DNA from: Aquimarina sp. TRL1
GTDB taxonomy: Bacteria > Bacteroidota > Bacteroidia > Flavobacteriales > Flavobacteriaceae
Length of the DNA stretch: 64,000 nucleotides
Assembly: GCF_013365535.1 (NCBI RefSeq)
Contig: NZ_CP053590.1
Span: 2,594,501 to 2,658,500, forward strand
Direction: 5' to 3'
In this document: positions 1-64,000 of the stretch, one piece after another
Position numbering within the stretch: position 1 is the stretch's first letter
How the letters are laid out: every line of letters starts with the position of its first letter
The notes under the pieces: model-generated
What the model was told of the DNA's origin: nothing
The model's database searches: none
What the model saw: the letters and a program-made list of their open reading frames with translations, nothing else
Position numbers and translations under genes: made by a program

Positions 1-2
1 AT

Positions 3-1055
3 TTGGGATTGGAAGGACAGGTGGAGAAGGCAGGAACACCGACTATGGGAGGGGTGATTATAATTCTGGCTACCCTTGTGCCTGTACTGCTTTTTGCTAA
101 GATAGATAATGTTTACATTATTTTGTTAATAGTGACTACGTTGTGGATGGGGGCTATAGGTTTTATAGATGATTACCTGAAAATACTCAAAAAAAATAAA
201 GACGGATTAAAAGGTTGGTTCAAGGTAATTGGTCAAGTTGGTCTTGGAGTGATTGTAGGATGTACTATGTATTTTCATGAAGATATAACCATAAAAGAGG
301 AGATTGTGTCTTCTGTAGAGACAGTAGAATCGGTATCAGGAACAACGGCAGAAAGTGATTTTAATCCAGCGATCAAATCGACAAAAACAACCATTCCTTT
401 TTTTAAAAATAATGAATTTGATTACGCTAGTTTGATCACCTGGATAAGTCCTTCGCTAGCTAAATATGCGTGGCTTATTTTTATTCCTTTTGTGATTTTC
501 ATTATCACGGCGGTTTCTAATGGAGCAAATCTGACAGATGGAATTGATGGATTGGCGGCAGGGTCTTCAGCGATTATCGTGTTGACACTTGCGTTGTTTG
601 CATGGGTGTCTGGAAATATAATTTTTTCAGATTATCTCAATGTGATGTATATCCCTAACTCAGGAGAGATGACCATTTTTGTTACAGCTTTTGCTGGAGC
701 ACTTGTTGGGTTTTTGTGGTATAATACGTATCCGGCGCAAGTGTTTATGGGAGATACAGGAAGCTTGACGATAGGCGGGATTATCGCCGTGTTGGCAATT
801 GCGACAAGAAAAGAATTTTTAATACCGATTTTATGTGGAATCTTTTTTATAGAAACCCTTTCTGTAATGATTCAGGTAAGTTGGTTTAAGTATACAAAAA
901 AGAAATATGGTGAAGGGAGAAGGGTTTTTCTAATGTCTCCTTTGCATCATCATTATCAGAAAAAAGGAATTCACGAGAGTAAGATTGTAGCCAGATTCTG
1001 GATTGTTGGGATTATTTTGGCGATCATTACCGTGATCACATTAAAAGTCAGGTGA
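3..1055 (+). CDS. mraY: MraY, phospho-MurNAc-pentapeptide transferase (5' partial)
   Basis: Polytopic inner-membrane enzyme that moves phospho-MurNAc-pentapeptide from UDP onto undecaprenyl phosphate, making lipid I. The visible part shows TPTMGG near the left edge, the catalytic Asp pair in GFIDDY (about residue 55), [10 protein letters not shown] (about residue 176) and the HHHYQKKG signature near residue 317. The frame is open to the window edge, so the true start lies outside; the first in-frame TTG is not the start. A hydrophilic Glu/Ser/Thr-rich insert of about 50 residues sits between membrane segments (about residues 92-145), a feature I associate with Bacteroidota MraY. murD follows after 29 bases. 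Confidence 0.95.
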
Positions 1056-1084
1056 AAAATAAGAATTTCTATGCCTGAAAAAAT

Positions 1085-2443
1085 ATGAGAGAAGAAAAAA
1101 GACATATAGAAAAACGACTGGTAGTACTGGGAGCAGGAGAGAGTGGTGTCGGAACTGTCATCTTGGGAAAGAAGGAAGGGTATACAGTTTTTGTGTCTGA
1201 TAAAGGGAAAATAAAAGAGACCTATAAAAAGACATTGGATGAGTTAGGAGTGGCTTGGGAAGAGGAACAGCATACAGAAGCTAAAATTCTGACTGCAACA
1301 GTGGTGATGAAAAGTCCGGGGATACCTGATACGGTGCCGCTGGTTGTTCGGTTAAAAGAAAGAGGAGTGCCTGTTGTTTCAGAAATTGAGTTTGCGGATA
1401 ATTATACAGCTGCAACCATTGTTGGAATTACTGGAAGTAATGGTAAGACCACTACTACAATGATGACACATCACATATTGAAAACCGGAGGGCTTGATGT
1501 AGGAGTGGCAGGGAATATAGGATATAGTTTTGCGAAGCAAGTGGCAACTACAGAAGTGGCGAATTATGTGCTGGAGCTAAGTAGTTTTCAGTTAGATGGT
1601 ATAGAGAAGTTTGCACCACACATTGCTGTTTTGACAAATATTACTCCAGATCATTTAGATCGATATGAGTATAAGTTGGAGAAGTATGTGGCTTCAAAAT
1701 TTAGAATAATAAAAAATCAAACAGAACAAGATTATTTCATCTATGATGCAGATGATCTAGAGATAAAAAAATATCTGAATACGCATGAGATAAAACCTCA
1801 GTTATTGCCTTTTTCATTGACGAAAAAGTTTGATCAGGGGGCGTATTTGGAGGAGAAAAATATAGTAGTAAAAATAGATAACAACGAATTTATTATGTCA
1901 ACATCAGATTTAGCGTTAAAAGGAAATCATAATGTAAAAAATGCAATGGCAGCAGCTACTGTGTCGCAATTGTTAAAAATAAGAAAGAGTACGATACGAG
2001 AGTGTTTGGAAAATTTTCATGGGGTGGAACACCGATTGGAAAATGTGTTGAAGATTAATAACGTGCAGTATATTAATGATTCGAAAGCTACAAATGTCAA
2101 TGCGGCATATTATGCATTAGATGCAATGAAATCATCTACGGTTTGGATTGTAGGAGGTGTTGATAAAGGAAATGATTACAGTCTTTTGTATCCGTTGATC
2201 AACGAGAAAGTTAAAGCGATTATTTGTCTTGGGATAGATAATGAAAAAATCATCAATGCTTTTGGGAATTGCGTGGATAATATAGTAGAAGCTAAATCAA
2301 TGAAAGAAGCAGTAAAGGCTGCTTACTCAATTGCAGAGCGAAATGATAATGTTTTGTTATCCCCGGCGTGTGCAAGTTTTGATTTGTTCAAAAACTACGA
2401 AGACAGAGGAAGGCAATTTAAAGAAGCGGTAAGGGAGCTTTAA
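1085..2443 (+). CDS. murD: MurD, UDP-MurNAc-L-alanine:D-glutamate ligase
   Basis: Cytoplasmic ATP-dependent ligase that adds D-Glu to UDP-MurNAc-L-Ala. The N-terminal Rossmann-like UMA-binding region has LGAGESGVG (about residue 15). The Mur-ligase ATP loop GITGSNGKTTTT lies near residue 115, NITPDHLDR near residue 195 and EHRLE near residue 313. At 452 residues it has the usual family length. It lies between mraY and ftsW in the dcw order, 21 bases before ftsW, so it is very probably cotranscribed. Confidence 0.95.
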   Translation: MREEKRHIEKRLVVLGAGESGVGTVILGKKEGYTVFVSDKGKIKETYKKTLDELGVAWEEEQHTEAKILTATVVMKSPGIPDTVPLVVRLKERGVPVVSEIEFADNYTAATIVGITGSNGKTTTTMMTHHILKTGGLDVGVAGNIGYSFAKQVATTEVANYVLELSSFQLDGIEKFAPHIAVLTNITPDHLDRYEYKLEKYVASKFRIIKNQTEQDYFIYDADDLEIKKYLNTHEIKPQLLPFSLTKKFDQGAYLEEKNIVVKIDNNEFIMSTSDLALKGNHNVKNAMAAATVSQLLKIRKSTIRECLENFHGVEHRLENVLKINNVQYINDSKATNVNAAYYALDAMKSSTVWIVGGVDKGNDYSLLYPLINEKVKAIICLGIDNEKIINAFGNCVDNIVEAKSMKEAVKAAYSIAERNDNVLLSPACASFDLFKNYEDRGRQFKEAVREL

Positions 2444-2464
2444 GAATACTAAAGAAAGAGGAAT

Positions 2465-3664
2465 ATGACAAAAATAATGGCAAATATAAAAGGTGATAGA
2501 GCAATATGGGCAGTAGCGGCGCTATTGGCACTATTCTCTTTCTTGCCGGTATATAGTGCTAGTAGTAATTTGGCATATTTATATGGGAACGGAGATACGT
2601 TTACCTACCTAGTGAAGCATTTCGCACATTTGATGCTGGGATTTGGGATTATTTATGCAGTCCATAAAGTGCCGTATCATTATTTTAAAGGGTTATCTAT
2701 TATTATGATACCTGTAGTTATTGTGTTGTTATTGTTGACGATGGCGCAAAATACAACTATAGGAGGTGCGAATGCGAGTAGATGGATTAAAATTCCGTTT
2801 GTGGGGGTCACTTTTCAGACATCCACATTGGCGGCTGTAGTGCTGTTAGCCTATGTAGCCAGATATTTGTCAAAAATAAAAGGGAAAAAGATCACGTTTA
2901 AAGAGACTTTATTGCCACTTTGGTTACCGGTATTTGTTGTTTTGATGTTGATTCTTCCAGCAAATTTTTCTACAACGGCTATTATCTTTTCAATGGTCGT
3001 TATGTTGGTGTTTTTAGGGGGGTACCCTATCCGATATTTGATGATAATCATAGGAACAGGAGTTGTAGCACTCGCCTTTTTTGTGTTGACCGCAAAAGCA
3101 TTTCCGGGGATGTTTCCGAATAGGGTAGATACCTGGATAAGCAGGGTGGAGAATTTTGCAGATAATAAAGATACGCAAGAAGATTATCAGATAGAAAGAG
3201 CGAAAATAGCCATCGCCAGAGGAGGAGTTATAGGAAAAGGACCAGGGAAGAGTGTGCAAAGAAATTTTTTGCCACAATCATCTTCGGATTTTATTTATGC
3301 AATCATCATTGAAGAGTGGGGGCTGTTAGGAGGAGTGTTTTTGATGTCATTGTATATCTTGTTATTGATGAGATTGGTAATTGTGGCTCATAAGTGCGAA
3401 GAAGTATTTGGTACATTGCTAGTGATAGGAGTGGGGCTTCCGATAGTTTTTCAGGCAATTATTAATATGGCGGTAGCTGTAGAGTTATTTCCGGTTACCG
3501 GACAGACATTGCCTTTGGTTAGTAGTGGAGGAACATCTATATGGATGACTTGCCTGGCTATAGGGATTGTGTTGAGTGTGAGTAGAAAAAGAGAAGCCGT
3601 AATTGAAAAAGAAATAAAAAATAAAGAAGAAGACCCGGTAGAGGTTCTGAGAGAAGCAGTATGA
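2465..3664 (+). CDS. ftsW: FtsW, septal peptidoglycan glycosyltransferase (SEDS family)
   Basis: SEDS-family polytopic membrane protein that polymerises lipid II at the septum together with a class B PBP. The sequence shows about ten hydrophobic segments, the family region [14 protein letters not shown] near residue 112, and the C-terminal [16 protein letters not shown] signature near residue 345. The first ATG (2465) is used here; a second ATG at 2480 is an equally possible start. The last codons overlap the murG start as ATGA, which suggests translational coupling. Confidence 0.93.
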
Positions 3665-4764
3665 ATGAACAACCACGAATCATATTATCCGGTGGGGGGA
3701 CAGGAGGACATATTTTTCCTGCTATCGCTATCGCGAATGAATTTAAAAAAAGATATCCAGAAGCAAAGATCTTATTTGTAGGTGCTAAAGATAGAATGGA
3801 GATGACCAAGGTTCCGGAAGCAGGGTATGAAATTGAAGGTTTATGGATTAGTGGAATTCAGCGAAAACTAACGATTAGTAATTTGTTATTTCCCTTTAAG
3901 CTGCTAAGTAGTTTGTGGAGATCAAAAAAAATACTCAAAAGTTTTAATCCAGATGTGGTGATTGGTACTGGGGGGTTTGCTAGTGGTCCTATTGTGAAGA
4001 TGGCGAGTAGTGCGGGGATTAAAACCGTAGTCCAGGAACAAAATTCGATTCCTGGGATTACTAATAAGTGGTTGTCAAAAACAGTAGATAAAATATGTGT
4101 TGCTTATGATGGGCTAGGGGCATACTTTCCTGAAGAAAAAATAATAAAAACAGGAAATCCTGTACGTCAGGATTTGTTGAAGATTGATACAAAAAAGGAA
4201 ACCGCCATTACTAAGTATGGATTGGATGATGAAAAGAAAACAGTGTTGATCCTTGGGGGGAGTTTAGGAGCTAGAAGAATTAATGAGCTGATTGCTGCTA
4301 ATCTCGACTTTTTTGAAGAGAAAGGAGTGCAGCTGCTATGGCAATGTGGAAAACTGTATTATGAGGAGTATAAGGTACACTCCAAAAGAAAAGGGATTCA
4401 GGTACATGAATTTTTAGATACAATGGATCTGGCATATGCCGCAGCAGATGCTATTATATCCAGATCAGGAGCAGGTTCGGTGTCTGAGCTTTGTATTGTA
4501 GGGAAACCAGTTTTGTTTATTCCTTCTCCTAATGTAGCAGAGGATCATCAGACCAAAAATGCACAAGCTATAGCTGATAAAGAAGGAGCAAAGGTTTTAA
4601 AAGAAAGTGAACTGGAAGAATTTTTTCAAAAGCGAATTATGCAATTGTTAGAATTGGAAGCAATGAAAATTAAATTAACACATGCAATTAAAAAATTAGC
4701 ATTGCCTAATGCTACATCAGATATCGTAGACGAAGTGGAAAAATTAATGCAATCTGACAAATAG
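3661..4764 (+). CDS. murG: MurG, UDP-GlcNAc:lipid I GlcNAc transferase
   Basis: Peripheral membrane GT-B glycosyltransferase that converts lipid I to lipid II. The N-terminal glycine-rich loop [11 protein letters not shown] (about residues 11-21), the second loop [10 protein letters not shown] near residue 199 and the UDP-GlcNAc-binding [10 protein letters not shown] near residue 262 are all present. At 367 residues it is of family length. It overlaps the end of ftsW by four bases and murC follows after 11 bases. Confidence 0.95.
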
Positions 4765-4775
4765 AAAAGAGATAG

Positions 4776-6122
4776 ATGGATCAGCATATTGAAGATATAA
4801 AGAATGTGTATTTTGTTGGGATAGGAGGTATTGGAATGAGTGCTTTGGCTCGTTATTTTAATTTCTCAGGAAAAAATGTAGCAGGGTATGATAAAACACC
4901 AAGTCAGATTACAGAAGATCTAAAAGCATTGGGAATTGAAATTCATTTTGATGATGATGTAGCGCATATTGCAGAAGGTTTTTTGGATAAGGAAGAGACA
5001 TTGGTAGTGTATACTCCTGCAATTCCATCAGATCATTCAGAGCTTACTTATTTTGAGAGTCAAGGTTTTCTGATAAAAAAGAGAGCAGAAGTGCTAGGGA
5101 TTATTACCAAAGGGAAATATACCTTGGCGGTTGCGGGAACACATGGGAAGACAACCACTACAGCTATTTTAGGACATTTGTTAAAAGAAAGTGGAGCGAA
5201 GGTGACTGCCTTTTTAGGAGGGATTAGTGAAAACTATAACTCTAATTTGATTCTCGAAGGAGATGAGGTTGTTGTGGTGGAAGCAGATGAATTTGATAGA
5301 TCATTTCTGCAATTGTATCCGGATATAGCAGCAGTTACTTCAATGGATGCTGATCATCTGGATATTTATGGGCAGTCAGATGCTCTGGATGCCTCATTTG
5401 TGGAGTTTTCATCACGGGCAAAAGACCATTTGTTGGTCAAAAATGGACTAGTATTAGGCGGCATGACTCTTGGTATTGAAGATGATGCAGATTATTGTAT
5501 AAAAAACATAAAAATAGAAAATGGGTCATATGTTTTTGACTTAAAGACACCAGAAGAAATAATTGCAGATTTAAGATTTGATTTGCCTGGTGAACATAAC
5601 CTGTTGAATGCTATTACAGCCTTTGCCATGGCAATGCTTTATGGCTCCCCAACCAAATTGCTGGCAAAGGCTTTATCTTCTTTCAAGGGAGTGAAAAGAA
5701 GGTTTAGTTATCAGGTAAAGACAAAAGAAAAAATATATATAGATGACTATGCGCATCACCCGACAGAAATAACAGCTTTACATCAAGCAGTGAGACAAAT
5801 GCATCCTGATAAAAAAGTGTTGGCAGTGTTTCAACCACACCTGTTTAGCAGGACGCAAGATTTTGGAGTAGAATTTGCGGCGAGTCTCAGTAAGTTTGAT
5901 ACAGTGTTTATGTTAGATATATATCCTGCCAGAGAATTGCCGATTGCAGGAATAACAAGTCAGTGGCTTCTGGAAATGATTGATATGGAAGATAAAAAAA
6001 TGGTCGTAAAGGAAAATTTAGTCGCTGATATTTTATCAAGTGATGCAGAAGTTATTCTTACTGTAGGAGCTGGCGATATAGGAGAAGAAGTGGTGAAGAT
6101 TAGAGAAGCGTTATTAGCATGA
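4776..6122 (+). CDS. murC: MurC, UDP-MurNAc:L-alanine ligase
   Basis: First of the ATP-dependent Mur ligases, adding L-Ala to UDP-MurNAc in the cytoplasm. It shows the N-terminal GIGGIGMSALA loop (about residue 17), the ATP loop GTHGKTTTTA near residue 120, MDADHLDIYG near residue 190 and the MurC hallmark DDYAHHPTE near residue 323. Length 448 is normal. Its stop overlaps the start of ftsQ (ATGA at 6119), so the two are probably translationally coupled. Confidence 0.95.
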   Translation: MDQHIEDIKNVYFVGIGGIGMSALARYFNFSGKNVAGYDKTPSQITEDLKALGIEIHFDDDVAHIAEGFLDKEETLVVYTPAIPSDHSELTYFESQGFLIKKRAEVLGIITKGKYTLAVAGTHGKTTTTAILGHLLKESGAKVTAFLGGISENYNSNLILEGDEVVVVEADEFDRSFLQLYPDIAAVTSMDADHLDIYGQSDALDASFVEFSSRAKDHLLVKNGLVLGGMTLGIEDDADYCIKNIKIENGSYVFDLKTPEEIIADLRFDLPGEHNLLNAITAFAMAMLYGSPTKLLAKALSSFKGVKRRFSYQVKTKEKIYIDDYAHHPTEITALHQAVRQMHPDKKVLAVFQPHLFSRTQDFGVEFAASLSKFDTVFMLDIYPARELPIAGITSQWLLEMIDMEDKKMVVKENLVADILSSDAEVILTVGAGDIGEEVVKIREALLA

Positions 6123-6835
6123 AAAAGCTATTGGGTTACATAAAATTTGGGGTTCTTTTTTTGTTAATAGTGTTGTTGTATGCTTTTACAACAGCTAGAA
6201 ATCACGAAAGAAAAATTGAAGAAATTAAGGTAGAATTTATCGAAGAACAGAGTCCGTATGTAAATGAAACCATGGTTAATAAATTGTTAATACAAAATCA
6301 GAATCGGGCTACGAGCGTAGGGAAAGAAATTTTAGCTTTGAATAAGGTAGAAAAACAATTGGATCAACACGAAATGATTCAAAATTCAGACGTGTATCTG
6401 TCTGTAGATGGGAAACTTAAAGTAAGTATAAGGCAACGCACCCCTATTGCTAGGGTAGATGCGGTTACGCCTTTTTATGTTGACACGAAAGGTGAAATAA
6501 TGCCCTTGTCGAATAATTATTCGGCACATGTGCCATTAGTGTATAATGTTTCTGAAAGAGAAGTTTCAGAAATATTTCCGCTTTTAAAAGAAATCAGAGA
6601 AGATGAATTTCTGAAAAAGCATGTGGTAAGTGTGTATAGAAACAGACAGGGAAATTATGAACTTGGATTTCGTGTGTATGCGTTTAAAGTGAATTTTGGT
6701 AAGGCTGAGAATTTAAAAAGTAAGGTCAGTAATTTTAAAGCTTTTTATAAGAAAGCGATTAAAGATAAAAACCTTAAAGAATATAGGACAATTAGCTTGC
6801 AGTTTAGGAATCAGGTAGTGTGTACAAAAAAATAA
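6119..6835 (+). CDS. ftsQ: FtsQ/DivIB-like cell-division protein
   Basis: Bitopic division protein with a short cytoplasmic N-terminus, one membrane segment at about residues 8-25 and a periplasmic part of about 210 residues matching a POTRA plus beta-domain layout. FtsQ sequences diverge strongly, so the call rests on size, topology and its fixed place between murC and ftsA. Family knowledge: FtsQ bridges early and late divisome proteins. It overlaps murC by four bases and ends seven bases before ftsA. Confidence 0.85.
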   Translation: MKKLLGYIKFGVLFLLIVLLYAFTTARNHERKIEEIKVEFIEEQSPYVNETMVNKLLIQNQNRATSVGKEILALNKVEKQLDQHEMIQNSDVYLSVDGKLKVSIRQRTPIARVDAVTPFYVDTKGEIMPLSNNYSAHVPLVYNVSEREVSEIFPLLKEIREDEFLKKHVVSVYRNRQGNYELGFRVYAFKVNFGKAENLKSKVSNFKAFYKKAIKDKNLKEYRTISLQFRNQVVCTKK

Positions 6836-6842
6836 TACCAAT

Positions 6843-8201
6843 ATGGATAGAGAATCAAACGAAATAGCGGTAGGATTAGATATAGGAACAACAAAAATTG
6901 TTGCTATGGTCGGGCGGTATAATGAATATGGCAAAATGGAGGTTTTGGGAGTTGGAAAATCAAAAAGCCTGGGAGTACATAGAGGAGTGGTAAATAATAT
7001 TACACAAACAATCCAGTCTATTCAGCAAGCGGTGCAGGAAGCAGAAGGAATTTCGGGGCATAAAATAGAAAAAGTAACTGTAGGGATTGCAGGACAACAT
7101 ATTAGAAGCTTGCAACACAGTGATTATATTACCAGAACAACAGCTGATGAAGTGATTGATGAAAGGGATATCGATATGCTGTGTAATCAGGTACATAAAC
7201 TGGTGATGTTACCAGGTGAAGAAATATTACATGTATTACCACAGGAGTACAAAGTAGATGGTCAGGCAGAGATAAAGGAACCCGTAGGGATGTTTGGAGG
7301 AAGGTTAGAAGCGAACTTTCATGTGGTTGTCGGACAGGTAACCTCCATTCGCAATATAGGAAGATGTGTTAAGAATTCCGGGTTAGAGTTATCAGATGTA
7401 ACCTTAGAACCATTAGCATCTGCGGATGCAGTACTCAGTCAGGAAGAAAAAGAAGCAGGAGTAGCTTTGATTGATATAGGAGGAGGAACTACTGATTTAG
7501 CCATTTTTAAAGATGGAATCATTCGTCATACCGCTGTAATTCCTTTTGGAGGAAATGTAATAACAGAGGATATAAAAGAAGGGTGTTCTATCATAGAAAA
7601 ACAAGCAGAATTACTAAAGATTAAGTTTGGATCTGCCTGGCCGGGAGAGAATAAAGACAATGAGATTGTTTCTATACCGGGATTACGAGGTAGAGAACCT
7701 AAGGAGATTACATTAAAAAACCTTTCCAAAATCATACATGCCAGAGTGGTAGAGATTGTGGAACAGGTGTTTTTAGAAATTAAAAATTACGGATATGAAT
7801 CTCCTAAGAAAAAATTAATTGCCGGAATAGTACTAACAGGGGGAGGATCTCAGTTAAGACATCTAAAGCAATTAGTAGAGTATATAACCGGAATGGATAC
7901 GAGAATTGGGTATCCTAATGAGCATCTGGCAGGGAATAGCGATTCAGAAACTACTAGTCCTATGTATGCAACAGCTGTTGGGCTTGTGATGGATGGATTG
8001 GCACATATAGAAAGAAATAAAAAGACTCAAAAAGTAGAAGTAGAGGTACAGCAGAAAACTGAAGAAATGACACCAGATAATACTGAAGAGTATGCTGTAG
8101 AAAAAGAAGAGAATTATAAGGAAGAGGAAGTGAAGCCTCGGAAGAATATATTAGAGAAATGGACGGAAAAATTCAAAGATTTTTTGGATAATGCCGAATA
8201 A
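6843..8201 (+). CDS. ftsA: FtsA, actin-like divisome protein
   Basis: Cytoplasmic ATP-binding actin homologue that tethers FtsZ to the membrane. Visible motifs are the phosphate-1 loop GLDIGTTKI (about residues 11-19), DIGGGTTDLA near residue 209 and LTGGGSQL near residue 334. After an acidic linker (about residues 400-435) the protein ends in an amphipathic helix containing LEKWTEKFKDFL, the expected membrane-targeting element. It lies 51 bases upstream of ftsZ. Confidence 0.95.
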   Translation: MDRESNEIAVGLDIGTTKIVAMVGRYNEYGKMEVLGVGKSKSLGVHRGVVNNITQTIQSIQQAVQEAEGISGHKIEKVTVGIAGQHIRSLQHSDYITRTTADEVIDERDIDMLCNQVHKLVMLPGEEILHVLPQEYKVDGQAEIKEPVGMFGGRLEANFHVVVGQVTSIRNIGRCVKNSGLELSDVTLEPLASADAVLSQEEKEAGVALIDIGGGTTDLAIFKDGIIRHTAVIPFGGNVITEDIKEGCSIIEKQAELLKIKFGSAWPGENKDNEIVSIPGLRGREPKEITLKNLSKIIHARVVEIVEQVFLEIKNYGYESPKKKLIAGIVLTGGGSQLRHLKQLVEYITGMDTRIGYPNEHLAGNSDSETTSPMYATAVGLVMDGLAHIERNKKTQKVEVEVQQKTEEMTPDNTEEYAVEKEENYKEEEVKPRKNILEKWTEKFKDFLDNAE

Positions 8202-8252
8202 TTATAACGATATTTAAGAAAAAGAGAGAACTAGAAAATTAGCAAATTTATT

Positions 8253-10253
8253 ATGAGTAGTAATGAGGAGTTCGGGAATATTTCATTTGATTTACCTAAA
8301 AATCAGTCGAATGTGATAAAAGTGATTGGAGTAGGAGGAGGTGGTAGTAATGCCATCAATCATATGTTTCAGCAAGGCATCAAAGGGGTTGATTTTGTAA
8401 TATGTAATACAGATGCGCAAGCATTAGAAAATAGCCCTATCCCTAATAAGATACAATTGGGAGTATCTTTGACAGAAGGGTTAGGAGCGGGAGCAAATCC
8501 CGAAGTAGGAGAGCAGGCAGCAGTAGAGAGTTTTGAAGAGATTAAGAGAATGTTGGATACCAATACAAAAATGGTATTTATCACAGCAGGAATGGGAGGA
8601 GGAACAGGAACAGGAGCTGCTCCGGTTATTGCTAAAATGGCAAAAGAATTAGATATTCTAACGGTAGGGATTGTAACCATACCTTTTCAGTTCGAAGGTC
8701 GTATGCGTAACCAGCAAGCTCAGTTAGGAGTAGAAAAATTAAGAGCACATGTAGATTCCTTAATTGTTATAAATAACAACAAACTAAGAGAGGTGTATGG
8801 AAACCTCGGATTTAAAGGAGGATTCTCTAAAGCTGATGAAGTATTATCAACTGCTTCTAGAGGAATTGCAGAAGTAATAACACATCATTATACGCAAAAT
8901 ATTGACTTGCGTGATGCAAAAACAGTGCTTAGCAATAGCGGTACAGCAATAATGGGGTCTGCTAATGCCTCTGGTGCTAACCGAGCTAATGATGCTATTG
9001 TAAAAGCATTAGATTCTCCATTACTGAATGACAATAAAATTACAGGAGCAAAAAACGTATTGCTGTTAATCGTATCCGGGAAAGAAGAAATTACTATTGA
9101 TGAGATAGGAGAAATCAATGATCATATCCAGCAAGAAGCAGGACATGGAGCAAATATCATTATGGGAGTTGGAGAAGATGAGTCCTTAGAAGATGCTATT
9201 TCTGTAACAATTATAGCCACTGGATTTGATATAGAACAGCAGGATGAAATTGTCAATACAGAAACAAAGAAGATCATTCATACATTGGAGGACGAACAAA
9301 AGGCAACACCTCAGGATCTTACACCAAAATCGACTAGTACGACAACTGCAATTCCAGTAACTACTCCTGTAGAAGAAAAACCAGTGCAAGACCCACCGGT
9401 TATAAAACACCAGTTGATTGATGAAGAAGAGGAGGAAAAATCCTTGTTGATACCAACAACAGATTTTATAAAAAATATTAATGTAGAGAGTGAAGAAGTA
9501 AGTGCTTTTTCAGAAGCAGAAGAAGATTTTGTGATTATTAATGCACAGGATATTCTGAATCAGATCGAAGTAAATGATGCAGATGAAGTAGGAGCAGGAA
9601 CGAATGAAGGAGCAGATCAGTTTACATTAGCTTTTGATATGCCAAGTTCTACGAACGCCGCTCCACCACAAGAAGAGGTAAACGCGAAACAGATAATTTC
9701 GGAAGAATCTTTTGTGGCAGAAAAAGAAGTGGAGGAAGAAAAACCAATTGTTTTTGATCTTACGGATGATATTATGGATATGGAAGTAAATGAGCCTATT
9801 GAAGTAATTCCGGTAAGTGAAAATAAAGATGGAGAAGTATTGAAGTATAGTCTGGAGGATTATATGGAAGAAGAGAAACGACTTACTGATGCTAAGCCCG
9901 TAAAAGAAGAAGAAACTGTAGAAGAGGAGCTTATTTTCGAAAAGAAAACAGTACCCCCTGCAGAACCGGAAGAGCAAGGAGAAGTAGATCCGGTAAATCA
10001 GCCTATCTCCGAAACATTAAAAGCAAGAGCAGCAGAACGAAGAGCAAAGATGAAGGAGTTTAACTATAAGTTCAGAAATAATGTAGCAAACATTGATGAT
10101 ATAGAGAAAGAACCAGCATATAAAAGAGCAGGGATTGATGTAAATTCTAAACCGGATGCTTCTGAATTATCCAGAACCTCTTTAGGAACGGATAGCAATG
10201 ACGATATTCAGTTAAGAAGAAATAATTCTTTTCTTCACGACAATGTAGATTAA
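8253..10253 (+). CDS. ftsZ: FtsZ, tubulin-like division GTPase with long acidic tail
   Basis: Forms the cytokinetic ring. The GTPase domain occupies roughly residues 15-330, with GVGGGGSNA near residue 26 and the tubulin signature [10 protein letters not shown] near residue 115. Residues 330-600 form a long, low-complexity Glu/Asp-rich linker, which brings the total to 666 residues against about 380-400 in Proteobacteria; long tails are usual in Bacteroidota. The conserved C-terminal part includes KRAGIDVN and [11 protein letters not shown] strong terminator follows, closing the dcw run in this window. Confidence 0.96.
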
Positions 10254-10276
10254 ATAAAATAATAGATTGTAGATAA

Positions 10277-10316
10277 AAACCGATAATCCGTATAGAGATT
10301 ATCGGTTTATTTTTTA
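10277..10316 (+). terminator. Rho-independent terminator after ftsZ
   Basis: A perfect 12-bp stem (arms 10277-10288 and 10297-10308, loop of 8 bases) is followed by a T-rich run. It lies 24 bases after the ftsZ stop and separates the dcw transcript from the yqeY gene. Confidence 0.9.
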
Positions 10317-10322
10317 TCTTCG
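10315..10322 (+). promoter_or_regulatory. Candidate -7 promoter element for yqeY-like gene
   Basis: TATCTTCG followed by CAAT is one mismatch from the flavobacterial -7 element TAnnTTTG, and lies 40 bases before the ATG at 10362, directly after the ftsZ terminator. No -33 TTG was confirmed. Confidence 0.4.
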
Positions 10323-10361
10323 CAATCCTAAATAATACAGTAATTTTAAATCTTAGAATTA

Positions 10362-10811
10362 ATGAGTTTACAGCAGGAAGTGATGACCGCAATGAAGGAA
10401 GCTATGAAAGCAAAAGATAGTAATGCGTTAACATCGTTGCGTGCTATAAAATCTGCTATTTTGCTAGCGCAGACAGAAAGTGGAGCAAAAGAGGAGCTAT
10501 CAGAAGATCAGGAATTAAAATTATTGCAGAAATTAGTAAAGCAACGAAAAGATAGTGCAGCTATTTTTACAGAGCAGGGAAGAGAAGATCTTGCTGAACC
10601 AGAATTAGCGCAGGCAAAAGTTATAGAGCAATTCTTGCCAGAACAATTGAGTGAAGAAGAAATCGAAAAAGTCGTAGTAGAAGTAATTGCTGCTACGGGA
10701 GCAGCAGGAATGAAAGATATGGGGAAAGTAATGGGAGCCGCAAGTGCTAAGCTTGCCGGAAAAGCGGATGGAAAAACAATCTCTACTATCGTTAAACAAA
10801 AATTAGTATAA
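10362..10811 (+). CDS. yqeY: GatB/YqeY-domain protein
   Basis: A small (149-residue), mostly helical soluble protein of the YqeY family, related to the C-terminal tail domain of GatB. The N-terminus MSLQQEVMTAMKEAMK and the downstream LRAIKSAI, AELSQA-like and GKVMG segments fit the family. Family knowledge: a role linked to tRNA handling is suspected but unproven. It stands alone between the ftsZ terminator and the tRNA-Arg gene. Confidence 0.88.
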   Translation: MSLQQEVMTAMKEAMKAKDSNALTSLRAIKSAILLAQTESGAKEELSEDQELKLLQKLVKQRKDSAAIFTEQGREDLAEPELAQAKVIEQFLPEQLSEEEIEKVVVEVIAATGAAGMKDMGKVMGAASAKLAGKADGKTISTIVKQKLV

Positions 10812-10845
10812 GAGATCCGAATTAGGAATTATCTTTTTATAAAAT

Positions 10846-10919
10846 GGCCCAGTAGTTCAACTGGATAGAATATCAGATTTCGGCTCTGAGGGTTGGGGGT
10901 TCGAATCCTCCCTGGGTCA
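10846..10919 (+). tRNA. tRNA-Arg (anticodon UCG)
   Basis: Folds by eye into a full cloverleaf of 74 bases: acceptor GGCCCAG with CTGGGTC, D stem GTTC/GAAT, anticodon stem TCAGA/TCTGA with loop TTTCGGC (anticodon TCG), a 5-base variable loop, and T arm GGGGG TTCGAAT CCTCC. Discriminator A; CCA is not encoded. Its 3' half also encodes, on the other strand, the last residues of the serine recombinase, marking it as the likely integration target. Confidence 0.95.
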
Positions 10920-12429
10920 CTGGACAGGACAACGTTGATAAATCCAATGTTTGTCCTGTTTTTTTGTTTTCTAAATCACTGGTTTTTAGTCCAATGCTTT
11001 CAAAAAAAGGATCGGGCTCAAGAGTTCGACACTTGTTTTTTTCAAAAATCAGCTTTTTGTCAAAAATCGAACTCAAAATTTCCTGTTTTCCTTCCCAGTT
11101 CGCTTTATAGTAGAGCTTATCAAGCTTTTCAAGGAATTCTAATGCTCCTTGAATTTGTTTCATATATCCCTTTTTTAGATTTTTTAGTTCCGAATATTCA
11201 AATTCTAAATCTGCTATTCTTTTAATATATCTGGCTTTGCTTCTGTCAAAAGTATTCGGGTCTAATCTTCCTTCAAATAAGCTATCTTCTGCTTTTTCTA
11301 TGGTCTCCTTTAAAGCGGTAATTTCTTCTCTTATTTTGTTCATTTTTCCGGTTCTTACTCTTTGGTTTGCCCCCAGTTTTTCTTTAGCGGCATCGCAATA
11401 CAGCTCGCTAATACTTTCATCAATTGTCACCTGCTTTAAAAGACGGTCAAACATGTCATGGGCATCTTTTGCTCTCAGGCGTTCTTTGCACCCGTTTCTA
11501 CAATGGTAATAATGATAATATACCCCCATTTTACCCTTAGACTTGCTACCTGTTAACGGTCTACCACACCTTGAGCATATTATATGACCTCTTAAGGGTA
11601 GATTTTCATCTTTTGCAGACCATTTTTTTGTCTTTCGTTTTCTTTTATTAAGAATGTCCTGAACTTTGTTGAAAAGCACCTCAGAAACTATTCCCTGATG
11701 CAGTCCTTCTGCATAAAACTCATCTTCATCTTTATAGGCAGGAACTTTTACCTTTCCGATATACACCTTGTTTCTAATAAGAACATGAAATCTTGACCGG
11801 GAAATTTTCAGTCCTTTTTTGTACATTGTTTTTCTAACTTGATCAGCAGGTCTTCCGGTGGTCATCATCTCAAAGGCTTCTCTGACAAGATGTGCCTTTT
11901 CCGACGGAATCAAGGAAGCCTTTCCTTGCTCGGTTCTTTGATTTTTATATCCTATAGGAGCCGTAGAAGTCCAGCACCCTCCTTTGTTTGCTTTTCTTGA
12001 CCCTTCTGTAGTACGAATCGATATCTTGTCATTCTCGACCTCAGGAACCGCTAAATAAACAGCAAGCATAATCTTATTGTCCGGTTGGTCAAGATCCAGT
12101 GGTTGCTCAATAGCATTTACCTTGATTCCTATTCTTCGCAACAGATCAATTACCTGATAGGCTTCTCCTGTGTTTCTGGAGAAACGATCCCACTTGGTAA
12201 AAAGAATTTGATCAACTTGTTTTCGATTGGCTCTACAATATTTAAGAAGCATATTCCAATCAGGTCGATCGAATGTTTTAGCAGAATAATCCTCCTGGAA
12301 GTGTTTCAATATATTATACTCTTTGGCTTGACAATACCTGTATAGGATCTCCTTTTGATACGGAAGACTAAACCCGTGGTCTGCCTGATCATCGGTTGAT
12401 ACCCTGGTGTATAAAACAATGTTTTTCAT
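10873..12429 (-). CDS. Large serine recombinase (integrase)
   Basis: Site-specific recombinase expected to integrate and excise the element. The N-terminal resolvase domain (about residues 1-150) begins YTRVSTDDQ with the nucleophile Ser11 and has the R-S/D pattern DRFSRNTGEA. A recombinase domain follows (about 165-265). A zinc-ribbon has cysteines in ICSRCGRPL and HCRNGCKE (about 284-318), and a long coiled coil covers about 360-450. At 518 residues it has the usual size for large serine integrases. Its last 14 residues (from TQGGFEPP) are encoded by the reverse complement of tRNA-Arg and the preceding dozen by the terminator hairpin, so the real C-terminus in the excised form may differ. 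It heads the leftward lysogeny-side genes. Confidence 0.92.
   Translation of the reverse strand: MKNIVLYTRVSTDDQADHGFSLPYQKEILYRYCQAKEYNILKHFQEDYSAKTFDRPDWNMLLKYCRANRKQVDQILFTKWDRFSRNTGEAYQVIDLLRRIGIKVNAIEQPLDLDQPDNKIMLAVYLAVPEVENDKISIRTTEGSRKANKGGCWTSTAPIGYKNQRTEQGKASLIPSEKAHLVREAFEMMTTGRPADQVRKTMYKKGLKISRSRFHVLIRNKVYIGKVKVPAYKDEDEFYAEGLHQGIVSEVLFNKVQDILNKRKRKTKKWSAKDENLPLRGHIICSRCGRPLTGSKSKGKMGVYYHYYHCRNGCKERLRAKDAHDMFDRLLKQVTIDESISELYCDAAKEKLGANQRVRTGKMNKIREEITALKETIEKAEDSLFEGRLDPNTFDRSKARYIKRIADLEFEYSELKNLKKGYMKQIQGALEFLEKLDKLYYKANWEGKQEILSSIFDKKLIFEKNKCRTLEPDPFFESIGLKTSDLENKKTGQTLDLSTLSCPVTQGGFEPPTLRAEI
10924..10966 (+). terminator. Hairpin terminator between tRNA-Arg and recombinase
   Basis: Arms 10924-10937 and 10945-10959 pair with one bulge and one mismatch and are followed by a run of seven T on the plus strand. 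It would end tRNA transcription. The same bases form codons near the 3' end of the minus-strand recombinase, so it may belong to the integrated element's attachment region. Confidence 0.75.
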
Positions 12430-12868
12430 GTGTCTTCATTTGTTTGTTTTAGGTGATGTAACTGCACATCAATAAGTGTGTAGATTTTCCTTCTTATTTC
12501 TAAGATTTGCTTATCTGTGTATTTTTTTCCGTTTTTTTCTAATTTTTTTCTACAATGCTGAATTGATAACATTTAGTATTTACAAGTCGCGGTATTCTGA
12601 TTTTTTAACAGTCATGCACGCGGGTCTGTATCTCCGGGTGTTGTCCACCTCTGATTACTGGCTACTCTTGCTTTTATAGGCTACTGACTTTAATAAATGG
12701 GCTTTTTCGATTGTTTTTTTTTTTTTTTTTTTTTAGAAAGAAGCTTCTGTTTTTTTTAAGCAGTGCTATTAAAAGCCAGAGGTTTGGGATATGTCATGGG
12801 GTGTTTTCTGATATTATACCTACCTCTTAAGACATATTCTTTTTAGAACTTTTTTTTTAAAAGAGGGC
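12430..12868. other. Intergenic region with 21-T tract
   Basis: No convincing gene between the recombinase start and the next leftward gene. It contains an uninterrupted run of 21 T at 12714-12734, seen on the minus strand as poly-A upstream of the recombinase. A rightward frame at 12476-12679 is low-complexity Phe/Leu-rich and was rejected. Confidence 0.6.
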
Positions 12869-13624
12869 TTACAGCTTTTTTCTGACTGTTCTGTCGATCC
12901 ATACCACCTTTCCGCTGTGCTGCTTGATTTCCAAATCCTGATAATCCCCACTTTTTAAAATCTTAGCTAAAGACTTTTCTTTGTTGATTCGCTGAGTACC
13001 TTCCAATCTGGTCATTTCTCCATTGCTGGAAGTGATTTTAATGTATTTATAAGCTTTACTTCGAATAATATTCAATACCTGTATTTCTTTAGAACTTAAT
13101 CCTTTAAAATCTTTGAAATCAGGATAGGTATATATATCATGCAGTGTATCTCGGATTTGTTTGTTTAAATAAATACAGATGTGATTCTCAATGATACCTT
13201 GTTTAAGATTTTTAAAGTATTGCTTATCATCTAAGATAAGCAACTCCTGAGTATCGTTTAAGATCATATAGACGGCTGTATTGGTCTCAAAAATATGAGT
13301 CATAAAATATTGCAATGCCGGATACATTTTGTTATTTCCTGCTTTAACCGGAGTAAAAAGTCCTTTTTGAGCATTTTTTATCTTTTCTCCAGCTACCTGT
13401 AAGTTTTTTAAATCAATAATAATACTGATCCAAACTAAATCAACAGGACTAAAGTAATTAACATTACCTGAGCCTGAAAATTCTCTATTGTCTTCCAAAA
13501 GCCCAATCTTACGCCAGTTGTGAAGCCTTCGGGAGCTAATTGTTTTTTGAGGTCGCAATTCGAACTGCCTTTCATTTAATAGAATATCGTAGATGTCATA
13601 ATCTATTTTGTTTTCTACTGTCAT
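12869..13624 (-). CDS. MerR-like HTH regulatory protein
   Basis: 251 residues. The N-terminal part resembles a MerR-type winged helix: SSRRLHNWRKIGLL (about residues 27-40), then a segment with FSPVDLVWISIIIDL (about 57-71) and a following LQVAGEKIKNA helix, as in MerR proteins that read an HTH plus a wing. The C-terminal 170 residues are not recognised. It sits between the integrase and the cI-like repressor on the same strand, so a role in lysogeny control or excision is plausible (inference). Confidence 0.55.
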   Translation of the reverse strand: MTVENKIDYDIYDILLNERQFELRPQKTISSRRLHNWRKIGLLEDNREFSGSGNVNYFSPVDLVWISIIIDLKNLQVAGEKIKNAQKGLFTPVKAGNNKMYPALQYFMTHIFETNTAVYMILNDTQELLILDDKQYFKNLKQGIIENHICIYLNKQIRDTLHDIYTYPDFKDFKGLSSKEIQVLNIIRSKAYKYIKITSSNGEMTRLEGTQRINKEKSLAKILKSGDYQDLEIKQHSGKVVWIDRTVRKKL

Positions 13625-13749
13625 TTATTAGGTATTTTACTTATAATGAGCAGCTAATATAGTAAAAACAAGTTACAGTAAGGTAATTCTTGTTAAATTT
13701 TTATTTCAATAGTACTCCAACGAAACAAGTGTTTACTTTATTACAAACC

Positions 13750-14463
13750 TTAGGGCAGCAGATTATTGTCTAGTTGTTTTTCCAGGGATTTGATGTATTT
13801 TTTTAAGGTTTCATTTTCACTGTCTTTAGCTTTTAAAGCTACCTGGTTGGATTGTAAGAGTTCTTTGTAAAGGGTGATTTTGTCATTAGATATGAATTCA
13901 GAAACTTGTCCGGTAGGTTTTAAAACCACAGAAGATAAAGCCAGTATGCTTTGTTTAAAAGCTTGTAAAGCTAAATTAATGGTTTGTACAGCGTTATTTT
14001 GTATTTTAATAAAGGTGACACTGCTTAATTCAACAGCTAAATCCTGTTGAAGTTCCAATAATGCTTTTTTTACCGTGGTGTGCTGAAAGTTTTGGTTTGC
14101 TTTGTTTTGTTCTAAAAACTCTTGTGTTTTTTCAGCTATTAATACCTCGATCTCTTTTTTGTGAATCCGGGAGGTATGAATGTCTCCTTGTTCTATAGTG
14201 AAATCCAACTCAATAGATTCGTCATAGAAATATTCCATCGGGATATTAAAATATCTTGCAAAATTTACCATTGCTAAATGCGGTAAGTGCTTAACTCCTT
14301 CTCTTACCTGAGTAACTACATGTGCATTACTCCCGTATATTTCTTTTCCTATACCTGCGTCACTAAGGCGTTTAAGGTCGTTTAAAGAATATATTCTTCG
14401 GATTTTCTCAATCGCTTTTAAAAATTGTTTGTCTATACAATATAAAATGGGGTTATCTTTCAT
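13750..14463 (-). CDS. cI-like HTH repressor
   Basis: 237 residues. Residues about 10-80 form an XRE-like helix-turn-helix: an IRRIYSLNDLKRLSDAGIG segment, an EIYGSNAHVVTQVREG segment and then HLAMVNFARYFNIPMEYF, the typical end of phage-repressor HTH domains. The rest is helical, with a C-terminal coiled coil from about residue 195 that would give dimers. It is transcribed away from the small HTH gene at 14820, with a 356-base AT-rich gap between them, the usual arrangement of a phage lysis-lysogeny switch. No autoprotease motif was seen. Confidence 0.7.
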   Translation of the reverse strand: MKDNPILYCIDKQFLKAIEKIRRIYSLNDLKRLSDAGIGKEIYGSNAHVVTQVREGVKHLPHLAMVNFARYFNIPMEYFYDESIELDFTIEQGDIHTSRIHKKEIEVLIAEKTQEFLEQNKANQNFQHTTVKKALLELQQDLAVELSSVTFIKIQNNAVQTINLALQAFKQSILALSSVVLKPTGQVSEFISNDKITLYKELLQSNQVALKAKDSENETLKKYIKSLEKQLDNNLLP

Positions 14464-14819
14464 TGCTTATTTATCAGAAAAAACAATCAATACAACATAT
14501 TGATTATTAGTTATTTATGTTTTTAAATATTGTTTTTGAATAAAAAAAGTTATTTTTAAATATGATTTATAAAAAATATTTATATAACTTTGACATGTAG
14601 TTATTTACATCAGTTATAGCAGGCTACCTGTAAAAAAATGAAGCCGTCCTTTTTTAATTATAGTTCAAAATTAATAAAAAAAATTATAAAAAAATAATAA
14701 TTGAATTAAAAAAGACCTATAACTGACCCGGTTTAGACTACATCCTGATACCATTTTTGGTAAACTCCCCCCTCAAAATAAAGCAACCTGAATAAGGAAA
14801 CAAAAAATGTTAAATTTAA
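14464..14819. promoter_or_regulatory. Divergent switch region between repressor and Cro-like gene
   Basis: A 356-base AT-rich gap between divergent regulators. A rightward -7-like element TAACTTTG is at 14585-14592. Several AGTTATTTA-like boxes (around 14510, 14600 and 14615) could be operators, and an imperfect inverted repeat of ATCAATA/TATTGAT lies at about 14485-14505. A leader ending in AAGGAAACAAAAAATGT (14794-14810) recurs in near-identical form upstream of the gene at 17931. Confidence 0.5.
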
Positions 14820-15080
14820 ATGAATGATGCTATGTATACTGAGCAGCATATTGCAAAGACCATTGCAACCTTACACGATCTTGTGCACGATCCTATCAAA
14901 GTCCTGGAATCTCACACTAATTTATCAAGAACCACTATACAACGATTTTTACGCAGAGATCCCATTAAACCAGCTAATACAGCACACTTATTTGAAATCT
15001 GCCTGGATGTTATTGAGAAGCATCAGCAGCGTCAGCAGCAACTCACATTAAAATACAAACGAATCATCCAAAAAGACTAA
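14820..15080 (+). CDS. Small Cro-like HTH protein
   Basis: 86 residues with a helix-turn-helix-like core, LESHTNLSRTTIQRFLRRD (about residues 29-47), followed by NTAHLFEICLDVIEKH. It is the first rightward gene opposite the cI-like repressor, the position of Cro in temperate phages. The assignment rests on size, HTH appearance and position. Confidence 0.55.
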   Translation: MNDAMYTEQHIAKTIATLHDLVHDPIKVLESHTNLSRTTIQRFLRRDPIKPANTAHLFEICLDVIEKHQQRQQQLTLKYKRIIQKD

Positions 15081-15120
15081 TATAAGGTTACGGGTCATTT
15101 ATCAATCATCAAATAAATAC

Positions 15121-15261
15121 ATGAAAATCAGAACGATCAGAAATCAAAAAGCCAAAGAAGTTCTTAACATAATCAAAGGACGTATCCGAAGGCGGGAGAG
15201 CTATGGAACTCCCAAAGAGCCGCTAGTTGTCTTTAAAGTTGTTATTGCTTCTTCCGGCTAG
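15121..15261 (+). CDS. Small basic protein, 46 residues
   Basis: A short frame of 46 codons with ATG start, strongly basic in its first half (IKGRIRRRE) and ending in a hydrophobic stretch. It lies 40 bases after the Cro-like gene and 99 bases before the replication-type gene, on the same strand. Not recognised; it may be a real early gene. Confidence 0.35.
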   Translation: MKIRTIRNQKAKEVLNIIKGRIRRRESYGTPKEPLVVFKVVIASSG

Positions 15262-15360
15262 ATATCCAAGGTTGTATTAAAAAAATAATCCGGAAACATT
15301 CTGCTATGCTATTGGAATGTATGGCGAGCTATACCATCAATTAAAAAACGAAATCAATTT

Positions 15361-16635
15361 ATGTTACTTAATTATTCCATTTGCCTGGAGCGCTTAGACA
15401 ATTATGTAGATTCGTATAATACTTCTTGCCCCTCAGACAGACATCCTTTACGAGGTTCTATGCTACATACGGCAAAAGAGATTGTACGGGTCTATGGCAG
15501 GGCTTTATTAAAGACTAATAAACAGGCTGATATCTCAGCAGAGAATTTACCCTCTTTACGGGCTAATAACATTCAGCTTTCTAAAATCACCAAACTAAGC
15601 TCAAGAACGATTCAACGTCATATCGATAGGTTACAACAAGCTAAGATCATTACCCGTAAAGTATGGCATGGTTCCCGTTCTAATTATGAGTTGTGGATAA
15701 ACCCTAAAATCTTGTGGATAAATGGGTTGATAACTCCAAAATCTTCTAAAATGGAAGAAAATCCAATAAAAACACAAACCACTAACAATCAATACATTAA
15801 AAAAGATAATTTGACAAAATGTCCTCATAGAGATACTAGAAACTCTACTGGAAAAAAGAATAATATACTAATAGCTGTTGATAAGTTCAAAAACAATAGC
15901 ATTACCGCCTTGGCCAAAGCCTTGAGCAGCGATAGGCAACCTAAAAGGTGTTCGCTAGGGCGAACGGGCTTTTTAGATGTTACAAGCTACACACAGTTGA
16001 AAGACCCTGTAACACAGTTGAAAGAGGCTGGCGGGATAAGGGGCAAAGCATCGTCCGATGGTTTAACTTTTAGCAAACCAGAAGGGATAAAAAATATCTT
16101 AAGCGATTGGCAAACCGTCCCATCCCGCCACACTTTCCTGCTGGAGTATGCCGAAAAACTATGGAAACTGGCCCGGGAAAAACTCTATAATGACACCTAT
16201 TTGACCCAGAGCCAATATAACAGTGCTATATCATTACTATATAAATGGTACAGTCCTGTAGCCAATCAAAAGCTGGAAAAGGTGCATAAAATCTACTGCC
16301 AGCGTATTGAAATGGTACAAAAGTACATTGCTCGAGATCCTGAAAAGAGATATGTACAGCTGCCTTCCCTTTATTTTGATCCTGACAACCCCCATGGATT
16401 TACAGGAACAAAACCCTGGTACAAAAAACAAAAAGAATATCGAAAGACCTTGAGTCTGGAGCTGATCCTTCGTAATCAAATCCAAAAATTTAAACGCAAT
16501 GAGCAGAAAGATACCGCAGAGGGACGACCACGTATTACCGTGTATAAGGAGTGCTGGCAAAATATCTCAAAGCTAGCAGACCCTATCCTGTTAAACCGTT
16601 TTGAAAAAGCAGCTCAAAACATTGTACAACTCTAA
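15361..16635 (+). CDS. Winged-helix replication-initiator-like protein
   Basis: 424 residues. The N-terminal domain (about residues 5-120) has a winged-helix pattern: LSKITKLSSRTIQRHIDRLQQAKII as recognition helix region, then a wing with GSRSNYELWINP. This layout is common in helix-turn-helix Rep proteins of Bacteroidota plasmids and phages. A Lys/Ser-rich linker follows (130-220), then a helical C-terminal domain with YLTQSQYNSAISLLYKWY and a conserved-looking LPSLYFDPDNP segment. No polymerase, primase or HUH motif was seen. Position in the early region and the iterons at 19.5 kb support a replication role (inference). Confidence 0.5.
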   Translation: MLLNYSICLERLDNYVDSYNTSCPSDRHPLRGSMLHTAKEIVRVYGRALLKTNKQADISAENLPSLRANNIQLSKITKLSSRTIQRHIDRLQQAKIITRKVWHGSRSNYELWINPKILWINGLITPKSSKMEENPIKTQTTNNQYIKKDNLTKCPHRDTRNSTGKKNNILIAVDKFKNNSITALAKALSSDRQPKRCSLGRTGFLDVTSYTQLKDPVTQLKEAGGIRGKASSDGLTFSKPEGIKNILSDWQTVPSRHTFLLEYAEKLWKLAREKLYNDTYLTQSQYNSAISLLYKWYSPVANQKLEKVHKIYCQRIEMVQKYIARDPEKRYVQLPSLYFDPDNPHGFTGTKPWYKKQKEYRKTLSLELILRNQIQKFKRNEQKDTAEGRPRITVYKECWQNISKLADPILLNRFEKAAQNIVQL

Positions 16636-16655
16636 TTTATCAAAAAAGTCAATCA

Positions 16656-17141
16656 ATGAAACGACAAACAAATCAAAAAAACCTGTCTTTAAAGCAAAAA
16701 CTAAAACATGCAATAGCACATCTTCATGCCGATGTGTTTGGGTATGAAAAAAGTGTCACCCGTAATGTGATTTCTTATTTTAAAAAGTTATCTGAAAATA
16801 CGGGAATTCCTTCTGATCAAATCATTGTCAGAATGTTTAAACAGCCGGGAACTATTAAAACCTATGTCCATAAAGATGGAAAAGTTGTTCGGGAGGTCAC
16901 TGTTGGAGAACTCATAGAACTCTTTAGTGGTAGTTCCCAACTGACTGGTTTGGAATATAAGATTGTTGAAAAGATACTGCGGTTTATGGATGATCTAAAA
17001 GCAAGTCATGGTGATGATTCTACAGAATTTCACATCTGTTTTTTAGCACAACAAAGCCAGGTAAGAATACTGGCTGTATATGGGAATAAAGTCACTCAAT
17101 CTATTGCGTTAAAAACACTTATCAAATATTTCACCTTATGA
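16656..17141 (+). CDS. Hypothetical protein, 161 residues
   Basis: Unrecognised soluble protein with a basic N-terminus, starting 20 bases after the replication-type gene and overlapping the next gene by four bases (ATGA). A mixed helix/strand segment contains YVHKDGKVVREVTVGELIEL. Translational coupling with the following 98-residue gene suggests a common early function. Confidence 0.7.
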   Translation: MKRQTNQKNLSLKQKLKHAIAHLHADVFGYEKSVTRNVISYFKKLSENTGIPSDQIIVRMFKQPGTIKTYVHKDGKVVREVTVGELIELFSGSSQLTGLEYKIVEKILRFMDDLKASHGDDSTEFHICFLAQQSQVRILAVYGNKVTQSIALKTLIKYFTL

Positions 17142-17434
17142 GAAAGAAAAGCAGTAAAGTCAGCAGCAAACCCAAAAAACAATATTTCAAAAAAGATTCT
17201 TTGTATGTAATGCGGGTATATTTCCAGGATGGAGGAAAAAGAAGTTTTTATTCCAGAGATTGGAAAAATGAACGATCTGCTACTAAAAATTACCATATTG
17301 GGTTTAGTCGCTACCGCAAACTCATTCATAATTGGGGTGATAAGGCCAGAACTATCTTAATCTTTCACAGACCGACAGATACCTTAGTAGCCAAATATTA
17401 CAAAGGTGCAGAAGTCCCTATAACCAAGCAGTAG
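17138..17434 (+). CDS. Small basic hypothetical protein, 98 residues
   Basis: Strongly basic N-terminus (about nine Lys/Arg in the first 22 residues), followed by a strand-rich part with YVMRVYFQDGGKRSFYSRDW. Overlaps the preceding gene by four bases. Not recognised; the charge suggests a nucleic-acid-binding role (inference). Confidence 0.65.
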   Translation: MRKKSSKVSSKPKKQYFKKDSLYVMRVYFQDGGKRSFYSRDWKNERSATKNYHIGFSRYRKLIHNWGDKARTILIFHRPTDTLVAKYYKGAEVPITKQ

Positions 17435-17477
17435 ACTTTGTGATTATAACACACCAAAATTATAAAAACCGTTATAT

Positions 17478-17732
17478 ATGAATATTGATAAACTCACAAA
17501 AAACTCAGTCGCTACACTCTTTTGTCCGGATAGGAATATCTGTTTTAATGATGCACTGGATAAGCATGTTGGCAGATCATACCAGATGAGTCTTGGTAAA
17601 CCTTTAGCGAGTCTGTAGCTTGAGATACCATCTCTGGATATGTTTTCAAATCTATATTGTTTCATTACAAAATATCAGGCTGGATATTACGCTGGTTTCC
17701 CTGCGAGAAAAAGCGTATCGCTACTTACATAG
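17478..17732 (+). pseudogene. Small frame split by an in-frame TAG
   Basis: An ATG frame of 46 codons (17478-17618) ends at a TAG and continues in the same frame for another 37 codons to 17732 (LEIPSLDMFSN, then a hydrophobic/aromatic part). Either the first 46-residue product is a real small protein, or an 83-residue gene carries an amber stop. No family recognised. The rest of the gap up to 17930 holds no convincing gene. Confidence 0.3.
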
Positions 17733-17930
17733 CTATAGGGAATTACCTGAATTTAAAAAAACTTGAAACAGCAGGGTATAGAAAGCCAGAGATAGCCTGT
17801 GGGATTAGATCTGTCCCCGCTAGATTAAGCGTGTAGTAGTCTTAGAATCAGAAGAAAGTATACTAATACTAAGTGTGTTAAATATTTGCTAAAAAACATA
17901 AAACAAGGAAACAAAAAGTTGTCAACTTAA

Positions 17931-18542
17931 ATGTACATAAAAGGAATCTTTAAAGATAATGATAATCTCGCAGGTACTATTGTGATTCTGCTATTGTTAA
18001 TGCCACAGATCGCACATACAGTATATGTATTTGAGAGCCATAGCCGCTATGAAAACACTTGGTTTGCCATGGCTTATGCTATCGGTGTGGATACTGCTAT
18101 TTTAATATTTACCAGAAAAGGCTGGCTTTATACAGCCTTTGCATACTTTTTTTCAACCCTGGCACATAACCTGGTATATCTCTACTTTCCTGGTAGTGTT
18201 TGGAGTGGGCTACTAATATCAGTGAATTTATCAGCGACTCTTTATGCGCTCACTCATTTATTTTTAAAAAAAGACAAATCTAATGATCAGACTGATGTTT
18301 CTAAAGAAGCATCAAAAAAAGCGATTGCAATACAAAAGGTGATGGAGGCAGGTATCGATTTTCAGGCGAAACCTTTTACCTGCCCGCAATGTAGAAAAAC
18401 CTTCGCTGATACCAAACAACTTAACGGGCATATATCAGCTCATAAGAAACAGAATCAATGGAATCCGGAAAATTACGGAGACTGGGAAAAAAAGAATTAT
18501 GAAGCATATCAAAAATATCAACAATTATGGTCAGATCAATAA
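17931..18542 (+). CDS. Four-TM membrane protein with C-terminal C2H2 zinc finger
   Basis: 203 residues. Four hydrophobic segments lie at about residues 12-32, 43-60, 64-86 and 90-112. After a polar linker there is a textbook C2H2 finger: Cys151, Cys154, His167 and His171 with C-X2-C-X12-H-X3-H spacing and the conserved Phe and Leu between (KTF and QLNGH). The tail is polar and aromatic. Such fingers are rare in bacteria outside the Ros/MucR type, which lacks this membrane part. It is preceded by a leader (17905-17930) nearly identical to that of the Cro-like gene. Function unknown. Confidence 0.75.
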   Translation: MYIKGIFKDNDNLAGTIVILLLLMPQIAHTVYVFESHSRYENTWFAMAYAIGVDTAILIFTRKGWLYTAFAYFFSTLAHNLVYLYFPGSVWSGLLISVNLSATLYALTHLFLKKDKSNDQTDVSKEASKKAIAIQKVMEAGIDFQAKPFTCPQCRKTFADTKQLNGHISAHKKQNQWNPENYGDWEKKNYEAYQKYQQLWSDQ

Positions 18543-18639
18543 TAAATCTCCCTGTCATATCAGGCTATTGGCAAGAATTCACCCCTGGAGAGAAAACAAT
18601 AAGTAAAAACGTAGTAACCATAAATATTACACACAACCA

Positions 18640-18969
18640 ATGAATTTGATTAATGTAACGCTGCAATGGAGTGAAACATCTCTCTATGGCGCCGGGGAAC
18701 GCCGTTTAAAAAAAGTACCCTGGAATTATCCAACACTTCCCGATGTCACCGATACCATTGATGTAATGGATTTTCTAAAGAAATGTAAAGACAATAACAC
18801 TTTTTCATGTAGACCTCATGAATATTTTATGTATAAAAATATTCGTAGATGTGTTTTTGAGTGGATACAGCAAGAACATTTCTGGACTGTAGAACACAGG
18901 AAATGGAAAATGGAAGATGTTGGTATTATCCCTGCTTATATCATTACAGATATAGGATATACAGGCTAA
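18640..18969 (+). CDS. Hypothetical protein, 109 residues
   Basis: Soluble, Trp-rich protein of unknown family with WSETSLYGAGERR near the N-terminus, apparently full-length. It is the last gene before the 780-base non-coding region that holds the iterons. No function can be inferred. Confidence 0.6.
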   Translation: MNLINVTLQWSETSLYGAGERRLKKVPWNYPTLPDVTDTIDVMDFLKKCKDNNTFSCRPHEYFMYKNIRRCVFEWIQQEHFWTVEHRKWKMEDVGIIPAYIITDIGYTG

Positions 18970-19050
18970 AAAAACGACTACATTGATGTCAACATACATA
19001 TTACAAATCATTGACAGAACCCCTCAATGTTTGCCTTCAAAAGCTCTTTT

Positions 19051-19117
19051 ATTTTATACCCTTCAATAATTAATTTCGTACCCTTTTTACATTTTGAATT
19101 ATTGGGGGGTATAAAAT
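19051..19117. repeat. Long inverted repeat
   Basis: Arms 19051-19071 and 19097-19117 are inverted copies with 2 mismatches in 21 bases and a 25-base spacer; the spacer contains TTCGTACC (19075-19082). It could be an extended operator or part of a replication origin. Confidence 0.7.
19075..19082. promoter_or_regulatory. TTCGTACC box, left copy of early-operon pair
   Basis: TTCGTACC is the reverse complement of GGTACGAA at 19710-19717. The same inverted pair recurs before the late region at 39052 and 39116. Related boxes are ACGTACC at about 19176 and CGGTACGAT at about 19418. Confidence 0.45.
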
Positions 19118-19449
19118 GAGAGATTTGATGGTTACTGCAATTAAAGCAATTATGCCGGGATTCCTATAACCAGCCACGTACCTTTTGCTAGTATTTTTTT
19201 TAAAACACTATCAAAACTCTTAGTATATTTGACACTGAAAGACCTTTTATATCCTTGGTTTTTAATGAGGTGGTATGGTCTTTCCCTTTATCGTATTACA
19301 GGAGACTTTTTATTTAAAAAGATTCTGTTATATATCTATACATTTATACGATTTTCTCTGCTCATATAAGAGCCACAAAGTGACTTCCAAAAAAGAAGAA
19401 CTTTCCATACTGTATTTCGGTACGATGATTTTTGAAACTCCTATGTCAC

Positions 19450-19700
19450 AAACGCCATTTTTAAAACACTGCATCAGGAGTTAAAAAATGGTATTTAAAA
19501 AATGCTGAATCAGCAATTTATAAAACGCTGAATTAGCATTTTACAAAATGGCGTTTAACACGTTCAGCACTGAGTTAAACGGTAGTTTACAAATTCTTAA
19601 CTGCCATTTTATTAAACGCTGAATCAGGAGTTAAAAAACGGCATTTAAAAAACGCTGAATCAGCGTTTGAAAAACGGGAGTTAAAAAACGCCACTTTCAA
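19450..19700. repeat. Iteron-like repeat block, candidate replication origin
   Basis: About 250 bases of imperfect direct and inverted repeats. Two copies of a unit of about 45 bases lie at 19472-19517 and 19622-19668, built of ATCAGGAGTTAAAAAA, then CGGCATTTAAAAAA or its TGG variant, then CGCTGAATCAGC. Additional partial copies occur around 19523 (AAACGCTGAATTAGCATTT), 19550 (inverted) and 19678 (GGAGTTAAAAAACGCC). AT-rich spacers surround them. No gene overlaps. Arrays of this kind bind Rep proteins in plasmids; the winged-helix protein at 15361 and the DnaA-like protein at 32213 are candidate partners (inference). Confidence 0.7.
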
Positions 19701-19709
19701 AAATCCACA

Positions 19710-19717
19710 GGTACGAA
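19710..19717. promoter_or_regulatory. GGTACGAA box upstream of methyltransferase operon
   Basis: Located 29 bases before the ATG at 19746 in the context CCACAGGTACGAAAT. The copy before the late region (39116-39123) has the context CACCAGGTACGAAAAT, so the match extends slightly beyond the box. Candidate operator or activator site. Confidence 0.45.
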
Positions 19718-19745
19718 ATCTGAATTACAAACCAGTGTAGTATTT

Positions 19746-22622
19746 ATGGGAAATTACATCGATATAACGATTCATAAGGAAGTAAGAAAAATCCATTTGC
19801 GATTTAAGCAGGAAGTTCCTCAAGCATTGCGCAGCTATTTGAGGCGATTAGGCTTTGTTCATAATGCAGGTGTCCCCAATGTGTTTCATGCACTTTTGGC
19901 AAAAACCTATATTGAATTTGCACATACTCTGGAAAAGTACCTTAGCCAGGGAAAGGCATATGACACTATTACTATTCAGCCTTCGTATCCTTCGCAGCTT
20001 CAAACTATTTCAAACGGGCATTTCTCCATTGCCAGAATTCATTTTTTAGACAATGGAGGTAGTACCTGGGAGGAAAAAGTCATTTTTGATCCAAGACGTT
20101 CCATTGCTACTATGATTGCAGAGCAATATGGCAAACGTACCTATGGAGAAGATTTTAAAGAAGCGACCGCAACACCACGTGAAGACCGAAGCAAAGCAAA
20201 AGATTTATTTAGAGAAGGACATAGTATAGAGGTAGAAGTACCTACAGCATCAATATCTGAAACAAAGGAAACCTCTCAAGAGAAGTCGTTGACCAATCAT
20301 CACCAAGTATATACGCAACAGACTGCACCAAAAGATACGCTTCCACCCAATACCACGGATAAGAGGGGTGCTACAGATCAAGAAAAGACCAAAGAACAAC
20401 AGGGTAACAAAACAGGGAAGCAAAACAAACCAAAGGCAATACCCCCAAAAATCTTAATGCTGCCTGCCCCATCTCATACTAAGGTGGAAATCATAGAAAT
20501 TCCTTTTCCTGAAAAAGCTAACTATACAGCCAGGGTAACGATTAGAAAAAATGAGAAAGGTCAGTTTTATTTTGGAGTAGATCATGGGTCAACCCTTGCC
20601 CCTAAAAAGCGATGTATTATAAAAGCAGGTGATAGAGATTCTTTTTATCCTTCGTATCAAAAAGCATTAGTACAAGCCTTAAAAGAAATCGTTTTAGAAA
20701 TTAAGGTCAGTATCCTGGAAAGCAAAAAGCCGTATCACTCTTACGATACTTTTCTCTATTCAGCATTAGAAGCGATCAAAACCTTTGCAGAAGAAAAAGG
20801 GTTGAACTGGAAAAAAATAAACCGTCCCAAAGCCAGTAAAGTGCTTAAAAAACGTCAGGCGGCTTTACCGGATACACCTTCTGACGGAAAACAAAAAAAT
20901 CCCCCTAATACAACACCTTCGGTTTTAATACCAAAAGAAGAGGCGCAACAGACTAAAAAAGACAGCTCTGATGTAGATCTCTTTCAATATCAAAAATGGG
21001 ATACTGAAAAACCCTATGAACCTATCCCTTTAGAGCGGGCAGCTCATATTCGTAAACAATTTAAAACACAGGGCTTCCCTATGCCCTTTAATGGAAAGGA
21101 TGCATTTAGAAATACTATTTCCATTGTAAAACTTGAATTACGTCACAGGTATATTCAGGAGAAGTTGATCAAAAAGATTGAAAAAGAATATACTCATTGG
21201 ATTAACATTCTTACCAAAGAAATTAAGGTACTAGAAGAGAAACAAGACGCAAAGAGCAGGCAGAGTAAGGCGCATAGAGCGGAGCGTATTGCTGTCTTAC
21301 AAAATGAATCCAGAGCTTTAGAACTATTAGTTGCCCTTGAACACAGAGTGTTTCTCGACGAATTGTTTGTAGAGATGGTAGGGCGTGCAGAAGCTCACGG
21401 TTACACTATAGAGTCGGAGACTATAAAGGCCTTTCGTATCTACATGATGCAGGGACTTTTTGAGCAAAAAATGATAGAAGACTATCCTGACAGGTCTATT
21501 GGAAAGGCTGTACGCATTTTACTAGAGGAGTATTTTGCTGATCAAAAAGAAAATGTCAAGGCTACCCCAACTTCAGATTATATGGATAAAGTTATTGCTA
21601 TTATGCATGATCATTATATGGAGGGTAGGCATCTTAGCCTCAAAAAGATAGAAGCTATACAAGATCAGGCAGAAGTTCCCAATAAAGGGATGCTATGGGA
21701 GGCAGTAGAACTTAGCTGGCTTCTATGGTATAAAAACCTGTATCATCAACCAGGTTCATTTATGAGCAGGTTAAAGACAATGATCGCTTTTTGGAATAAT
21801 GTACAGCCAAGTTATGAGTATTCTGATAGTAGTAAAGAACTCTACAAACAGTATTCAACTCCATGTCCTATCGGAGCCATGATAGCAGAATATACTGCTA
21901 TGTCAACAGCAGCTTGCGTTTTTGAACCCAGTGCCGGAAATGGATTATTGGTGTTAGGTGCAGACCCAAAGAAAACCCATGTCAACGAGGTAGATAAAAA
22001 CCGTAGGAGTTCCCTGGAACAACAAGGATTTGCAACAATAACTCATATCAACGCAGCAACACCTTTTACAAAACAACTTACCCGTTCTTTTGATGTTATG
22101 GTTACCAATCCCCCCTTCGGTAGTTGGGATGCGGATAGTTTTGATAAAAAGAGAATTGTAAGGCAGTATTTTAACAACTATCGACGGTTAGATAAAAACC
22201 GCTTACGATTAGAACATGTAATGTCGGGATTGGCACTTGGTACGTTAAAAGATAGTGGGAAGGCAGCCTTAATTTTAATGGGGCATATCTACTTTGATGA
22301 CCGGGGTTTTATTGCCAAATCCCGTCCTTTTTTCAATTGGCTCTATATGCATTATCGGGTTGATGATGTGATCAACTTAAATGGATTTACCCTGTATAAC
22401 AAACAAGGAGCAGTGGCAAAAACCATGCTGGTGCTTATCAGGGGGCGAAAACGCAATCCCACCAATACCGCTATTGCCCCTACCCGAAAAGAAGCTATAC
22501 GTTTAGATGTGGTTGTAAACACATTTGAAGATTTGTGGGCACGGATAAAGTCGAATATAAAAACCCCTTTAGAAATCCTGATAGACAAACTTAAAATCGA
22601 AAACGAACATGATATTTTATAA
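19746..22622 (+). CDS. DarB-like N6-adenine DNA methyltransferase subunit
   Basis: 958 residues. The C-terminal third is a class I methyltransferase: SAM-binding EPSAGNGLLVLGA near residue 730, TNPPFGSWD (the NPPF catalytic motif of N6-adenine enzymes) near residue 787, and a downstream IYFDDRGFIAKSRPFF region. The N-terminal 700 residues include Lys/Thr-rich linkers and coiled coils and are not recognised. In phage P1, DarB joins such a methyltransferase to a Strawberry-notch helicase in one chain and is injected with the DNA to block type I restriction. Here the two halves are separate genes (this one and 23068), with one small gene between. Replication or DNA-repair roles are alternatives. 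Confidence 0.8.
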   Translation: MGNYIDITIHKEVRKIHLRFKQEVPQALRSYLRRLGFVHNAGVPNVFHALLAKTYIEFAHTLEKYLSQGKAYDTITIQPSYPSQLQTISNGHFSIARIHFLDNGGSTWEEKVIFDPRRSIATMIAEQYGKRTYGEDFKEATATPREDRSKAKDLFREGHSIEVEVPTASISETKETSQEKSLTNHHQVYTQQTAPKDTLPPNTTDKRGATDQEKTKEQQGNKTGKQNKPKAIPPKILMLPAPSHTKVEIIEIPFPEKANYTARVTIRKNEKGQFYFGVDHGSTLAPKKRCIIKAGDRDSFYPSYQKALVQALKEIVLEIKVSILESKKPYHSYDTFLYSALEAIKTFAEEKGLNWKKINRPKASKVLKKRQAALPDTPSDGKQKNPPNTTPSVLIPKEEAQQTKKDSSDVDLFQYQKWDTEKPYEPIPLERAAHIRKQFKTQGFPMPFNGKDAFRNTISIVKLELRHRYIQEKLIKKIEKEYTHWINILTKEIKVLEEKQDAKSRQSKAHRAERIAVLQNESRALELLVALEHRVFLDELFVEMVGRAEAHGYTIESETIKAFRIYMMQGLFEQKMIEDYPDRSIGKAVRILLEEYFADQKENVKATPTSDYMDKVIAIMHDHYMEGRHLSLKKIEAIQDQAEVPNKGMLWEAVELSWLLWYKNLYHQPGSFMSRLKTMIAFWNNVQPSYEYSDSSKELYKQYSTPCPIGAMIAEYTAMSTAACVFEPSAGNGLLVLGADPKKTHVNEVDKNRRSSLEQQGFATITHINAATPFTKQLTRSFDVMVTNPPFGSWDADSFDKKRIVRQYFNNYRRLDKNRLRLEHVMSGLALGTLKDSGKAALILMGHIYFDDRGFIAKSRPFFNWLYMHYRVDDVINLNGFTLYNKQGAVAKTMLVLIRGRKRNPTNTAIAPTRKEAIRLDVVVNTFEDLWARIKSNIKTPLEILIDKLKIENEHDIL

Positions 22623-23031
22623 CAACCAGTTAATGCCAGACAAACAACAGGCAATCCTATACATGGTCAGTAACCCTGTACCCTTTGAGAGTTATGATGA
22701 TCACGAAGCAGGGATATACATTTATTTACATGAGCTTATTGAACGTTCTATGGCTGAAGGAGAATCCCCAACAACCCTTATTGAAGAATATTTGGAAACA
22801 CCGTATGTGGGAGGTCATAGCCTTGATGAGATTGCCTCTTTTCTATTTTATCACGATAGGATGGTTTCTGCCCTGTGGAGGCTACAGCAAAATTGGGATG
22901 GTATTGATATGACCCTGCCTGGACATTCTTTGATGTTTGGGGCAATGGCTCAAAAGGAAGCAATTCAATTGTACAGTGAGGTAACGCTAAGAACCTACCT
23001 GGAAGCATTAACAACAAACATAGTAGCCTAA
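22609..23031 (+). CDS. Hypothetical protein between methyltransferase and helicase
   Basis: 140 residues, acidic, helical, with YLHELIERSMAEGES and IASFLFYHDRMVSALWRLQQNWD. It overlaps the methyltransferase end by 14 bases if the first ATG is used; an in-frame ATG at 22633 would avoid the overlap. It may be an adaptor for the two large proteins, but no family is recognised. Confidence 0.7.
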   Translation: MIFYNNQLMPDKQQAILYMVSNPVPFESYDDHEAGIYIYLHELIERSMAEGESPTTLIEEYLETPYVGGHSLDEIASFLFYHDRMVSALWRLQQNWDGIDMTLPGHSLMFGAMAQKEAIQLYSEVTLRTYLEALTTNIVA

Positions 23032-23067
23032 TTCGCAGGCAATGTGTTATACCAAAGTACTATACAT

Positions 23068-26000
23068 ATGGAGCATCAACATCAAGACCACCTTATCGAA
23101 GATACCCAGGAAGAATTTACACAAGATGCAGCAGAACTAGCAAAATTAGCTGCCTCCCAAACGGCATTAGTCCCTTATGTCACAAAATCTAACGCGCCTA
23201 TGGTAATGAATACTCTTATTCCCAAAAACATGGCCTTTGAGGTTCAAAAATCATTAAACCGGATTGTAAGAGAAAAGGGAAACATTGATACTTATCTCCG
23301 CAATGAACTGCGATATGTTTCTACCAGCGCCTTATGGAACGCTTTGGCAGCAGAACAAGTCGACAGTGTGGCACTGTATCTAAAACAATTTGAAAATAAT
23401 CAAGGGGTTATCATTGCAGATCAAACAGGTATCGGAAAAGGCAGACAGGCAGCAGCAGTTATCCGTCATGCTATAGTCAATGGATATTTACCTGTCTTTT
23501 TTACCCGTACCACCAGCCTTTTTAGTGAGATGTACAAGGATTTAAAAAATATTGATTTTGGAGATATTCGTCCCTTTATTCTCAATACCGATAGAGCATC
23601 CATTAAAGATGAACAAGGACATGTAATGTTTAGTCCTCTCAGCTCAAAGGAGCAACTCGAGTTGTTGACCTATCAAAAAACCTATCCTACTGAAAGTAGT
23701 GAGTCTATTGCATGGCACAAGGCCTCAGGGATTCCCTTTCCTGACCCTGAAACAGTACCAGAGGTAACCTTAACTTTTGGTATAGACCATCTGCCAAATC
23801 AGTACAATGTCATCTTTACAACCTACTCTCAAATCCAAAGCGCTCATCCCTACAAACGCAATTGGTTACAACGTCTATGTGAGAATAGTGTAAAGGGAAG
23901 CAAAAAGTACAAAGAGGTGGTATTGATTCTTGACGAGTCTCATATGGCAGGGGGATTTCGCACAAAAATTGGTGAATGGATGCGGGAGATACTTCCTATG
24001 GTAAAATCGTGTTGTTTTTTAAGTGCCACTTTTGCCAAATACCCGGAGGTCATGCCTTTTTACGGAAAAAAGACTGCCATATTGGAGACAGGTTTAAGTG
24101 ATGAAGGTTTAGTTGAGGCAATGAACAAAGGAGGGTTAGCCCTTCAGGAAATTGTGGCTTCTAATCTTGCAGAAAGTGGGCAGCTTATTCGTCGTCAGCG
24201 CTCTAATGAAGGGATTGAAGTAACCTATAAAATCCTGGATGAAGAACCTGCCCGTAGTCTGAACAGGGAACGGGTCAATCGTATTATTACTCTTATGAAT
24301 GCAGTGGTAGATTTTGAGAGGGAGTATATCAATCCTGTTTTAGGTGATATTCATAAACAAGCTAAACAAGTAGATGAATCTGTGACAGTAAAGCCCAAAG
24401 GTCTTGGAGTCAAACAAGCCCCCTATTTTTCACGGGTATTTAACATTGTAGATCAAATGTTGTTTGCCTTAAAGGTAGAAGAAGTTGCCAGGCATACCAT
24501 ACAACTCCTCAAAGAAGATAAAAAAGTAGTAATTGCTTTTAAATCCACTATGGGAAGCTTCTTAAAAGAAATGAAGCTAGCCACAGGCGATATAGTGAGT
24601 ATGGAAGAACTGGATTTTAGCAAGACCCTTATCAAAGGGCTGGAAAGTGTATTTTTCTACAACTACACGGATATTACGGGTAAAAAAACCAAAGAGCGTA
24701 TCCCCCTGGAATCTATTCCCTCTCAAGGGATTAATGAATACCACAGGATTAGAAAAGAGATGCTTTTAGAAAGTTCCGGCTTAACTATTAGTCCAATTGA
24801 TCAGTTAATCCATCTTATAGAAAGTGAGCAAAAGCCAGCATTTCTTGGAGGCCATAATGGCAAACACTTTAAAGTAACCGAGGTAACCGGAAGAAATCAA
24901 AGACTATTTTTTGAAGACGATCATGCTGTAGTCAGTTCTTTTCGCAGTGACACGGGCAAATCCTATCGTTTATTCAATAGTGGGGAATATGATGTTTTAT
25001 TAATTAATCAAAGCGGAAGTACCGGAGAATCTGCCCATTCTTCTAAAGAATTTAAAGACAGGCGACAACGTACTATGATCAGTCATCAGTTTGAGCTGGA
25101 CATCAATACTGAGGTTCAGAAAATTGGACGTATTAATAGAACAGGACAGGTCAATAAGCCTGCTTATGTTTACATCGCCAGTGATATTCCTATGGAATTG
25201 CGTCTGATGACAATGTTAAAGGGAAAGTTAAAATCTTTAGATGCCAATACCACCGGATCTCAAAAAACAAGTGACACTACCTTTCAAAGTCCTGATTTGT
25301 TTAATAAGTACGGGGATCAGGTTGCCTGGGATTGGGTTAGTGAGAACCCTGATCTGGCAGAACAATTAGGAAATCCAACCTTTGTTAAAAAGTGGAATGG
25401 GGAGTTAAAACGAAATGAAAATAAAGAAGGGGCAATACGGCAGGTAACCGGACGTGCTGGTTTGCTTTATGTAGAACAGCAAGAAGAATTGTTTAATAAC
25501 CTGATTGCACGTTACCACCATCAAATTACAATTGAGAAACAACAGGGAACCTATGATCTTGAAACCGAATTTTTACCCCTGGATGCAGAGCTGCAAAAGC
25601 GTTTTTTGCAATATCAGGGAAAAGGAGGCACTACTCCATTTGGGATGGATACAGTTCGTGAACAAACCATCATCAATAACCTACAACGCCCCTTTACCAA
25701 AAAACAGGTAGATCAGCGAATTGCCAAGCAATTACAGGGAGGTACACCAGAGCGATTACAAACCGTCTTTCTGTTAGAAATGGAACAACGATATCCTCAA
25801 ATAATGGATGCACGTAAAGCAAAGCGAATGGAAGTAATTACAGTGATGGAAAAAGAGCTTTCTCAAATGCCGGAAGAAGGTTCAGGAAAAGATGAAGCTG
25901 TTAATGAAAAAATCCAAATTAAAAGAGAACGACAACAAAATCGAATAGATGAAAAAAAGAGAGCCTTAGCCTCCTATGAAATGGAGATGGAATATATCCA

Positions 26001-27327
26001 AAAAAAGATAGGGAGATATGCGAAGTATTGGAAGATTGGCGAAGTAGTAAAAGTTCCTTTTATAGGGGCTATCCGCGAAGCATCCTGGGGTATTTTTACA
26101 GGCATAAAGATGCGAAAAGGCAATGCTAATCCCTATACTTTAAGTAATATTTCATTTCATTTTGCTGTAGTGGATCAACGCAAATCCATAACCTATGATT
26201 TAAAAAACTCAAGTGATTACCTGGCTGGTATTTACGCTGATAGTAAAGAAATTACTGAAGAAGAACGCCATCAAATTCCAAAGCAGTGGAATGAGCTGAT
26301 TAAAAAAGCATCCTCAAAAAGAGAAAAACGTTTTATCCTGACAGAGAATATTTTGGCTGTTTCCGATCACATAGGAACCGTAAACAAGCTAATCAAGTAT
26401 AATACAAAAACGGGAACCATTAAAAACGGAATACTGATGTCTCGAAACTACGGTAAAGAGGATGAACCATACGCTCTTTTACCTATTTCAGAGGCAAGTG
26501 AAACTATTGGATTATTAGATATTGATGCCAGTATGGAGGATCATACATGTGGTATAAAATTCAAGCGGATAAGTGCCTCCTATCTTGAGGTATATATCAG
26601 TAAAAAAGAGTATTACAAATTAGCCCTTGACCCTTCACTACGCAGGTTAATCATGCATCAACAAGGACAGCAGTCGGATGAGTTACCTGAGTTTGTTCAA
26701 AATGCCGGGCATATGGTTGGAGTACTATCCGATGATAACGTGCAATCTTTTTTACAACACCTGGACAACTATGGTATTAAAATAGAAGGAGAAGCCAAAG
26801 AGCTGGAAGATTGGGAGATTGAAAACATAAAAGATTGGAATGAGCAAACCCAACAGGGAAAACAACGCTTCCGATATGAGCTGGGCAAGTCATATGGCAG
26901 GGGAAGTAATCCCTCATTGGGGTTTGTTGAATACTATGAGCCTGATAGTAACTATCCCTTTGGAGTGGTAGAATACGACCGACTATTAGAAGATAAGGAG
27001 AAATACAACTATACCCTGATTCCTATTTATCAAAATAGTGAAGTTCCTTTTCTACAGTGGAAGGACTTTATAAAAGATAGCCCCGTTGCCAAAGATTTTA
27101 AACAGACCGTTAAACAAGCTCAAAGTTTACCCATATACAAGGCAGTAGCGTTGTTAGGATATTTTATAACCAACCATCCCCACCAGGATGGAAATACTGA
27201 ATTTGTTTTCGGACGTTTTTCTGCCCGGGATTTAGGAAGGGCTGCCTATGAAGATACCATTAGCACTATAGAAGCTTTAGATATCGTATTAGACAAACTT
27301 CAACTGGCATACAGCCCTTTGACTTGA
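23068..27327 (+). CDS. Strawberry-notch-type SNF2-like helicase (DarB-like C-terminal half)
   Basis: About 1419 residues. It shows superfamily 2 motifs: ADQTGIGKGRQ (motif I, about residue 118), LILDESHMAGG (motif II, about residue 288), CFLSATFA (motif III), INQSGSTGESAHS and QKIGRINRTGQ (motifs V-VI, about residue 683), in the arrangement of the SBNO/helicase C_4 family. The C-terminal 600 residues are unrecognised. An ATG at 23068 is preferred to the GTG at 23044. The product is expected to translocate on dsDNA. Pairing with the methyltransferase upstream points to antirestriction or replication support. Confidence 0.85.
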   Translation: MEHQHQDHLIEDTQEEFTQDAAELAKLAASQTALVPYVTKSNAPMVMNTLIPKNMAFEVQKSLNRIVREKGNIDTYLRNELRYVSTSALWNALAAEQVDSVALYLKQFENNQGVIIADQTGIGKGRQAAAVIRHAIVNGYLPVFFTRTTSLFSEMYKDLKNIDFGDIRPFILNTDRASIKDEQGHVMFSPLSSKEQLELLTYQKTYPTESSESIAWHKASGIPFPDPETVPEVTLTFGIDHLPNQYNVIFTTYSQIQSAHPYKRNWLQRLCENSVKGSKKYKEVVLILDESHMAGGFRTKIGEWMREILPMVKSCCFLSATFAKYPEVMPFYGKKTAILETGLSDEGLVEAMNKGGLALQEIVASNLAESGQLIRRQRSNEGIEVTYKILDEEPARSLNRERVNRIITLMNAVVDFEREYINPVLGDIHKQAKQVDESVTVKPKGLGVKQAPYFSRVFNIVDQMLFALKVEEVARHTIQLLKEDKKVVIAFKSTMGSFLKEMKLATGDIVSMEELDFSKTLIKGLESVFFYNYTDITGKKTKERIPLESIPSQGINEYHRIRKEMLLESSGLTISPIDQLIHLIESEQKPAFLGGHNGKHFKVTEVTGRNQRLFFEDDHAVVSSFRSDTGKSYRLFNSGEYDVLLINQSGSTGESAHSSKEFKDRRQRTMISHQFELDINTEVQKIGRINRTGQVNKPAYVYIASDIPMELRLMTMLKGKLKSLDANTTGSQKTSDTTFQSPDLFNKYGDQVAWDWVSENPDLAEQLGNPTFVKKWNGELKRNENKEGAIRQVTGRAGLLYVEQQEELFNNLIARYHHQITIEKQQGTYDLETEFLPLDAELQKRFLQYQGKGGTTPFGMDTVREQTIINNLQRPFTKKQVDQRIAKQLQGGTPERLQTVFLLEMEQRYPQIMDARKAKRMEVITVMEKELSQMPEEGSGKDEAVNEKIQIKRERQQNRIDEKKRALASYEMEMEYIQKKIGRYAKYWKIGEVVKVPFIGAIREASWGIFTGIKMRKGNANPYTLSNISFHFAVVDQRKSITYDLKNSSDYLAGIYADSKEITEEERHQIPKQWNELIKKASSKREKRFILTENILAVSDHIGTVNKLIKYNTKTGTIKNGILMSRNYGKEDEPYALLPISEASETIGLLDIDASMEDHTCGIKFKRISASYLEVYISKKEYYKLALDPSLRRLIMHQQGQQSDELPEFVQNAGHMVGVLSDDNVQSFLQHLDNYGIKIEGEAKELEDWEIENIKDWNEQTQQGKQRFRYELGKSYGRGSNPSLGFVEYYEPDSNYPFGVVEYDRLLEDKEKYNYTLIPIYQNSEVPFLQWKDFIKDSPVAKDFKQTVKQAQSLPIYKAVALLGYFITNHPHQDGNTEFVFGRFSARDLGRAAYEDTISTIEALDIVLDKLQLAYSPLT

Positions 27328-27360
27328 ACATAAAATAAAACACTCTGATATAGCAGACCC

Positions 27361-28317
27361 ATGAGAACATATACACAAACCCTTGATATTCCTGAGATAG
27401 ATCAAATTCCAGATGTGATGAAAATCCTGGATGATCTCAGTGTAGGCAATAATGTTTTTTTAAAAGGAATTGCCGGAACAGGAAAAACCACTTTAGCAGA
27501 AAAAGTTGCCTATGCCCATTTTGGGCGAAGGCAGCATGATAAAAAGGAGTTGCCTTTTATTATTATTACGTGCAATCAATATACCTCGCCAATTGATATT
27601 AAAGGAGGTCAGACCATCTATGGATATAAGGAAGGAGGGCTTATTGAAGCATGGCGGGACGGTAAAATTTTGATTATTGATGAGTTGCCCAAGCTCGACC
27701 CCAATACTGCCGGATTGTTAAATGACCCTTTAGCAAAAACAGCAAAACAAGGCGCTATCATTTTTAATGGGCTTAATAAACCCATAGAGAAACATCCTGA
27801 CTTTGGATGCATTGCAACGGGAAATGTGATCGGAAAAGCAATAAGCAGCACCTATATTGGAAACAACAAACAGGATGCTTCCCTATTGGACCGATTTAGC
27901 GGAAGTATTTATGAAATTGGTTTTAATGAACCACTAGAGCGTTCTTTGGTATACCCTCCTTTAGCTGATACCTGTATTGCTATTAGAAATTCCATATTAC
28001 GATACGAGGGAAGAGATGATACTGCTGAAGATATGGAGGACATTATGACCCTTAGAACCATGCTTAATTTTCAACGAATATACCTTCAGGAAATGTTACG
28101 GGAAACAGGGATTAAAGACCATAGTGGCCGTAGCATATCAGGTGTTAAAAATGGCAAAACACTCAAGGATTGCATAGAGAGCTACTTTAGAGTGATCAGC
28201 AGGGAAAAAGCTGACCATATCAAAAAAGAGGTCAATATTGTAGAGTTTTTAAACCGCTACAAAGGGGCAGAAATGAAGCAGGTTTTTATAGAAGAATACA
28301 AACGTAGAAACCGATAG
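27361..28317 (+). CDS. MoxR-like AAA+ ATPase
   Basis: 318 residues. Walker A GIAGTGKTTLAEK (about residues 36-48), Walker B ILIIDELPKLDP (about 102-113), sensor-like CIATGNVIG and an arginine-finger-like LLDRFSGSIYEI follow the order seen in MoxR/CbbQ/GvpN ATPases, which usually remodel protein partners together with a vWA-domain protein. The next gene, four bases downstream, may be that partner. Confidence 0.85.
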   Translation: MRTYTQTLDIPEIDQIPDVMKILDDLSVGNNVFLKGIAGTGKTTLAEKVAYAHFGRRQHDKKELPFIIITCNQYTSPIDIKGGQTIYGYKEGGLIEAWRDGKILIIDELPKLDPNTAGLLNDPLAKTAKQGAIIFNGLNKPIEKHPDFGCIATGNVIGKAISSTYIGNNKQDASLLDRFSGSIYEIGFNEPLERSLVYPPLADTCIAIRNSILRYEGRDDTAEDMEDIMTLRTMLNFQRIYLQEMLRETGIKDHSGRSISGVKNGKTLKDCIESYFRVISREKADHIKKEVNIVEFLNRYKGAEMKQVFIEEYKRRNR

Positions 28318-28321
28318 CGTA

Positions 28322-29332
28322 ATGAAGTCTCCTTTAAAACATAGTGTTGCGTTAAACCAAGGGATAGCCCACTACCTCATATTCGATAGTGTATCAGACT
28401 TTCATGATTTTGTAGATGCACAGATGGAAGAATTGAATGGATATACTGCCAGGGTGTTTAAAAAGATACGCAACAATGCGCTGGATCGTATAACCAATGA
28501 AAGTAATTGGTATGGAAGTCCGCCCCCTAAAAGTATTAAGGAATTAAATTTCCATACTCAATTTATAGGAATGCATTTAGTTCAAAGCGTGGAACTCAAA
28601 ATAAGAAAACACCTGACTCACTATATTCAATTTGTAAAAGACCAGATATTGCCTAAACCTAAACTAAGCTATAATGATAAAGGCTTGGGAGTGTTTGCTT
28701 TTGATAGAGCTGCCATGGGACTTTTTAAAACACAACCAACCGCAGCAGATCCCAAGATACAAAAGAATATCAACCAGATGAAAATTGAACTGGATAGGGA
28801 TAATAAAACAACCTCTATCAAAGAGGTATATGCCTATATCAAAGACAAAAATACATCCATCCCATCTTTACAGCTCTATATCTCTGTGGGAGGTAATGCC
28901 GGAATCATGGGAGACCAGTTGCTTTATGTCGGTTTAGCATGCGCAATATTAGTTGAGTATATGGAACTACGGGGCATTGCTGTGGAAGTCAATATCATTT
29001 TAGGAACTTTTTTTAACAATAGCTACCCCGTTGGGATAATTCGATTAAAGCGTTTTGAAGCTCCGTTGGATAAAAATATGTTGTTACTACTTAGTTCTGA
29101 TCCAAGGTACTTTCGCTATCGTGGGTTTAAGGGACTTATTGCATTAAGTAACTATTTTGAATTACCTATTCCGTATGACCTGGGAATGCTCAAGGATGAT
29201 ATAGGCAAGAGCTTTGTCGAAGCTTTGGACTCAGACGGGATTGTATTTGAACAAAGCTACGATATCCACTCGGTAGTCCAGGAGGTAATACGCATCATAA
29301 CCACCTATAATCAAAAACTAAAAAACAGATGA
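28322..29332 (+). CDS. vWA-like partner protein of the AAA+ ATPase (tentative)
   Basis: 336 residues. The middle part has strand-helix alternation like a von Willebrand A fold (LQLYISVGGNAGIMGD near residue 182, then a long helix and IAVEVNIILGTFF). The metal-binding DxSxS motif is replaced by SVGGNAG, so if this is a vWA domain its MIDAS is degenerate. The call rests mainly on its position right after a MoxR-like ATPase. It overlaps the next gene by four bases (ATGA). Confidence 0.45.
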   Translation: MKSPLKHSVALNQGIAHYLIFDSVSDFHDFVDAQMEELNGYTARVFKKIRNNALDRITNESNWYGSPPPKSIKELNFHTQFIGMHLVQSVELKIRKHLTHYIQFVKDQILPKPKLSYNDKGLGVFAFDRAAMGLFKTQPTAADPKIQKNINQMKIELDRDNKTTSIKEVYAYIKDKNTSIPSLQLYISVGGNAGIMGDQLLYVGLACAILVEYMELRGIAVEVNIILGTFFNNSYPVGIIRLKRFEAPLDKNMLLLLSSDPRYFRYRGFKGLIALSNYFELPIPYDLGMLKDDIGKSFVEALDSDGIVFEQSYDIHSVVQEVIRIITTYNQKLKNR

Positions 29333-29664
29333 AAACACAATCAAGCAATCAGATTGCTAAAGCGGTAATCCATTCTATTATGGATAGAGCTATGCAAATT
29401 AATAAGGAATGTAAAGAACATTGTCGGGACTTTAGAATTATGGTTTCCAAAACGCATGTGAATACCTTAATTCTTCGATGGACTACTATTGACATTGACA
29501 ATATAGATCGACCTGTGCAATGTTATCGATACGAATGTTTTGAGATGGATGGAACCCCACAGCATTGTTCTATCCATTATTCAGATCAAAAAGAGGCTAA
29601 TGCATTCTTTTTGGGACTGACCACCTTATACACTCAGGAATTTGCGATAGATCATAAATTATAA
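29329..29664 (+). CDS. Hypothetical protein, 111 residues
   Basis: Soluble protein of unknown family with four or more Cys and His residues (ECKEHCRDF, CYRYECF, QHCSIHY) that might bind metal, though the spacing fits no motif I know. Overlaps the preceding gene by four bases and is followed by the next gene after three bases. Confidence 0.65.
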   Translation: MKTQSSNQIAKAVIHSIMDRAMQINKECKEHCRDFRIMVSKTHVNTLILRWTTIDIDNIDRPVQCYRYECFEMDGTPQHCSIHYSDQKEANAFFLGLTTLYTQEFAIDHKL

Positions 29665-29667
29665 AAT

Positions 29668-30189
29668 ATGTATAAAACAAAGGATTTGACAGAAAAAGAC
29701 CTGGAACAAATAGAGATAAAAAATCAGGCAGAGATTGTGCAATATATCGGCAGTGAATTAAATCCAAAGGAGGCTTTTGCTCTGATTAAAAAAGAATCCA
29801 AAGATTTCACACAGCCCAATGTCAAAGCAGAACAGGCTGATGCTTTATTATATGCCATCTATAAAGGAGAAGCTACTGTGGTAACTACAGTAGAACCAGA
29901 AATAGTAAACGCATGGAAACCAATTCCAAAACACCAGGCACTTACGACTTTTGAAGCTGGGGACAAGGTATATGCCCTAGGTATAGACAATCAAAAAGTA
30001 AGGGTGCAATCAAAAGATGTCTTTGATTTTACCGATACCTTTTTTATTAAAGTTGATACCGAAGAAAGTAAAGAAAAAACGACACTGACCAATGAACAAG
30101 TCAAGATTTTAAAACTAAAGAAGGAGAAAGAGCTAGCCTTATTATCTATTCGCTTAAAAAGGGAAAAAAACAATAAGACAGCAGCATAA
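29668..30189 (+). CDS. Hypothetical protein, 173 residues
   Basis: Unrecognised, Lys/Glu-rich at both ends with a strand-rich centre (GDKVYALGIDNQKVRVQSKDVFDF). The C-terminus is a basic helix. Part of the long rightward operon. Confidence 0.65.
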   Translation: MYKTKDLTEKDLEQIEIKNQAEIVQYIGSELNPKEAFALIKKESKDFTQPNVKAEQADALLYAIYKGEATVVTTVEPEIVNAWKPIPKHQALTTFEAGDKVYALGIDNQKVRVQSKDVFDFTDTFFIKVDTEESKEKTTLTNEQVKILKLKKEKELALLSIRLKREKNNKTAA

Positions 30190-30217
30190 AAACACATAAT
30201 CCTAAAACAATAAAACG

Positions 30218-30880
30218 ATGAGTATAATCCAAGATTTTTTACAACTCGATGTTGAAAGAATTAAAAACCCGGAGATAAAACAGCAGGTAGAGGATATTAT
30301 CGAGAAATACAAACAAGCTGAAGATAAGGAGTTTTTTGTATCCAATCTTGAATCGGTAATGCAGACATTATATGAAATGGTACAACAGGATTCCTCTGAA
30401 ATTATTCAAGAAGCAGCGGAAGAAAATCCTTGTGAAGATCCTGTAAAGGAAAAGCCTGTTACAAAGAAGCAAGGTAATGCTGCCAAACCTAAAAAACCGA
30501 GCAAAAAGAAAAAAACTCAAAAAGATAAGAAACCGTCAGCCAAAACCACTAAAGAAGATATCTTAAAAATGAGTCCCAGACTAGAAAAATGCAATAAAGA
30601 GTTAAAAGCCTTTCATGCCGCACGCAGGAAGTCACTTCCTCAAAAAACACCCCCAACACGCTATACAAAGATCAAAAGGCATATCCTGGCATTGGGAAAA
30701 CTCATTCCTCCACGGCTAAAGGAGAATCTACAGGTTCAGCAGGAAACTAAAAAAATACTGATGAAAGCCCATAGGGACATCCTTAATAATTTCAAAATGA
30801 CCTCTTTAAAAAATGTAAAACGAGATCAAACAGAGATCAAAGAGAACTTTCAAAAGATTGAAGAAAAATTAGAAGAATAA
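30218..30880 (+). CDS. Lys-rich hypothetical protein, 220 residues
   Basis: N-terminal helical part, then a Pro/Lys low-complexity stretch (about residues 85-112), then a helical, basic C-terminal part. Charge and disorder suggest DNA or RNA binding (inference). No family recognised. Confidence 0.6.
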   Translation: MSIIQDFLQLDVERIKNPEIKQQVEDIIEKYKQAEDKEFFVSNLESVMQTLYEMVQQDSSEIIQEAAEENPCEDPVKEKPVTKKQGNAAKPKKPSKKKKTQKDKKPSAKTTKEDILKMSPRLEKCNKELKAFHAARRKSLPQKTPPTRYTKIKRHILALGKLIPPRLKENLQVQQETKKILMKAHRDILNNFKMTSLKNVKRDQTEIKENFQKIEEKLEE

Positions 30881-30898
30881 CCCTCTTAAAAAAAGCAT

Positions 30899-31123
30899 AT
30901 GAAAATTGATAAAACTGTAATAATTATTACCTCAGTAGGATTAGCTATCGGATTTGCAGAGGCGCTGATATACTATAACCTGGGAACAAACGCCAATAAG
31001 AAGAAGTTCAAATTCGGGGTTCCTAAAGGAAAACAACTGGTTAAAAATATGGGAGTTGTACTAGCTACATCTGCTCTTACTGCCATCCTATCGTATAAAA
31101 TTGAGCAATCTTTTAAGAGCTAA
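30899..31123 (+). CDS. Small two-TM membrane protein
   Basis: 74 residues with hydrophobic segments at about 7-27 and 47-66 joined by a basic loop (NANKKKFKFGVPKGK). Starts 18 bases after the previous gene. Candidate virion membrane protein or holin-like protein; not recognised. Confidence 0.6.
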   Translation: MKIDKTVIIITSVGLAIGFAEALIYYNLGTNANKKKFKFGVPKGKQLVKNMGVVLATSALTAILSYKIEQSFKS

Positions 31124-31164
31124 ACAACCAACTGTTAAAAAGAATAATAGTAAAAACAAGTACA

Positions 31165-31665
31165 ATGAAACCTGTAAAATTTAAAGAATTTATAACCGCA
31201 AACAAGCTTAAGGTATCTGAACTTCCAAAACCTCTGATAGATAAAATCGATATTTTCTGGAAACTATACGAGCTCCTGGATTCTATTATGGATACTGACC
31301 GACAGGAATTAATCGAACAACTCCAGCAGCTCGACTATGAAATCCTGGGAGATATAGAACAGCAATATGAAGAACAGCTGGAAAATAATGATCGATTCGA
31401 GCAGCTGATCAAATCTCCTTTGGTAACACAAGCCTTCAAAGAGAAAGTAAAGCAAAAGATTCGTACAGATATTACCATAATCAAGGAATTAGTCAGTATG
31501 GGACGAACCAGGGATTTAACCCGGGAAGAGCTGGAAAGTATGGGGTTAAAAACAAAGCTTGGAAAAAATACCCAAATAGGTCAAAACACCTTGAGGCGCA
31601 AAACAAAATGGTTCTATTACTACTATGATATTATTGATAACAAAAGTAGTAATACCCTCAAATAG
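31165..31665 (+). CDS. Hypothetical protein, member A of a paralogous pair
   Basis: 166 residues, helical. Shares layout and motifs with the neighbour at 31708: an N-terminal KFKEFI/KFQDFL block, a central QLDYEIL/QTDLEIL block and a C-terminal block with ELESMGLKTKLGKNT or ELKAMGLQSDLFWNT. Both are 166 residues long, so they arose by tandem duplication. Function unknown. Confidence 0.65.
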   Translation: MKPVKFKEFITANKLKVSELPKPLIDKIDIFWKLYELLDSIMDTDRQELIEQLQQLDYEILGDIEQQYEEQLENNDRFEQLIKSPLVTQAFKEKVKQKIRTDITIIKELVSMGRTRDLTREELESMGLKTKLGKNTQIGQNTLRRKTKWFYYYYDIIDNKSSNTLK

Positions 31666-31707
31666 ATCATCATCAATCATCATCAATTCATAAAACGAAC
31701 AGAAATC

Positions 31708-32208
31708 ATGCAATACAGCACCATAAAATTTCAGGATTTTTTACAAATCAATGGCATTAGCTCTTATTTCCTTCACAAATCCATCAAAGAGAAAATTGCC
31801 GCTTTTAATCATAAAATAGCACTCTTAGCCACTGCCAAAGAGGATGATAAGGTTAAGACGAACATTGTTAATGAACTGCAACAAACGGATCTGGAAATCT
31901 TAAAAAACATAAAAAAACACCTGATAGCAAGAATTTTAAAAACCGCAGAAAATGACATAGAGATTGTCCGATTACTTAAAAGGACAAGGTGGACTATAGA
32001 TATTCATTACAATGAATTAAAAGCTATGGGACTACAAAGCGATTTGTTTTGGAATACAACCATTTTTGGAAAATTAAAACTAGTTAGAATTGAAGATTAT
32101 TCCACTTCTTATTATATCGTTCCCATCGCTAAAAGGTTACATATTAAAAAGCTGCTGGCATCTATTAAAACTACCGGAAAACCTATTGTTGAATTTCTAA
32201 GTAAGTAG
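31708..32208 (+). CDS. Hypothetical protein, member B of a paralogous pair
   Basis: 166 residues, same length and motif order as the gene at 31165. The middle is less acidic than in the first copy. Followed by the DnaA-like gene after four bases. Confidence 0.65.
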   Translation: MQYSTIKFQDFLQINGISSYFLHKSIKEKIAAFNHKIALLATAKEDDKVKTNIVNELQQTDLEILKNIKKHLIARILKTAENDIEIVRLLKRTRWTIDIHYNELKAMGLQSDLFWNTTIFGKLKLVRIEDYSTSYYIVPIAKRLHIKKLLASIKTTGKPIVEFLSK

Positions 32209-32212
32209 CTCT

Positions 32213-32671
32213 ATGGATCAAAGAGAAAACAAGGTAGGATATGCTGATCTAAGCAAAGGGATTGAGCTGCTTATCAGCAAATTTGGCATTGATAAAACCG
32301 CAGCAATTATAAGACAAATAACCGATACAGTGACAATAGTCAAAAGTGAAAAATTAAAAACTCAGTTACTGCTCACCTACATTTACTATGAGAGTCAACA
32401 CCTTTTTAAGTGTAAGCAGTCTAAATCCAAAACAGAAAGCTCTAAAGAGTTCAAAGACTCCAGGATGGTAACCTATCACCTTATTAAGAAGTATACCAAT
32501 ATGAGTTATCAGCAATTAGGAAAACGATTCGGACAATCCAAACGGGCAGTAATCCATCATTATAATAAGTGTGAGAGTTTATTGTCTATCCCTAAATCCA
32601 ATAAAGATTTTGTCAGCAAATACCAAAGACTGGAGCAAAAAACCATCCAATACATGACCACATTAAAATAA
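32213..32671 (+). CDS. DnaA domain IV-like DNA-binding protein
   Basis: 152 residues. Residues about 83-125 (YHLIKKYTNMSYQQLGKRFG, then QSKRAVIHHYNKCESLL) match the pattern of the DnaA C-terminal HTH, in which a conserved iGr-FGgRdHsTVlha-ki segment reads DnaA boxes; here GQSKRAVIHHYNK replaces GRDHTTVLHACRK. The N-terminal half is helical and unrecognised, and no AAA+ ATPase part is present. It could bind the element's origin or act as a regulator. Confidence 0.6.
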   Translation: MDQRENKVGYADLSKGIELLISKFGIDKTAAIIRQITDTVTIVKSEKLKTQLLLTYIYYESQHLFKCKQSKSKTESSKEFKDSRMVTYHLIKKYTNMSYQQLGKRFGQSKRAVIHHYNKCESLLSIPKSNKDFVSKYQRLEQKTIQYMTTLK

Positions 32672-32678
32672 ACCACAA

Positions 32679-33641
32679 ATGAAAGATGTTGAAAAAGAAA
32701 TAATAGAAACCTTAAGCAAAGACCCTGATGCCATTGGTTTAGAAGAGTTACAGTCAGAACAATATAGCCCCTTAAATAAGGCTGTAAAAGAAAAAGAAAA
32801 GGATACTGGTAAAGCTACAAAAAACTGGAATCTCTGGAAGCCAACCCATCAAACTAATCCTATAGAAAATCCAAAAGATCAAAGAGTAAGTGATACGATA
32901 GATCAAAGGCAGGACAATATGCAGGAAAATTTCCAGAGTAATATCTCAGAGCTTCCCCTGGATGCCCCTGAACAACCAATTGGAAATGATCCTCAGGAAA
33001 ATGAAAGTGCTGATGATGATATCGATGATTCTTCACAGGAAACATTTGAACTGCCTACCGCTACAGCAAAACAGGCAGCAGATACCATATTGGGAATGAC
33101 CAATAATGTATTGGGGGTGGGAAGTGGCTATTTTGTTAAAATCCGGAAGAATAAAGAGTTCTATCAGTATAGCGAAATTGTTGAACTTATTGATCAACAA
33201 AATCAAAAGAATATACAACGGGTTAAGCTGGATAAGGAAGATAAGACTATGCTTAAACCTCTTATTGTCGCTATGCTAAAGAAAAAGGCAAAAAAACTTA
33301 CCGTTGAACAGCAACTAATGGGGGCAGTTTTTTCCATTCTTGTAAAAAAAACGCAAACGGTATTGGAACTGCGTGGTGAAAATGAAATTCTTTATGATCG
33401 TATTGTGGATATTGTTAGCGAGGAAAAAAAACGTTCCGAGCAGAAAACAAAGCCACAAAGCGCTGACCAGGATATACTACATACAGACTATAGTGAAATC
33501 AATGAAAATACAGAGTCACAGCAAGAGGGGGAATCTGAAGAATATGATTCTTTTTCTATGCAAGCCCCCCTTATCGACCCCTTGACTGTTTCTTCAAAAG
33601 AAGAGATGGAAGAAACCACAGATTCTCCGGCTAAACAATAG
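32679..33641 (+). CDS. Hypothetical acidic protein, 320 residues
   Basis: Disordered, Glu/Asp/Gln-rich ends flank a central folded part (about residues 125-245) with TILGMTNNVLGVGSG and ILVKKTQTVLELRGEN. It directly precedes the packaging-type ATPase by six bases, so an assembly or scaffolding role is possible (inference). No family recognised. Confidence 0.6.
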   Translation: MKDVEKEIIETLSKDPDAIGLEELQSEQYSPLNKAVKEKEKDTGKATKNWNLWKPTHQTNPIENPKDQRVSDTIDQRQDNMQENFQSNISELPLDAPEQPIGNDPQENESADDDIDDSSQETFELPTATAKQAADTILGMTNNVLGVGSGYFVKIRKNKEFYQYSEIVELIDQQNQKNIQRVKLDKEDKTMLKPLIVAMLKKKAKKLTVEQQLMGAVFSILVKKTQTVLELRGENEILYDRIVDIVSEEKKRSEQKTKPQSADQDILHTDYSEINENTESQQEGESEEYDSFSMQAPLIDPLTVSSKEEMEETTDSPAKQ

Positions 33642-33647
33642 AGAAAT

Positions 33648-34580
33648 ATGGGAAGAAAAAAAAATACGCCGACCCGTGGAAAAAAACTGATCTCTTATAG
33701 AAAAGAAAAACTGGAAAGGCAAAATATAATTATTGTTGTTTGTGGAGAAACCGGAGTTGGAAAGACTCATAGAAACAAACAGGAAATAAAAAGGTATCTC
33801 TTAGATAACCCCTCAATTGGAAAAAAGGGACGTAAAGTCCTGGCATTTGATACTAATGATGATGATTACTCTGAATTTAGAACTGTAAACCCTAATTATT
33901 TAAAAGCACTTACTGCTATTGCTTGTAGACGAATACGCCCATTTAACCCTGATGGCTCCCCTATGGATGATGATCAGAAAAAAGAAGTGGTCTATAAAAT
34001 CCTAAAGCATTATAAAAACGGGATGGTAGTACTGGATGATATTGATAATTACATGGTCGGTGCAAAAGGACAATCCATGATTGGGGCATTATGTACGGTA
34101 CGTCATAAGGGAATTGATCTATTACTTACCCATCAGTCTATTGCGAAGATTAGTCCTTCTGAATGGCAAAATTGTACATGGCTTCGTTTGCATCACCAGG
34201 TGGATGATGCAACCTCTTATCGAAAAAGAATCCCAAAATATCAAATGGTACGTATTGCTCAATTGATTGTAGATGAGCAATACAGCCTATCCACACTTGC
34301 TTATTTAGAAGGTAAGCTCCCTGAAAAAGAATATGAAAAACAAAAGAGTTTCTTTGTATATGTAAATATGAGACAACGTAAAATTATGGGGTGTAGCAGG
34401 GCAGCATTTATACGAGCCTGTAAACGATTTATTGATCAGGAAGAAGGAAAAAAAGTACGAATGTTACTACAGGAACGAGATTTTAAAGGAAAACTCAAAT
34501 ACAAAAATCGCAATGCTGCTATTATAAAAATGATCAGTGATTATACCCTATACCATCAGCCTAATATTGAAGAACCGTAG
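33648..34580 (+). CDS. HerA/FtsK-superfamily ATPase, candidate genome-packaging ATPase
   Basis: 310 residues. Walker A CGETGVGKT at about residues 32-40; Walker B GMVVLDDID at about 125-133; then LLLTHQSIAKISPSEW at about 158-173, where the polar Gln after the sensor strand is typical of the FtsK/HerA and A32/P9 packaging ATPases. Size is close to PRD1 P9-type enzymes (about 230-310) and far below FtsK or TraD. There is no membrane segment. In tailless dsDNA viruses such an ATPase pumps the genome into the capsid. A Zot-like ATPase is the main alternative, but Zot proteins usually have a membrane segment. Confidence 0.7.
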   Translation: MGRKKNTPTRGKKLISYRKEKLERQNIIIVVCGETGVGKTHRNKQEIKRYLLDNPSIGKKGRKVLAFDTNDDDYSEFRTVNPNYLKALTAIACRRIRPFNPDGSPMDDDQKKEVVYKILKHYKNGMVVLDDIDNYMVGAKGQSMIGALCTVRHKGIDLLLTHQSIAKISPSEWQNCTWLRLHHQVDDATSYRKRIPKYQMVRIAQLIVDEQYSLSTLAYLEGKLPEKEYEKQKSFFVYVNMRQRKIMGCSRAAFIRACKRFIDQEEGKKVRMLLQERDFKGKLKYKNRNAAIIKMISDYTLYHQPNIEEP

Positions 34581-34751
34581 TACTACATTTTCTGTTTTGA
34601 TTTAAGAGAAGTACCCCGTACAACTATCGAGTTTTATATCCTTACAGTGACGTTAAAACGTAAAAGTTTTATTATTTTAGTTATTTATATAATGGATATA
34701 TGTGCTGGTATACATATATCATTGTTACTAGCAAGCTAAAAAACATTGTGA
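34581..34751. other. AT-rich gap between ATPase and cargo block
   Basis: No gene seen. Contains GTACCCCGTAC (about 34611) and a short inverted repeat ATATATG/CATATAT around 34697-34718. It may mark the insertion point of the lower-GC cargo. Confidence 0.4.
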
Positions 34752-35450
34752 ATGGAAATATTTGACCAATCGAAATCTCTGATAGAAAACTTATCACACT
34801 TAAGTTCGACAATTGTTGGAATTGTAAGCTTGATAATAATTTGGCAATTAATCGTAGCAGTAAAGAGTTTAAAAACCGCAAAAAACTCATTACAACAAGC
34901 AAAAGACGAATTCACAATTTCTTCAAAAAGATATTCAGCTCACGAAGCGGCAAAGCTTTGTGAAAAATTTACTGATATAACTTTCAGGAAAATAAATGAA
35001 TTTGAAAGAAACAATGTGGAATTAGTCAAGCAATATCCGAAAGTTCTTGAGCCAATTAAAAGTTGGGATTCTTCATCTAAAATAATTGTTGCAAATCCTA
35101 AAGAAACAATTGAATCTGTGGATAAAATATTTAATGCAAATAGTGAGTTCTTTCTAAATATCCTAAATGAGTTTGAAGTCTTTGCTATGCATTTTACTAA
35201 ACAGATTGCGGATGAAGATATAGCATTCCAGACTGTAGGAAAGACCTTTTTAGATTATGTAGAAAATTTTCATCCAATAATTCTGATAATAAACAGTGGA
35301 CAAAAAGGTACTGCCTTTCGTAATATTAGAGAATTGTATGGGATGTGGCAAAATAAAACCAAGAGACAAACCTTAACTCAATTATCAGAAAAAGTAAAAG
35401 AAGAACTTGAAAAAACAGTTGAAAAAAAAGTAAGACCGTTTGGAACATAA
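34752..35450 (+). CDS. Membrane-anchored hypothetical protein (cargo)
   Basis: 232 residues with one hydrophobic segment (about 18-38), then a coiled-coil-prone region (KTAKNSLQQAKDEFTISSKR) and a helical cytoplasmic part. The layout resembles DUF4760-like proteins but I cannot confirm a family. Base use is more AT-rich than in the phage genes on either side. It is followed by an attC-like hairpin. Confidence 0.6.
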   Translation: MEIFDQSKSLIENLSHLSSTIVGIVSLIIIWQLIVAVKSLKTAKNSLQQAKDEFTISSKRYSAHEAAKLCEKFTDITFRKINEFERNNVELVKQYPKVLEPIKSWDSSSKIIVANPKETIESVDKIFNANSEFFLNILNEFEVFAMHFTKQIADEDIAFQTVGKTFLDYVENFHPIILIINSGQKGTAFRNIRELYGMWQNKTKRQTLTQLSEKVKEELEKTVEKKVRPFGT

Positions 35451-35460
35451 AGAAAAACCA

Positions 35461-35590
35461 GCAGACAACAATGTATAACCGAAATTACTGCGGATTAGAC
35501 TTCGTCCGAATCCACTTGGAATTGCTAATGTCTGTACTAAACCGAAAATTAATCCATATTAACCCGTAACTGACAGTTATATGAGACCGT
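35461..35590. repeat. attC-like imperfect inverted repeat in cargo block
   Basis: TATAAC (35474-35479) and GTTATA (35576-35581) form outer inverted ends. Inside is a strong hairpin, GGATTAGAC-TTC-GTCCGAATCC (35492-35513), and AACCCGTAAC near 35560. A similar AACCCGTTAC with TTTGAGAG context occurs near 37022-37044, just before the gene at 37045. This organisation resembles integron attC sites that follow single-gene cassettes. The core bases do not match GTTRRRY exactly, so this remains a suggestion. Confidence 0.4.
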
Positions 35591-35751
35591 CAGTCTGTCT
35601 GAAAACCTCACTTTTTAATTTTAGTATAAGGCAGAGGGGACTTTGAAAGTTTTCAAATATGAGATTCTTATAGAGGTAGAATGAGTTTTGAGAAAGACTG
35701 ACATTATTGGTAATTTACTGAATAAAAAACAACAAATTAATTTAAACAAAT

Positions 35752-36351
35752 ATGAAACCAAATCTTTTGATAATCGCAATGTTGACAACTTTAGCCTTCA
35801 CCTCTTGTAAAGAAACTCCGAAAGAAAAAAACAAAGAAGCTGTAATAGAAACAAATGTTGAGACTACATCAGAAAAAAACTCAGAAGAAATTTTGACAAG
35901 TACAGCAACCGATAAAGAAGGAAACGAGTTGAAAATGTCTTTTAACAATACAAAAAATACAGCTACGGTAAAATATAATGGAAAAACTATCGAATTAGTC
36001 GGACAAGTGGTTGCATCGGGAATCCTTTATAAAAATGAAACCTATAAATTGACAGGAAAGGGACACAACATACAACTAACAAAAGATGGGGAAGTAGTTT
36101 TTTCTCATGAAGACGAAATTGTAAAAAGTACGGTAAAAAACAAAGCAGGACAAACACTCGATATGACTTTTAATAACACCACAAATAAAGCAATCATTTT
36201 TCTTAATGGCGGGGAACAAATTGAATTATTGGGACAAAAACCAGCCTCTGGGATTTGGTATAAAAACAATCACTACGAATTGACTGGGAAAGGCGAAGAA
36301 ATTGAACTGAAAAAAGATGGAGAAACAGTATTTAAAAGATTGGATAGATAG
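35752..36351 (+). CDS. Lipoprotein with two MliC-like (lysozyme-inhibitor) repeats
   Basis: 199 residues. Signal peptide ending in the lipobox-like LAFTSC (Cys about 19). Two repeats of about 75 residues follow, each with a MSFNNT or MTFNNT segment, then GQVVASGILYKNETY or GQKPASGIWYKNNHY, then LTGKG and a terminal KDGE strand; this resembles the ASG-Y-KG pattern of membrane-bound lysozyme inhibitors (MliC/PliC). It would inhibit muramidases in the cell envelope. Part of the lower-GC cargo, overlapping the next gene by 35 bases. Confidence 0.6.
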   Translation: MKPNLLIIAMLTTLAFTSCKETPKEKNKEAVIETNVETTSEKNSEEILTSTATDKEGNELKMSFNNTKNTATVKYNGKTIELVGQVVASGILYKNETYKLTGKGHNIQLTKDGEVVFSHEDEIVKSTVKNKAGQTLDMTFNNTTNKAIIFLNGGEQIELLGQKPASGIWYKNNHYELTGKGEEIELKKDGETVFKRLDR

Positions 36352-36808
36352 TGATAAAAAACTCCAAGATCTTATAGTTGAAATAGAGTCAACGGGAAAG
36401 TCGAATAACGAAAAGGCAGAATTAGCATTTGAAAAATTAAGCACTCTATACAATATTCCAAGAATGCCAATAGATGTAAATGAAGGTTTTGAATTTAAAT
36501 CTAAAAACCCATTGAAAGAAATAATAGATAAAAGATCTCTTTTTGAAGAACACACTCTGATAAAATACCTTTCAAAAGAAAATGAAGACCCCCGTGGAAT
36601 GGTTTTGTTAGCAACTTGGCATTTGTTAAATGATTATCGAGTGGATTTATGGCAAATTGCTGAGAAAGAATTTGGGGGAAATATTCCTGACCGATGCCAA
36701 ATTGGAATTCGAGGAAGTGGAATCTATGGAGAAGTGGTGTTTCCAAACAAGGAAGGCAAATCGTGGTCTGAACTTGGATGCCTAAAAAATAACTTACTAA
36801 TTGAGTAA
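36317..36808 (+). CDS. Hypothetical protein, 163 residues (cargo)
   Basis: Soluble, acidic, unrecognised, with LIKYLSKENEDPRGMVLLATWHLLNDYR in the middle. The first ATG (36317) overlaps the lipoprotein gene in another frame; no later ATG near the start fits as well. The following 236 bases hold a small hairpin (CCTTATA/TATAAGG near 36824) and no gene. Confidence 0.5.
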   Translation: MEKQYLKDWIDSDKKLQDLIVEIESTGKSNNEKAELAFEKLSTLYNIPRMPIDVNEGFEFKSKNPLKEIIDKRSLFEEHTLIKYLSKENEDPRGMVLLATWHLLNDYRVDLWQIAEKEFGGNIPDRCQIGIRGSGIYGEVVFPNKEGKSWSELGCLKNNLLIE

Positions 36809-37044
36809 GTATGTATGCCAACACCTTATAAAAACTATAAGGCAGATTGAAATATTAAAATCAAAATAGCACACATTTTCGTTTTCATCAAGTCAACTTG
36901 TACTGGAGCAATCCATATTGCTTATTTTTAATGGAATCAGATAATAGTGCAATACTTCAAACTTTAAAAATCCATTTTTTATTAAATTTAGGAAAACAAT
37001 AGTCTTACTACTTTTATATAAACCCGTTACTAGTAATTTGAGAG

Positions 37045-38082
37045 ATGAATAATTTAAATAATATAATTAAATCAATACAGAAACAGAATCATGCAGTGCC
37101 AAATACTGTTGGTTTATCTGGATTAACAAGTAATACAAAATATATTCAATCGATGAATAAAATAAATTCCAATTTGACAGGTTTAGGTGGAATTTCGGAG
37201 ATTGCAAGAGATAGAGTATTACAAACGGAAAGATTAAGTAAAAATACAATGCTAGGTCGTAATTTGGCGGTACAAAGCGCTTCACTACAAGTGCCTAAAA
37301 ATAACTTTGTATTATCTGGTTTGATTTCTTCTTTATCACAATTAAAATTAAAAAATAAACTGGTTTCAGATAAACTTGCGGGTCTAGTGACGAGTCAATT
37401 GACAGTGACAGGAAACTTGGGTCAGATTGCACAAACAATTCAGCAATCCCATTTGAATAAATTTAATACTTTAAGCGTAGCGTTACAAGGAGTTTCTAAT
37501 AGTTTTCTGAAAGAAGTTGCAATTGCAAAAACTTGGGAAGATTTTGATATAGTAGAAGAAGCTAATGAAACAATATCAAATATTGCTGAAGAAACTCTAA
37601 ATCAAACTACAACTATTACTCAAAGTGATTTAGAAGAATTTAGAACATCTATCTTAAATAAATTAACCAATTTATTATCGAAAAGTAATTCAGAACGAGC
37701 ACGTAATTTTATTATAGAATTAATAACAGTAATTGGATTCGTTCTCACTCTTTATACTTTACATCAACAGAAAACTGATAAATCAAATAGTCAAATAATA
37801 ATTGAGACAAAAAAAGAACTTGAAAAATTAAGTAGTGATTTTTCTCAGAAAATATCAATCGAGTTACAAAAAATGACTAAAACTCGTGTAGCAAAGACAA
37901 ATGTTAATTTAAGATTTGCTGCAAAAAAGAATAGTAGAAAAATAGGATTGGTTAAAAAAGGACAAATTGTAACTGTAATTGAGACCAGGCATAAATATTT
38001 ATTGATTTCGTATATAGATTTTGAAACCGAAGAACCAAAATCGGGATTTGTTGTCAAGAAGTATTTTGCAACTAAAAAATAA
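37045..38082 (+). CDS. Membrane protein with C-terminal bacterial SH3 domain (cargo)
   Basis: 345 residues. The first 190 are Asn/Ser/Gln-rich and helical, one membrane segment lies at about 222-242, then a short coiled coil, and residues about 282-345 form an SH3-like domain (VNLRFAAKKNSRKIGLVKKGQIVTVIE and later GFVVKKYF). Such domains often bind cell-wall or protein ligands. Flavobacterial proteins of this layout are common near defence genes, but no defence domain is visible here. Confidence 0.6.
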   Translation: MNNLNNIIKSIQKQNHAVPNTVGLSGLTSNTKYIQSMNKINSNLTGLGGISEIARDRVLQTERLSKNTMLGRNLAVQSASLQVPKNNFVLSGLISSLSQLKLKNKLVSDKLAGLVTSQLTVTGNLGQIAQTIQQSHLNKFNTLSVALQGVSNSFLKEVAIAKTWEDFDIVEEANETISNIAEETLNQTTTITQSDLEEFRTSILNKLTNLLSKSNSERARNFIIELITVIGFVLTLYTLHQQKTDKSNSQIIIETKKELEKLSSDFSQKISIELQKMTKTRVAKTNVNLRFAAKKNSRKIGLVKKGQIVTVIETRHKYLLISYIDFETEEPKSGFVVKKYFATKK

Positions 38083-38344
38083 AAAATTGGTAATATCTAA
38101 CATTAAGTAGAGTAATAATTTTAATACTAAATGATCAAATATAAATATTAGATCATTCTAAATTCTTCAGTTTTTATAATACCTAGTGATTATAAATGAT
38201 ATGTCTTATATTCTACTTTCGTAGTATAAGAATAATCTGTTAAAAATCATTATATCAAATAGATAAAAAAACAATTTTTAAAAAATAGCATATCCCGATA
38301 TTTTCCTTCTCAAAAAACCGTAACTAATGTTTATTTTTGGAAAA

Positions 38345-38563
38345 ATGGACATATTAGGAATCGAAGAAATTTTATTGGCATATCATAAGGTAACCGGGAT
38401 CAACCGGGAATATAGTATTACGATGCTTAAAGAATTACCCCTGGATGTAAAAGAAGTCAGATCTGTTTGTATCAATAAAAGTTATATCCAGTTTTATGAG
38501 GAGATAGAAATAGAACACAATAAAAGTGCTATCTATTGGGTATTAGACTCTCATTTTAATTAA
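38345..38563 (+). CDS. Small hypothetical protein, 72-78 residues
   Basis: Starts at ATG 38345 (MDILGIEE) or 38327. Acidic and soluble, not recognised. It converges on the leftward gene at 38583; the 19-base gap leaves no room for separate terminators. The 244 bases upstream hold a short inverted repeat (AATGATC 38130-38136 and GATCATT 38151-38157) and no other gene. Confidence 0.5.
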   Translation: MDILGIEEILLAYHKVTGINREYSITMLKELPLDVKEVRSVCINKSYIQFYEEIEIEHNKSAIYWVLDSHFN

Positions 38564-38582
38564 GGGAACACCACCCAAGAGC

Positions 38583-38906
38583 CTATTGTTTTAAAGGGCT
38601 ATTATATACGTCCCAGGTTTTAGAGTCCGGTTCATATTCATAATACTTCGGGTTGTATTTAAAGCGCTGTTCAGAATAATAGAATGTTTTATATTTCATA
38701 ATAAGCCCCCACAGTATCTTCCTGGCTTGATCTTTTGCCATATTAGGTTTAGGTACATCGTTAAGATAGTAAACTCCTAAATCCATTTTTGCTTTTCCGT
38801 GTTGATTTTCAATACCTAACACTCCATTTTTTAAAGCATCTGCAAAATAATAATCAAAAACATATTGATTAAACACTAATTTTTCCTGAAGTAGTTTGCG
38901 TTTCAT
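38583..38906 (-). CDS. Hypothetical protein, 107 residues, leftward
   Basis: Tyr-rich protein of unknown family, the only leftward gene between 14.5 and 51.2 kb. Its upstream region carries two related palindromes (38908-38922 and 38940-38952), the first only one base from the ATG, which suggests autoregulation or control of the late region starting at 39215. No clear HTH was recognised. Confidence 0.6.
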   Translation of the reverse strand: MKRKLLQEKLVFNQYVFDYYFADALKNGVLGIENQHGKAKMDLGVYYLNDVPKPNMAKDQARKILWGLIMKYKTFYYSEQRFKYNPKYYEYEPDSKTWDVYNSPLKQ

Positions 38907-38907
38907 A

Positions 38908-38952
38908 TTGGAATATTTCCAACAAAAATATAAATTAAATGGAATTATTCCA
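38908..38952. promoter_or_regulatory. Paired palindromic operator candidates
   Basis: TTGGAA-TAT-TTCCAA at 38908-38922 and TGGAATTATTCCA at 38940-38952. Both share TGGAAT...TTCCA half-sites and lie between the leftward gene at 38906 and the late rightward region. Likely binding sites for one dimeric regulator. Confidence 0.55.
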
Positions 38953-38985
38953 TAATTAAAATATAGTTTTACCGTATTTTAATTA
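38953..38985. repeat. Perfect 11-bp inverted repeat
   Basis: TAATTAAAATA (38953-38963) and TATTTTAATTA (38975-38985) are exact reverse complements with an 11-base spacer. Adjacent to the paired palindromes, so probably part of the same control region. Confidence 0.6.
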
Positions 38986-39051
38986 TGATACATCATCAAT
39001 TTACAGGGAATCTTCCTTTTAAAAAGTTTCAGGGAATTTGACTCTTTTTTT

Positions 39052-39123
39052 TTCGTACCCCCATTTCCTCTGATATCCCCTGTTATTGTCTGGATTGTTT
39101 TTTTTTACGTCACCAGGTACGAA
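39052..39123. promoter_or_regulatory. TTCGTACC/GGTACGAA inverted pair before the late region
   Basis: TTCGTACC at 39052-39059 and GGTACGAA at 39116-39123, the same inverted pair as flanks the iteron region (19075 and 19710). It lies about 90-160 bases before the first late-region gene. A shared regulator for the two large operons is the simplest explanation (inference). Confidence 0.5.
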
Positions 39124-39214
39124 AATAGCGTGTGGAATTTCCAAAATAGCTTCTGATTTTAGCATTCACAAGGTTTATAGACCAAGCCAAATATTCATAA
39201 AACAACATAAAGAA

Positions 39215-39382
39215 ATGGCAGTATCAAAAGAGTTAAACTATAAAGCTATAGGCGCTGTAATTGCAATATCAGCCATAGTATTTACCGCAATAGGGGTCGT
39301 ATATGTTGGCCCAATGCTGGAGAAAAGAAAAGCAAAAAAACTTGCTATAACCAAGAAAAACCAAATCCTAAAAAAAGCATAA
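39215..39382 (+). CDS. Small single-TM membrane protein
   Basis: 55 residues from the ATG at 39215 (an upstream in-frame extension exists but overlaps the control region). One membrane segment, about residues 11-33, then a Lys-rich tail (KRKAKKLAITKKNQILKKA). First gene of the late region, 62 bases before the capsid candidate; fits a minor membrane protein of the virion. Confidence 0.6.
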   Translation: MAVSKELNYKAIGAVIAISAIVFTAIGVVYVGPMLEKRKAKKLAITKKNQILKKA

Positions 39383-39444
39383 CCCTTTTAAAGAGTTGAG
39401 ACAGATCATTTAGGTTATTGACATCAGGATTTTGGAAATTAACA

Positions 39445-40314
39445 ATGTCAAACGCTGTGAGATCGCAGCAGAAAACAAAAACTATGATAGATCATAATGA
39501 CGAATTAATGCGATATCAGGACGATGCGGAGGATCGTTTTGATAATTATGGAAATATGCAACCCTATGAAGATCAGGAGGACGATTTTGATGGAGATGTT
39601 GACATGGAAGAACAATACGATGATTTTGATGAGGAAGTAGATGATGATGATTTTGAAGATCAACACTATGATTCTTATTCCCGAGTAAGATATGGAAGAA
39701 TTGACGCCAATGATCGTACCTTAACCATTACAGTAGTTAACACTACAGATGAGGCTAAGACTGCTATTATCTTTGGAGCGAATCAGGACTTACCACAACC
39801 CGATGGGGTAACAGTAGAGGTTCAGGAGAGTAGCCATAAAGAGGTTAAAGAGGAAAGTAAATCAAATCCTTTTAAGATCGTAGGTTTAAAGTATTCGGTA
39901 TCGGATGCTTTACAATTTGATAATGTATTAAAGATTATCAATAAAACAGCTTCGGGAACCATTACTACCAGAGTATGGCAACCACGAAACTCAAGTTCTC
40001 CACAGAATTTTGATCCTAAGATGGTCGATTCCGGAGGATTCTCCATGAATGTAAGTGGTCAAAGTTCGATACAGTTTCTAATCAATGCCGGAGCTACAGC
40101 AGTTTTTACCTTTACCGTTCGGGCTCGTACTAATATCAGTAATTTACTGGAAGGAAGACATGTTGCTGAACTATCTCGTACTCCACGTACCACAGGGCTT
40201 CCACAATTGGATAACCCAATGGCACGATACAGGTATCCTTCTAAAAGAGGTGGCAGAGGTAAATCTGTAAAATCTCTCAAAAGAGCAGCTTCTCATCTAA
40301 AAAGAAGAAGGTAA
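39445..40314 (+). CDS. Candidate major capsid protein
   Basis: 289 residues from ATG 39445. Residues about 25-78 are extremely acidic (runs of Asp/Glu, scaffold-like). Residues about 84-245 are strand-rich with turns (TLTITVVNT, TITTRVWQP, GGFSMNVSG, TAVFTFTVRARTN), consistent with a jelly-roll of about 160-180 residues. The last 25 residues are very basic (SKRGGRGKSVKSLKRAASHLKRRR region). No signal or membrane segment. A strong terminator follows the gene directly, as expected for the most abundant virion protein. Capsid identity is inferred from composition and position only; DNA-binding structural protein is the alternative. Confidence 0.5.
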   Translation: MSNAVRSQQKTKTMIDHNDELMRYQDDAEDRFDNYGNMQPYEDQEDDFDGDVDMEEQYDDFDEEVDDDDFEDQHYDSYSRVRYGRIDANDRTLTITVVNTTDEAKTAIIFGANQDLPQPDGVTVEVQESSHKEVKEESKSNPFKIVGLKYSVSDALQFDNVLKIINKTASGTITTRVWQPRNSSSPQNFDPKMVDSGGFSMNVSGQSSIQFLINAGATAVFTFTVRARTNISNLLEGRHVAELSRTPRTTGLPQLDNPMARYRYPSKRGGRGKSVKSLKRAASHLKRRR

Positions 40315-40337
40315 TCCACTTGTGTCTTCCCTGACCC

Positions 40338-40385
40338 GATACAGTCAATAACGCTACGGCAAGACATTGACTGTATCTTTTTATA
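40338..40385 (+). terminator. Rho-independent terminator after the capsid candidate
   Basis: Perfect 12-bp stem (40338-40349 with 40366-40377), 16-base loop, followed by TTTTTAT. It would let the short upstream transcript accumulate above the downstream membrane-protein genes. Confidence 0.85.
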
Positions 40386-40393
40386 CCTAGCCT

Positions 40394-41026
40394 ATGAAAA
40401 CTATAAACAAACAACGACATAGAAAATTTGCACAAAACAGTATCGCCTATATTGTTTATAACAATCCCGATGCTGTGCGCAAACTGATACATCATAGTGG
40501 ATATATCCCTCCCTCGGATATACATGAGCTGGTATCTGCTACCAAGGAACTGGTACGATTACAGGGAAAAGATACCATCGCCAGGTTGTTAAGGATACAC
40601 CCAGATAAGAAAGCCATTCTTTCCTTATCTGATACTTCTACATCTAAAAAAGGGAGTTGCCATTTTTGCAACTACGACCATTTCAATAGTGAGGATAATT
40701 ATTGTGGTTTTTGTGGACATTCTAATTATACAGGTCTGGTAGATAAGGACAGGTTCTTACAACAATTTGCCGATACTTCCGATGGTGTTTTAGAAAAGTA
40801 CTACCACCAGATAGTTAACAAATCCAATAAGCAACCCGAAAACCAAACACTTGCCAGTGAAGTACAACTGGTATGGAACGAATTACGCCAACGCCGTTTA
40901 CATCAAGCTAAACAATCCGATAGATCTTCTACAAAGGAGTCTCTTTCCTTTAACCGAGAAGAAATATTATTTATGGGATTGAGCTTTATTGGTGGTTTTG
41001 TGGTGTGTTCCATTTTAAAACGATAA
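40394..41026 (+). CDS. Zinc-ribbon membrane protein of the late region
   Basis: 210 residues. An N-terminal helical domain (about 10-75) resembles that of the next gene. A zinc ribbon has Cys89, Cys92, Cys104 and Cys107 (C-X2-C, 11 residues, C-X2-C). One membrane segment sits at the extreme C-terminus (about 192-208). This tail-anchored layout fits a protein between the virion membrane and capsid or DNA (inference). Confidence 0.65.
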   Translation: MKTINKQRHRKFAQNSIAYIVYNNPDAVRKLIHHSGYIPPSDIHELVSATKELVRLQGKDTIARLLRIHPDKKAILSLSDTSTSKKGSCHFCNYDHFNSEDNYCGFCGHSNYTGLVDKDRFLQQFADTSDGVLEKYYHQIVNKSNKQPENQTLASEVQLVWNELRQRRLHQAKQSDRSSTKESLSFNREEILFMGLSFIGGFVVCSILKR

Positions 41027-41030
41027 TACG

Positions 41031-41780
41031 ATGACCCATAGACAACAGACCTATAACCAGACGATTAATTTGATTAGCCATTTAATCCTGACAGAGCCCC
41101 ATGCGGTGGTTTCCTTATTGGAATCCTATGGGGCTTATTTTAATACTCCTCCCAACCGTAAAGAGCTTATTGATTTGGTTTTAGAACAGATAAAAGAAGG
41201 TTCACAAGATTTTGAAGAGGCATTAGGGGATTTGATAACCCTGCATATTCAGAAAAACGGCAAAGCAATGTTAGCCCTGGATCAAAAAGAGTATGCTTCT
41301 TATTATGATGCTACACAAGAGGATGAAGATGCCTTTTGGGGGACTTTGGCAAAAGTAGGGATTGGTCTTGTAGGGAAATTAATTGGTAAGAAAAAAGGAA
41401 ATAAAAGAAGCCAAAGAAGTCATAGTCGTGGCGGTGGCAGATCCCATGCAGCAGTACTGGCTGCCTCCCGGGCACAAGCTCAAAGGGCTGCACGACAGGT
41501 AGAACAAATGCGAAGGGATATGCAGCGTCAAATGCAACAGATGATCAAACGTCAAGAGCAAGAACTTCGTAAACAACGAGAAAAGCAAAAGCAAAGAGAA
41601 AAAGAACTGGAAGAAAAAGCTAAAAAATCAAGAAATATGATCTTAATGGTAGCAGGAGGTATTACCGGATTAACCCTTTTAGGTTTTATCGTATTGTCAA
41701 AGAATAAAGCCACTCCAGCTACTGCAATGCAAATGCCCTATACTCCCGCTATTTCTCTCACCCCAGGGGTTCCCCGATAA
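41031..41780 (+). CDS. Tail-anchored coiled-coil protein of the late region
   Basis: 249 residues. N-terminal helical domain similar in plan to the preceding gene, then a basic Ser/Arg/Gly stretch (about 120-145), a long Gln/Arg/Lys/Glu coiled coil (about 145-200) and one membrane segment (about 202-223). Starts four bases after the previous gene. Confidence 0.65.
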   Translation: MTHRQQTYNQTINLISHLILTEPHAVVSLLESYGAYFNTPPNRKELIDLVLEQIKEGSQDFEEALGDLITLHIQKNGKAMLALDQKEYASYYDATQEDEDAFWGTLAKVGIGLVGKLIGKKKGNKRSQRSHSRGGGRSHAAVLAASRAQAQRAARQVEQMRRDMQRQMQQMIKRQEQELRKQREKQKQREKELEEKAKKSRNMILMVAGGITGLTLLGFIVLSKNKATPATAMQMPYTPAISLTPGVPR

Positions 41781-41794
41781 TGATACCATAGCTT

Positions 41795-42412
41795 ATGAAC
41801 ACTTTTGTAAACCCTGCTAACTATAGTTTTTATCCTTCTGCTACAGATGATAGCTTTTTACATCATATACAAAGAAGACATGGTATAAGACCTAAATCCA
41901 GAAAAAAACTTTTTCACAGGTCACTAAGGTTATCTCATAAAAGAAGGATACAACCCTTAAGAATTCGTAGAAAAAAAACCAGAACAAGAAGTATAAGACC
42001 AATAAACAAAAGAAAACTTATAAGTCGTAAGGGAGCTATCCCAATGGTTTTGCCAAGGCAAAAACCATATAGAATAAATTCAATACCAAGAAAATCTGTA
42101 ACAGTATCAAAACCTACAAGATATAGATCAACAACAAAAAAGATAAAGAAAAAGAAACCTAAAATGGTTACTCTTAATTTTCCAGCTCCTGCCAGAAAAT
42201 CTAAAGGAATCAGAAAAAATATTCCCATGCAAAACAGATTCGCATTGGAAACCTTTGGCAAACATCAAGCGAAAGCAACAGTGAAAACACCCCCTCAAAA
42301 AGACAAAAATAAGCAGAAAGGCAACGGATTATTCTTATCTGTAAAAATAGGGATCACTCTGACTGTTGTATTGGCAGGTATATGGATTTATAAAAGCACA
42401 AAAAAGAACTAA
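41795..42412 (+). CDS. Very basic protein with C-terminal membrane segment
   Basis: 205 residues, of which about a third of residues 25-170 are Lys/Arg (for example RPINKRKLISRK), with one membrane segment at about 184-202. It would place a strongly cationic domain on one face of a membrane, as expected for a protein that binds packaged DNA to the internal membrane of a virion. Not recognised by family. Confidence 0.6.
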   Translation: MNTFVNPANYSFYPSATDDSFLHHIQRRHGIRPKSRKKLFHRSLRLSHKRRIQPLRIRRKKTRTRSIRPINKRKLISRKGAIPMVLPRQKPYRINSIPRKSVTVSKPTRYRSTTKKIKKKKPKMVTLNFPAPARKSKGIRKNIPMQNRFALETFGKHQAKATVKTPPQKDKNKQKGNGLFLSVKIGITLTVVLAGIWIYKSTKKN

Positions 42413-42415
42413 AAC

Positions 42416-42643
42416 ATGGATATACTAGCAAGTATTACTGAGCAAGAATATAGAGGTACCGGAGAAATTCCAGTGGGATTTTTGTTTGCCTTAGTAAAAA
42501 ATACAGGAAGCCGTCCTGCTATCATTAATTCGGTAGCACTGGCTCCCGGAGAAGACAAGAGCTATCCCTTTATCGGAAAGCCCTATAGGGCAATTCCTTT
42601 TAATACTCAGGGATCAACCCTTAGAGTGATGTATGTACTTTAA
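42416..42643 (+). CDS. Small strand-rich protein, 75 residues
   Basis: Compact, with alternating hydrophobic strands and Gly/Pro turns (VGFLFALVKNTGSRPAIINS and LAPGEDKSYPF), no membrane segment and neutral charge. Size and composition suit a minor capsid or vertex protein, which is inference. Four bases after the preceding gene. Confidence 0.6.
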   Translation: MDILASITEQEYRGTGEIPVGFLFALVKNTGSRPAIINSVALAPGEDKSYPFIGKPYRAIPFNTQGSTLRVMYVL

Positions 42644-42674
42644 GATGTGTTATTAACCATTAAACAAAACTATA

Positions 42675-43136
42675 ATGATTGCAGGAGAAACTGAGTACTT
42701 ACTGGAAGATGATTTTTTCAGAAGTAAAGCCCAGCGTGAAAAACGTCGAGCTGCCCGTAAGGCAAGACGATTAAAAAGGCGTCGTATAAGAAACGCTGAG
42801 CGCCAAAGAAGAAGGGATATAAAAGCTACAAAAATGGAAGGTCGTCAAAAGCGAAGAACTTTTTTATCTAAACTAGGAGCGGTCTATCGTGATCTTGGAG
42901 GGGCAGGTTCCATTGGTAAAAGCATAGATACTATGTTAAACAACCCTATTGACAAGAAGTCTTCTGTGCAGAACCAGGAAGATTTCACAGTAGCCTTAGA
43001 ATCGTCCAAAAAAAATAACAAACCCTCATACACCCCTTGGATTATTGGAGGATCGGTAGTACTGGGGGTAGTTGTCATTGGAGCGGTGATCTATTCTCAG
43101 AACCAGAAAAATTATCTGGGTGTTATAAAACAATAA
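42675..43136 (+). CDS. Arg-rich protein with C-terminal membrane segment
   Basis: 153 residues. Residues about 15-65 are extremely Arg/Lys-rich (KAQREKRRAARKARRLKR), followed by a short soluble part and one membrane segment at about 120-140. Same plan as the gene at 41795, without obvious sequence identity. Candidate DNA-binding virion membrane protein. Confidence 0.6.
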   Translation: MIAGETEYLLEDDFFRSKAQREKRRAARKARRLKRRRIRNAERQRRRDIKATKMEGRQKRRTFLSKLGAVYRDLGGAGSIGKSIDTMLNNPIDKKSSVQNQEDFTVALESSKKNNKPSYTPWIIGGSVVLGVVVIGAVIYSQNQKNYLGVIKQ

Positions 43137-43144
43137 GCTATCAT

Positions 43145-43897
43145 ATGATAATCCCTATTGCTGCCAATAAAGAATCTTTTACTATCGGGTTACGCTTTCT
43201 GGCTAAACGAAAGCTTAGCATTGGAATCTGGGTATATGATCCATACCGTCCCTATACCCATTATTTTAGAAGAAAAGTGCAACTCTCTAAAGGACAAAAC
43301 AGAAAGATAGAAATATGCCTTCCTGTTAGTGCAGAATATTTGGAGTTGAAAATCTATGATAAACAGGGAGGCATTGGTGGCTTTAAGCTCACTGATTTTA
43401 AGATTACGAAAATGCCCCCTCCAGTAATATGGGCAAGTCCGCAACAACAACGTTTTATGGATTTTGCCATTGATTTTGCGCAAAAGGCAGGATACCTGCC
43501 CACTGGGTTTTATGATAGCCCTACACAAGAGTTTTTGTTCCAATACCTGCCAGCTATTACAGATACAAGCGGGAAGGAATTAATTACCCCTGCCCGAATC
43601 CACCGAAAGATGCCAAGGGTACAAATTTCTAAACAGATCTTTAGAACCTTGAGCATCCCGGTTCGGGTATTTATTCTATCTCATGAAGGGTGTCATTGGT
43701 TTTTAAATGTACGTAGTGAAAAAAAAGCTGATCTGTGTGGAATACGACATTATTTGGATTATGGCTTTCCTAAGATAGAAGCTGTGTACGCTGCTACTAA
43801 AATATTCGGGAGATACCCTGATTTGGTGGGAGCTAAGCAAATACAAAGAACCAAAGACATTATTGCCTTTATTGACCAATATACCACTGAAAGATGA
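43145..43897 (+). CDS. HExxH metallopeptidase-like protein
   Basis: 250 residues from ATG 43145. A strand-rich N-terminal half (about 1-90), then a helical part with LSHEGCHWFLN: His180, Glu181 and His184 make an HExxH zinc site, and Glu192 with Asp196 in EKKADLCG resembles the ExxxD third-ligand helix of gluzincins. It could be a capsid-maturation or entry peptidase. The overlap with the next gene is four bases (ATGA). Confidence 0.6.
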   Translation: MIIPIAANKESFTIGLRFLAKRKLSIGIWVYDPYRPYTHYFRRKVQLSKGQNRKIEICLPVSAEYLELKIYDKQGGIGGFKLTDFKITKMPPPVIWASPQQQRFMDFAIDFAQKAGYLPTGFYDSPTQEFLFQYLPAITDTSGKELITPARIHRKMPRVQISKQIFRTLSIPVRVFILSHEGCHWFLNVRSEKKADLCGIRHYLDYGFPKIEAVYAATKIFGRYPDLVGAKQIQRTKDIIAFIDQYTTER

Positions 43898-45540
43898 AAA
43901 AAAACACCTCCATTGTAATAGCAAGTACGCTGACAGGTCTTACACTACTTTGGTTTTGGTATCTGCATAACCGATCAAAAAATAAGCTTGTGCTATCTCC
44001 AAGAAAAGCCCCTGTAGTTGATCCTCAGAAGAGCTATAAAGCAGAAGACCATTTTATCCATACTCCGGTTGTATCACCTGTGGTATCCCGGAAAAAATCG
44101 AAAAACAACGCAGCTGTAAATCTATTGTCCTCTAAAGAAGATACCCAATTAATCCTTGGTAACACCTCTGAAAAGACCAGAGAGATACACCTGTGGAGTG
44201 GTCATAAAAAACCACCAATAAGCCCTTTGCTACCAGGAGATGTTCCTAAACATAAGAAAAATACGCTTTCTATAAACAATACATCACAACAAGGAATTTA
44301 TCCCCAGGGGATGGTCTTTAACCCTGCCAATGGATATACCTATATCGCATACCAACTATCTGGTACTATTGATATAATACATTCAAAAGGAGTGATACAA
44401 ACGTTATCCCTTGCTAGGCACACCCCCATAGTAAACAATCCTTCGCCGGTAGACCTGACCGTACACTCTATTGCTGATTCTAACAACTACGGAAAGGTCT
44501 ATTCGGCGAATATTTTAAACAATACTGTAAGTGTGATTACCTCTGATATGGAGATAACCAATACGATTGTAGTTGGAACACGTCCAATAGGGATTTGTTT
44601 TAACCCGGTAAATCAAATGCTCTATGTTGCTAATCTCTCTGATGATACAGTAAGTATTATTGACACCCAAACAGAAAGTGTATTAATAACAGTCGGTGTT
44701 GGAAAGTCTCCACGATCTATTACCATTGATCCTATAACAGGATATGCTTATGTTCTTACCTATGGAGACAATAGTATCAGTGTACTCAATACCGATTTTC
44801 AGGTTATTGAAATCATTGCAGATATAGCTGAGTCCCTGACCACAGCTGCCTATTATCCGGCGAATAACCATTTGTATGTAGTAGCTTCCCAACAAAATCA
44901 GGTAATCCCCATTGATCTGGAAACCTATACTGTAGCTCCTGCAATAGTTGTAGGGAACAATCCTTATAAGATCATATATCACCCAAAAACAGAATTGCTC
45001 TATGTAGGTAACAGAGAGGATGCTACCTTTTCTCTGATCGATATAACACAAACAGTAGTGGCGACCCTTTCTTTAGGAAAGGTAAATACAGGTATTGCCA
45101 TTGATACTACTACCGACAGGCTTTACAGTAGTGATCCGGTTTCAGCCTCTATCGCTGTTATCTCATATAGTAATCATCCTCAGGCAATACATATCAACCA
45201 GCAGTACTATGAAAAAAGAGAAGATTTTATATACAACCCTGTTTTGGTAGAGCACGTGAAAATTATTTTCTCCGGGGCTTCCCCTATTTCTGTATTAGAA
45301 CTCGAAAAGCAAACAATCAGTGGAAAATCAAAGAGCTATCCCATTTCATTATCGAAGTATACCCACCCCCGGAATGTCGCAAAAGTATATGAGGTAACAG
45401 GCTTAAAAGACTCCCTGCTTGATGGTAGTCATGGATGGAAATTTAAGATTCAGCCTGGTCAGACCATTAGTATGATAATCTACTATCATCAAATCAAAAG
45501 AGAACAGTTAAACCCAAATTATAAAACACCTATGTTATGA
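43894..45540 (+). CDS. Membrane-anchored YVTN-type beta-propeller
   Basis: 548 residues. One membrane segment near residues 5-24, a polar linker to about 125, then repeated blades of about 42 residues (for example IVVGTRPIGICFNPVNQMLY, followed by VANLSDDTVSIID) to about residue 430, and a separate strand-rich C-terminal domain. The repeats match YVTN/NHL-like propellers used for binding. As the largest protein of the late region, with an envelope anchor, it is the best candidate for a receptor-binding or spike protein (inference). Confidence 0.65.
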   Translation: MKKNTSIVIASTLTGLTLLWFWYLHNRSKNKLVLSPRKAPVVDPQKSYKAEDHFIHTPVVSPVVSRKKSKNNAAVNLLSSKEDTQLILGNTSEKTREIHLWSGHKKPPISPLLPGDVPKHKKNTLSINNTSQQGIYPQGMVFNPANGYTYIAYQLSGTIDIIHSKGVIQTLSLARHTPIVNNPSPVDLTVHSIADSNNYGKVYSANILNNTVSVITSDMEITNTIVVGTRPIGICFNPVNQMLYVANLSDDTVSIIDTQTESVLITVGVGKSPRSITIDPITGYAYVLTYGDNSISVLNTDFQVIEIIADIAESLTTAAYYPANNHLYVVASQQNQVIPIDLETYTVAPAIVVGNNPYKIIYHPKTELLYVGNREDATFSLIDITQTVVATLSLGKVNTGIAIDTTTDRLYSSDPVSASIAVISYSNHPQAIHINQQYYEKREDFIYNPVLVEHVKIIFSGASPISVLELEKQTISGKSKSYPISLSKYTHPRNVAKVYEVTGLKDSLLDGSHGWKFKIQPGQTISMIIYYHQIKREQLNPNYKTPML

Positions 45541-45983
45541 GAAAAACCATTCCCATCGCCTTAGCAGAATATGGCGTTACAGAACATAAAGGGGCTACCT
45601 ATCACAATCCCAGAATCCTTCAGTATTTTAAAGAAACAGGTCACTTATGGGTGGTAGGTGATCAGACTGCCTGGTGTTCTTGTTTTGCCAGTTGGGTAGC
45701 TAAAAAAGCAGGCTATAATTATAGTAGAAAACTAACTGCCCGCTCCTGGCTATCAATAGGACAAGCGACCTATATCCCTGTAGTGGGAGATATCGTTGTA
45801 TTTTGGAGAGAGCATTTAAGTAGCTGGAAAGGACATGTGGGGTTTTACATCAACCACAGCCGCAATAGAAATTATATCTATTGTCTTGGAGGCAATCAAA
45901 ACAATAGCGTATGTATCAAAGCTTATCCAGTAAAACGATTATTAGGTTTTCGTCAGATACATATTAAATCCTCTCAAGGATAA
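45537..45983 (+). CDS. CHAP/NlpC-like peptidoglycan hydrolase (TIGR02594-like)
   Basis: 148 residues. Catalytic Cys47 in AWCSCFASWVA, His100 in KGHVGFYI and LGGNQNNSV near residue 117 match the Cys-His-(Asn/Asp) order of the small TIGR02594/CHAP-type amidases. No signal peptide. Its start overlaps the propeller gene by four bases. Expected to cleave peptide cross-links or the amide bond during entry or lysis. The next 180 bases have no intact gene (a 21-codon frame at 46003 may be a frameshift remnant). Confidence 0.75.
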   Translation: MRKTIPIALAEYGVTEHKGATYHNPRILQYFKETGHLWVVGDQTAWCSCFASWVAKKAGYNYSRKLTARSWLSIGQATYIPVVGDIVVFWREHLSSWKGHVGFYINHSRNRNYIYCLGGNQNNSVCIKAYPVKRLLGFRQIHIKSSQG

Positions 45984-46163
45984 CAACAACATATCGGTAA
46001 CTAAAATGAAAAAACAGCTCTTAGATATACTCCCTTTTATACTTCTGGGGCGACATAATAGAACGGGTTAAAATAAGCAGCATTATAACAAGGGTGAAAT
46101 CCAAAAGATATTCTTCCATAAGAGATAATCAAATCAATATTCCATCATATAATACGATGATCT

Positions 46164-46619
46164 ATGCCAACTGTTTTACAAATAGAAAATAAACATTTTC
46201 TTATTCCAGAGAAAAAAGACCCCTGTGAGCTTTGGGTAAGTTATTTTAACAGCCTGAAAAAACAGGTCGGGACTTCCAATGCCCGAACCTTATGGTTGAT
46301 TACATGGAAATATAATGGCAATACCCAATGTAGTACCAATCCTAATTTTAACAAATGGCTACAAAGTAACCAGATAGATGTATCTACCATTGCCAGTCGT
46401 ACCCTGGCCGATTTTTCTGCCATCGGTAGTAATATATTAGGGTTTGGAAAGAACATCTCTACTGTATTACAATGGGGAATTCCCTTGACACTGGCAGGAT
46501 TACTCATTGGAATTATTGTGGTTCTTTGGAGAACTTCAAAAACTATGGAGGTGTCTGACCTGACAATGCTTACCCCTACTGGAAGGGCAATGAAAGGATT
46601 AAAACTGGCAGGGAAATGA
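46164..46619 (+). CDS. Single-TM late-region protein, 151 residues
   Basis: N-terminal soluble domain with Trp and Asn (WLITWKYNGNTQCSTNPNF), then one membrane segment at about 108-130 and a short tail. Overlaps the next gene by four bases. Unrecognised. Confidence 0.6.
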   Translation: MPTVLQIENKHFLIPEKKDPCELWVSYFNSLKKQVGTSNARTLWLITWKYNGNTQCSTNPNFNKWLQSNQIDVSTIASRTLADFSAIGSNILGFGKNISTVLQWGIPLTLAGLLIGIIVVLWRTSKTMEVSDLTMLTPTGRAMKGLKLAGK

Positions 46620-47122
46620 AAACAAAAGCATCTCATATCAAACAATTACAATGGGCATCCACACTGATATCCATGCTACTTATGGTTATACTCTACAGGC
46701 ATTTTACAAAAAGAAAACAAAAGCGACTTTCTGTAAAAATGCAACAGGCATTGTTACAAAAATTTAACCCTGAAAAAGGATTTTTACAGGAAAAAGCCTT
46801 TGATGAAACCTATGCTGAGAGGGTTATAAAAATCGTTCCTGAGCGTATCGCCATACTTAAACCTGGTGTTGCACAAAACAAGGCAAAGCTACTGCATTCA
46901 GGATTTAAACCCTGGTATGTATGGGGAGGTGATAACGAACAACTCATCTATGGAGTACTTACCTCTCTTAAAGATAAAGTACAAGTTTCTCAGGTAGCCA
47001 AAGCATATCTTGATCTGTATAAAGTACCTCTAAAGGAGCAATTACAAAAAGAGTTGGACACAAAAGAAATCGGAAAAGTACTATCTATAGTAACACGGTT
47101 AAATCCTTATACTCTTATATAA
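46616..47122 (+). CDS. Single-TM late-region protein, paralog A
   Basis: 168 residues. N-terminal membrane segment (about 14-32) and a helical soluble domain. The C-terminal 60 residues contain LTSLKDKVQVSQVAKAYLDLYK and end in NPYTLI. The next gene has the same length and matching blocks (IKDKTQVASISKAFWVDYKK and NYSLI), so they are tandem paralogs. The domain is a helical repeat probably exposed outside the membrane. Confidence 0.65.
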   Translation: MKTKASHIKQLQWASTLISMLLMVILYRHFTKRKQKRLSVKMQQALLQKFNPEKGFLQEKAFDETYAERVIKIVPERIAILKPGVAQNKAKLLHSGFKPWYVWGGDNEQLIYGVLTSLKDKVQVSQVAKAYLDLYKVPLKEQLQKELDTKEIGKVLSIVTRLNPYTLI

Positions 47123-47134
47123 AACAACAGCTAT

Positions 47135-47641
47135 ATGCAAACCAGAAACAATATACAATGGACGGTAACAGGACTTGCCCTAACAGGATTCCTTATAGGA
47201 GGATATCTGGTATATATTAACAATAAAAAGAACCATACCAAAGGTATGCTTTCTCCAACAATACCGGAAGACAAAGAGCAATCTTCCCAGAGGGTAATAG
47301 AAGAACCGAATTGGAAAAACCCATATGATATGAATTATCTCAAAGATGTTAAAAAATGGCTAGGAAAAAGGAAGATACGAAAACTACCTCATAACAAAGC
47401 CAGAGAGTATGCAAGGATACTAAAGAGAGCCAAAGGAAGATGGAGAGATGATACCCAGGCTGTAACCAGTGTTTTTACTCAAATAAAAGACAAGACACAG
47501 GTAGCCAGTATCTCCAAAGCATTCTGGGTAGACTATAAAAAAGACATGTGGCAATACCTAAGGAGTTTTCTAAGTGCCAAAGAGATGGAAAAGTATGTAC
47601 ACCGTCCTGTAAGGAAGTTAGATAACTACAGCTTGATATAA
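47135..47641 (+). CDS. Single-TM late-region protein, paralog B
   Basis: 168 residues, membrane segment about 9-27, same C-terminal helical domain as the gene at 46616. Thirteen bases downstream of it. Confidence 0.65.
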   Translation: MQTRNNIQWTVTGLALTGFLIGGYLVYINNKKNHTKGMLSPTIPEDKEQSSQRVIEEPNWKNPYDMNYLKDVKKWLGKRKIRKLPHNKAREYARILKRAKGRWRDDTQAVTSVFTQIKDKTQVASISKAFWVDYKKDMWQYLRSFLSAKEMEKYVHRPVRKLDNYSLI

Positions 47642-47668
47642 ATAAAAGAGAGCAAAAAACAATCAGAT

Positions 47669-48106
47669 ATGAGAAAAGAGTCAGTCCCAAACAAAAATAA
47701 CCTTACATCGGTATGGATTGCCATAACCGCCTTTTCTGTTTTAACAGGAGCTGGGTATTGGTTGTATCGAAAACGTAAGATGGCAAAAGAAAATGAGGGT
47801 ATGACATGGCAATCTGGTATAAGACCTTCCTCTTCTTCTCTATGGAGCAGGACTTCAAGGTTTAAGTGTAGTAGTACTAAGTATCCGTTGACCTATGGGA
47901 ACTGCCATGAAGATGTAAAGATATTACAACGTTACCTTAAGGTTTACAATGAAGATTTGGGATATTCTGGTAAAAACAGAGATGGTGTAGACGGGCAATT
48001 TGGAGCCAAGACTGCCAAAGCAGCCAAACAGCGATTAAAGAAGGATCTATTTACCAAAGAGGATATCCAGTCAATAAAAACAAGTTTAAAAATGATGAAA
48101 CGATGA
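47669..48106 (+). CDS. Membrane-anchored peptidoglycan-binding protein
   Basis: 145 residues. Membrane segment about 13-29, then a PG-binding type-1 domain (about 70-130): CHEDVKILQRYLKVYNEDLG followed by GVDGQFGAKTAKAAKQRL, the hallmark D-G-FG-T-A pattern. It would hold the virion or lysis complex to the wall. Overlaps the next gene by four bases. Confidence 0.75.
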   Translation: MRKESVPNKNNLTSVWIAITAFSVLTGAGYWLYRKRKMAKENEGMTWQSGIRPSSSSLWSRTSRFKCSSTKYPLTYGNCHEDVKILQRYLKVYNEDLGYSGKNRDGVDGQFGAKTAKAAKQRLKKDLFTKEDIQSIKTSLKMMKR

Positions 48107-48546
48107 ATACCCAGAAACACACAAAGCAAGTATTTTGGATGGCAACCGTAATTACAGGGGCAACCCTTTTGTATTACCTGTTACAACGAAAAAAAAATAA
48201 AGACGACACACCAGATACAATTACCCCTTCTATACTCAGACCCATTGCTACTGAAGTAAAACAACAAACTCAAACCAGTGTGAAACACAAGCAGCCCCAA
48301 GTAGAGCAGCTTCCTATTCCACAACAAAGCGTTTTTCCTTTAAAACCTGGTAGCAAGGGCAAAGAAGTAGAACGTTTACAGATATGGCTACTTAGGAATC
48401 ATGGATGGAAAGGAGAAATCACCCGTATCTATGATGATCAGACCTTGAAACTGGTTAGAAAAAGTCTTAAAAAGGATCAGGTAGATAAACATACTTATCA
48501 AAAGAAAAAAATGGGAATTCCCATTTGTCAACAATTTCAACCCTAA
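48103..48546 (+). CDS. Membrane-anchored protein with degenerate PG-binding domain
   Basis: 147 residues. Membrane segment about 11-27, a Gln/Pro-rich linker, then a PG-binding-like segment (LKPGSKGKEVERLQIWLLRNH) whose second half (IYDDQTLKLVRKSL) keeps the D-T-L pattern but has lost FG. Pairs with the preceding gene. Confidence 0.6.
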   Translation: MNTQKHTKQVFWMATVITGATLLYYLLQRKKNKDDTPDTITPSILRPIATEVKQQTQTSVKHKQPQVEQLPIPQQSVFPLKPGSKGKEVERLQIWLLRNHGWKGEITRIYDDQTLKLVRKSLKKDQVDKHTYQKKKMGIPICQQFQP

Positions 48547-48553
48547 TTAAGAT

Positions 48554-48796
48554 ATGGCAGTACAGAAAAAAAGAAAACTGGTTAACTACCTGGATGCCCT
48601 GGTAGATAAGGACGGGTTAAAAACAGAAGTTACCATTACTCTTACCGACCAGACCATGACACGAATTATTATTAGCTTTTTAGTATCTGGTATTGCAATA
48701 GTAGCAATATCTCACCTGATTAAAAACTATTTCCCCAATATGCAATTGGGAGCAATTCAAAGAGAACTCATTGATATTAAAAAACAACTTAAATAA
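48554..48796 (+). CDS. Small single-TM protein, 80 residues
   Basis: A basic N-terminus, one membrane segment (about 36-56) and an amphipathic C-terminal helix (QRELIDIKKQLK). Immediately upstream of the holin-like gene. Unrecognised. Confidence 0.6.
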   Translation: MAVQKKRKLVNYLDALVDKDGLKTEVTITLTDQTMTRIIISFLVSGIAIVAISHLIKNYFPNMQLGAIQRELIDIKKQLK

Positions 48797-48802
48797 CACT
48801 TT

Positions 48803-49147
48803 ATGGAAACAGTATATCAAAACATCATCGCCTATCTGAATACTTTGGACTGGTCATACATTATCACATTTATACTTTTGTGCTATGCCATTAATCATTA
48901 TGCCTTTACCCAATGGATTAAAAACGGATTAGGAATTACCCTAAAAACCCGATATCGTGTCTTGCTTGTTGGACTGCTCTACGGAATTGTAATTTTCTTT
49001 ATAAGAGCCTATACCTTATCTCAGATAGAAAGGCTTTTTAGATCCTTTATTTTTGCTGTAGTATTTCACAAGTTCATTCTGGAGCTACTAACAAAAAGAA
49101 TTTTTCCTGGCAAAAGAGAAAACAAATCAAATAACGATTACTTATGA
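48803..49147 (+). CDS. Holin-like three-TM protein
   Basis: 114 residues with hydrophobic segments at about 18-36, 50-68 and 74-95 and a charged C-terminal tail, the plan of class I holins. Next to the spanin-like pair and lytic enzymes. Overlaps the following gene by four bases. The name is inferred from size, topology and neighbours. Confidence 0.5.
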   Translation: METVYQNIIAYLNTLDWSYIITFILLCYAINHYAFTQWIKNGLGITLKTRYRVLLVGLLYGIVIFFIRAYTLSQIERLFRSFIFAVVFHKFILELLTKRIFPGKRENKSNNDYL

Positions 49148-49506
49148 AATGGGAAAACTATGCATTGTCCTTTTTTATAGGAGCCGGGTTAGTTCTTATA
49201 CTATTATTATGGATTATTCCCATAGAAAATAATCAGGAGGATAAAAAATCGATACAAAAAATAAGGGAACTGGAGCATCATAATCAAATGCTTACAAAGG
49301 TCAATGCTATATTGGATGATAAAGTTTTTGAGCTGGAGATACAGGCAGACAGCCTTAGAACTTTACTAATTCAGGATAAAGAACAAATTACAGGATTAAA
49401 ACAACGAAAAAATGAAAAAATATATCATATCAGCAGGTATAATGATGATGAGTTATTTCGGTATTTCTCAAGATTTAACTCCACAAGTACTACTGATCAA
49501 AAATAA
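49144..49506 (+). CDS. Rz-like inner-membrane spanin candidate
   Basis: 120 residues. N-terminal membrane anchor (about 8-26) followed by a long coiled coil (about 35-90, IQKIRELEHHNQMLTKVNA). This is the usual plan of i-spanins. Its last 95 bases overlap, in another frame, the following gene, which has a signal peptide, as in Rz/Rz1 arrangements. Confidence 0.55.
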   Translation: MKWENYALSFFIGAGLVLILLLWIIPIENNQEDKKSIQKIRELEHHNQMLTKVNAILDDKVFELEIQADSLRTLLIQDKEQITGLKQRKNEKIYHISRYNDDELFRYFSRFNSTSTTDQK

Positions 49507-49831
49507 GAAACATTTTTGCTTCAATTCCTTTCAATCCAAAGAGTTGGCTAAACTACTTGAGAAGGGAAGCTATAATGACTCCCTGGTTACCCAACTATCA
49601 ATAACCAATAATCGGTTAGTTGATTTACTCCAAAAAAAAGACAGCCTGATTAGTTTTAAAAATAGCCAGTTATATAACTACAAAGGAATCATTGATAATA
49701 AAGAGCAACACATTACTGTGCTCAATAATATAGCCAAACAAACAAACCAAAAACTAAAAAAAGGAAAGTTACACAAGATGTTGCTTCTGGGAAGTCTTGT
49801 TGTTGCATCAACCTTACTACTAAGTAAATAA
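49412..49831 (+). CDS. Spanin-partner-like protein with signal peptide and C-terminal TM
   Basis: 139 residues. Signal peptide (about 1-18, cleavage likely after GISQ), a coiled coil (about 60-105) and a hydrophobic C-terminal segment (about 119-136). There is no lipobox, so it is not a classical outer-membrane o-spanin, and the C-terminal segment would embed it in a membrane. Embedded start within the upstream gene supports the pairing. Confidence 0.5.
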   Translation: MKKYIISAGIMMMSYFGISQDLTPQVLLIKNKKHFCFNSFQSKELAKLLEKGSYNDSLVTQLSITNNRLVDLLQKKDSLISFKNSQLYNYKGIIDNKEQHITVLNNIAKQTNQKLKKGKLHKMLLLGSLVVASTLLLSK

Positions 49832-49923
49832 GTATGAAATCAGTATATCAAAAAGGTATGGAACACATTAGAGTAGCAGTTTTATCACTGATTGTTATTG
49901 TTTCTTAATCAAAATAATAGCAA

Positions 49924-50553
49924 ATGTCTGTAATCAAAGAACGTTTTGTAATCCGTTATTATTCCTATGCCCAAAAGGCAGCCAAGTCTTCTGGTATTCC
50001 GGTATTGTTTGCCCTGGCACAAAGTGCATTAGAATCCGGATGGGGTAAATATATAAAGGGAAATATGATGTTTGGAATCAAAAGAGGAGCAGGTATCAAT
50101 TATGGAGGGTGGCAAGGAGATACTCAGTATATCACTACCACAGAATACTCCTCTAAGCCCACAAGAAACTTCCCTTTTGTTTATCCGGGATATCCTATAC
50201 AAATCAATAATGGAAAATGGAAGTATAAGATAAAAGATGTATTTAGAGCCTATACCACCCCTTTTTATTCTTTTATAGATTGGGCAGGAATGTTGTTTAA
50301 AAGCAGACGGTATCAAAATGCACTTTATCATAAGAAAAACCCGTACCGATTTGCTGAAGAAATTGCAAAGGCTGGATATGCAACAGACCCCAATTATGCA
50401 AACAAGATTAAACGTATAATGAAAGAAATACAGCAGATTATTATACTAAAAAAATTAAACAAAAACCAAAAGGAAATAGGTCTTCCCTTAATCCTTATGG
50501 GAGTTAGTCTGTTGATAATAAGTGTGGTAGTAATCAATCGTAAACCTAAATAG
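49924..50553 (+). CDS. Glucosaminidase-like peptidoglycan hydrolase with C-terminal TM
   Basis: 209 residues. The FlgJ/GH73-type signature FALAQSALESGWG (about 29-41) carries the catalytic Glu37, followed by NMMFGIKRG and later FAEEIAKAGYATDPNYANKI, the typical end of the family. A membrane segment at about 185-204 anchors it. Cleaves glycan strands between GlcNAc and MurNAc. The 92 bases before it have only a 24-codon hydrophobic frame (49834) that I do not call. Confidence 0.8.
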   Translation: MSVIKERFVIRYYSYAQKAAKSSGIPVLFALAQSALESGWGKYIKGNMMFGIKRGAGINYGGWQGDTQYITTTEYSSKPTRNFPFVYPGYPIQINNGKWKYKIKDVFRAYTTPFYSFIDWAGMLFKSRRYQNALYHKKNPYRFAEEIAKAGYATDPNYANKIKRIMKEIQQIIILKKLNKNQKEIGLPLILMGVSLLIISVVVINRKPK

Positions 50554-50703
50554 ATGAACGCTGATAAAGGTAATATATGGATTAATGTGATTTTCGGAGT
50601 CTTTCTAACTGTTAGTATTGCTAAAGGAGGAATTTCTATTTATGAATGGCATCAGAAAAGAAAAGCCAAAAAACAATGTAGGTGTGGTTCAAAAAAAACG
50701 TGA
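50554..50703 (+). CDS. Small single-TM protein overlapping the M15 peptidase start
   Basis: 49 residues from an ATG directly after the stop of the glucosaminidase gene (TAGATG). One membrane segment (about 8-26) and a Lys/Cys-rich tail (KRKAKKQCRCGSKK). It overlaps the next gene by 62 bases in another frame. This compact layout is like the spanin pair upstream. Confidence 0.5.
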   Translation: MNADKGNIWINVIFGVFLTVSIAKGGISIYEWHQKRKAKKQCRCGSKKT

Positions 50704-51175
50704 ATATATTTGGTTTTCAATAGCTTTAACTTCTATTGTCGTGGTAGGATGCTGGATATTACTTAAAAAAAAGCAACCTAAAGTTGACCTGAAAAAATTT
50801 GATAGTCCGGATCTCCCTGGCTCAGGGGTATGCATGGATAAAAAGTTGATTAAAATGCTACTGCAATTACAAAACAAATCAGGATATCCTGTTTTTGACA
50901 ATATAAACTCTGGAGCTAGAACTGCATATTGGAATAAAAAGGTAGGTGGGGTATCAAATTCCTCTCATAAAATACCTACTTGTAAGGCAGTAGATATTCA
51001 TACTCCAACTAAAAGCATTAGAAATAAAATCGTAGTAATTGCTAAACTAGTAGGATTTAAACGAATTGGCGTTGGAAAAACGTTTGTACACCTGGATAAC
51101 GACCATACCAAACGGCAAAACATTGCATGGGGATATCCTTCTGGTGCTAAACCACCAATTAACCCATTTATTTGA
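50642..51175 (+). CDS. M15-type DD-carboxypeptidase/L-Ala-D-Glu endopeptidase-like protein
   Basis: 177 residues from ATG 50642 (a TTG at 50618 is possible). Membrane segment about 24-41, then an M15-like domain with SGARTAYWNKK (about 90-100), SSHKIPTCKAVDI (His109, Asp118) and FVHLDND (His150, Asp152), the zinc-ligand order of M15 peptidases; two extra residues lie between His109 and Asp118 compared with the usual SxHxxGxAxD. Last gene of the rightward region. Confidence 0.75.
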   Translation: MNGIRKEKPKNNVGVVQKKREYIWFSIALTSIVVVGCWILLKKKQPKVDLKKFDSPDLPGSGVCMDKKLIKMLLQLQNKSGYPVFDNINSGARTAYWNKKVGGVSNSSHKIPTCKAVDIHTPTKSIRNKIVVIAKLVGFKRIGVGKTFVHLDNDHTKRQNIAWGYPSGAKPPINPFI

Positions 51176-51272
51176 AATAATAAAAGAGAAAACTACTTTC
51201 AATTGCATTTATTAAAACAATACATTCTGAATTTCTGACTACCTCCCTATATTACAAATAGTGCCTCTTGTA
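51176..51272. other. Strand-switch gap, probable right boundary region
   Basis: AT-rich gap of 97 bases between convergent genes, with no clear terminator. It contains CCTCCCT near 51241, also present in the tRNA-Arg T arm, but this short match alone is not evidence for an att site. Confidence 0.3.
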
Positions 51273-51437
51273 TTAATAATCATCATCTTCATAATAAAGT
51301 TCGGGATCAACTCCAATAGGACGGGTATCGTTTTTATCGGGATTGAATCCTGTTATTGCAGTAAAGAGCATTGCAACAATAATGCTAAACAAAATGATTA
51401 ATGTAATTTGTATAAAAGGAGGTAATTCTTTTTTCAT
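51273..51437 (-). CDS. Small single-TM protein, 54 residues
   Basis: Starts MKKELPPFIQ, one membrane segment (about 8-30), then a polar tail ending in Asp/Glu/Tyr. Last gene of the leftward operon downstream of the VasX-like effector. Unrecognised. Confidence 0.55.
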   Translation of the reverse strand: MKKELPPFIQITLIILFSIIVAMLFTAITGFNPDKNDTRPIGVDPELYYEDDDY

Positions 51438-51485
51438 GAGGATTTCTATTTAGTTGCGTATTAGGAAAGTAATTTGAGAGTTAAA

Positions 51486-52070
51486 TTAGTGGAAAGGAGG
51501 GTATGAAGCTTTCCAAACTCCATCAGTTTTAACAAAAGATAATATTTCGTACCAAGGAGTACATCCTCCATAACCTAATAAATTATATGCTACCACCAAA
51601 GAGATATTACCTTTTTTGTTAAATACCGGATATGAAAAATACATTAATGATTTCATGTCATATTTATTTAGTATTGCCTTCCATTCAGGAGAAAATTCTT
51701 TGTACTTTTTTGCATAGTATCTTATATCAATTAAATCTTCCTCACAAAAATAGTCGGAGATTTGATGGAGAAGCTCCCGATGTGCTATTAGATAATTTCT
51801 TTGTTTAGAAAGATATTTCAAATCCTCTTCCTCGAAATATTCGAATTCGAATTCTGCACTATCATTACTTACATCAACCAGCGGATTATTATGCTTCAAC
51901 CATGATGGAGATGGAGGGGTTCTTACTGTTTTACTAATTTTTATAGTGGTGCGTTTTTGGGAGTAAAAAGAGTGTTTTAAAATGTTAAATATGTCTTCTA
52001 CGTCCTCTTTATGGGGTTGATTATTGCAGCCAATACAAAGCAATATTAAAATGGTATGGTAATGTTTCAT
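51486..52070 (-). CDS. Putative lipoprotein, 194 residues
   Basis: Short signal-like N-terminus ending in CIGC (Cys about 15), then an acidic, helical and strand-mixed domain with YLGYGG-like segment (NLLGYGGCTPWYEIL). Unrecognised. Its place in the effector operon makes an envelope immunity or accessory function possible. Confidence 0.55.
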   Translation of the reverse strand: MKHYHTILILLCIGCNNQPHKEDVEDIFNILKHSFYSQKRTTIKISKTVRTPPSPSWLKHNNPLVDVSNDSAEFEFEYFEEEDLKYLSKQRNYLIAHRELLHQISDYFCEEDLIDIRYYAKKYKEFSPEWKAILNKYDMKSLMYFSYPVFNKKGNISLVVAYNLLGYGGCTPWYEILSFVKTDGVWKASYPPFH

Positions 52071-52092
52071 TATCTGTGTTTTAAAAAGTAGT

Positions 52093-52812
52093 TTATAGTA
52101 TTTCGGTATATCCCAAATAATAAAATCTATTAGGTTCTTTGGATATCCCGGGAATTTTTGGGGCGGAGATAAAGTTTTCTTCTATTATAGGAATACCTGT
52201 AATCTCACCAGTATTTTTATCAATTATATACGATGATCCCTTATATACGCTATTGGGATTCTCTGATTTTTCTTCAATTTGAAAAATCTCTTTAGTCTCA
52301 TAGATGGTCATTTTTGTTTCCCACAGATAAGCAGAAAGACAGCTGCCTCCATAGATAGCATGAAGAACACTTTCTATTGTTTGTTTTTGTTCTACTGAAG
52401 GGAAGAAAAGATTTGTGGCACAGTTAAAAGAACTGCCACTTTTAGGGTAAAAATTCCCTTCATTACCATAGAAGTTATTGCGATAATGTGTGTTCCTTAT
52501 TTTTCCACTTGGTAGCTCCAATTCAATTCCATAATAGAATCTCGAATATAAAGGCACTAAAAGCACATTTTGCTGTAATCGAACGATAATATTCTTTTGA
52601 TTGGTCAGTACTTGGATGTAATCAAAACAAAAAGGATTAATAGAAGCATACATGCTCTTTTCCTGCCGAATTAGCTGTATAGCGATATTTACAATAGCAT
52701 CTTTTTCAAGCTCAATAAGGTCAGAGATATTGTATGTTTTTTGGTTTTTTGAAAAAGACAAACGTTGTCTTTTTCGAGAGATATTAGTGTATCCATTGTA
52801 TGTGTTTTTCAT
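52093..52812 (-). CDS. Hypothetical protein, 239 residues
   Basis: Soluble, aromatic-rich protein with no family recognised. Contains HAIYGGSCLSAYLWETKMTI and a C-terminal GSSYIIDKNTGEITGIPII. Lies between two other unknown genes of the leftward operon. Confidence 0.55.
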   Translation of the reverse strand: MKNTYNGYTNISRKRQRLSFSKNQKTYNISDLIELEKDAIVNIAIQLIRQEKSMYASINPFCFDYIQVLTNQKNIIVRLQQNVLLVPLYSRFYYGIELELPSGKIRNTHYRNNFYGNEGNFYPKSGSSFNCATNLFFPSVEQKQTIESVLHAIYGGSCLSAYLWETKMTIYETKEIFQIEEKSENPNSVYKGSSYIIDKNTGEITGIPIIEENFISAPKIPGISKEPNRFYYLGYTEIL

Positions 52813-52830
52813 CTGGGGTGATTATTATTG

Positions 52831-53409
52831 TTATCGTCTGTAGATATTCCATATAGCAGTATGCAGATTAATACGATGAATCCAAACGTCATAGGCATAT
52901 CTTAAATGAGGTTCATTCAAAAAATCATGCTTTAAAAGCAGTTCAAAACAAAGGTTTGAAAGCGTTTTCGGTGGGAGTTGTTCTAAATAACCAGGGAGTT
53001 TTGTAATATCAATATGACCAAAGCATACCCTATTGTTTTGAGAGTGATCAATATGGTAATAGGCTAGATTCTCATAAGGATCATAGCAGAAATAAATATA
53101 TAAGTTACAAGGAGAGTGCCTTTTTGCATGCTTGTTAAAAAGTGTTATCTGGAATTTGTCATTACAAAGGATATACCCTTCTGTATCAAATACAATAATG
53201 GAAGGGCATAAAAAGGCCTTATTTAAGCACATGTTTCCAATCGAAATTAAAGAACCAAATAGCCCCCCATAACAATTCGTCTTGCCTTTATTAAAAGGAT
53301 GTGTCATTTCAGAGATAAGAACACCATTTATAAGACTGCTGTCGAGCAGAACTTTAAAATCTGGAGACAAACAGTCTTTTAGTATTTGATCTATTAAAAC
53401 GTCATTCAT
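52831..53409 (-). CDS. Hypothetical protein, 192 residues
   Basis: Soluble, Cys- and His-rich, unrecognised, with YIYFCYDPYENLAYYHIDHS in the middle. Separated from the DUF6708-like gene by 157 bases. Confidence 0.55.
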   Translation of the reverse strand: MNDVLIDQILKDCLSPDFKVLLDSSLINGVLISEMTHPFNKGKTNCYGGLFGSLISIGNMCLNKAFLCPSIIVFDTEGYILCNDKFQITLFNKHAKRHSPCNLYIYFCYDPYENLAYYHIDHSQNNRVCFGHIDITKLPGYLEQLPPKTLSNLCFELLLKHDFLNEPHLRYAYDVWIHRINLHTAIWNIYRR

Positions 53410-53566
53410 TTTTTCTTTTTTAATGTTGTTTTTTTGATATAATGATTTTTAAAATTAGGAAAGAGAAGCCTTGCTCTTTAATGTTAAAGAGTTGATTATA
53501 AGTGTTTTTTGGTTTATTGTGTTTTAGATACTAATTCTCTACTATAAATGAAGTTTTAGATTAATT

Positions 53567-54319
53567 TTACCATCCTCCGATACGTTTACGTTCATCTTGT
53601 TGTTCTGGGGTTGCTTCAGGGGTTGGGACTTTGCTGAAATATAAGGGTTTGGGGAACCCTGCTGCTTTACGACGTTCAAAATCACGTTGCCTATATTTAT
53701 CAAAAGCATCTCCCGGAGGTAAAGGTCTGTTTTTATCCATATACCAGGTAATAAGGGAAATACTATAGAAACAATCCCCACCAGCATAGAAACTGGCAAA
53801 GGTTAGTCCTTTAGTTGGTCTTATTACTTCTAAACGATAGGCACCTGTACCATCTTCTCCTCCAGTACTATAAGTAAATATGGCATTGTCAAAGTGCATG
53901 GTAATATTTGGTTGCCAATACAAACCAGAAAATGTAATTAAACCATCTTTTCGGTTCAATATGTATTCTTTTTTCGGCATTGTAAAGTAGTAGATTATAA
54001 AAAATAATAGAATTAACATTGCGATAGTATTTAGGACAATACTTGTTATATCCCATTCTTCAAGAAAAATAATAAAACATAAAATAGAAAATAAAGCCAT
54101 TCCACCACCCCATAATGGAATAGCTATAGCTGCTGATTCGAAAACTAAGTAGTTATTATCTGCATGAATAAAAACCCCCTTTTTTTTAACTTTTTCATTC
54201 GTTAGATCACGAGGCATTTCATGGATTTGTTTATCTATTTTGTGATAGTATTTTTGTAACCCCAATTGAGCTTCTCCATAATTTTCATGGGTGATACTAC
54301 GTTTATAATCTATTGCCAT
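53567..54319 (-). CDS. DUF6708-like membrane protein, candidate immunity partner
   Basis: 250 residues with two adjacent membrane segments (about 62-83 and 93-113), then a strand-rich cytoplasmic part and a conserved-looking C-terminus: WYMDKNRPLPPGDAFDKYR, RRKAAGFPKPLY and TPEATPEQQDERKR. I recognise this as the pattern of DUF6708 proteins found after VasX-type effectors. It overlaps the effector gene by ten bases. VasX of Vibrio is neutralised by a membrane immunity protein, so an immunity role fits (inference). Confidence 0.65.
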   Translation of the reverse strand: MAIDYKRSITHENYGEAQLGLQKYYHKIDKQIHEMPRDLTNEKVKKKGVFIHADNNYLVFESAAIAIPLWGGGMALFSILCFIIFLEEWDITSIVLNTIAMLILLFFIIYYFTMPKKEYILNRKDGLITFSGLYWQPNITMHFDNAIFTYSTGGEDGTGAYRLEVIRPTKGLTFASFYAGGDCFYSISLITWYMDKNRPLPPGDAFDKYRQRDFERRKAAGFPKPLYFSKVPTPEATPEQQDERKRIGGW

Positions 54320-57300
54320 GCCTGTGGTGTTTTAAGATCGTCTAAAGTACTAATTACAAACTTTTTTTCCATGCTGTAATCAAACCCATAATGATTTCCT
54401 GCAATTTTAAATAAAGCTCCCAACCAACGCGGTTGATTTTTTTCTAAAGTATACGGAAAATAGTGCTCTAATGCCTGATCCATTGTTAATCTGGAAATAA
54501 AGAGCATATCAGATTGAGAAGTACTGCTTTTTTGTATCGTTTTAGGTATTTCAAATCTGATTTGGACAGAAGGTCTAATGGCTTCATTTAAAACAATGGT
54601 CGGTTTATTTTGATTTGATAATTCCTTTGGATTCCCTTGCCAAATTCCATTTTCGAAATAATATATTTTGTAATCTAATTGTTCTGGTTTATTAAAAAAC
54701 TTTAAAAAAGTCATCTGTACTGTTATTTTTTCTGCATGAATGACCAGAGATGGACGACGTTTTTTATGTTGTAAGCTTTTTTTGTAGGATGCTATTTTTA
54801 CCAATGCGTGATTACAAACGGTCATATCCAGTAGGGTAGCACTTGCTTTATATGGATCTGATAAGATTAGATAATCCGGAGATATTTTATCTACCAGTAG
54901 TTTTCTGTTTTGATAGAGTCTTTCTATATATTCCATAGGGGATTCTCCTTTTATGACAGGGAAGTCTTTATAATCACTGAAGAGATAATGTTTAAAATAA
55001 TACTCTAGATCTGTATCGGTAAGTATTTCTGAGACAATCAATAGTCCTACCCCTACAGCGGCAGCAATCCATCCTACTGGTCCAGTAAGCCCAAGAGCAG
55101 TTCCTGTTGCAGCGACGGAAGTTGCACCCAAAGTAGTAGCTGTAGATGTAATTGATACTCCTGCTGCTACAGTAAATGCCATTCCTGCACCAACTAATGC
55201 TAGTGATTTATCATCATCTCTAGCAGATCCAGCCTCTATTGCATCCCAAAAACACATAGCGGCTGTAAATACGGCTCCTACAGTTCCTGCAATTTTAGTT
55301 CCTGCTTCAAAAAACCTAGTTACTTCTTTTCCTGAATGTTCCATAAAAGCTTTTTGTAAGTTCATTCCTGCCTCAGTTAATTTGAAGGACGAAGCAATAA
55401 AACTGGTCACTTCTTTTCCTTTTTTTTCTTGTTTTGCTTTTACAAAAGCATTATAAAAATTATAGACTTCTAATATTGCAAATACCCCATTAAATGCACG
55501 TCCATTTACCATCTTGGCTAATCGTTCATGTCTGGCGTTTTTAAGGATGGTTTCTTCATCCATTTCTTTCATTGTTCGAAGGGCTAATACATGTTTACCC
55601 TTTTGACTTTGTCTGAGTTCTATACCTTCAGATTCTTTTAGAATTCGCCAAACATCAACCTTTTTACCTGTATATTTTCCTGATTTCACATACTTAGGGT
55701 CAATCTCAACACCTAATTCTTCTAAACGAAGGTGAATCTCACTCTTTCGTACCTCAAACATTTCTTTTCCATAGACTTTTAGATTTTTGTTGAGTTTTTT
55801 TACGGTAAATTCAACCATCTGATCTATCTCCTGAAAACTTTTACCTCCCTGTTCTCTAGTTGTAAAAGCTAAACTTGCCAAATGCTTTAATCGTTTGGTA
55901 TATACTCCAGCTATTTTCTGACTGGTTTTAAATTTATCTCCTGCAATGTTTTCAAGATTTAACCCTACCCCTAGCAGACCATATAGGGGATCTATTCCTT
56001 TAAAATCATCAGCATTACTATTTCCTGAATGCTCACTTTCATTATCACTATCAATAATACTCCATACCCATCTTACCCATTGATCTGAGTTGGTGTATTC
56101 TCTGGGAAGTAATAAATGTCGTTCATAGATCATTGGAGTAGTTCCTAGATGATCTAATAGTTCCATACAAGTATCCCTTCCTTCAACACATTTTTCTGTA
56201 CCACTGTGCAGGTAGTCATCAAGGGTAGGTTTAAAGTAATCACTTTGTAGTAGGGTCGCTAAGTCTTTTCTATAACTATTAACAACACTTCTGGTTTGTG
56301 CTCTTTGATTGATTCCTAATATGCCGTGGATTTTTTCTCGATTCACACCATGTCCTAATGCAATTTGATAATTCTTGCTAGTAGAGATAGTTCCGGCTTT
56401 GGTAATCCGTCTGTTAATGGTAAAATCTCCTGGATGCACCTCAAAAAAATCTTTTCCCTGACCTCCTCCATCATATTTCTGAATTGTTTCAGCATCATTA
56501 TATATCATCTGATAGGTAGTTAGTGCCAAAGAGTAAATATGCCCATAGTAGGCTTTCTTGGGGGTAGGAGTTTCTATATCACCTTTTGATATTCGATCAT
56601 AGGCTTTTTGTTGTGTTTCTCCACTTTGTATGGCAGCTATTAATGCTTGATGATGTAATACCTTATCAGAAAGAGCTTCATTCATATCTTTGGCACAGCC
56701 TAATGGATCATCAAGGATGATGAACATATCTTCAAGGGTTTCGTTATTTCCTCTTACTTCTTCTGCTCTTTCTGTAGCATATATCTGTTGTAATGTTTTA
56801 TGATATGAGCCGCTATATGCAGATTCTTTATCAAATACAGCATCTGCTTTGTAGTAGGGTAAAATATGTGGGTCTTCTGTTTGTTCTTCTCCTTTTGTAA
56901 AACCAGTACAGGCAATACGCTTCATTCGTTTTTTTCTATAATCTGTATCAGTGGTTACTTTTTGCAGGTATTGGAGTCCCCACTGTACAGGGGAGTAGCA
57001 AATAGACCAGTTACTGCCTTTTTTTACAGTAACATGTGAAACTGGTTTTTTAGATGCGGTTCTATATTCTTTGTAGTTTCCATTGGTGTCTTTATTCTTT
57101 TTGAAGGAAATAGTGTGTAAAAAACCTAGCGCATCAATTTCGTATTCTAAAAAGTTATTTTGTGGATCAGCTTCATCAATTAGATATAGATATCCCTCTC
57201 GCATAGCAGTTCTGGCAACATAAAAATTATCATTTTTAGGCAGTTCTTTTATTCCAAGAACAGTAACTTCTTCTAAGTTTACCGTAGGATAGTAGGTATT

Positions 57301-57612
57301 AAGCTGTTGGTCTTGTCTAAGGGGGATTTCTAATTCGGGAGTACCATTGGTCATACGAATCACACTCCCATGTGTGTATGGAGTAATAGTAGGACTTGCA
57401 GGAGCATCGACTTCTATATCACTATCAAAAGGAGTATTACGATCAAAGAGACCGTATCTTAGAAAATGTAAATGTATTCCCGCTTTATGTACTTCTATTA
57501 CCGGGCTAGGCTGACTAATGATATCACCTACCTGACATGTAAAAGTGTATGTATTTACAAGGGTGTTATATTCCTTGTCCTGATTTTCTTCTAAAGCATT
57601 ATTTTCTTTCAT
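54310..57612 (-). CDS. VasX-like type VI secretion effector (pore-forming toxin)
   Basis: 1100 residues, close to Vibrio VasX (about 1085). The N-terminal part has TAMREGYLYLIDEADPQNN near residue 130 and HGVNREKIHGILG near 425, in keeping with the VasX N-terminal region. Predicted hydrophobic segments at about 770-790 and a long Gly/Ala-rich stretch at about 800-865 (GLTGPVGWIAAAVGVGLLIV) look like a colicin-type membrane-insertion region. The C-terminal 230 residues are strand-rich. Expected to be delivered by a T6SS and to depolarise target membranes; no T6SS structural gene is in this window. Confidence 0.7.
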   Translation of the reverse strand: MKENNALEENQDKEYNTLVNTYTFTCQVGDIISQPSPVIEVHKAGIHLHFLRYGLFDRNTPFDSDIEVDAPASPTITPYTHGSVIRMTNGTPELEIPLRQDQQLNTYYPTVNLEEVTVLGIKELPKNDNFYVARTAMREGYLYLIDEADPQNNFLEYEIDALGFLHTISFKKNKDTNGNYKEYRTASKKPVSHVTVKKGSNWSICYSPVQWGLQYLQKVTTDTDYRKKRMKRIACTGFTKGEEQTEDPHILPYYKADAVFDKESAYSGSYHKTLQQIYATERAEEVRGNNETLEDMFIILDDPLGCAKDMNEALSDKVLHHQALIAAIQSGETQQKAYDRISKGDIETPTPKKAYYGHIYSLALTTYQMIYNDAETIQKYDGGGQGKDFFEVHPGDFTINRRITKAGTISTSKNYQIALGHGVNREKIHGILGINQRAQTRSVVNSYRKDLATLLQSDYFKPTLDDYLHSGTEKCVEGRDTCMELLDHLGTTPMIYERHLLLPREYTNSDQWVRWVWSIIDSDNESEHSGNSNADDFKGIDPLYGLLGVGLNLENIAGDKFKTSQKIAGVYTKRLKHLASLAFTTREQGGKSFQEIDQMVEFTVKKLNKNLKVYGKEMFEVRKSEIHLRLEELGVEIDPKYVKSGKYTGKKVDVWRILKESEGIELRQSQKGKHVLALRTMKEMDEETILKNARHERLAKMVNGRAFNGVFAILEVYNFYNAFVKAKQEKKGKEVTSFIASSFKLTEAGMNLQKAFMEHSGKEVTRFFEAGTKIAGTVGAVFTAAMCFWDAIEAGSARDDDKSLALVGAGMAFTVAAGVSITSTATTLGATSVAATGTALGLTGPVGWIAAAVGVGLLIVSEILTDTDLEYYFKHYLFSDYKDFPVIKGESPMEYIERLYQNRKLLVDKISPDYLILSDPYKASATLLDMTVCNHALVKIASYKKSLQHKKRRPSLVIHAEKITVQMTFLKFFNKPEQLDYKIYYFENGIWQGNPKELSNQNKPTIVLNEAIRPSVQIRFEIPKTIQKSSTSQSDMLFISRLTMDQALEHYFPYTLEKNQPRWLGALFKIAGNHYGFDYSMEKKFVISTLDDLKTPQAWQ

Positions 57613-57646
57613 ATTGAAGTAGGTTTTAAGTGTATTACTTCTTTTT

Positions 57647-58372
57647 TTAATTGTAGAGAGGGTTGTCTTTATTCGACAATCGATATTTAAATTGTTCCAG
57701 AGATTCTCTGGTAAAACGATAATACCCTTTATGGAGTTTGATAGCCCCTCTTATAGGTGGTATTTCTTTTACTATATTAAAATCAGTAGTATCAGACATT
57801 GGAGATAGTATAAGAGTAAGCATCCTATTTTTAGCAATCCCCCATGAGATATAACACCCCTCTTTTAAAAGTGTTATTGTATCACCTAACAGGTCTTTTG
57901 ATAGACTATATGCTATTTCATTTTTTAAAGCCGTCTTTTGTTGTTGTATCCATCTTTTTTTATGTGTTGTAAGAGATAAGGATATTGAATCTTGTTTTTT
58001 TGTTTTCTCTAATAATTCGATGATGTTTTGAGAATCCATATCTGTGAGTTTAGCCCATTCTTCTGCTAAAAAAGTTCCATTACTATCAATAGCCACCATT
58101 TTTAGATATACATTGGTATCTAATATTCCGGGAAGTAATAGAAATTCAGAAACGGAAGAGGTTTCTGTTAAAGAAAGTATTTGCTCTTTAGAAAGAGTAA
58201 ATACCGGATCTCGTTTTTGTAGTATTTCTATAGAAACTACCTGTTGCCAATTGGTATAATAAGGATCAATTCCTATGCTTTCTTTCTTTGAATCAGTTTG
58301 TTTTTGTTGTGTACAGCAGATAAAGAGTAATAGTATTATACCATACCACTGCATGTTAATATGTCGTAACAT
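57647..58372 (-). CDS. Putative lipoprotein, 241 residues
   Basis: N-terminal hydrophobic stretch WYGIILLLFICC with a possible lipid-bearing Cys, then a soluble, helical domain with QILSLTETSSVSEFLLLPG. Unrecognised. It is upstream of the VasX-like gene by 34 bases on the same strand and probably in one transcript with it. Confidence 0.55.
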   Translation of the reverse strand: MLRHINMQWYGIILLLFICCTQQKQTDSKKESIGIDPYYTNWQQVVSIEILQKRDPVFTLSKEQILSLTETSSVSEFLLLPGILDTNVYLKMVAIDSNGTFLAEEWAKLTDMDSQNIIELLEKTKKQDSISLSLTTHKKRWIQQQKTALKNEIAYSLSKDLLGDTITLLKEGCYISWGIAKNRMLTLILSPMSDTTDFNIVKEIPPIRGAIKLHKGYYRFTRESLEQFKYRLSNKDNPLYN

Positions 58373-58493
58373 TATTTGTTTTTTAGCATTACAATCCCTT
58401 TCCCTATTAATAAGAAATTAGGAATATAATAGTGATACATTGTATATGATATACTCTATCATATACGCTATTAGTGGGGTGTGGTGAACTTTG

Positions 58494-59216
58494 CTATCTA
58501 CCTGTTTGTAGAATTTTGATTAGAATAATAGGAAATACACTTATCAAAAAATTATAAAAAAAGTGAACTATTATTGAATACAAAACTCCATAATTAATCC
58601 GTATATAAGTGAAAAATAATGCAGATATAGATGTCATAATAAATATACTTACAACATGTCTTTCATTAGCTTGACCACTAAAAAAAATATGCCATAAAGT
58701 AAATAGAATAACCTGCATCCATAAAATTAAATTGAAATAATTATTAAATCCCTTTTTAATTTGTCTTTGATACCCAAATAGAGTTTTAAATAAAATAAAA
58801 TACATCACGATTGTAGTTATAGAAAACATTATGATATATCGAAGCATTGGAAATATAGAATCTGGAGATAAATAATGAACTTTAATTTTAAGAATTAGAA
58901 ATAAAATATTAGTCCCTAATAACGCTAAAGAAAATATTACTAGTTTGTAATTAAATTTAGTTAATAACCCCCTATATTTAAACTCTTCCATAATAGCTGT
59001 AAAAACTAAAAAAAATGTAGTACTAAAAACATTTAAATCTTTATCAGTTCTAGTAACTATTTCTTCTACTTCAAAAGGAAATATTTTTTTTAAAATAATT
59101 GAAATACAAAATAAAAACACTATAAATGCTATAAAGAGGGAGGGTATAAATACCCTCGCCTTTCTATTATCAATATTATATCTATTAAAATGATCTTTAA
59201 AAAAACTAGTTATCAT
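58494..59216 (-). CDS. CPBP-family intramembrane protease (CAAX-protease/Abi type)
   Basis: 240 residues, about seven hydrophobic segments. The three CPBP motifs are visible: EEFKYRG (EExxxR, about residue 72), a Phe-x-x-x-His in TLWHIFF near residue 172, and HFFYN (HxxxN) near residue 219. Family members include bacteriocin self-immunity proteins. Its start overlaps by 11 bases the end of a toxin-tip-like fragment, which suggests it was that toxin's immunity gene. Confidence 0.75.
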   Translation of the reverse strand: MITSFFKDHFNRYNIDNRKARVFIPSLFIAFIVFLFCISIILKKIFPFEVEEIVTRTDKDLNVFSTTFFLVFTAIMEEFKYRGLLTKFNYKLVIFSLALLGTNILFLILKIKVHYLSPDSIFPMLRYIIMFSITTIVMYFILFKTLFGYQRQIKKGFNNYFNLILWMQVILFTLWHIFFSGQANERHVVSIFIMTSISALFFTYIRINYGVLYSIIVHFFYNFLISVFPIILIKILQTGR

Positions 59217-59400
59217 TATAGTCTAAAATATATGGTAGTTTTTGATGAGTCCTTCTAGCATTTACTGGTTTTAATCCTAGAAATTCTTTTGCTCTTTTAT
59301 TAATTTTATTTGAAAGAGTTTGGTCTTGTTCATCAGGAATGACGACTACTCTCAAAATGAGTTCTAATGAACTGTAAAAAAGTGTCTTACTTTTATTAAA
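59206..59400 (-). pseudogene. Degenerate fragment, possible displaced RHS toxin tip
   Basis: An open stretch of 64 codons without a plausible start, bounded upstream by a TGA at 59401-59403 and ending in TAG at 59206. The product reads VVVIPDEQDQTLSNKINK then RAKEFLGLKPVNARRTHQ. No intact gene fills the 59217-59619 gap. Tight overlap with the CPBP gene mimics a toxin-immunity pair. An unrelated transposase remnant is an alternative. Confidence 0.35.
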
Positions 59401-59619
59401 TCATTTTTTAATAGTTTATGTTTATTAGGATATAAAATATGACTTGCAAGAGCCTAAAAAGAAAAGGTTTCATTTTGATTGATAATCATTTCCCTAAAGG
59501 GGAGATATAATCCAACTTTTTTAGTATCCTATATTGTAAACTAAATAGTGTTTTTTTTAATTTAACTAATAGTTTTTTGCTTGGATTTTTCATATCATAT
59601 TTCACTATCTTTTTTAAAA

Positions 59620-60054
59620 TTATTTAACTATCTCCATTAAATTAGATATGAAATTGTTTTTCCTCTCTTCATCATTTATAATTTTTTCTATAAAATACTC
59701 CCATTTGGAATCCTCGTCATCAATATAATCAAAAGGTGTTGGGTATAAATTTTCTTCAAAGTCAGTATATGAATAACTAACAATTTTATTCTTTTTATCA
59801 AAAAGAATAAGTGTTTTAATGTTTTTAGAAGAATCTGTTTTTTTTAGAACAATATTATGATCTTTAGTTATATGGTATTTATCAGAACCATATAAGAAAT
59901 AAAGCTTGTTCTTTTGCACCAATACACCTGTTAGTATACTGTCTATGATTTTATACCATCCATTTATTACATCTATATTTTCTAATTCTTTTTCAATTTG
60001 CATTTCGAAATCAAAATATTTTTTAGCGAAATCAAAGTTTTTTAACAATATCAT
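59620..60054 (-). CDS. Candidate immunity protein of the RHS toxin
   Basis: 144 residues, acidic, soluble, with NVIVLKKTDSSKNIKTLILF-like strands and DYIDDEDSKWEYFIEKI near the C-terminus. It begins three bases after the RHS stop, the standard place for the cognate immunity gene. Family not recognised. Confidence 0.6.
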   Translation of the reverse strand: MILLKNFDFAKKYFDFEMQIEKELENIDVINGWYKIIDSILTGVLVQKNKLYFLYGSDKYHITKDHNIVLKKTDSSKNIKTLILFDKKNKIVSYSYTDFEENLYPTPFDYIDDEDSKWEYFIEKIINDEERKNNFISNLMEIVK

Positions 60055-60057
60055 TTT

Positions 60058-63000
60058 TTATTTTTTAAATTTTAAATCCTTTCCTCCTGGTCTTGTAGCA
60101 CTATTTATAATATCATCCCAAGATTTACCTTTTTGTCTTAAATAATCTATAGATGGTCCTAGTTTATCTCCATATTTCTCAATATTTCTTTTATATATTG
60201 TTTGCAAAAGTTCATCAGGAGTAAGTGATTTATACCTTACTCCTAATTCTCTTCTTAAACCATGTAAGTGCCTAGCTATTTCTTCAGAAGAATTACCTGC
60301 TGATTTCATTTTTTGAGCTAGAGAAGATAAGTTTTTAACTTCAGCTTCGTAAGCAGCTCTCAATGGAGGAATAGCTTTTATTGTGTTTGTTCTCAAAAAC
60401 ATTGCTCCAACAAATCTTAGTGAAGTTAGCATAAAAATAGGTGAATCAAAACCCATAGTATTTACATTCCCTTTTGCTAATGGAAATTCTCCTCCATAAT
60501 AATTATGAGCCTGGATAGCCCAACCTACCATAGCAGATAAAACATCATCAGTAAAATTATAATTATGGAGAGATTCTATCGATGCTCTTCCTTGACCTAT
60601 AGCTCTTATGGTAGTCCTAAATAATTCAAAATATTCTCCTTCGAAATACCATCCCTCTTTCGAACCATGTACCCCTCCTGAATGATAATATTGAATAGCA
60701 GAAGTTGCCATAGCACTATGCCCATATCCTACAACCCTTTTTGTTTTACGTGTTTGTCCTTCTTGTGGACAATCATTACAAAAACCTCCATTACCATTAG
60801 CACTCCATACACTTCTACCATTTTCAGGAGTTGCGTTCCAAGCTTCTGTTATAGAACTTACCGTAGTAGTCCCAGAAGGGTCTGCAAAATATACTGGATT
60901 ATTATCAAAAGAAGTATAAGTAGACATGTTAAAATGAGTTACTGGGTCTATAGAACTCCATCTACCTAAAGTAGCATCATAATTCCTAGCGCCAAAATCA
61001 TAGGTGTCCAAATCCATTTCTTCTGAGAACTCTTTTCCTCCAAATCCATAATTATGTTTACTTCCTATTGTTGGTGCTCCATATCCACGATTTTCTAAGC
61101 CGAAGGGATAGTAATGTTTTTCCTGTTTAATCTCAGAAGTTGAGATACTCCCATTGTTATTGGTATCTGCATAGGAGAGTCTGATGTTACCTAAATGGTC
61201 TTTATACTGGTATACATAAGTATACCCATTTGTATCAGGTTCTACATAGCCCTCAGGATGATTAAAGAACTCCAGATTACCATTTTTATAGATGTAGTTA
61301 CCTACATAATCGGTCATAGTGGTATTATTTCCTTCCTTTACTATTTTTCGTAGTTTTACCCCAGTGGCGTCATAAATATAGCTAATATTCCCCTTACCGG
61401 AAACATTTATTCTTTTGGGAAGGTCTAGGTGATTATACACAGTTCCGGAAATCCCTTTGTTGTTGTCAACTGTTTGATTTCCGTTAGCATCATATGCATA
61501 GTCATTCCCTGTATTACTACCATCTGTAAATCCAAAGGTTTTATTTCCGCTATCCGTTACCTTTAGTAATTTGTTTCCTGCATTATAGGAATACACTAAT
61601 TTATCCATTGCCCCGAAGGTAGTAGCAGCTGCGTTGGTATGCCCGTTTCTGTTAAGGGTTTGGATATTCCCATTTTTATCATAGGTAACCCCTAATAGGT
61701 TATAACTTCCTATATTGGCATATCCGGCAGTGATCCGATTTAAATCATCATACTGATAGGAATAAGAACGTTTGGTATTGTCACTGGCAGTTTTCCAGAG
61801 TGTCTCACTAATATTTCCATTGTATAGCTTATCAGCTCTGGAAGCATTTTCGGTCACCCTGTTATAATTAATCCCAAAGGCAAACAGATCTGATCCCAGA
61901 TTGTTAACATCATTAATCCCGGTAAGCCACCCCCGTACATTATAGCTGTAATCTACTGTTTGCAGGTTATTCCCTACTTTTTTAGTTTTTAATTGCCCTA
62001 ATGCATCATAGGTATTACTGACAATGGTCTGAGGTGAATCTCCATTAATAGACTGCTGATGGGTAAGCATTCTCCCCATATGATCATAACTAAAGGTATC
62101 TATGGTAATAACAGGCGCATTTCCTTCCTTTTGGTGCAGTGTTTTAGATTTTTCTACCCTTCCGGTAAAACTCAACAGGGATTCTGTCATCTCATTTGTT
62201 TTTAGAAAGGTATTTCTGGAAGCTGTGGTAATAACTCTTGCTTTTTGGTCATAGCCAATAGCAGTTTCAATCCAGTGGCTGGTATCTAATATTCTGGTTT
62301 GTGAAAAGGTAGGCAGTCCTTTTACATTCCTACTTAATGTTACTCCAAAGGAGTTTTGTGCAGGCATGGTATTCCCATGTAATAGCTGAGGCGCTTTATA
62401 ATCATCGTAATACTGTATTGTATGTAACTCACTTATAGAAGTCGGATATGCCTGATTGGTATAATATACCGAGGTGGCATGTAATGTTACCGGAGTATCT
62501 ACTCTGGACTCAAAAATATCTCCTGTAAAGTTATTTACTCTGTTTTGTAATACTTTTCGGGAAGCTCCATTGTTTGTTATCCCTGTATAGATTATTCTTC
62601 CAAAAGCATCGTATTTGGTAAATCTCCACTGATTATACGCTTTTTCTGAGTTTTCTTTTCGCAGACTAGCATCCTGAGTAAGTATGGGTTGATCTAATTT
62701 ATTATAGATAATATACTCCCAATCTTTTCCGGGAACTTTCTTTTCGATAACTCTATTTCGATCGTCATATCGATATTGATAACACAGTTCTGCTAGTTCT
62801 GTAGCAGACACCCCGTCATTAACAACTACCTTGGGAGGTAGTACAAAACTTAAATTCCCAAATCTATCATATACATAATGAGTATCGTGCGCTTCTGCTG
62901 CATTATAGGTTCTTTTTAGAACTATCTGTCCCTGCTTGTTTTTATATTCTCTGGTGGTATGATTATCTTCATCAGCTCTCGTCCAGTTTTCATCTTTGAT

Positions 63001-64000
63001 AATGGTAACCAGCAATTGATTGGGAGCATAGTTTCCATTTTTACGAAGTACTGGTTTTTCAGTATCCCCAGCTGTAAATGTAACCTCAAACAAGGGAATA
63101 TCTGCCTGATTTGTTGTCCAGTCAGTTTTGATGGTATGATCAGCTGCCATGGCACTGATCTCACTGTTAGCTTTCCAGGCTGTTCCCGGAGCTGCTTGTT
63201 TGATCACCCGGTTTATAGGAGAGGCTTCAAAAACACTTTCTGAATAAGCATTAACACTAGTGCCTGTAAAATCCTGCGGGTAATTATTTTTATAATAAGC
63301 ATCAATATCTGTAGCTACATTCACTGTTTTATAACTTCCCGCTACTGTTTCAGAAACAAAGGGTAGATACTGTTTGCCTTGTCTTCCATAGCTGTCATAG
63401 GTGATATGTGTTACAATATCCTTATGACTGGGGGCTGCTTTAATAGCTGTCTGTTGTTTAGGTCTTCCTAAATCATCAAAATAAGTAATGCTTTCAATTA
63501 CATCTTTGTTATAGCGTATGTCCTGTGATCGCTTTAAAGGAGTCTGATAGGTTTTAGTATAGATGTAGTTTTCGTTATCTGATACTTGTGTTTTATATGG
63601 CAGATGCACACATCCGCTATTGGTTCCAAAGGTCTGCGGACATTTATCATCCTTATTAGCTACATATCCTTCAGGTTTTTGACATGCATTTTTAACATGC
63701 TGTGGATCTCCAAACCCATCATTATCCGTATCGGCATACCAGGCAGTAGGACGTTGTATCGTATAAGAAATACTACGAGCAGTACTCCAACATCCAGTCT
63801 GGTTATTTCTAGCTCTTAGGTAATAAGTAGTTCCCGTGGTATGGGTACTGGTTGTTTGATAGGTATCGGTGCTGGTTCCCGAAGATGTGCTCTGCCAATA
63901 CCAGGTAACCCCGGAAGGAGGATTGCTTCTGGTTAACACTGTTTTATTACACTGCCTGTCAATAGCTGGTAAAGCAGGTACAGCAGGCGGGGTACTATGA
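60058..64000 (-). CDS. RHS-repeat polymorphic toxin (N-terminus outside window)
   Basis: At least 1314 residues; the frame is open to the right edge. The visible N-terminal part is an Ig-like repeat (PPSGVTWYWQS, then YLRARN and GCWSTARS), followed by a thrombospondin-3-like Asp-rich stretch and many YD/RHS repeats (for example YDDLGRPKQQ, YDQKARVI). The RHS-core end motif is near NPVYFADPSG (about 60890). The C-terminal tip of about 270 residues has CNDCPQEGQTRKTKR and then a helical domain with HLHGLRRELGVRYKSLTPDEL and GKSWDDII; its toxin activity is not recognised. Flavobacterial RHS proteins of this type are surface or secreted; the tip probably acts on competing cells. Confidence 0.85.
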   Translation of the reverse strand, partial: HSTPPAVPALPAIDRQCNKTVLTRSNPPSGVTWYWQSTSSGTSTDTYQTTSTHTTGTTYYLRARNNQTGCWSTARSISYTIQRPTAWYADTDNDGFGDPQHVKNACQKPEGYVANKDDKCPQTFGTNSGCVHLPYKTQVSDNENYIYTKTYQTPLKRSQDIRYNKDVIESITYFDDLGRPKQQTAIKAAPSHKDIVTHITYDSYGRQGKQYLPFVSETVAGSYKTVNVATDIDAYYKNNYPQDFTGTSVNAYSESVFEASPINRVIKQAAPGTAWKANSEISAMAADHTIKTDWTTNQADIPLFEVTFTAGDTEKPVLRKNGNYAPNQLLVTIIKDENWTRADEDNHTTREYKNKQGQIVLKRTYNAAEAHDTHYVYDRFGNLSFVLPPKVVVNDGVSATELAELCYQYRYDDRNRVIEKKVPGKDWEYIIYNKLDQPILTQDASLRKENSEKAYNQWRFTKYDAFGRIIYTGITNNGASRKVLQNRVNNFTGDIFESRVDTPVTLHATSVYYTNQAYPTSISELHTIQYYDDYKAPQLLHGNTMPAQNSFGVTLSRNVKGLPTFSQTRILDTSHWIETAIGYDQKARVITTASRNTFLKTNEMTESLLSFTGRVEKSKTLHQKEGNAPVITIDTFSYDHMGRMLTHQQSINGDSPQTIVSNTYDALGQLKTKKVGNNLQTVDYSYNVRGWLTGINDVNNLGSDLFAFGINYNRVTENASRADKLYNGNISETLWKTASDNTKRSYSYQYDDLNRITAGYANIGSYNLLGVTYDKNGNIQTLNRNGHTNAAATTFGAMDKLVYSYNAGNKLLKVTDSGNKTFGFTDGSNTGNDYAYDANGNQTVDNNKGISGTVYNHLDLPKRINVSGKGNISYIYDATGVKLRKIVKEGNNTTMTDYVGNYIYKNGNLEFFNHPEGYVEPDTNGYTYVYQYKDHLGNIRLSYADTNNNGSISTSEIKQEKHYYPFGLENRGYGAPTIGSKHNYGFGGKEFSEEMDLDTYDFGARNYDATLGRWSSIDPVTHFNMSTYTSFDNNPVYFADPSGTTTVSSITEAWNATPENGRSVWSANGNGGFCNDCPQEGQTRKTKRVVGYGHSAMATSAIQYYHSGGVHGSKEGWYFEGEYFELFRTTIRAIGQGRASIESLHNYNFTDDVLSAMVGWAIQAHNYYGGEFPLAKGNVNTMGFDSPIFMLTSLRFVGAMFLRTNTIKAIPPLRAAYEAEVKNLSSLAQKMKSAGNSSEEIARHLHGLRRELGVRYKSLTPDELLQTIYKRNIEKYGDKLGPSIDYLRQKGKSWDDIINSATRPGGKDLKFKK

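Follow-up and report, generated by a model that had tools for sequence, protein, structure and literature searches.

A roughly 72.5-kb integrated element of Bacteroidota with a B204-like ATPase and a candidate jelly-roll coat protein: a probable tailless temperate virus

The genome of Aquimarina sp. TRL1, a probably marine bacterium, carries, next to a tRNA-Arg gene, an integrated element of roughly 72.5 kb that we interpret as a temperate, tailless virus of Bacteroidota, probably with an internal membrane. We put the probability of this reading, in which virion formation is deduced from gene content, at about two in three. It is an evenly balanced question whether the element represents an unrecognised deep lineage of about 70–82 kb, with a single-jelly-roll coat, a B204-type motor, anti-phage and type VI genes carried at multiple hotspots, and a core absent from the collections searched. 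Positions refer to the window, the whole 64,000-nucleotide stretch of DNA analysed. In the proposed life cycle, induction would lead to excision of the element, and replication would proceed from iterons with g05. The g31 protein would form a jelly-roll shell over a membrane bearing several of g32–g45, g24 would fill the shell with DNA, g46–g50 would lyse the cell, and the wall enzymes and a beta-propeller would serve entry. The lysogen would pay its way through an exchangeable cargo of anti-phage and type VI secretion genes.

The integration target is tRNA-Arg(tcg) (10846–10920, + strand); copies of its 3′ end, which begins here at 10904, lie past the window at 83362 and 83530. These are the only copies of the tRNA 3′ end with at least 14 of 17 matching bases (same strand, 10.8–104 kb), and at four of 11 related loci (empty sites) the tRNA runs straight into the sequence that flanks the right-end copies. 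This longer match and the empty sites put the right end about 19.5 kb outside the window, at either 83362 or 83530; the 168-bp spacing of the copies gives two possible ends to an element that starts at 10904 within the tRNA. An 11-bp exact match was dropped as proof of the right end, being close to chance expectation. The original prediction had correctly seen an integrated element beside tRNA-Arg; its extent of 10920–51180 (about 40 kb) was wrong, and that interval holds backbone and cargo of a larger element. Relatives with both ends known measure about 70.6 and 82.4 kb, and integration targets across relatives are tRNA and tmRNA; a search for attR in the tmRNA-integrated copies and in G071 found none. 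That the right arm is a separate tandem island at the same tRNA is not supported, because no above-chance copy of the tRNA 3′ end lies at the 51.2-kb junction, where a decayed attachment site is conceivable. Between Dokdonia and Aquimarina, similarity ceases where g50 ends, a point that may mark the element end or the start of cargo.

At the left end, g01 (10873–12429, − strand) encodes the large serine recombinase that had been predicted (PF00239, PF07508 and PF13408; Resolvase E 3.3e-28 and Recombinase E 1.5e-12 with Pfam profiles). Its stop codon falls within tRNA-Arg, and a 65% identical copy has the same arrangement at another tRNA-Arg. The repressor/Cro pair proposed earlier is weak, its basis being position and appearance: g03 (13750–14463, −) is a putative repressor, divergent from the putative Cro-like g04 (14820–15080, +), and g02 (12869–13624, −) is a MerR-like HTH regulator (MerR_1, E 1.7e-4). 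The replication-initiator-like g05 (15361–16635, +), with weak O-like and winged-helix matches, is present in 27 of the 38 g31-carrying genomes. Iterons had also been proposed, and five iteron-like repeats were located at 19457–19685, within a candidate replication origin at 19457–19710 (+). Profile matches identify g11 (19746–22622, +) as an N6-adenine methylase with a long N-terminal part and g13 (23044–27327, +) as a strawberry-notch helicase; 'DarB-like' is the label of the original prediction. The MoxR-like gene of the prediction is g14 (27361–28317, +), a MoxR-type AAA ATPase (AAA_5, E 3.7e-12), and g15 (28322–29332, +) encodes a conserved protein. One of 28 proteins scanned matches Bac_DnaA_C (E 2.3e-6); this DnaA-type HTH protein is probably g22 (32213–32671, +).

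Structure prediction upheld the reading of g24 (33648–34580, +) as a packaging-type ATPase. The model (pLDDT 88) has as its best structural match the STIV genome-packaging NTPase B204, with a margin over the next, and also resembles TcpA, VirB4 and FtsK motors. By its predicted fold, g24 is a genome-packaging-type ATPase of the FtsK-HerA/A32 group, with a putative role in packaging. Among sequence profiles, AAA_22 and Zot of Pfam match below their cut-offs and one PHROG 'terminase large subunit' profile matches at 9.9e-5; a hydropathy window gave no membrane stretch. When Walker-A motifs were listed for three elements, with a pattern that misses g13, only MoxR and g24 were common to all.

The putative coat protein g31 (39418–40314, +; relatives indicate a start near 39484) has the composition noted originally for a strand-rich protein, with an acidic N-terminus, a beta-sandwich core (39670–40218, 183 aa) and a basic C-terminus. 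The core models as one beta-sandwich at low confidence (pLDDT 63), a fold compatible with a jelly roll. The predicted jelly-roll capsid is retained to that extent. For g31 a double jelly roll is not supported, the low-confidence core model showing one sandwich; in the structure-match lists no double-jelly-roll match stands out.

The late block comprises 21 ORFs (g30–g50) and keeps a steady length of 11.7–13.3 kb over eight contexts. A 19-residue hydropathy window flagged a transmembrane stretch in 13 of the 21, in agreement with an earlier count of at least ten single-pass membrane proteins. The small membrane protein g30 (39086–39382, +) has a conserved part of about 56 aa, and g32–g36 (40394–43136, +) comprise one protein of 75 aa (42416–42643) and four others in which a membrane stretch lies close to the C-terminus. 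An HExxH motif in g37 (43118–43897, +), with H189, E190 and H193 invariant in six aligned sequences, presumably marks a zinc peptidase. The longest ORF of the block encodes a 548-aa beta-propeller, g38 (43894–45540, +), with a hydrophobic N-terminus by eye; it is among the faster-changing genes of the element and is a candidate receptor-binding or entry protein. All three predicted wall hydrolases were found: the CHAP amidase/peptidase g39 (45537–45983, +), the glucosaminidase g49 (49924–50553, +) and the M15 peptidase g50 (50618–51175, +), the last two with a membrane stretch. Within g40–g45 (46164–48796, +), g40, g42 and g45 were flagged as membrane proteins, g41, g43 and g44 have hydrophobic N-termini by eye, and g43 has a weak peptidoglycan-binding match. 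Candidates for the lysis-type genes are present at g46–g48 (48803–49831, +), namely a holin-like protein with two membrane stretches, followed by an overlapping pair of membrane proteins in spanin-like positions; the holin match is weak (Phage_holin_2, E 0.0071, below cut-off).

A genome scan recovered 54 related loci, and the synteny proposed for relatives is borne out by a conserved backbone (Rep-like protein, methylase, helicase, MoxR, B204-type ATPase and late block) that cargo hotspots interrupt. Three copies occur in Kordia algicida OT-1, and two loci in Aquimarina agarilytica ZC1. DNA identity of the elements reaches 94–96% between some genera; judged by sequence, elements have recently moved between genera. 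The backbone is under strong purifying selection (dN/dS of 0.01 and 0.02 for g14 in two pairs). Viral-contig scans, which start from two to six short peptide patterns, returned nothing with g24 alone or with g31, g24 and g37 alignments. With g13 as guide, 126 plasmid records were found, including Persicobacter pPP10, and a single phage, BS-TP4, which infects Bacteroides and is tailed; pPP10 and BS-TP4 were rejected as relatives, since what they have in common with the element above E 1e-3 is limited to g11- and g13-like regions. Phage record MT836048.1 (13.5 kb, unverified) was set aside likewise, with a g38 match alone and no other backbone gene at E <0.01.

The original prediction could not place the element in a described family, and no placement was found in one open-access library and the virus, phage and plasmid collections; within these sources, an undescribed lineage is the best reading. 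The element is like STIV/STIV2 and PRD1/PM2-type viruses in its B204-type packaging ATPase, and the abundance of membrane proteins and wall enzymes in its late block is PRD1-like. It differs from them in its many cargo hotspots, and the g24 and g31 profiles found no convincing relative among PDB sequences. P23-77/SH1-type viruses (Singelaviria) have single jelly-roll coats made of two such proteins, whereas one candidate with a low-confidence model is seen here. Inoviridae have a membrane-anchored Zot-type ATPase and a small filamentous-phage gene set; g24 matches Zot weakly and lacks a membrane stretch, and size and gene set differ. PRD1-like viruses have a double jelly-roll coat and an icosahedral virion with an internal membrane; the g31 core models as one sandwich at low confidence, and the 13 late ORFs flagged with a membrane stretch bear on such a virion only indirectly. 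In a survey (PMC5894146), prokaryotic double-jelly-roll viruses have genomes of roughly 7–18 kb, against about 70.6–82.4 kb for the elements. Flavobacterium phage FLiP (Finnlakeviridae), tailless, membrane-containing and from a host of the same class, lacks a packaging ATPase, and its genome is circular ssDNA (PMC5894146); the element has an ATPase and about 72.5 kb. PMC12324425 concerns a different element, of 4.6 kb.

Like ICEs and defence islands, the element has a recombinase, tRNA/tmRNA targets and defence and type VI cargo, and it might be an integrative element with a new cell-contact transfer machine, g24 pumping DNA across the envelope through a channel that the wall hydrolases and membrane proteins would form. 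The elements are ICE-like in reaching 82 kb and in having many hotspots, the motors TcpA, VirB4 and FtsK also resemble g24, and the viral-contig scans found no relatives. We nevertheless consider this unlikely: B204 ranked first for g24 with a margin, g24 has no membrane stretch, MoxR and g24 are the only common Walker-A proteins (g13 missed), and the late block closes with endolysin-like genes. ICEs encode a relaxase and a coupling protein, in place of which the element has a packaging-type ATPase and a coat candidate. Conjugation was rejected, as had been predicted, on the absence of PF03432 (relaxase) and PF12696 (coupling protein) from the elements read (12 genomes); these occur in two and five of the 12 genomes, respectively, all outside the elements, and in the element's own genome both lie on the second contig.

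A satellite or domesticated particle, which would contain host DNA or an incomplete element or would depend on a helper, would accord with a size several-fold above the surveyed 7–18 kb (PMC5894146) and with outliers in g05–g31 spacing of 55–85 kb. It seems improbable given that the element combines its own recombinase with a Rep-like protein, an ATPase and a coat candidate, and two Kordia copies are 97% alike in shared blocks and different at hotspots, as autonomous units would be. Far less credible is an ordinary tailed prophage with terminase, portal and coat too diverged for recognition. Caudoviricetes encode terminase, portal and tail proteins and a coat of the HK97 type; no portal was recognised when 40 of the 50 ORFs (g30 and nine others lay outside) were scanned with PHROG profiles, and the prophage was rejected on this ground though contrary matches exist. 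Over these 40 ORFs, the earlier claim of no terminase, portal or tail gene holds for the portal and is qualified by weak or enzyme-domain terminase and tail matches. Besides the g24 terminase match, g39 matches baseplate/tail-lysozyme (9.4e-30) and minor tail (0.0054) profiles, one late protein a 'tail protein with endopeptidase domain' (6.6e-6), and g25 'virion structural protein' (3.7e-5) and a tail profile (0.039). The g24 fold is, however, nearest B204, the CHAP and endopeptidase matches are probably to enzyme domains, g25 is a cargo gene in a hotspot and unmatched in the nine contexts compared, and the late block has a propeller as its longest ORF and 13 membrane-flagged ORFs.

If the tailless virus does make virions, a widespread bacterial virus group has been overlooked, perhaps because its coat and its motor are both unfamiliar to marker-based virus finders. 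The size range of tailless bacterial viruses with jelly-roll coats would be extended several-fold, and viruses would offer entire cassettes of defence and type VI effector genes a route between genera. Hotspot lengths range from 8 bp to 24.9 kb across contexts. Hotspot H2 (34600–39080, +), between the ATPase and g31, spans 2.1–24.9 kb over nine contexts and here includes DUF4760, MliC and SH3 proteins. Hotspot H3 (51486–64000, −) continues beyond the window to about 83.3 kb. It holds type VI secretion genes of the VasX/Rhs kind and, at a greater distance, Hcp; a Cap4/LmuA-like gene and an IS come after these. PADLOC covered 89 of the 95 cargo proteins that had been selected and matched 274 families, 25 of which were listed, and six of nine cargo proteins scanned singly were matched. 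Among relatives, the genes for immunity and weapons are swappable.

The element begins at a tRNA-Arg gene, within which the stop codon of its recombinase falls, and ends past the window. The 17 bases of the tRNA 3′ end (from 10904) are repeated at 83362 and 83530, with 14 of 17 bases at each; no further site of at least 14/17 bases occurs on that strand between 10.8 and 104 kb, and at the 51.2-kb junction the best match is 10/17, the level of random stretches. yqeY is joined to tRNA-Arg in 11 same-genus loci, four of which have a right-side match: the tRNA runs into sequence resembling that after 83362 in L111 and L120, into part of it in L118, and into sequence resembling that after 83530 in L114, while the right side of the remaining seven is without a match. 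Because of these tRNA-end copies and tRNA-joined sequences, the element is placed at 72.46 or 72.63 kb, and the extent originally predicted (10920–51180, about 40 kb) is wrong. The remnants at 83362 and 83530 (L100:19362 and 19530) lie 168 bp apart, each preceding sequence found behind an intact tRNA in different relatives, and their serial arrangement hints that this site had been used for integration before.

The window (G000:C1:2594501–2658500) belongs to a genome of 5.4 Mb in two contigs, and 50 open reading frames (ORFs; g01–g50) span 10873–51175. Domain scans bear out the predicted serine recombinase, a large one, the three wall hydrolases (CHAP, glucosaminidase and M15) and a MoxR-type ATPase; an N6 methylase, a strawberry-notch helicase and a beta-propeller are also recognized. 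The replication initiator is matched weakly (O-like, 5.3e-5). The packaging-type ATPase likewise has a Zot/AAA-type match that is weak at sequence level.

The same backbone recurs at other targets. A second copy in this genome (G000:C1, approximately 1036041–1118494; loci L103, L102 and L016–L018) is flanked by an exact 43-bp tRNA-Met repeat 82.4 kb apart, and in relative G036 the tRNA-Met repeat measures 17 bp and its two copies are 70.6 kb apart, the tRNA end being shared too. In Dokdonia and in two Aquimarina genomes, copies start at the tmRNA 3′ end; other copies adjoin tRNA-Arg. Kordia algicida OT-1 (L137–L149) has three copies in its genome, two lying close together.

The synteny proposed as a check was found in relatives: nine contexts share conserved blocks with variable stretches between them. 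The late block g31–g50 measures 11.7–13.3 kb and g12–g14 5.6–5.8 kb (eight contexts each), and the four inter-block intervals, the first of which also contains some conserved genes, are between 8 bp and 24.9 kb long in the nine contexts. Between two K. algicida copies the shared blocks have about 97% identity, and the variable intervals and the stretch past g50 differ. Within the family, 8 of 299 genomes encode the ATPase, this one counted. Across 84,980 scanned genomes, 54 loci were found, in records titled as Flavobacteriaceae genera, Flavobacteriales and Cytophagales, and the best-scoring named relatives of g31, the putative coat protein, are Aquimarina. Each of g32–g46 is present in 40–54 of the 54 loci, g34 excepted (4/54), with many loci clipped where the contig or the 10-kb flank ends. 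Among 38 genomes with g31, 36 have the ATPase and 27 the Rep-like g05 protein; in the two lacking the ATPase the g31 contig is 35.5 and 57.4 kb. The g05–g31 distance in 25 same-contig pairs is 20.1–85.0 kb (median 32.7 kb; at most 37.4 kb in 20).

Sequence around g31 is near-identical across records named for different genera: 94.0% over 16.4 kb between Aquimarina and Dokdonia, 95.7% over 13.6 kb between Ulvibacter and Winogradskyella, and 94.9% and 94.4%, over about 11 kb each, between Patiriisocius and these last two. Several of these records are uncultured isolates or metagenome-assembled genomes; the cultured A. agarilytica ZC1 is 93.5% identical to Dokdonia over 15.8 kb. For 15 genes in two pairs dN/dS is 0–0.22. 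The ATPase gene g24 and g31 both give 0.01 in the Dokdonia–Aquimarina pair, where g38 and g50 have some of the highest values, and 0.10 and 0.06, respectively, in the Kordia pair.

A conjugative element was considered and rejected: the relaxase profile PF03432 is matched in 2 of 12 genomes and the coupling-protein profile PF12696 in 5, every match lying outside the elements. For these two profiles the predicted lack of conjugation genes holds in the elements. In this genome both are matched on contig C2, a sequence of about 64 kb that encodes a relaxase along with a TraG-D_C coupling protein and is probably a conjugative plasmid. A tailed phage is also considered unlikely: PHROG scans found no portal among 40 of the 50 ORFs. 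The predicted lack of a portal agrees with this; terminase and tail profiles, in contrast, do have matches: g24 matches a terminase profile (9.9e-5), the cargo gene g25 virion structural (3.7e-5) and tail (0.039) profiles, the CHAP protein baseplate/tail lysozyme (9.4e-30) and minor tail (0.0054) profiles, and one late protein a tail endopeptidase (6.6e-6). These contrary matches are put down to domains in common (P-loop and enzymatic) or to cargo. The element is classed by likeness, as one that would work like a PRD1/STIV-type tailless virus, rather than as a member of that group. Its motor is of that kind, whereas its 72.46 or 72.63 kb exceeds the roughly 7–18 kb that one survey (PMC5894146) gives for double-jelly-roll prokaryotic viruses. 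As for a double jelly roll, the core of the coat candidate g31 models, at low confidence, as one beta-sandwich. The spread of element sizes speaks either for packaging of only part of the element or against a capsid with a fixed limit.

No description of the lineage was found in the open-access literature searched. Neither g24 nor g31 has a match in 50,697 phage records, where g38 and g13 have one each; 72,556 plasmids hold none for g24 or the putative peptidase g37 and 126 for g13. Short-pattern scans of 2.9 million viral contigs found no g24, g31 or g37; any virions may be rare, or may simply be overlooked by virus finders and such scans. The tailed Bacteroides phage BS-TP4 carries g11-like and g13-like regions (L150:9176–13633) in one very long gene (1511–17686). 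Persicobacter plasmid pPP10 (L152) is the top-ranked g13 match (33% over 83%), with no backbone genes recognized besides g11-like and g13-like regions. An unverified phage record of 13.5 kb, MT836048.1, which comes from human stool, encodes a g38-like propeller (L153:8783–9460) and shares no other backbone gene at E below 0.01.

The right arm, from 51486, carries VasX-type and Rhs-type genes, followed past the window by an Hcp/TssD gene, a Cap4-nuclease-like gene (2e-5, just under its cut-off; LmuA in PADLOC, 6.3e-12) and an IS-type integrase. A CAAX-protease-like (Rce1) gene adjoins the VasX/Rhs cassette at 58494–59216. In relatives the cargo has matches to restriction enzymes of types I and IIG and to a pAgo model, among others. 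K. algicida OT-1 has a partial g50-like gene at 139582–139863, a hint that the 3′ end of g50 may be an insertion point for right-arm cargo. The initial 2.5 kb of the right arm (51480–54006) is 93% identical in the second copy, there in another hotspot, between the ATPase and the late block, and is followed by ORFs similar in size and order to those of the right arm. The second copy's own right arm (oriented coordinates 76034–83586) has three evenly spaced 426-aa ORFs, each followed by a reverse ORF, which are probably a repeated cassette or insertion sequence.
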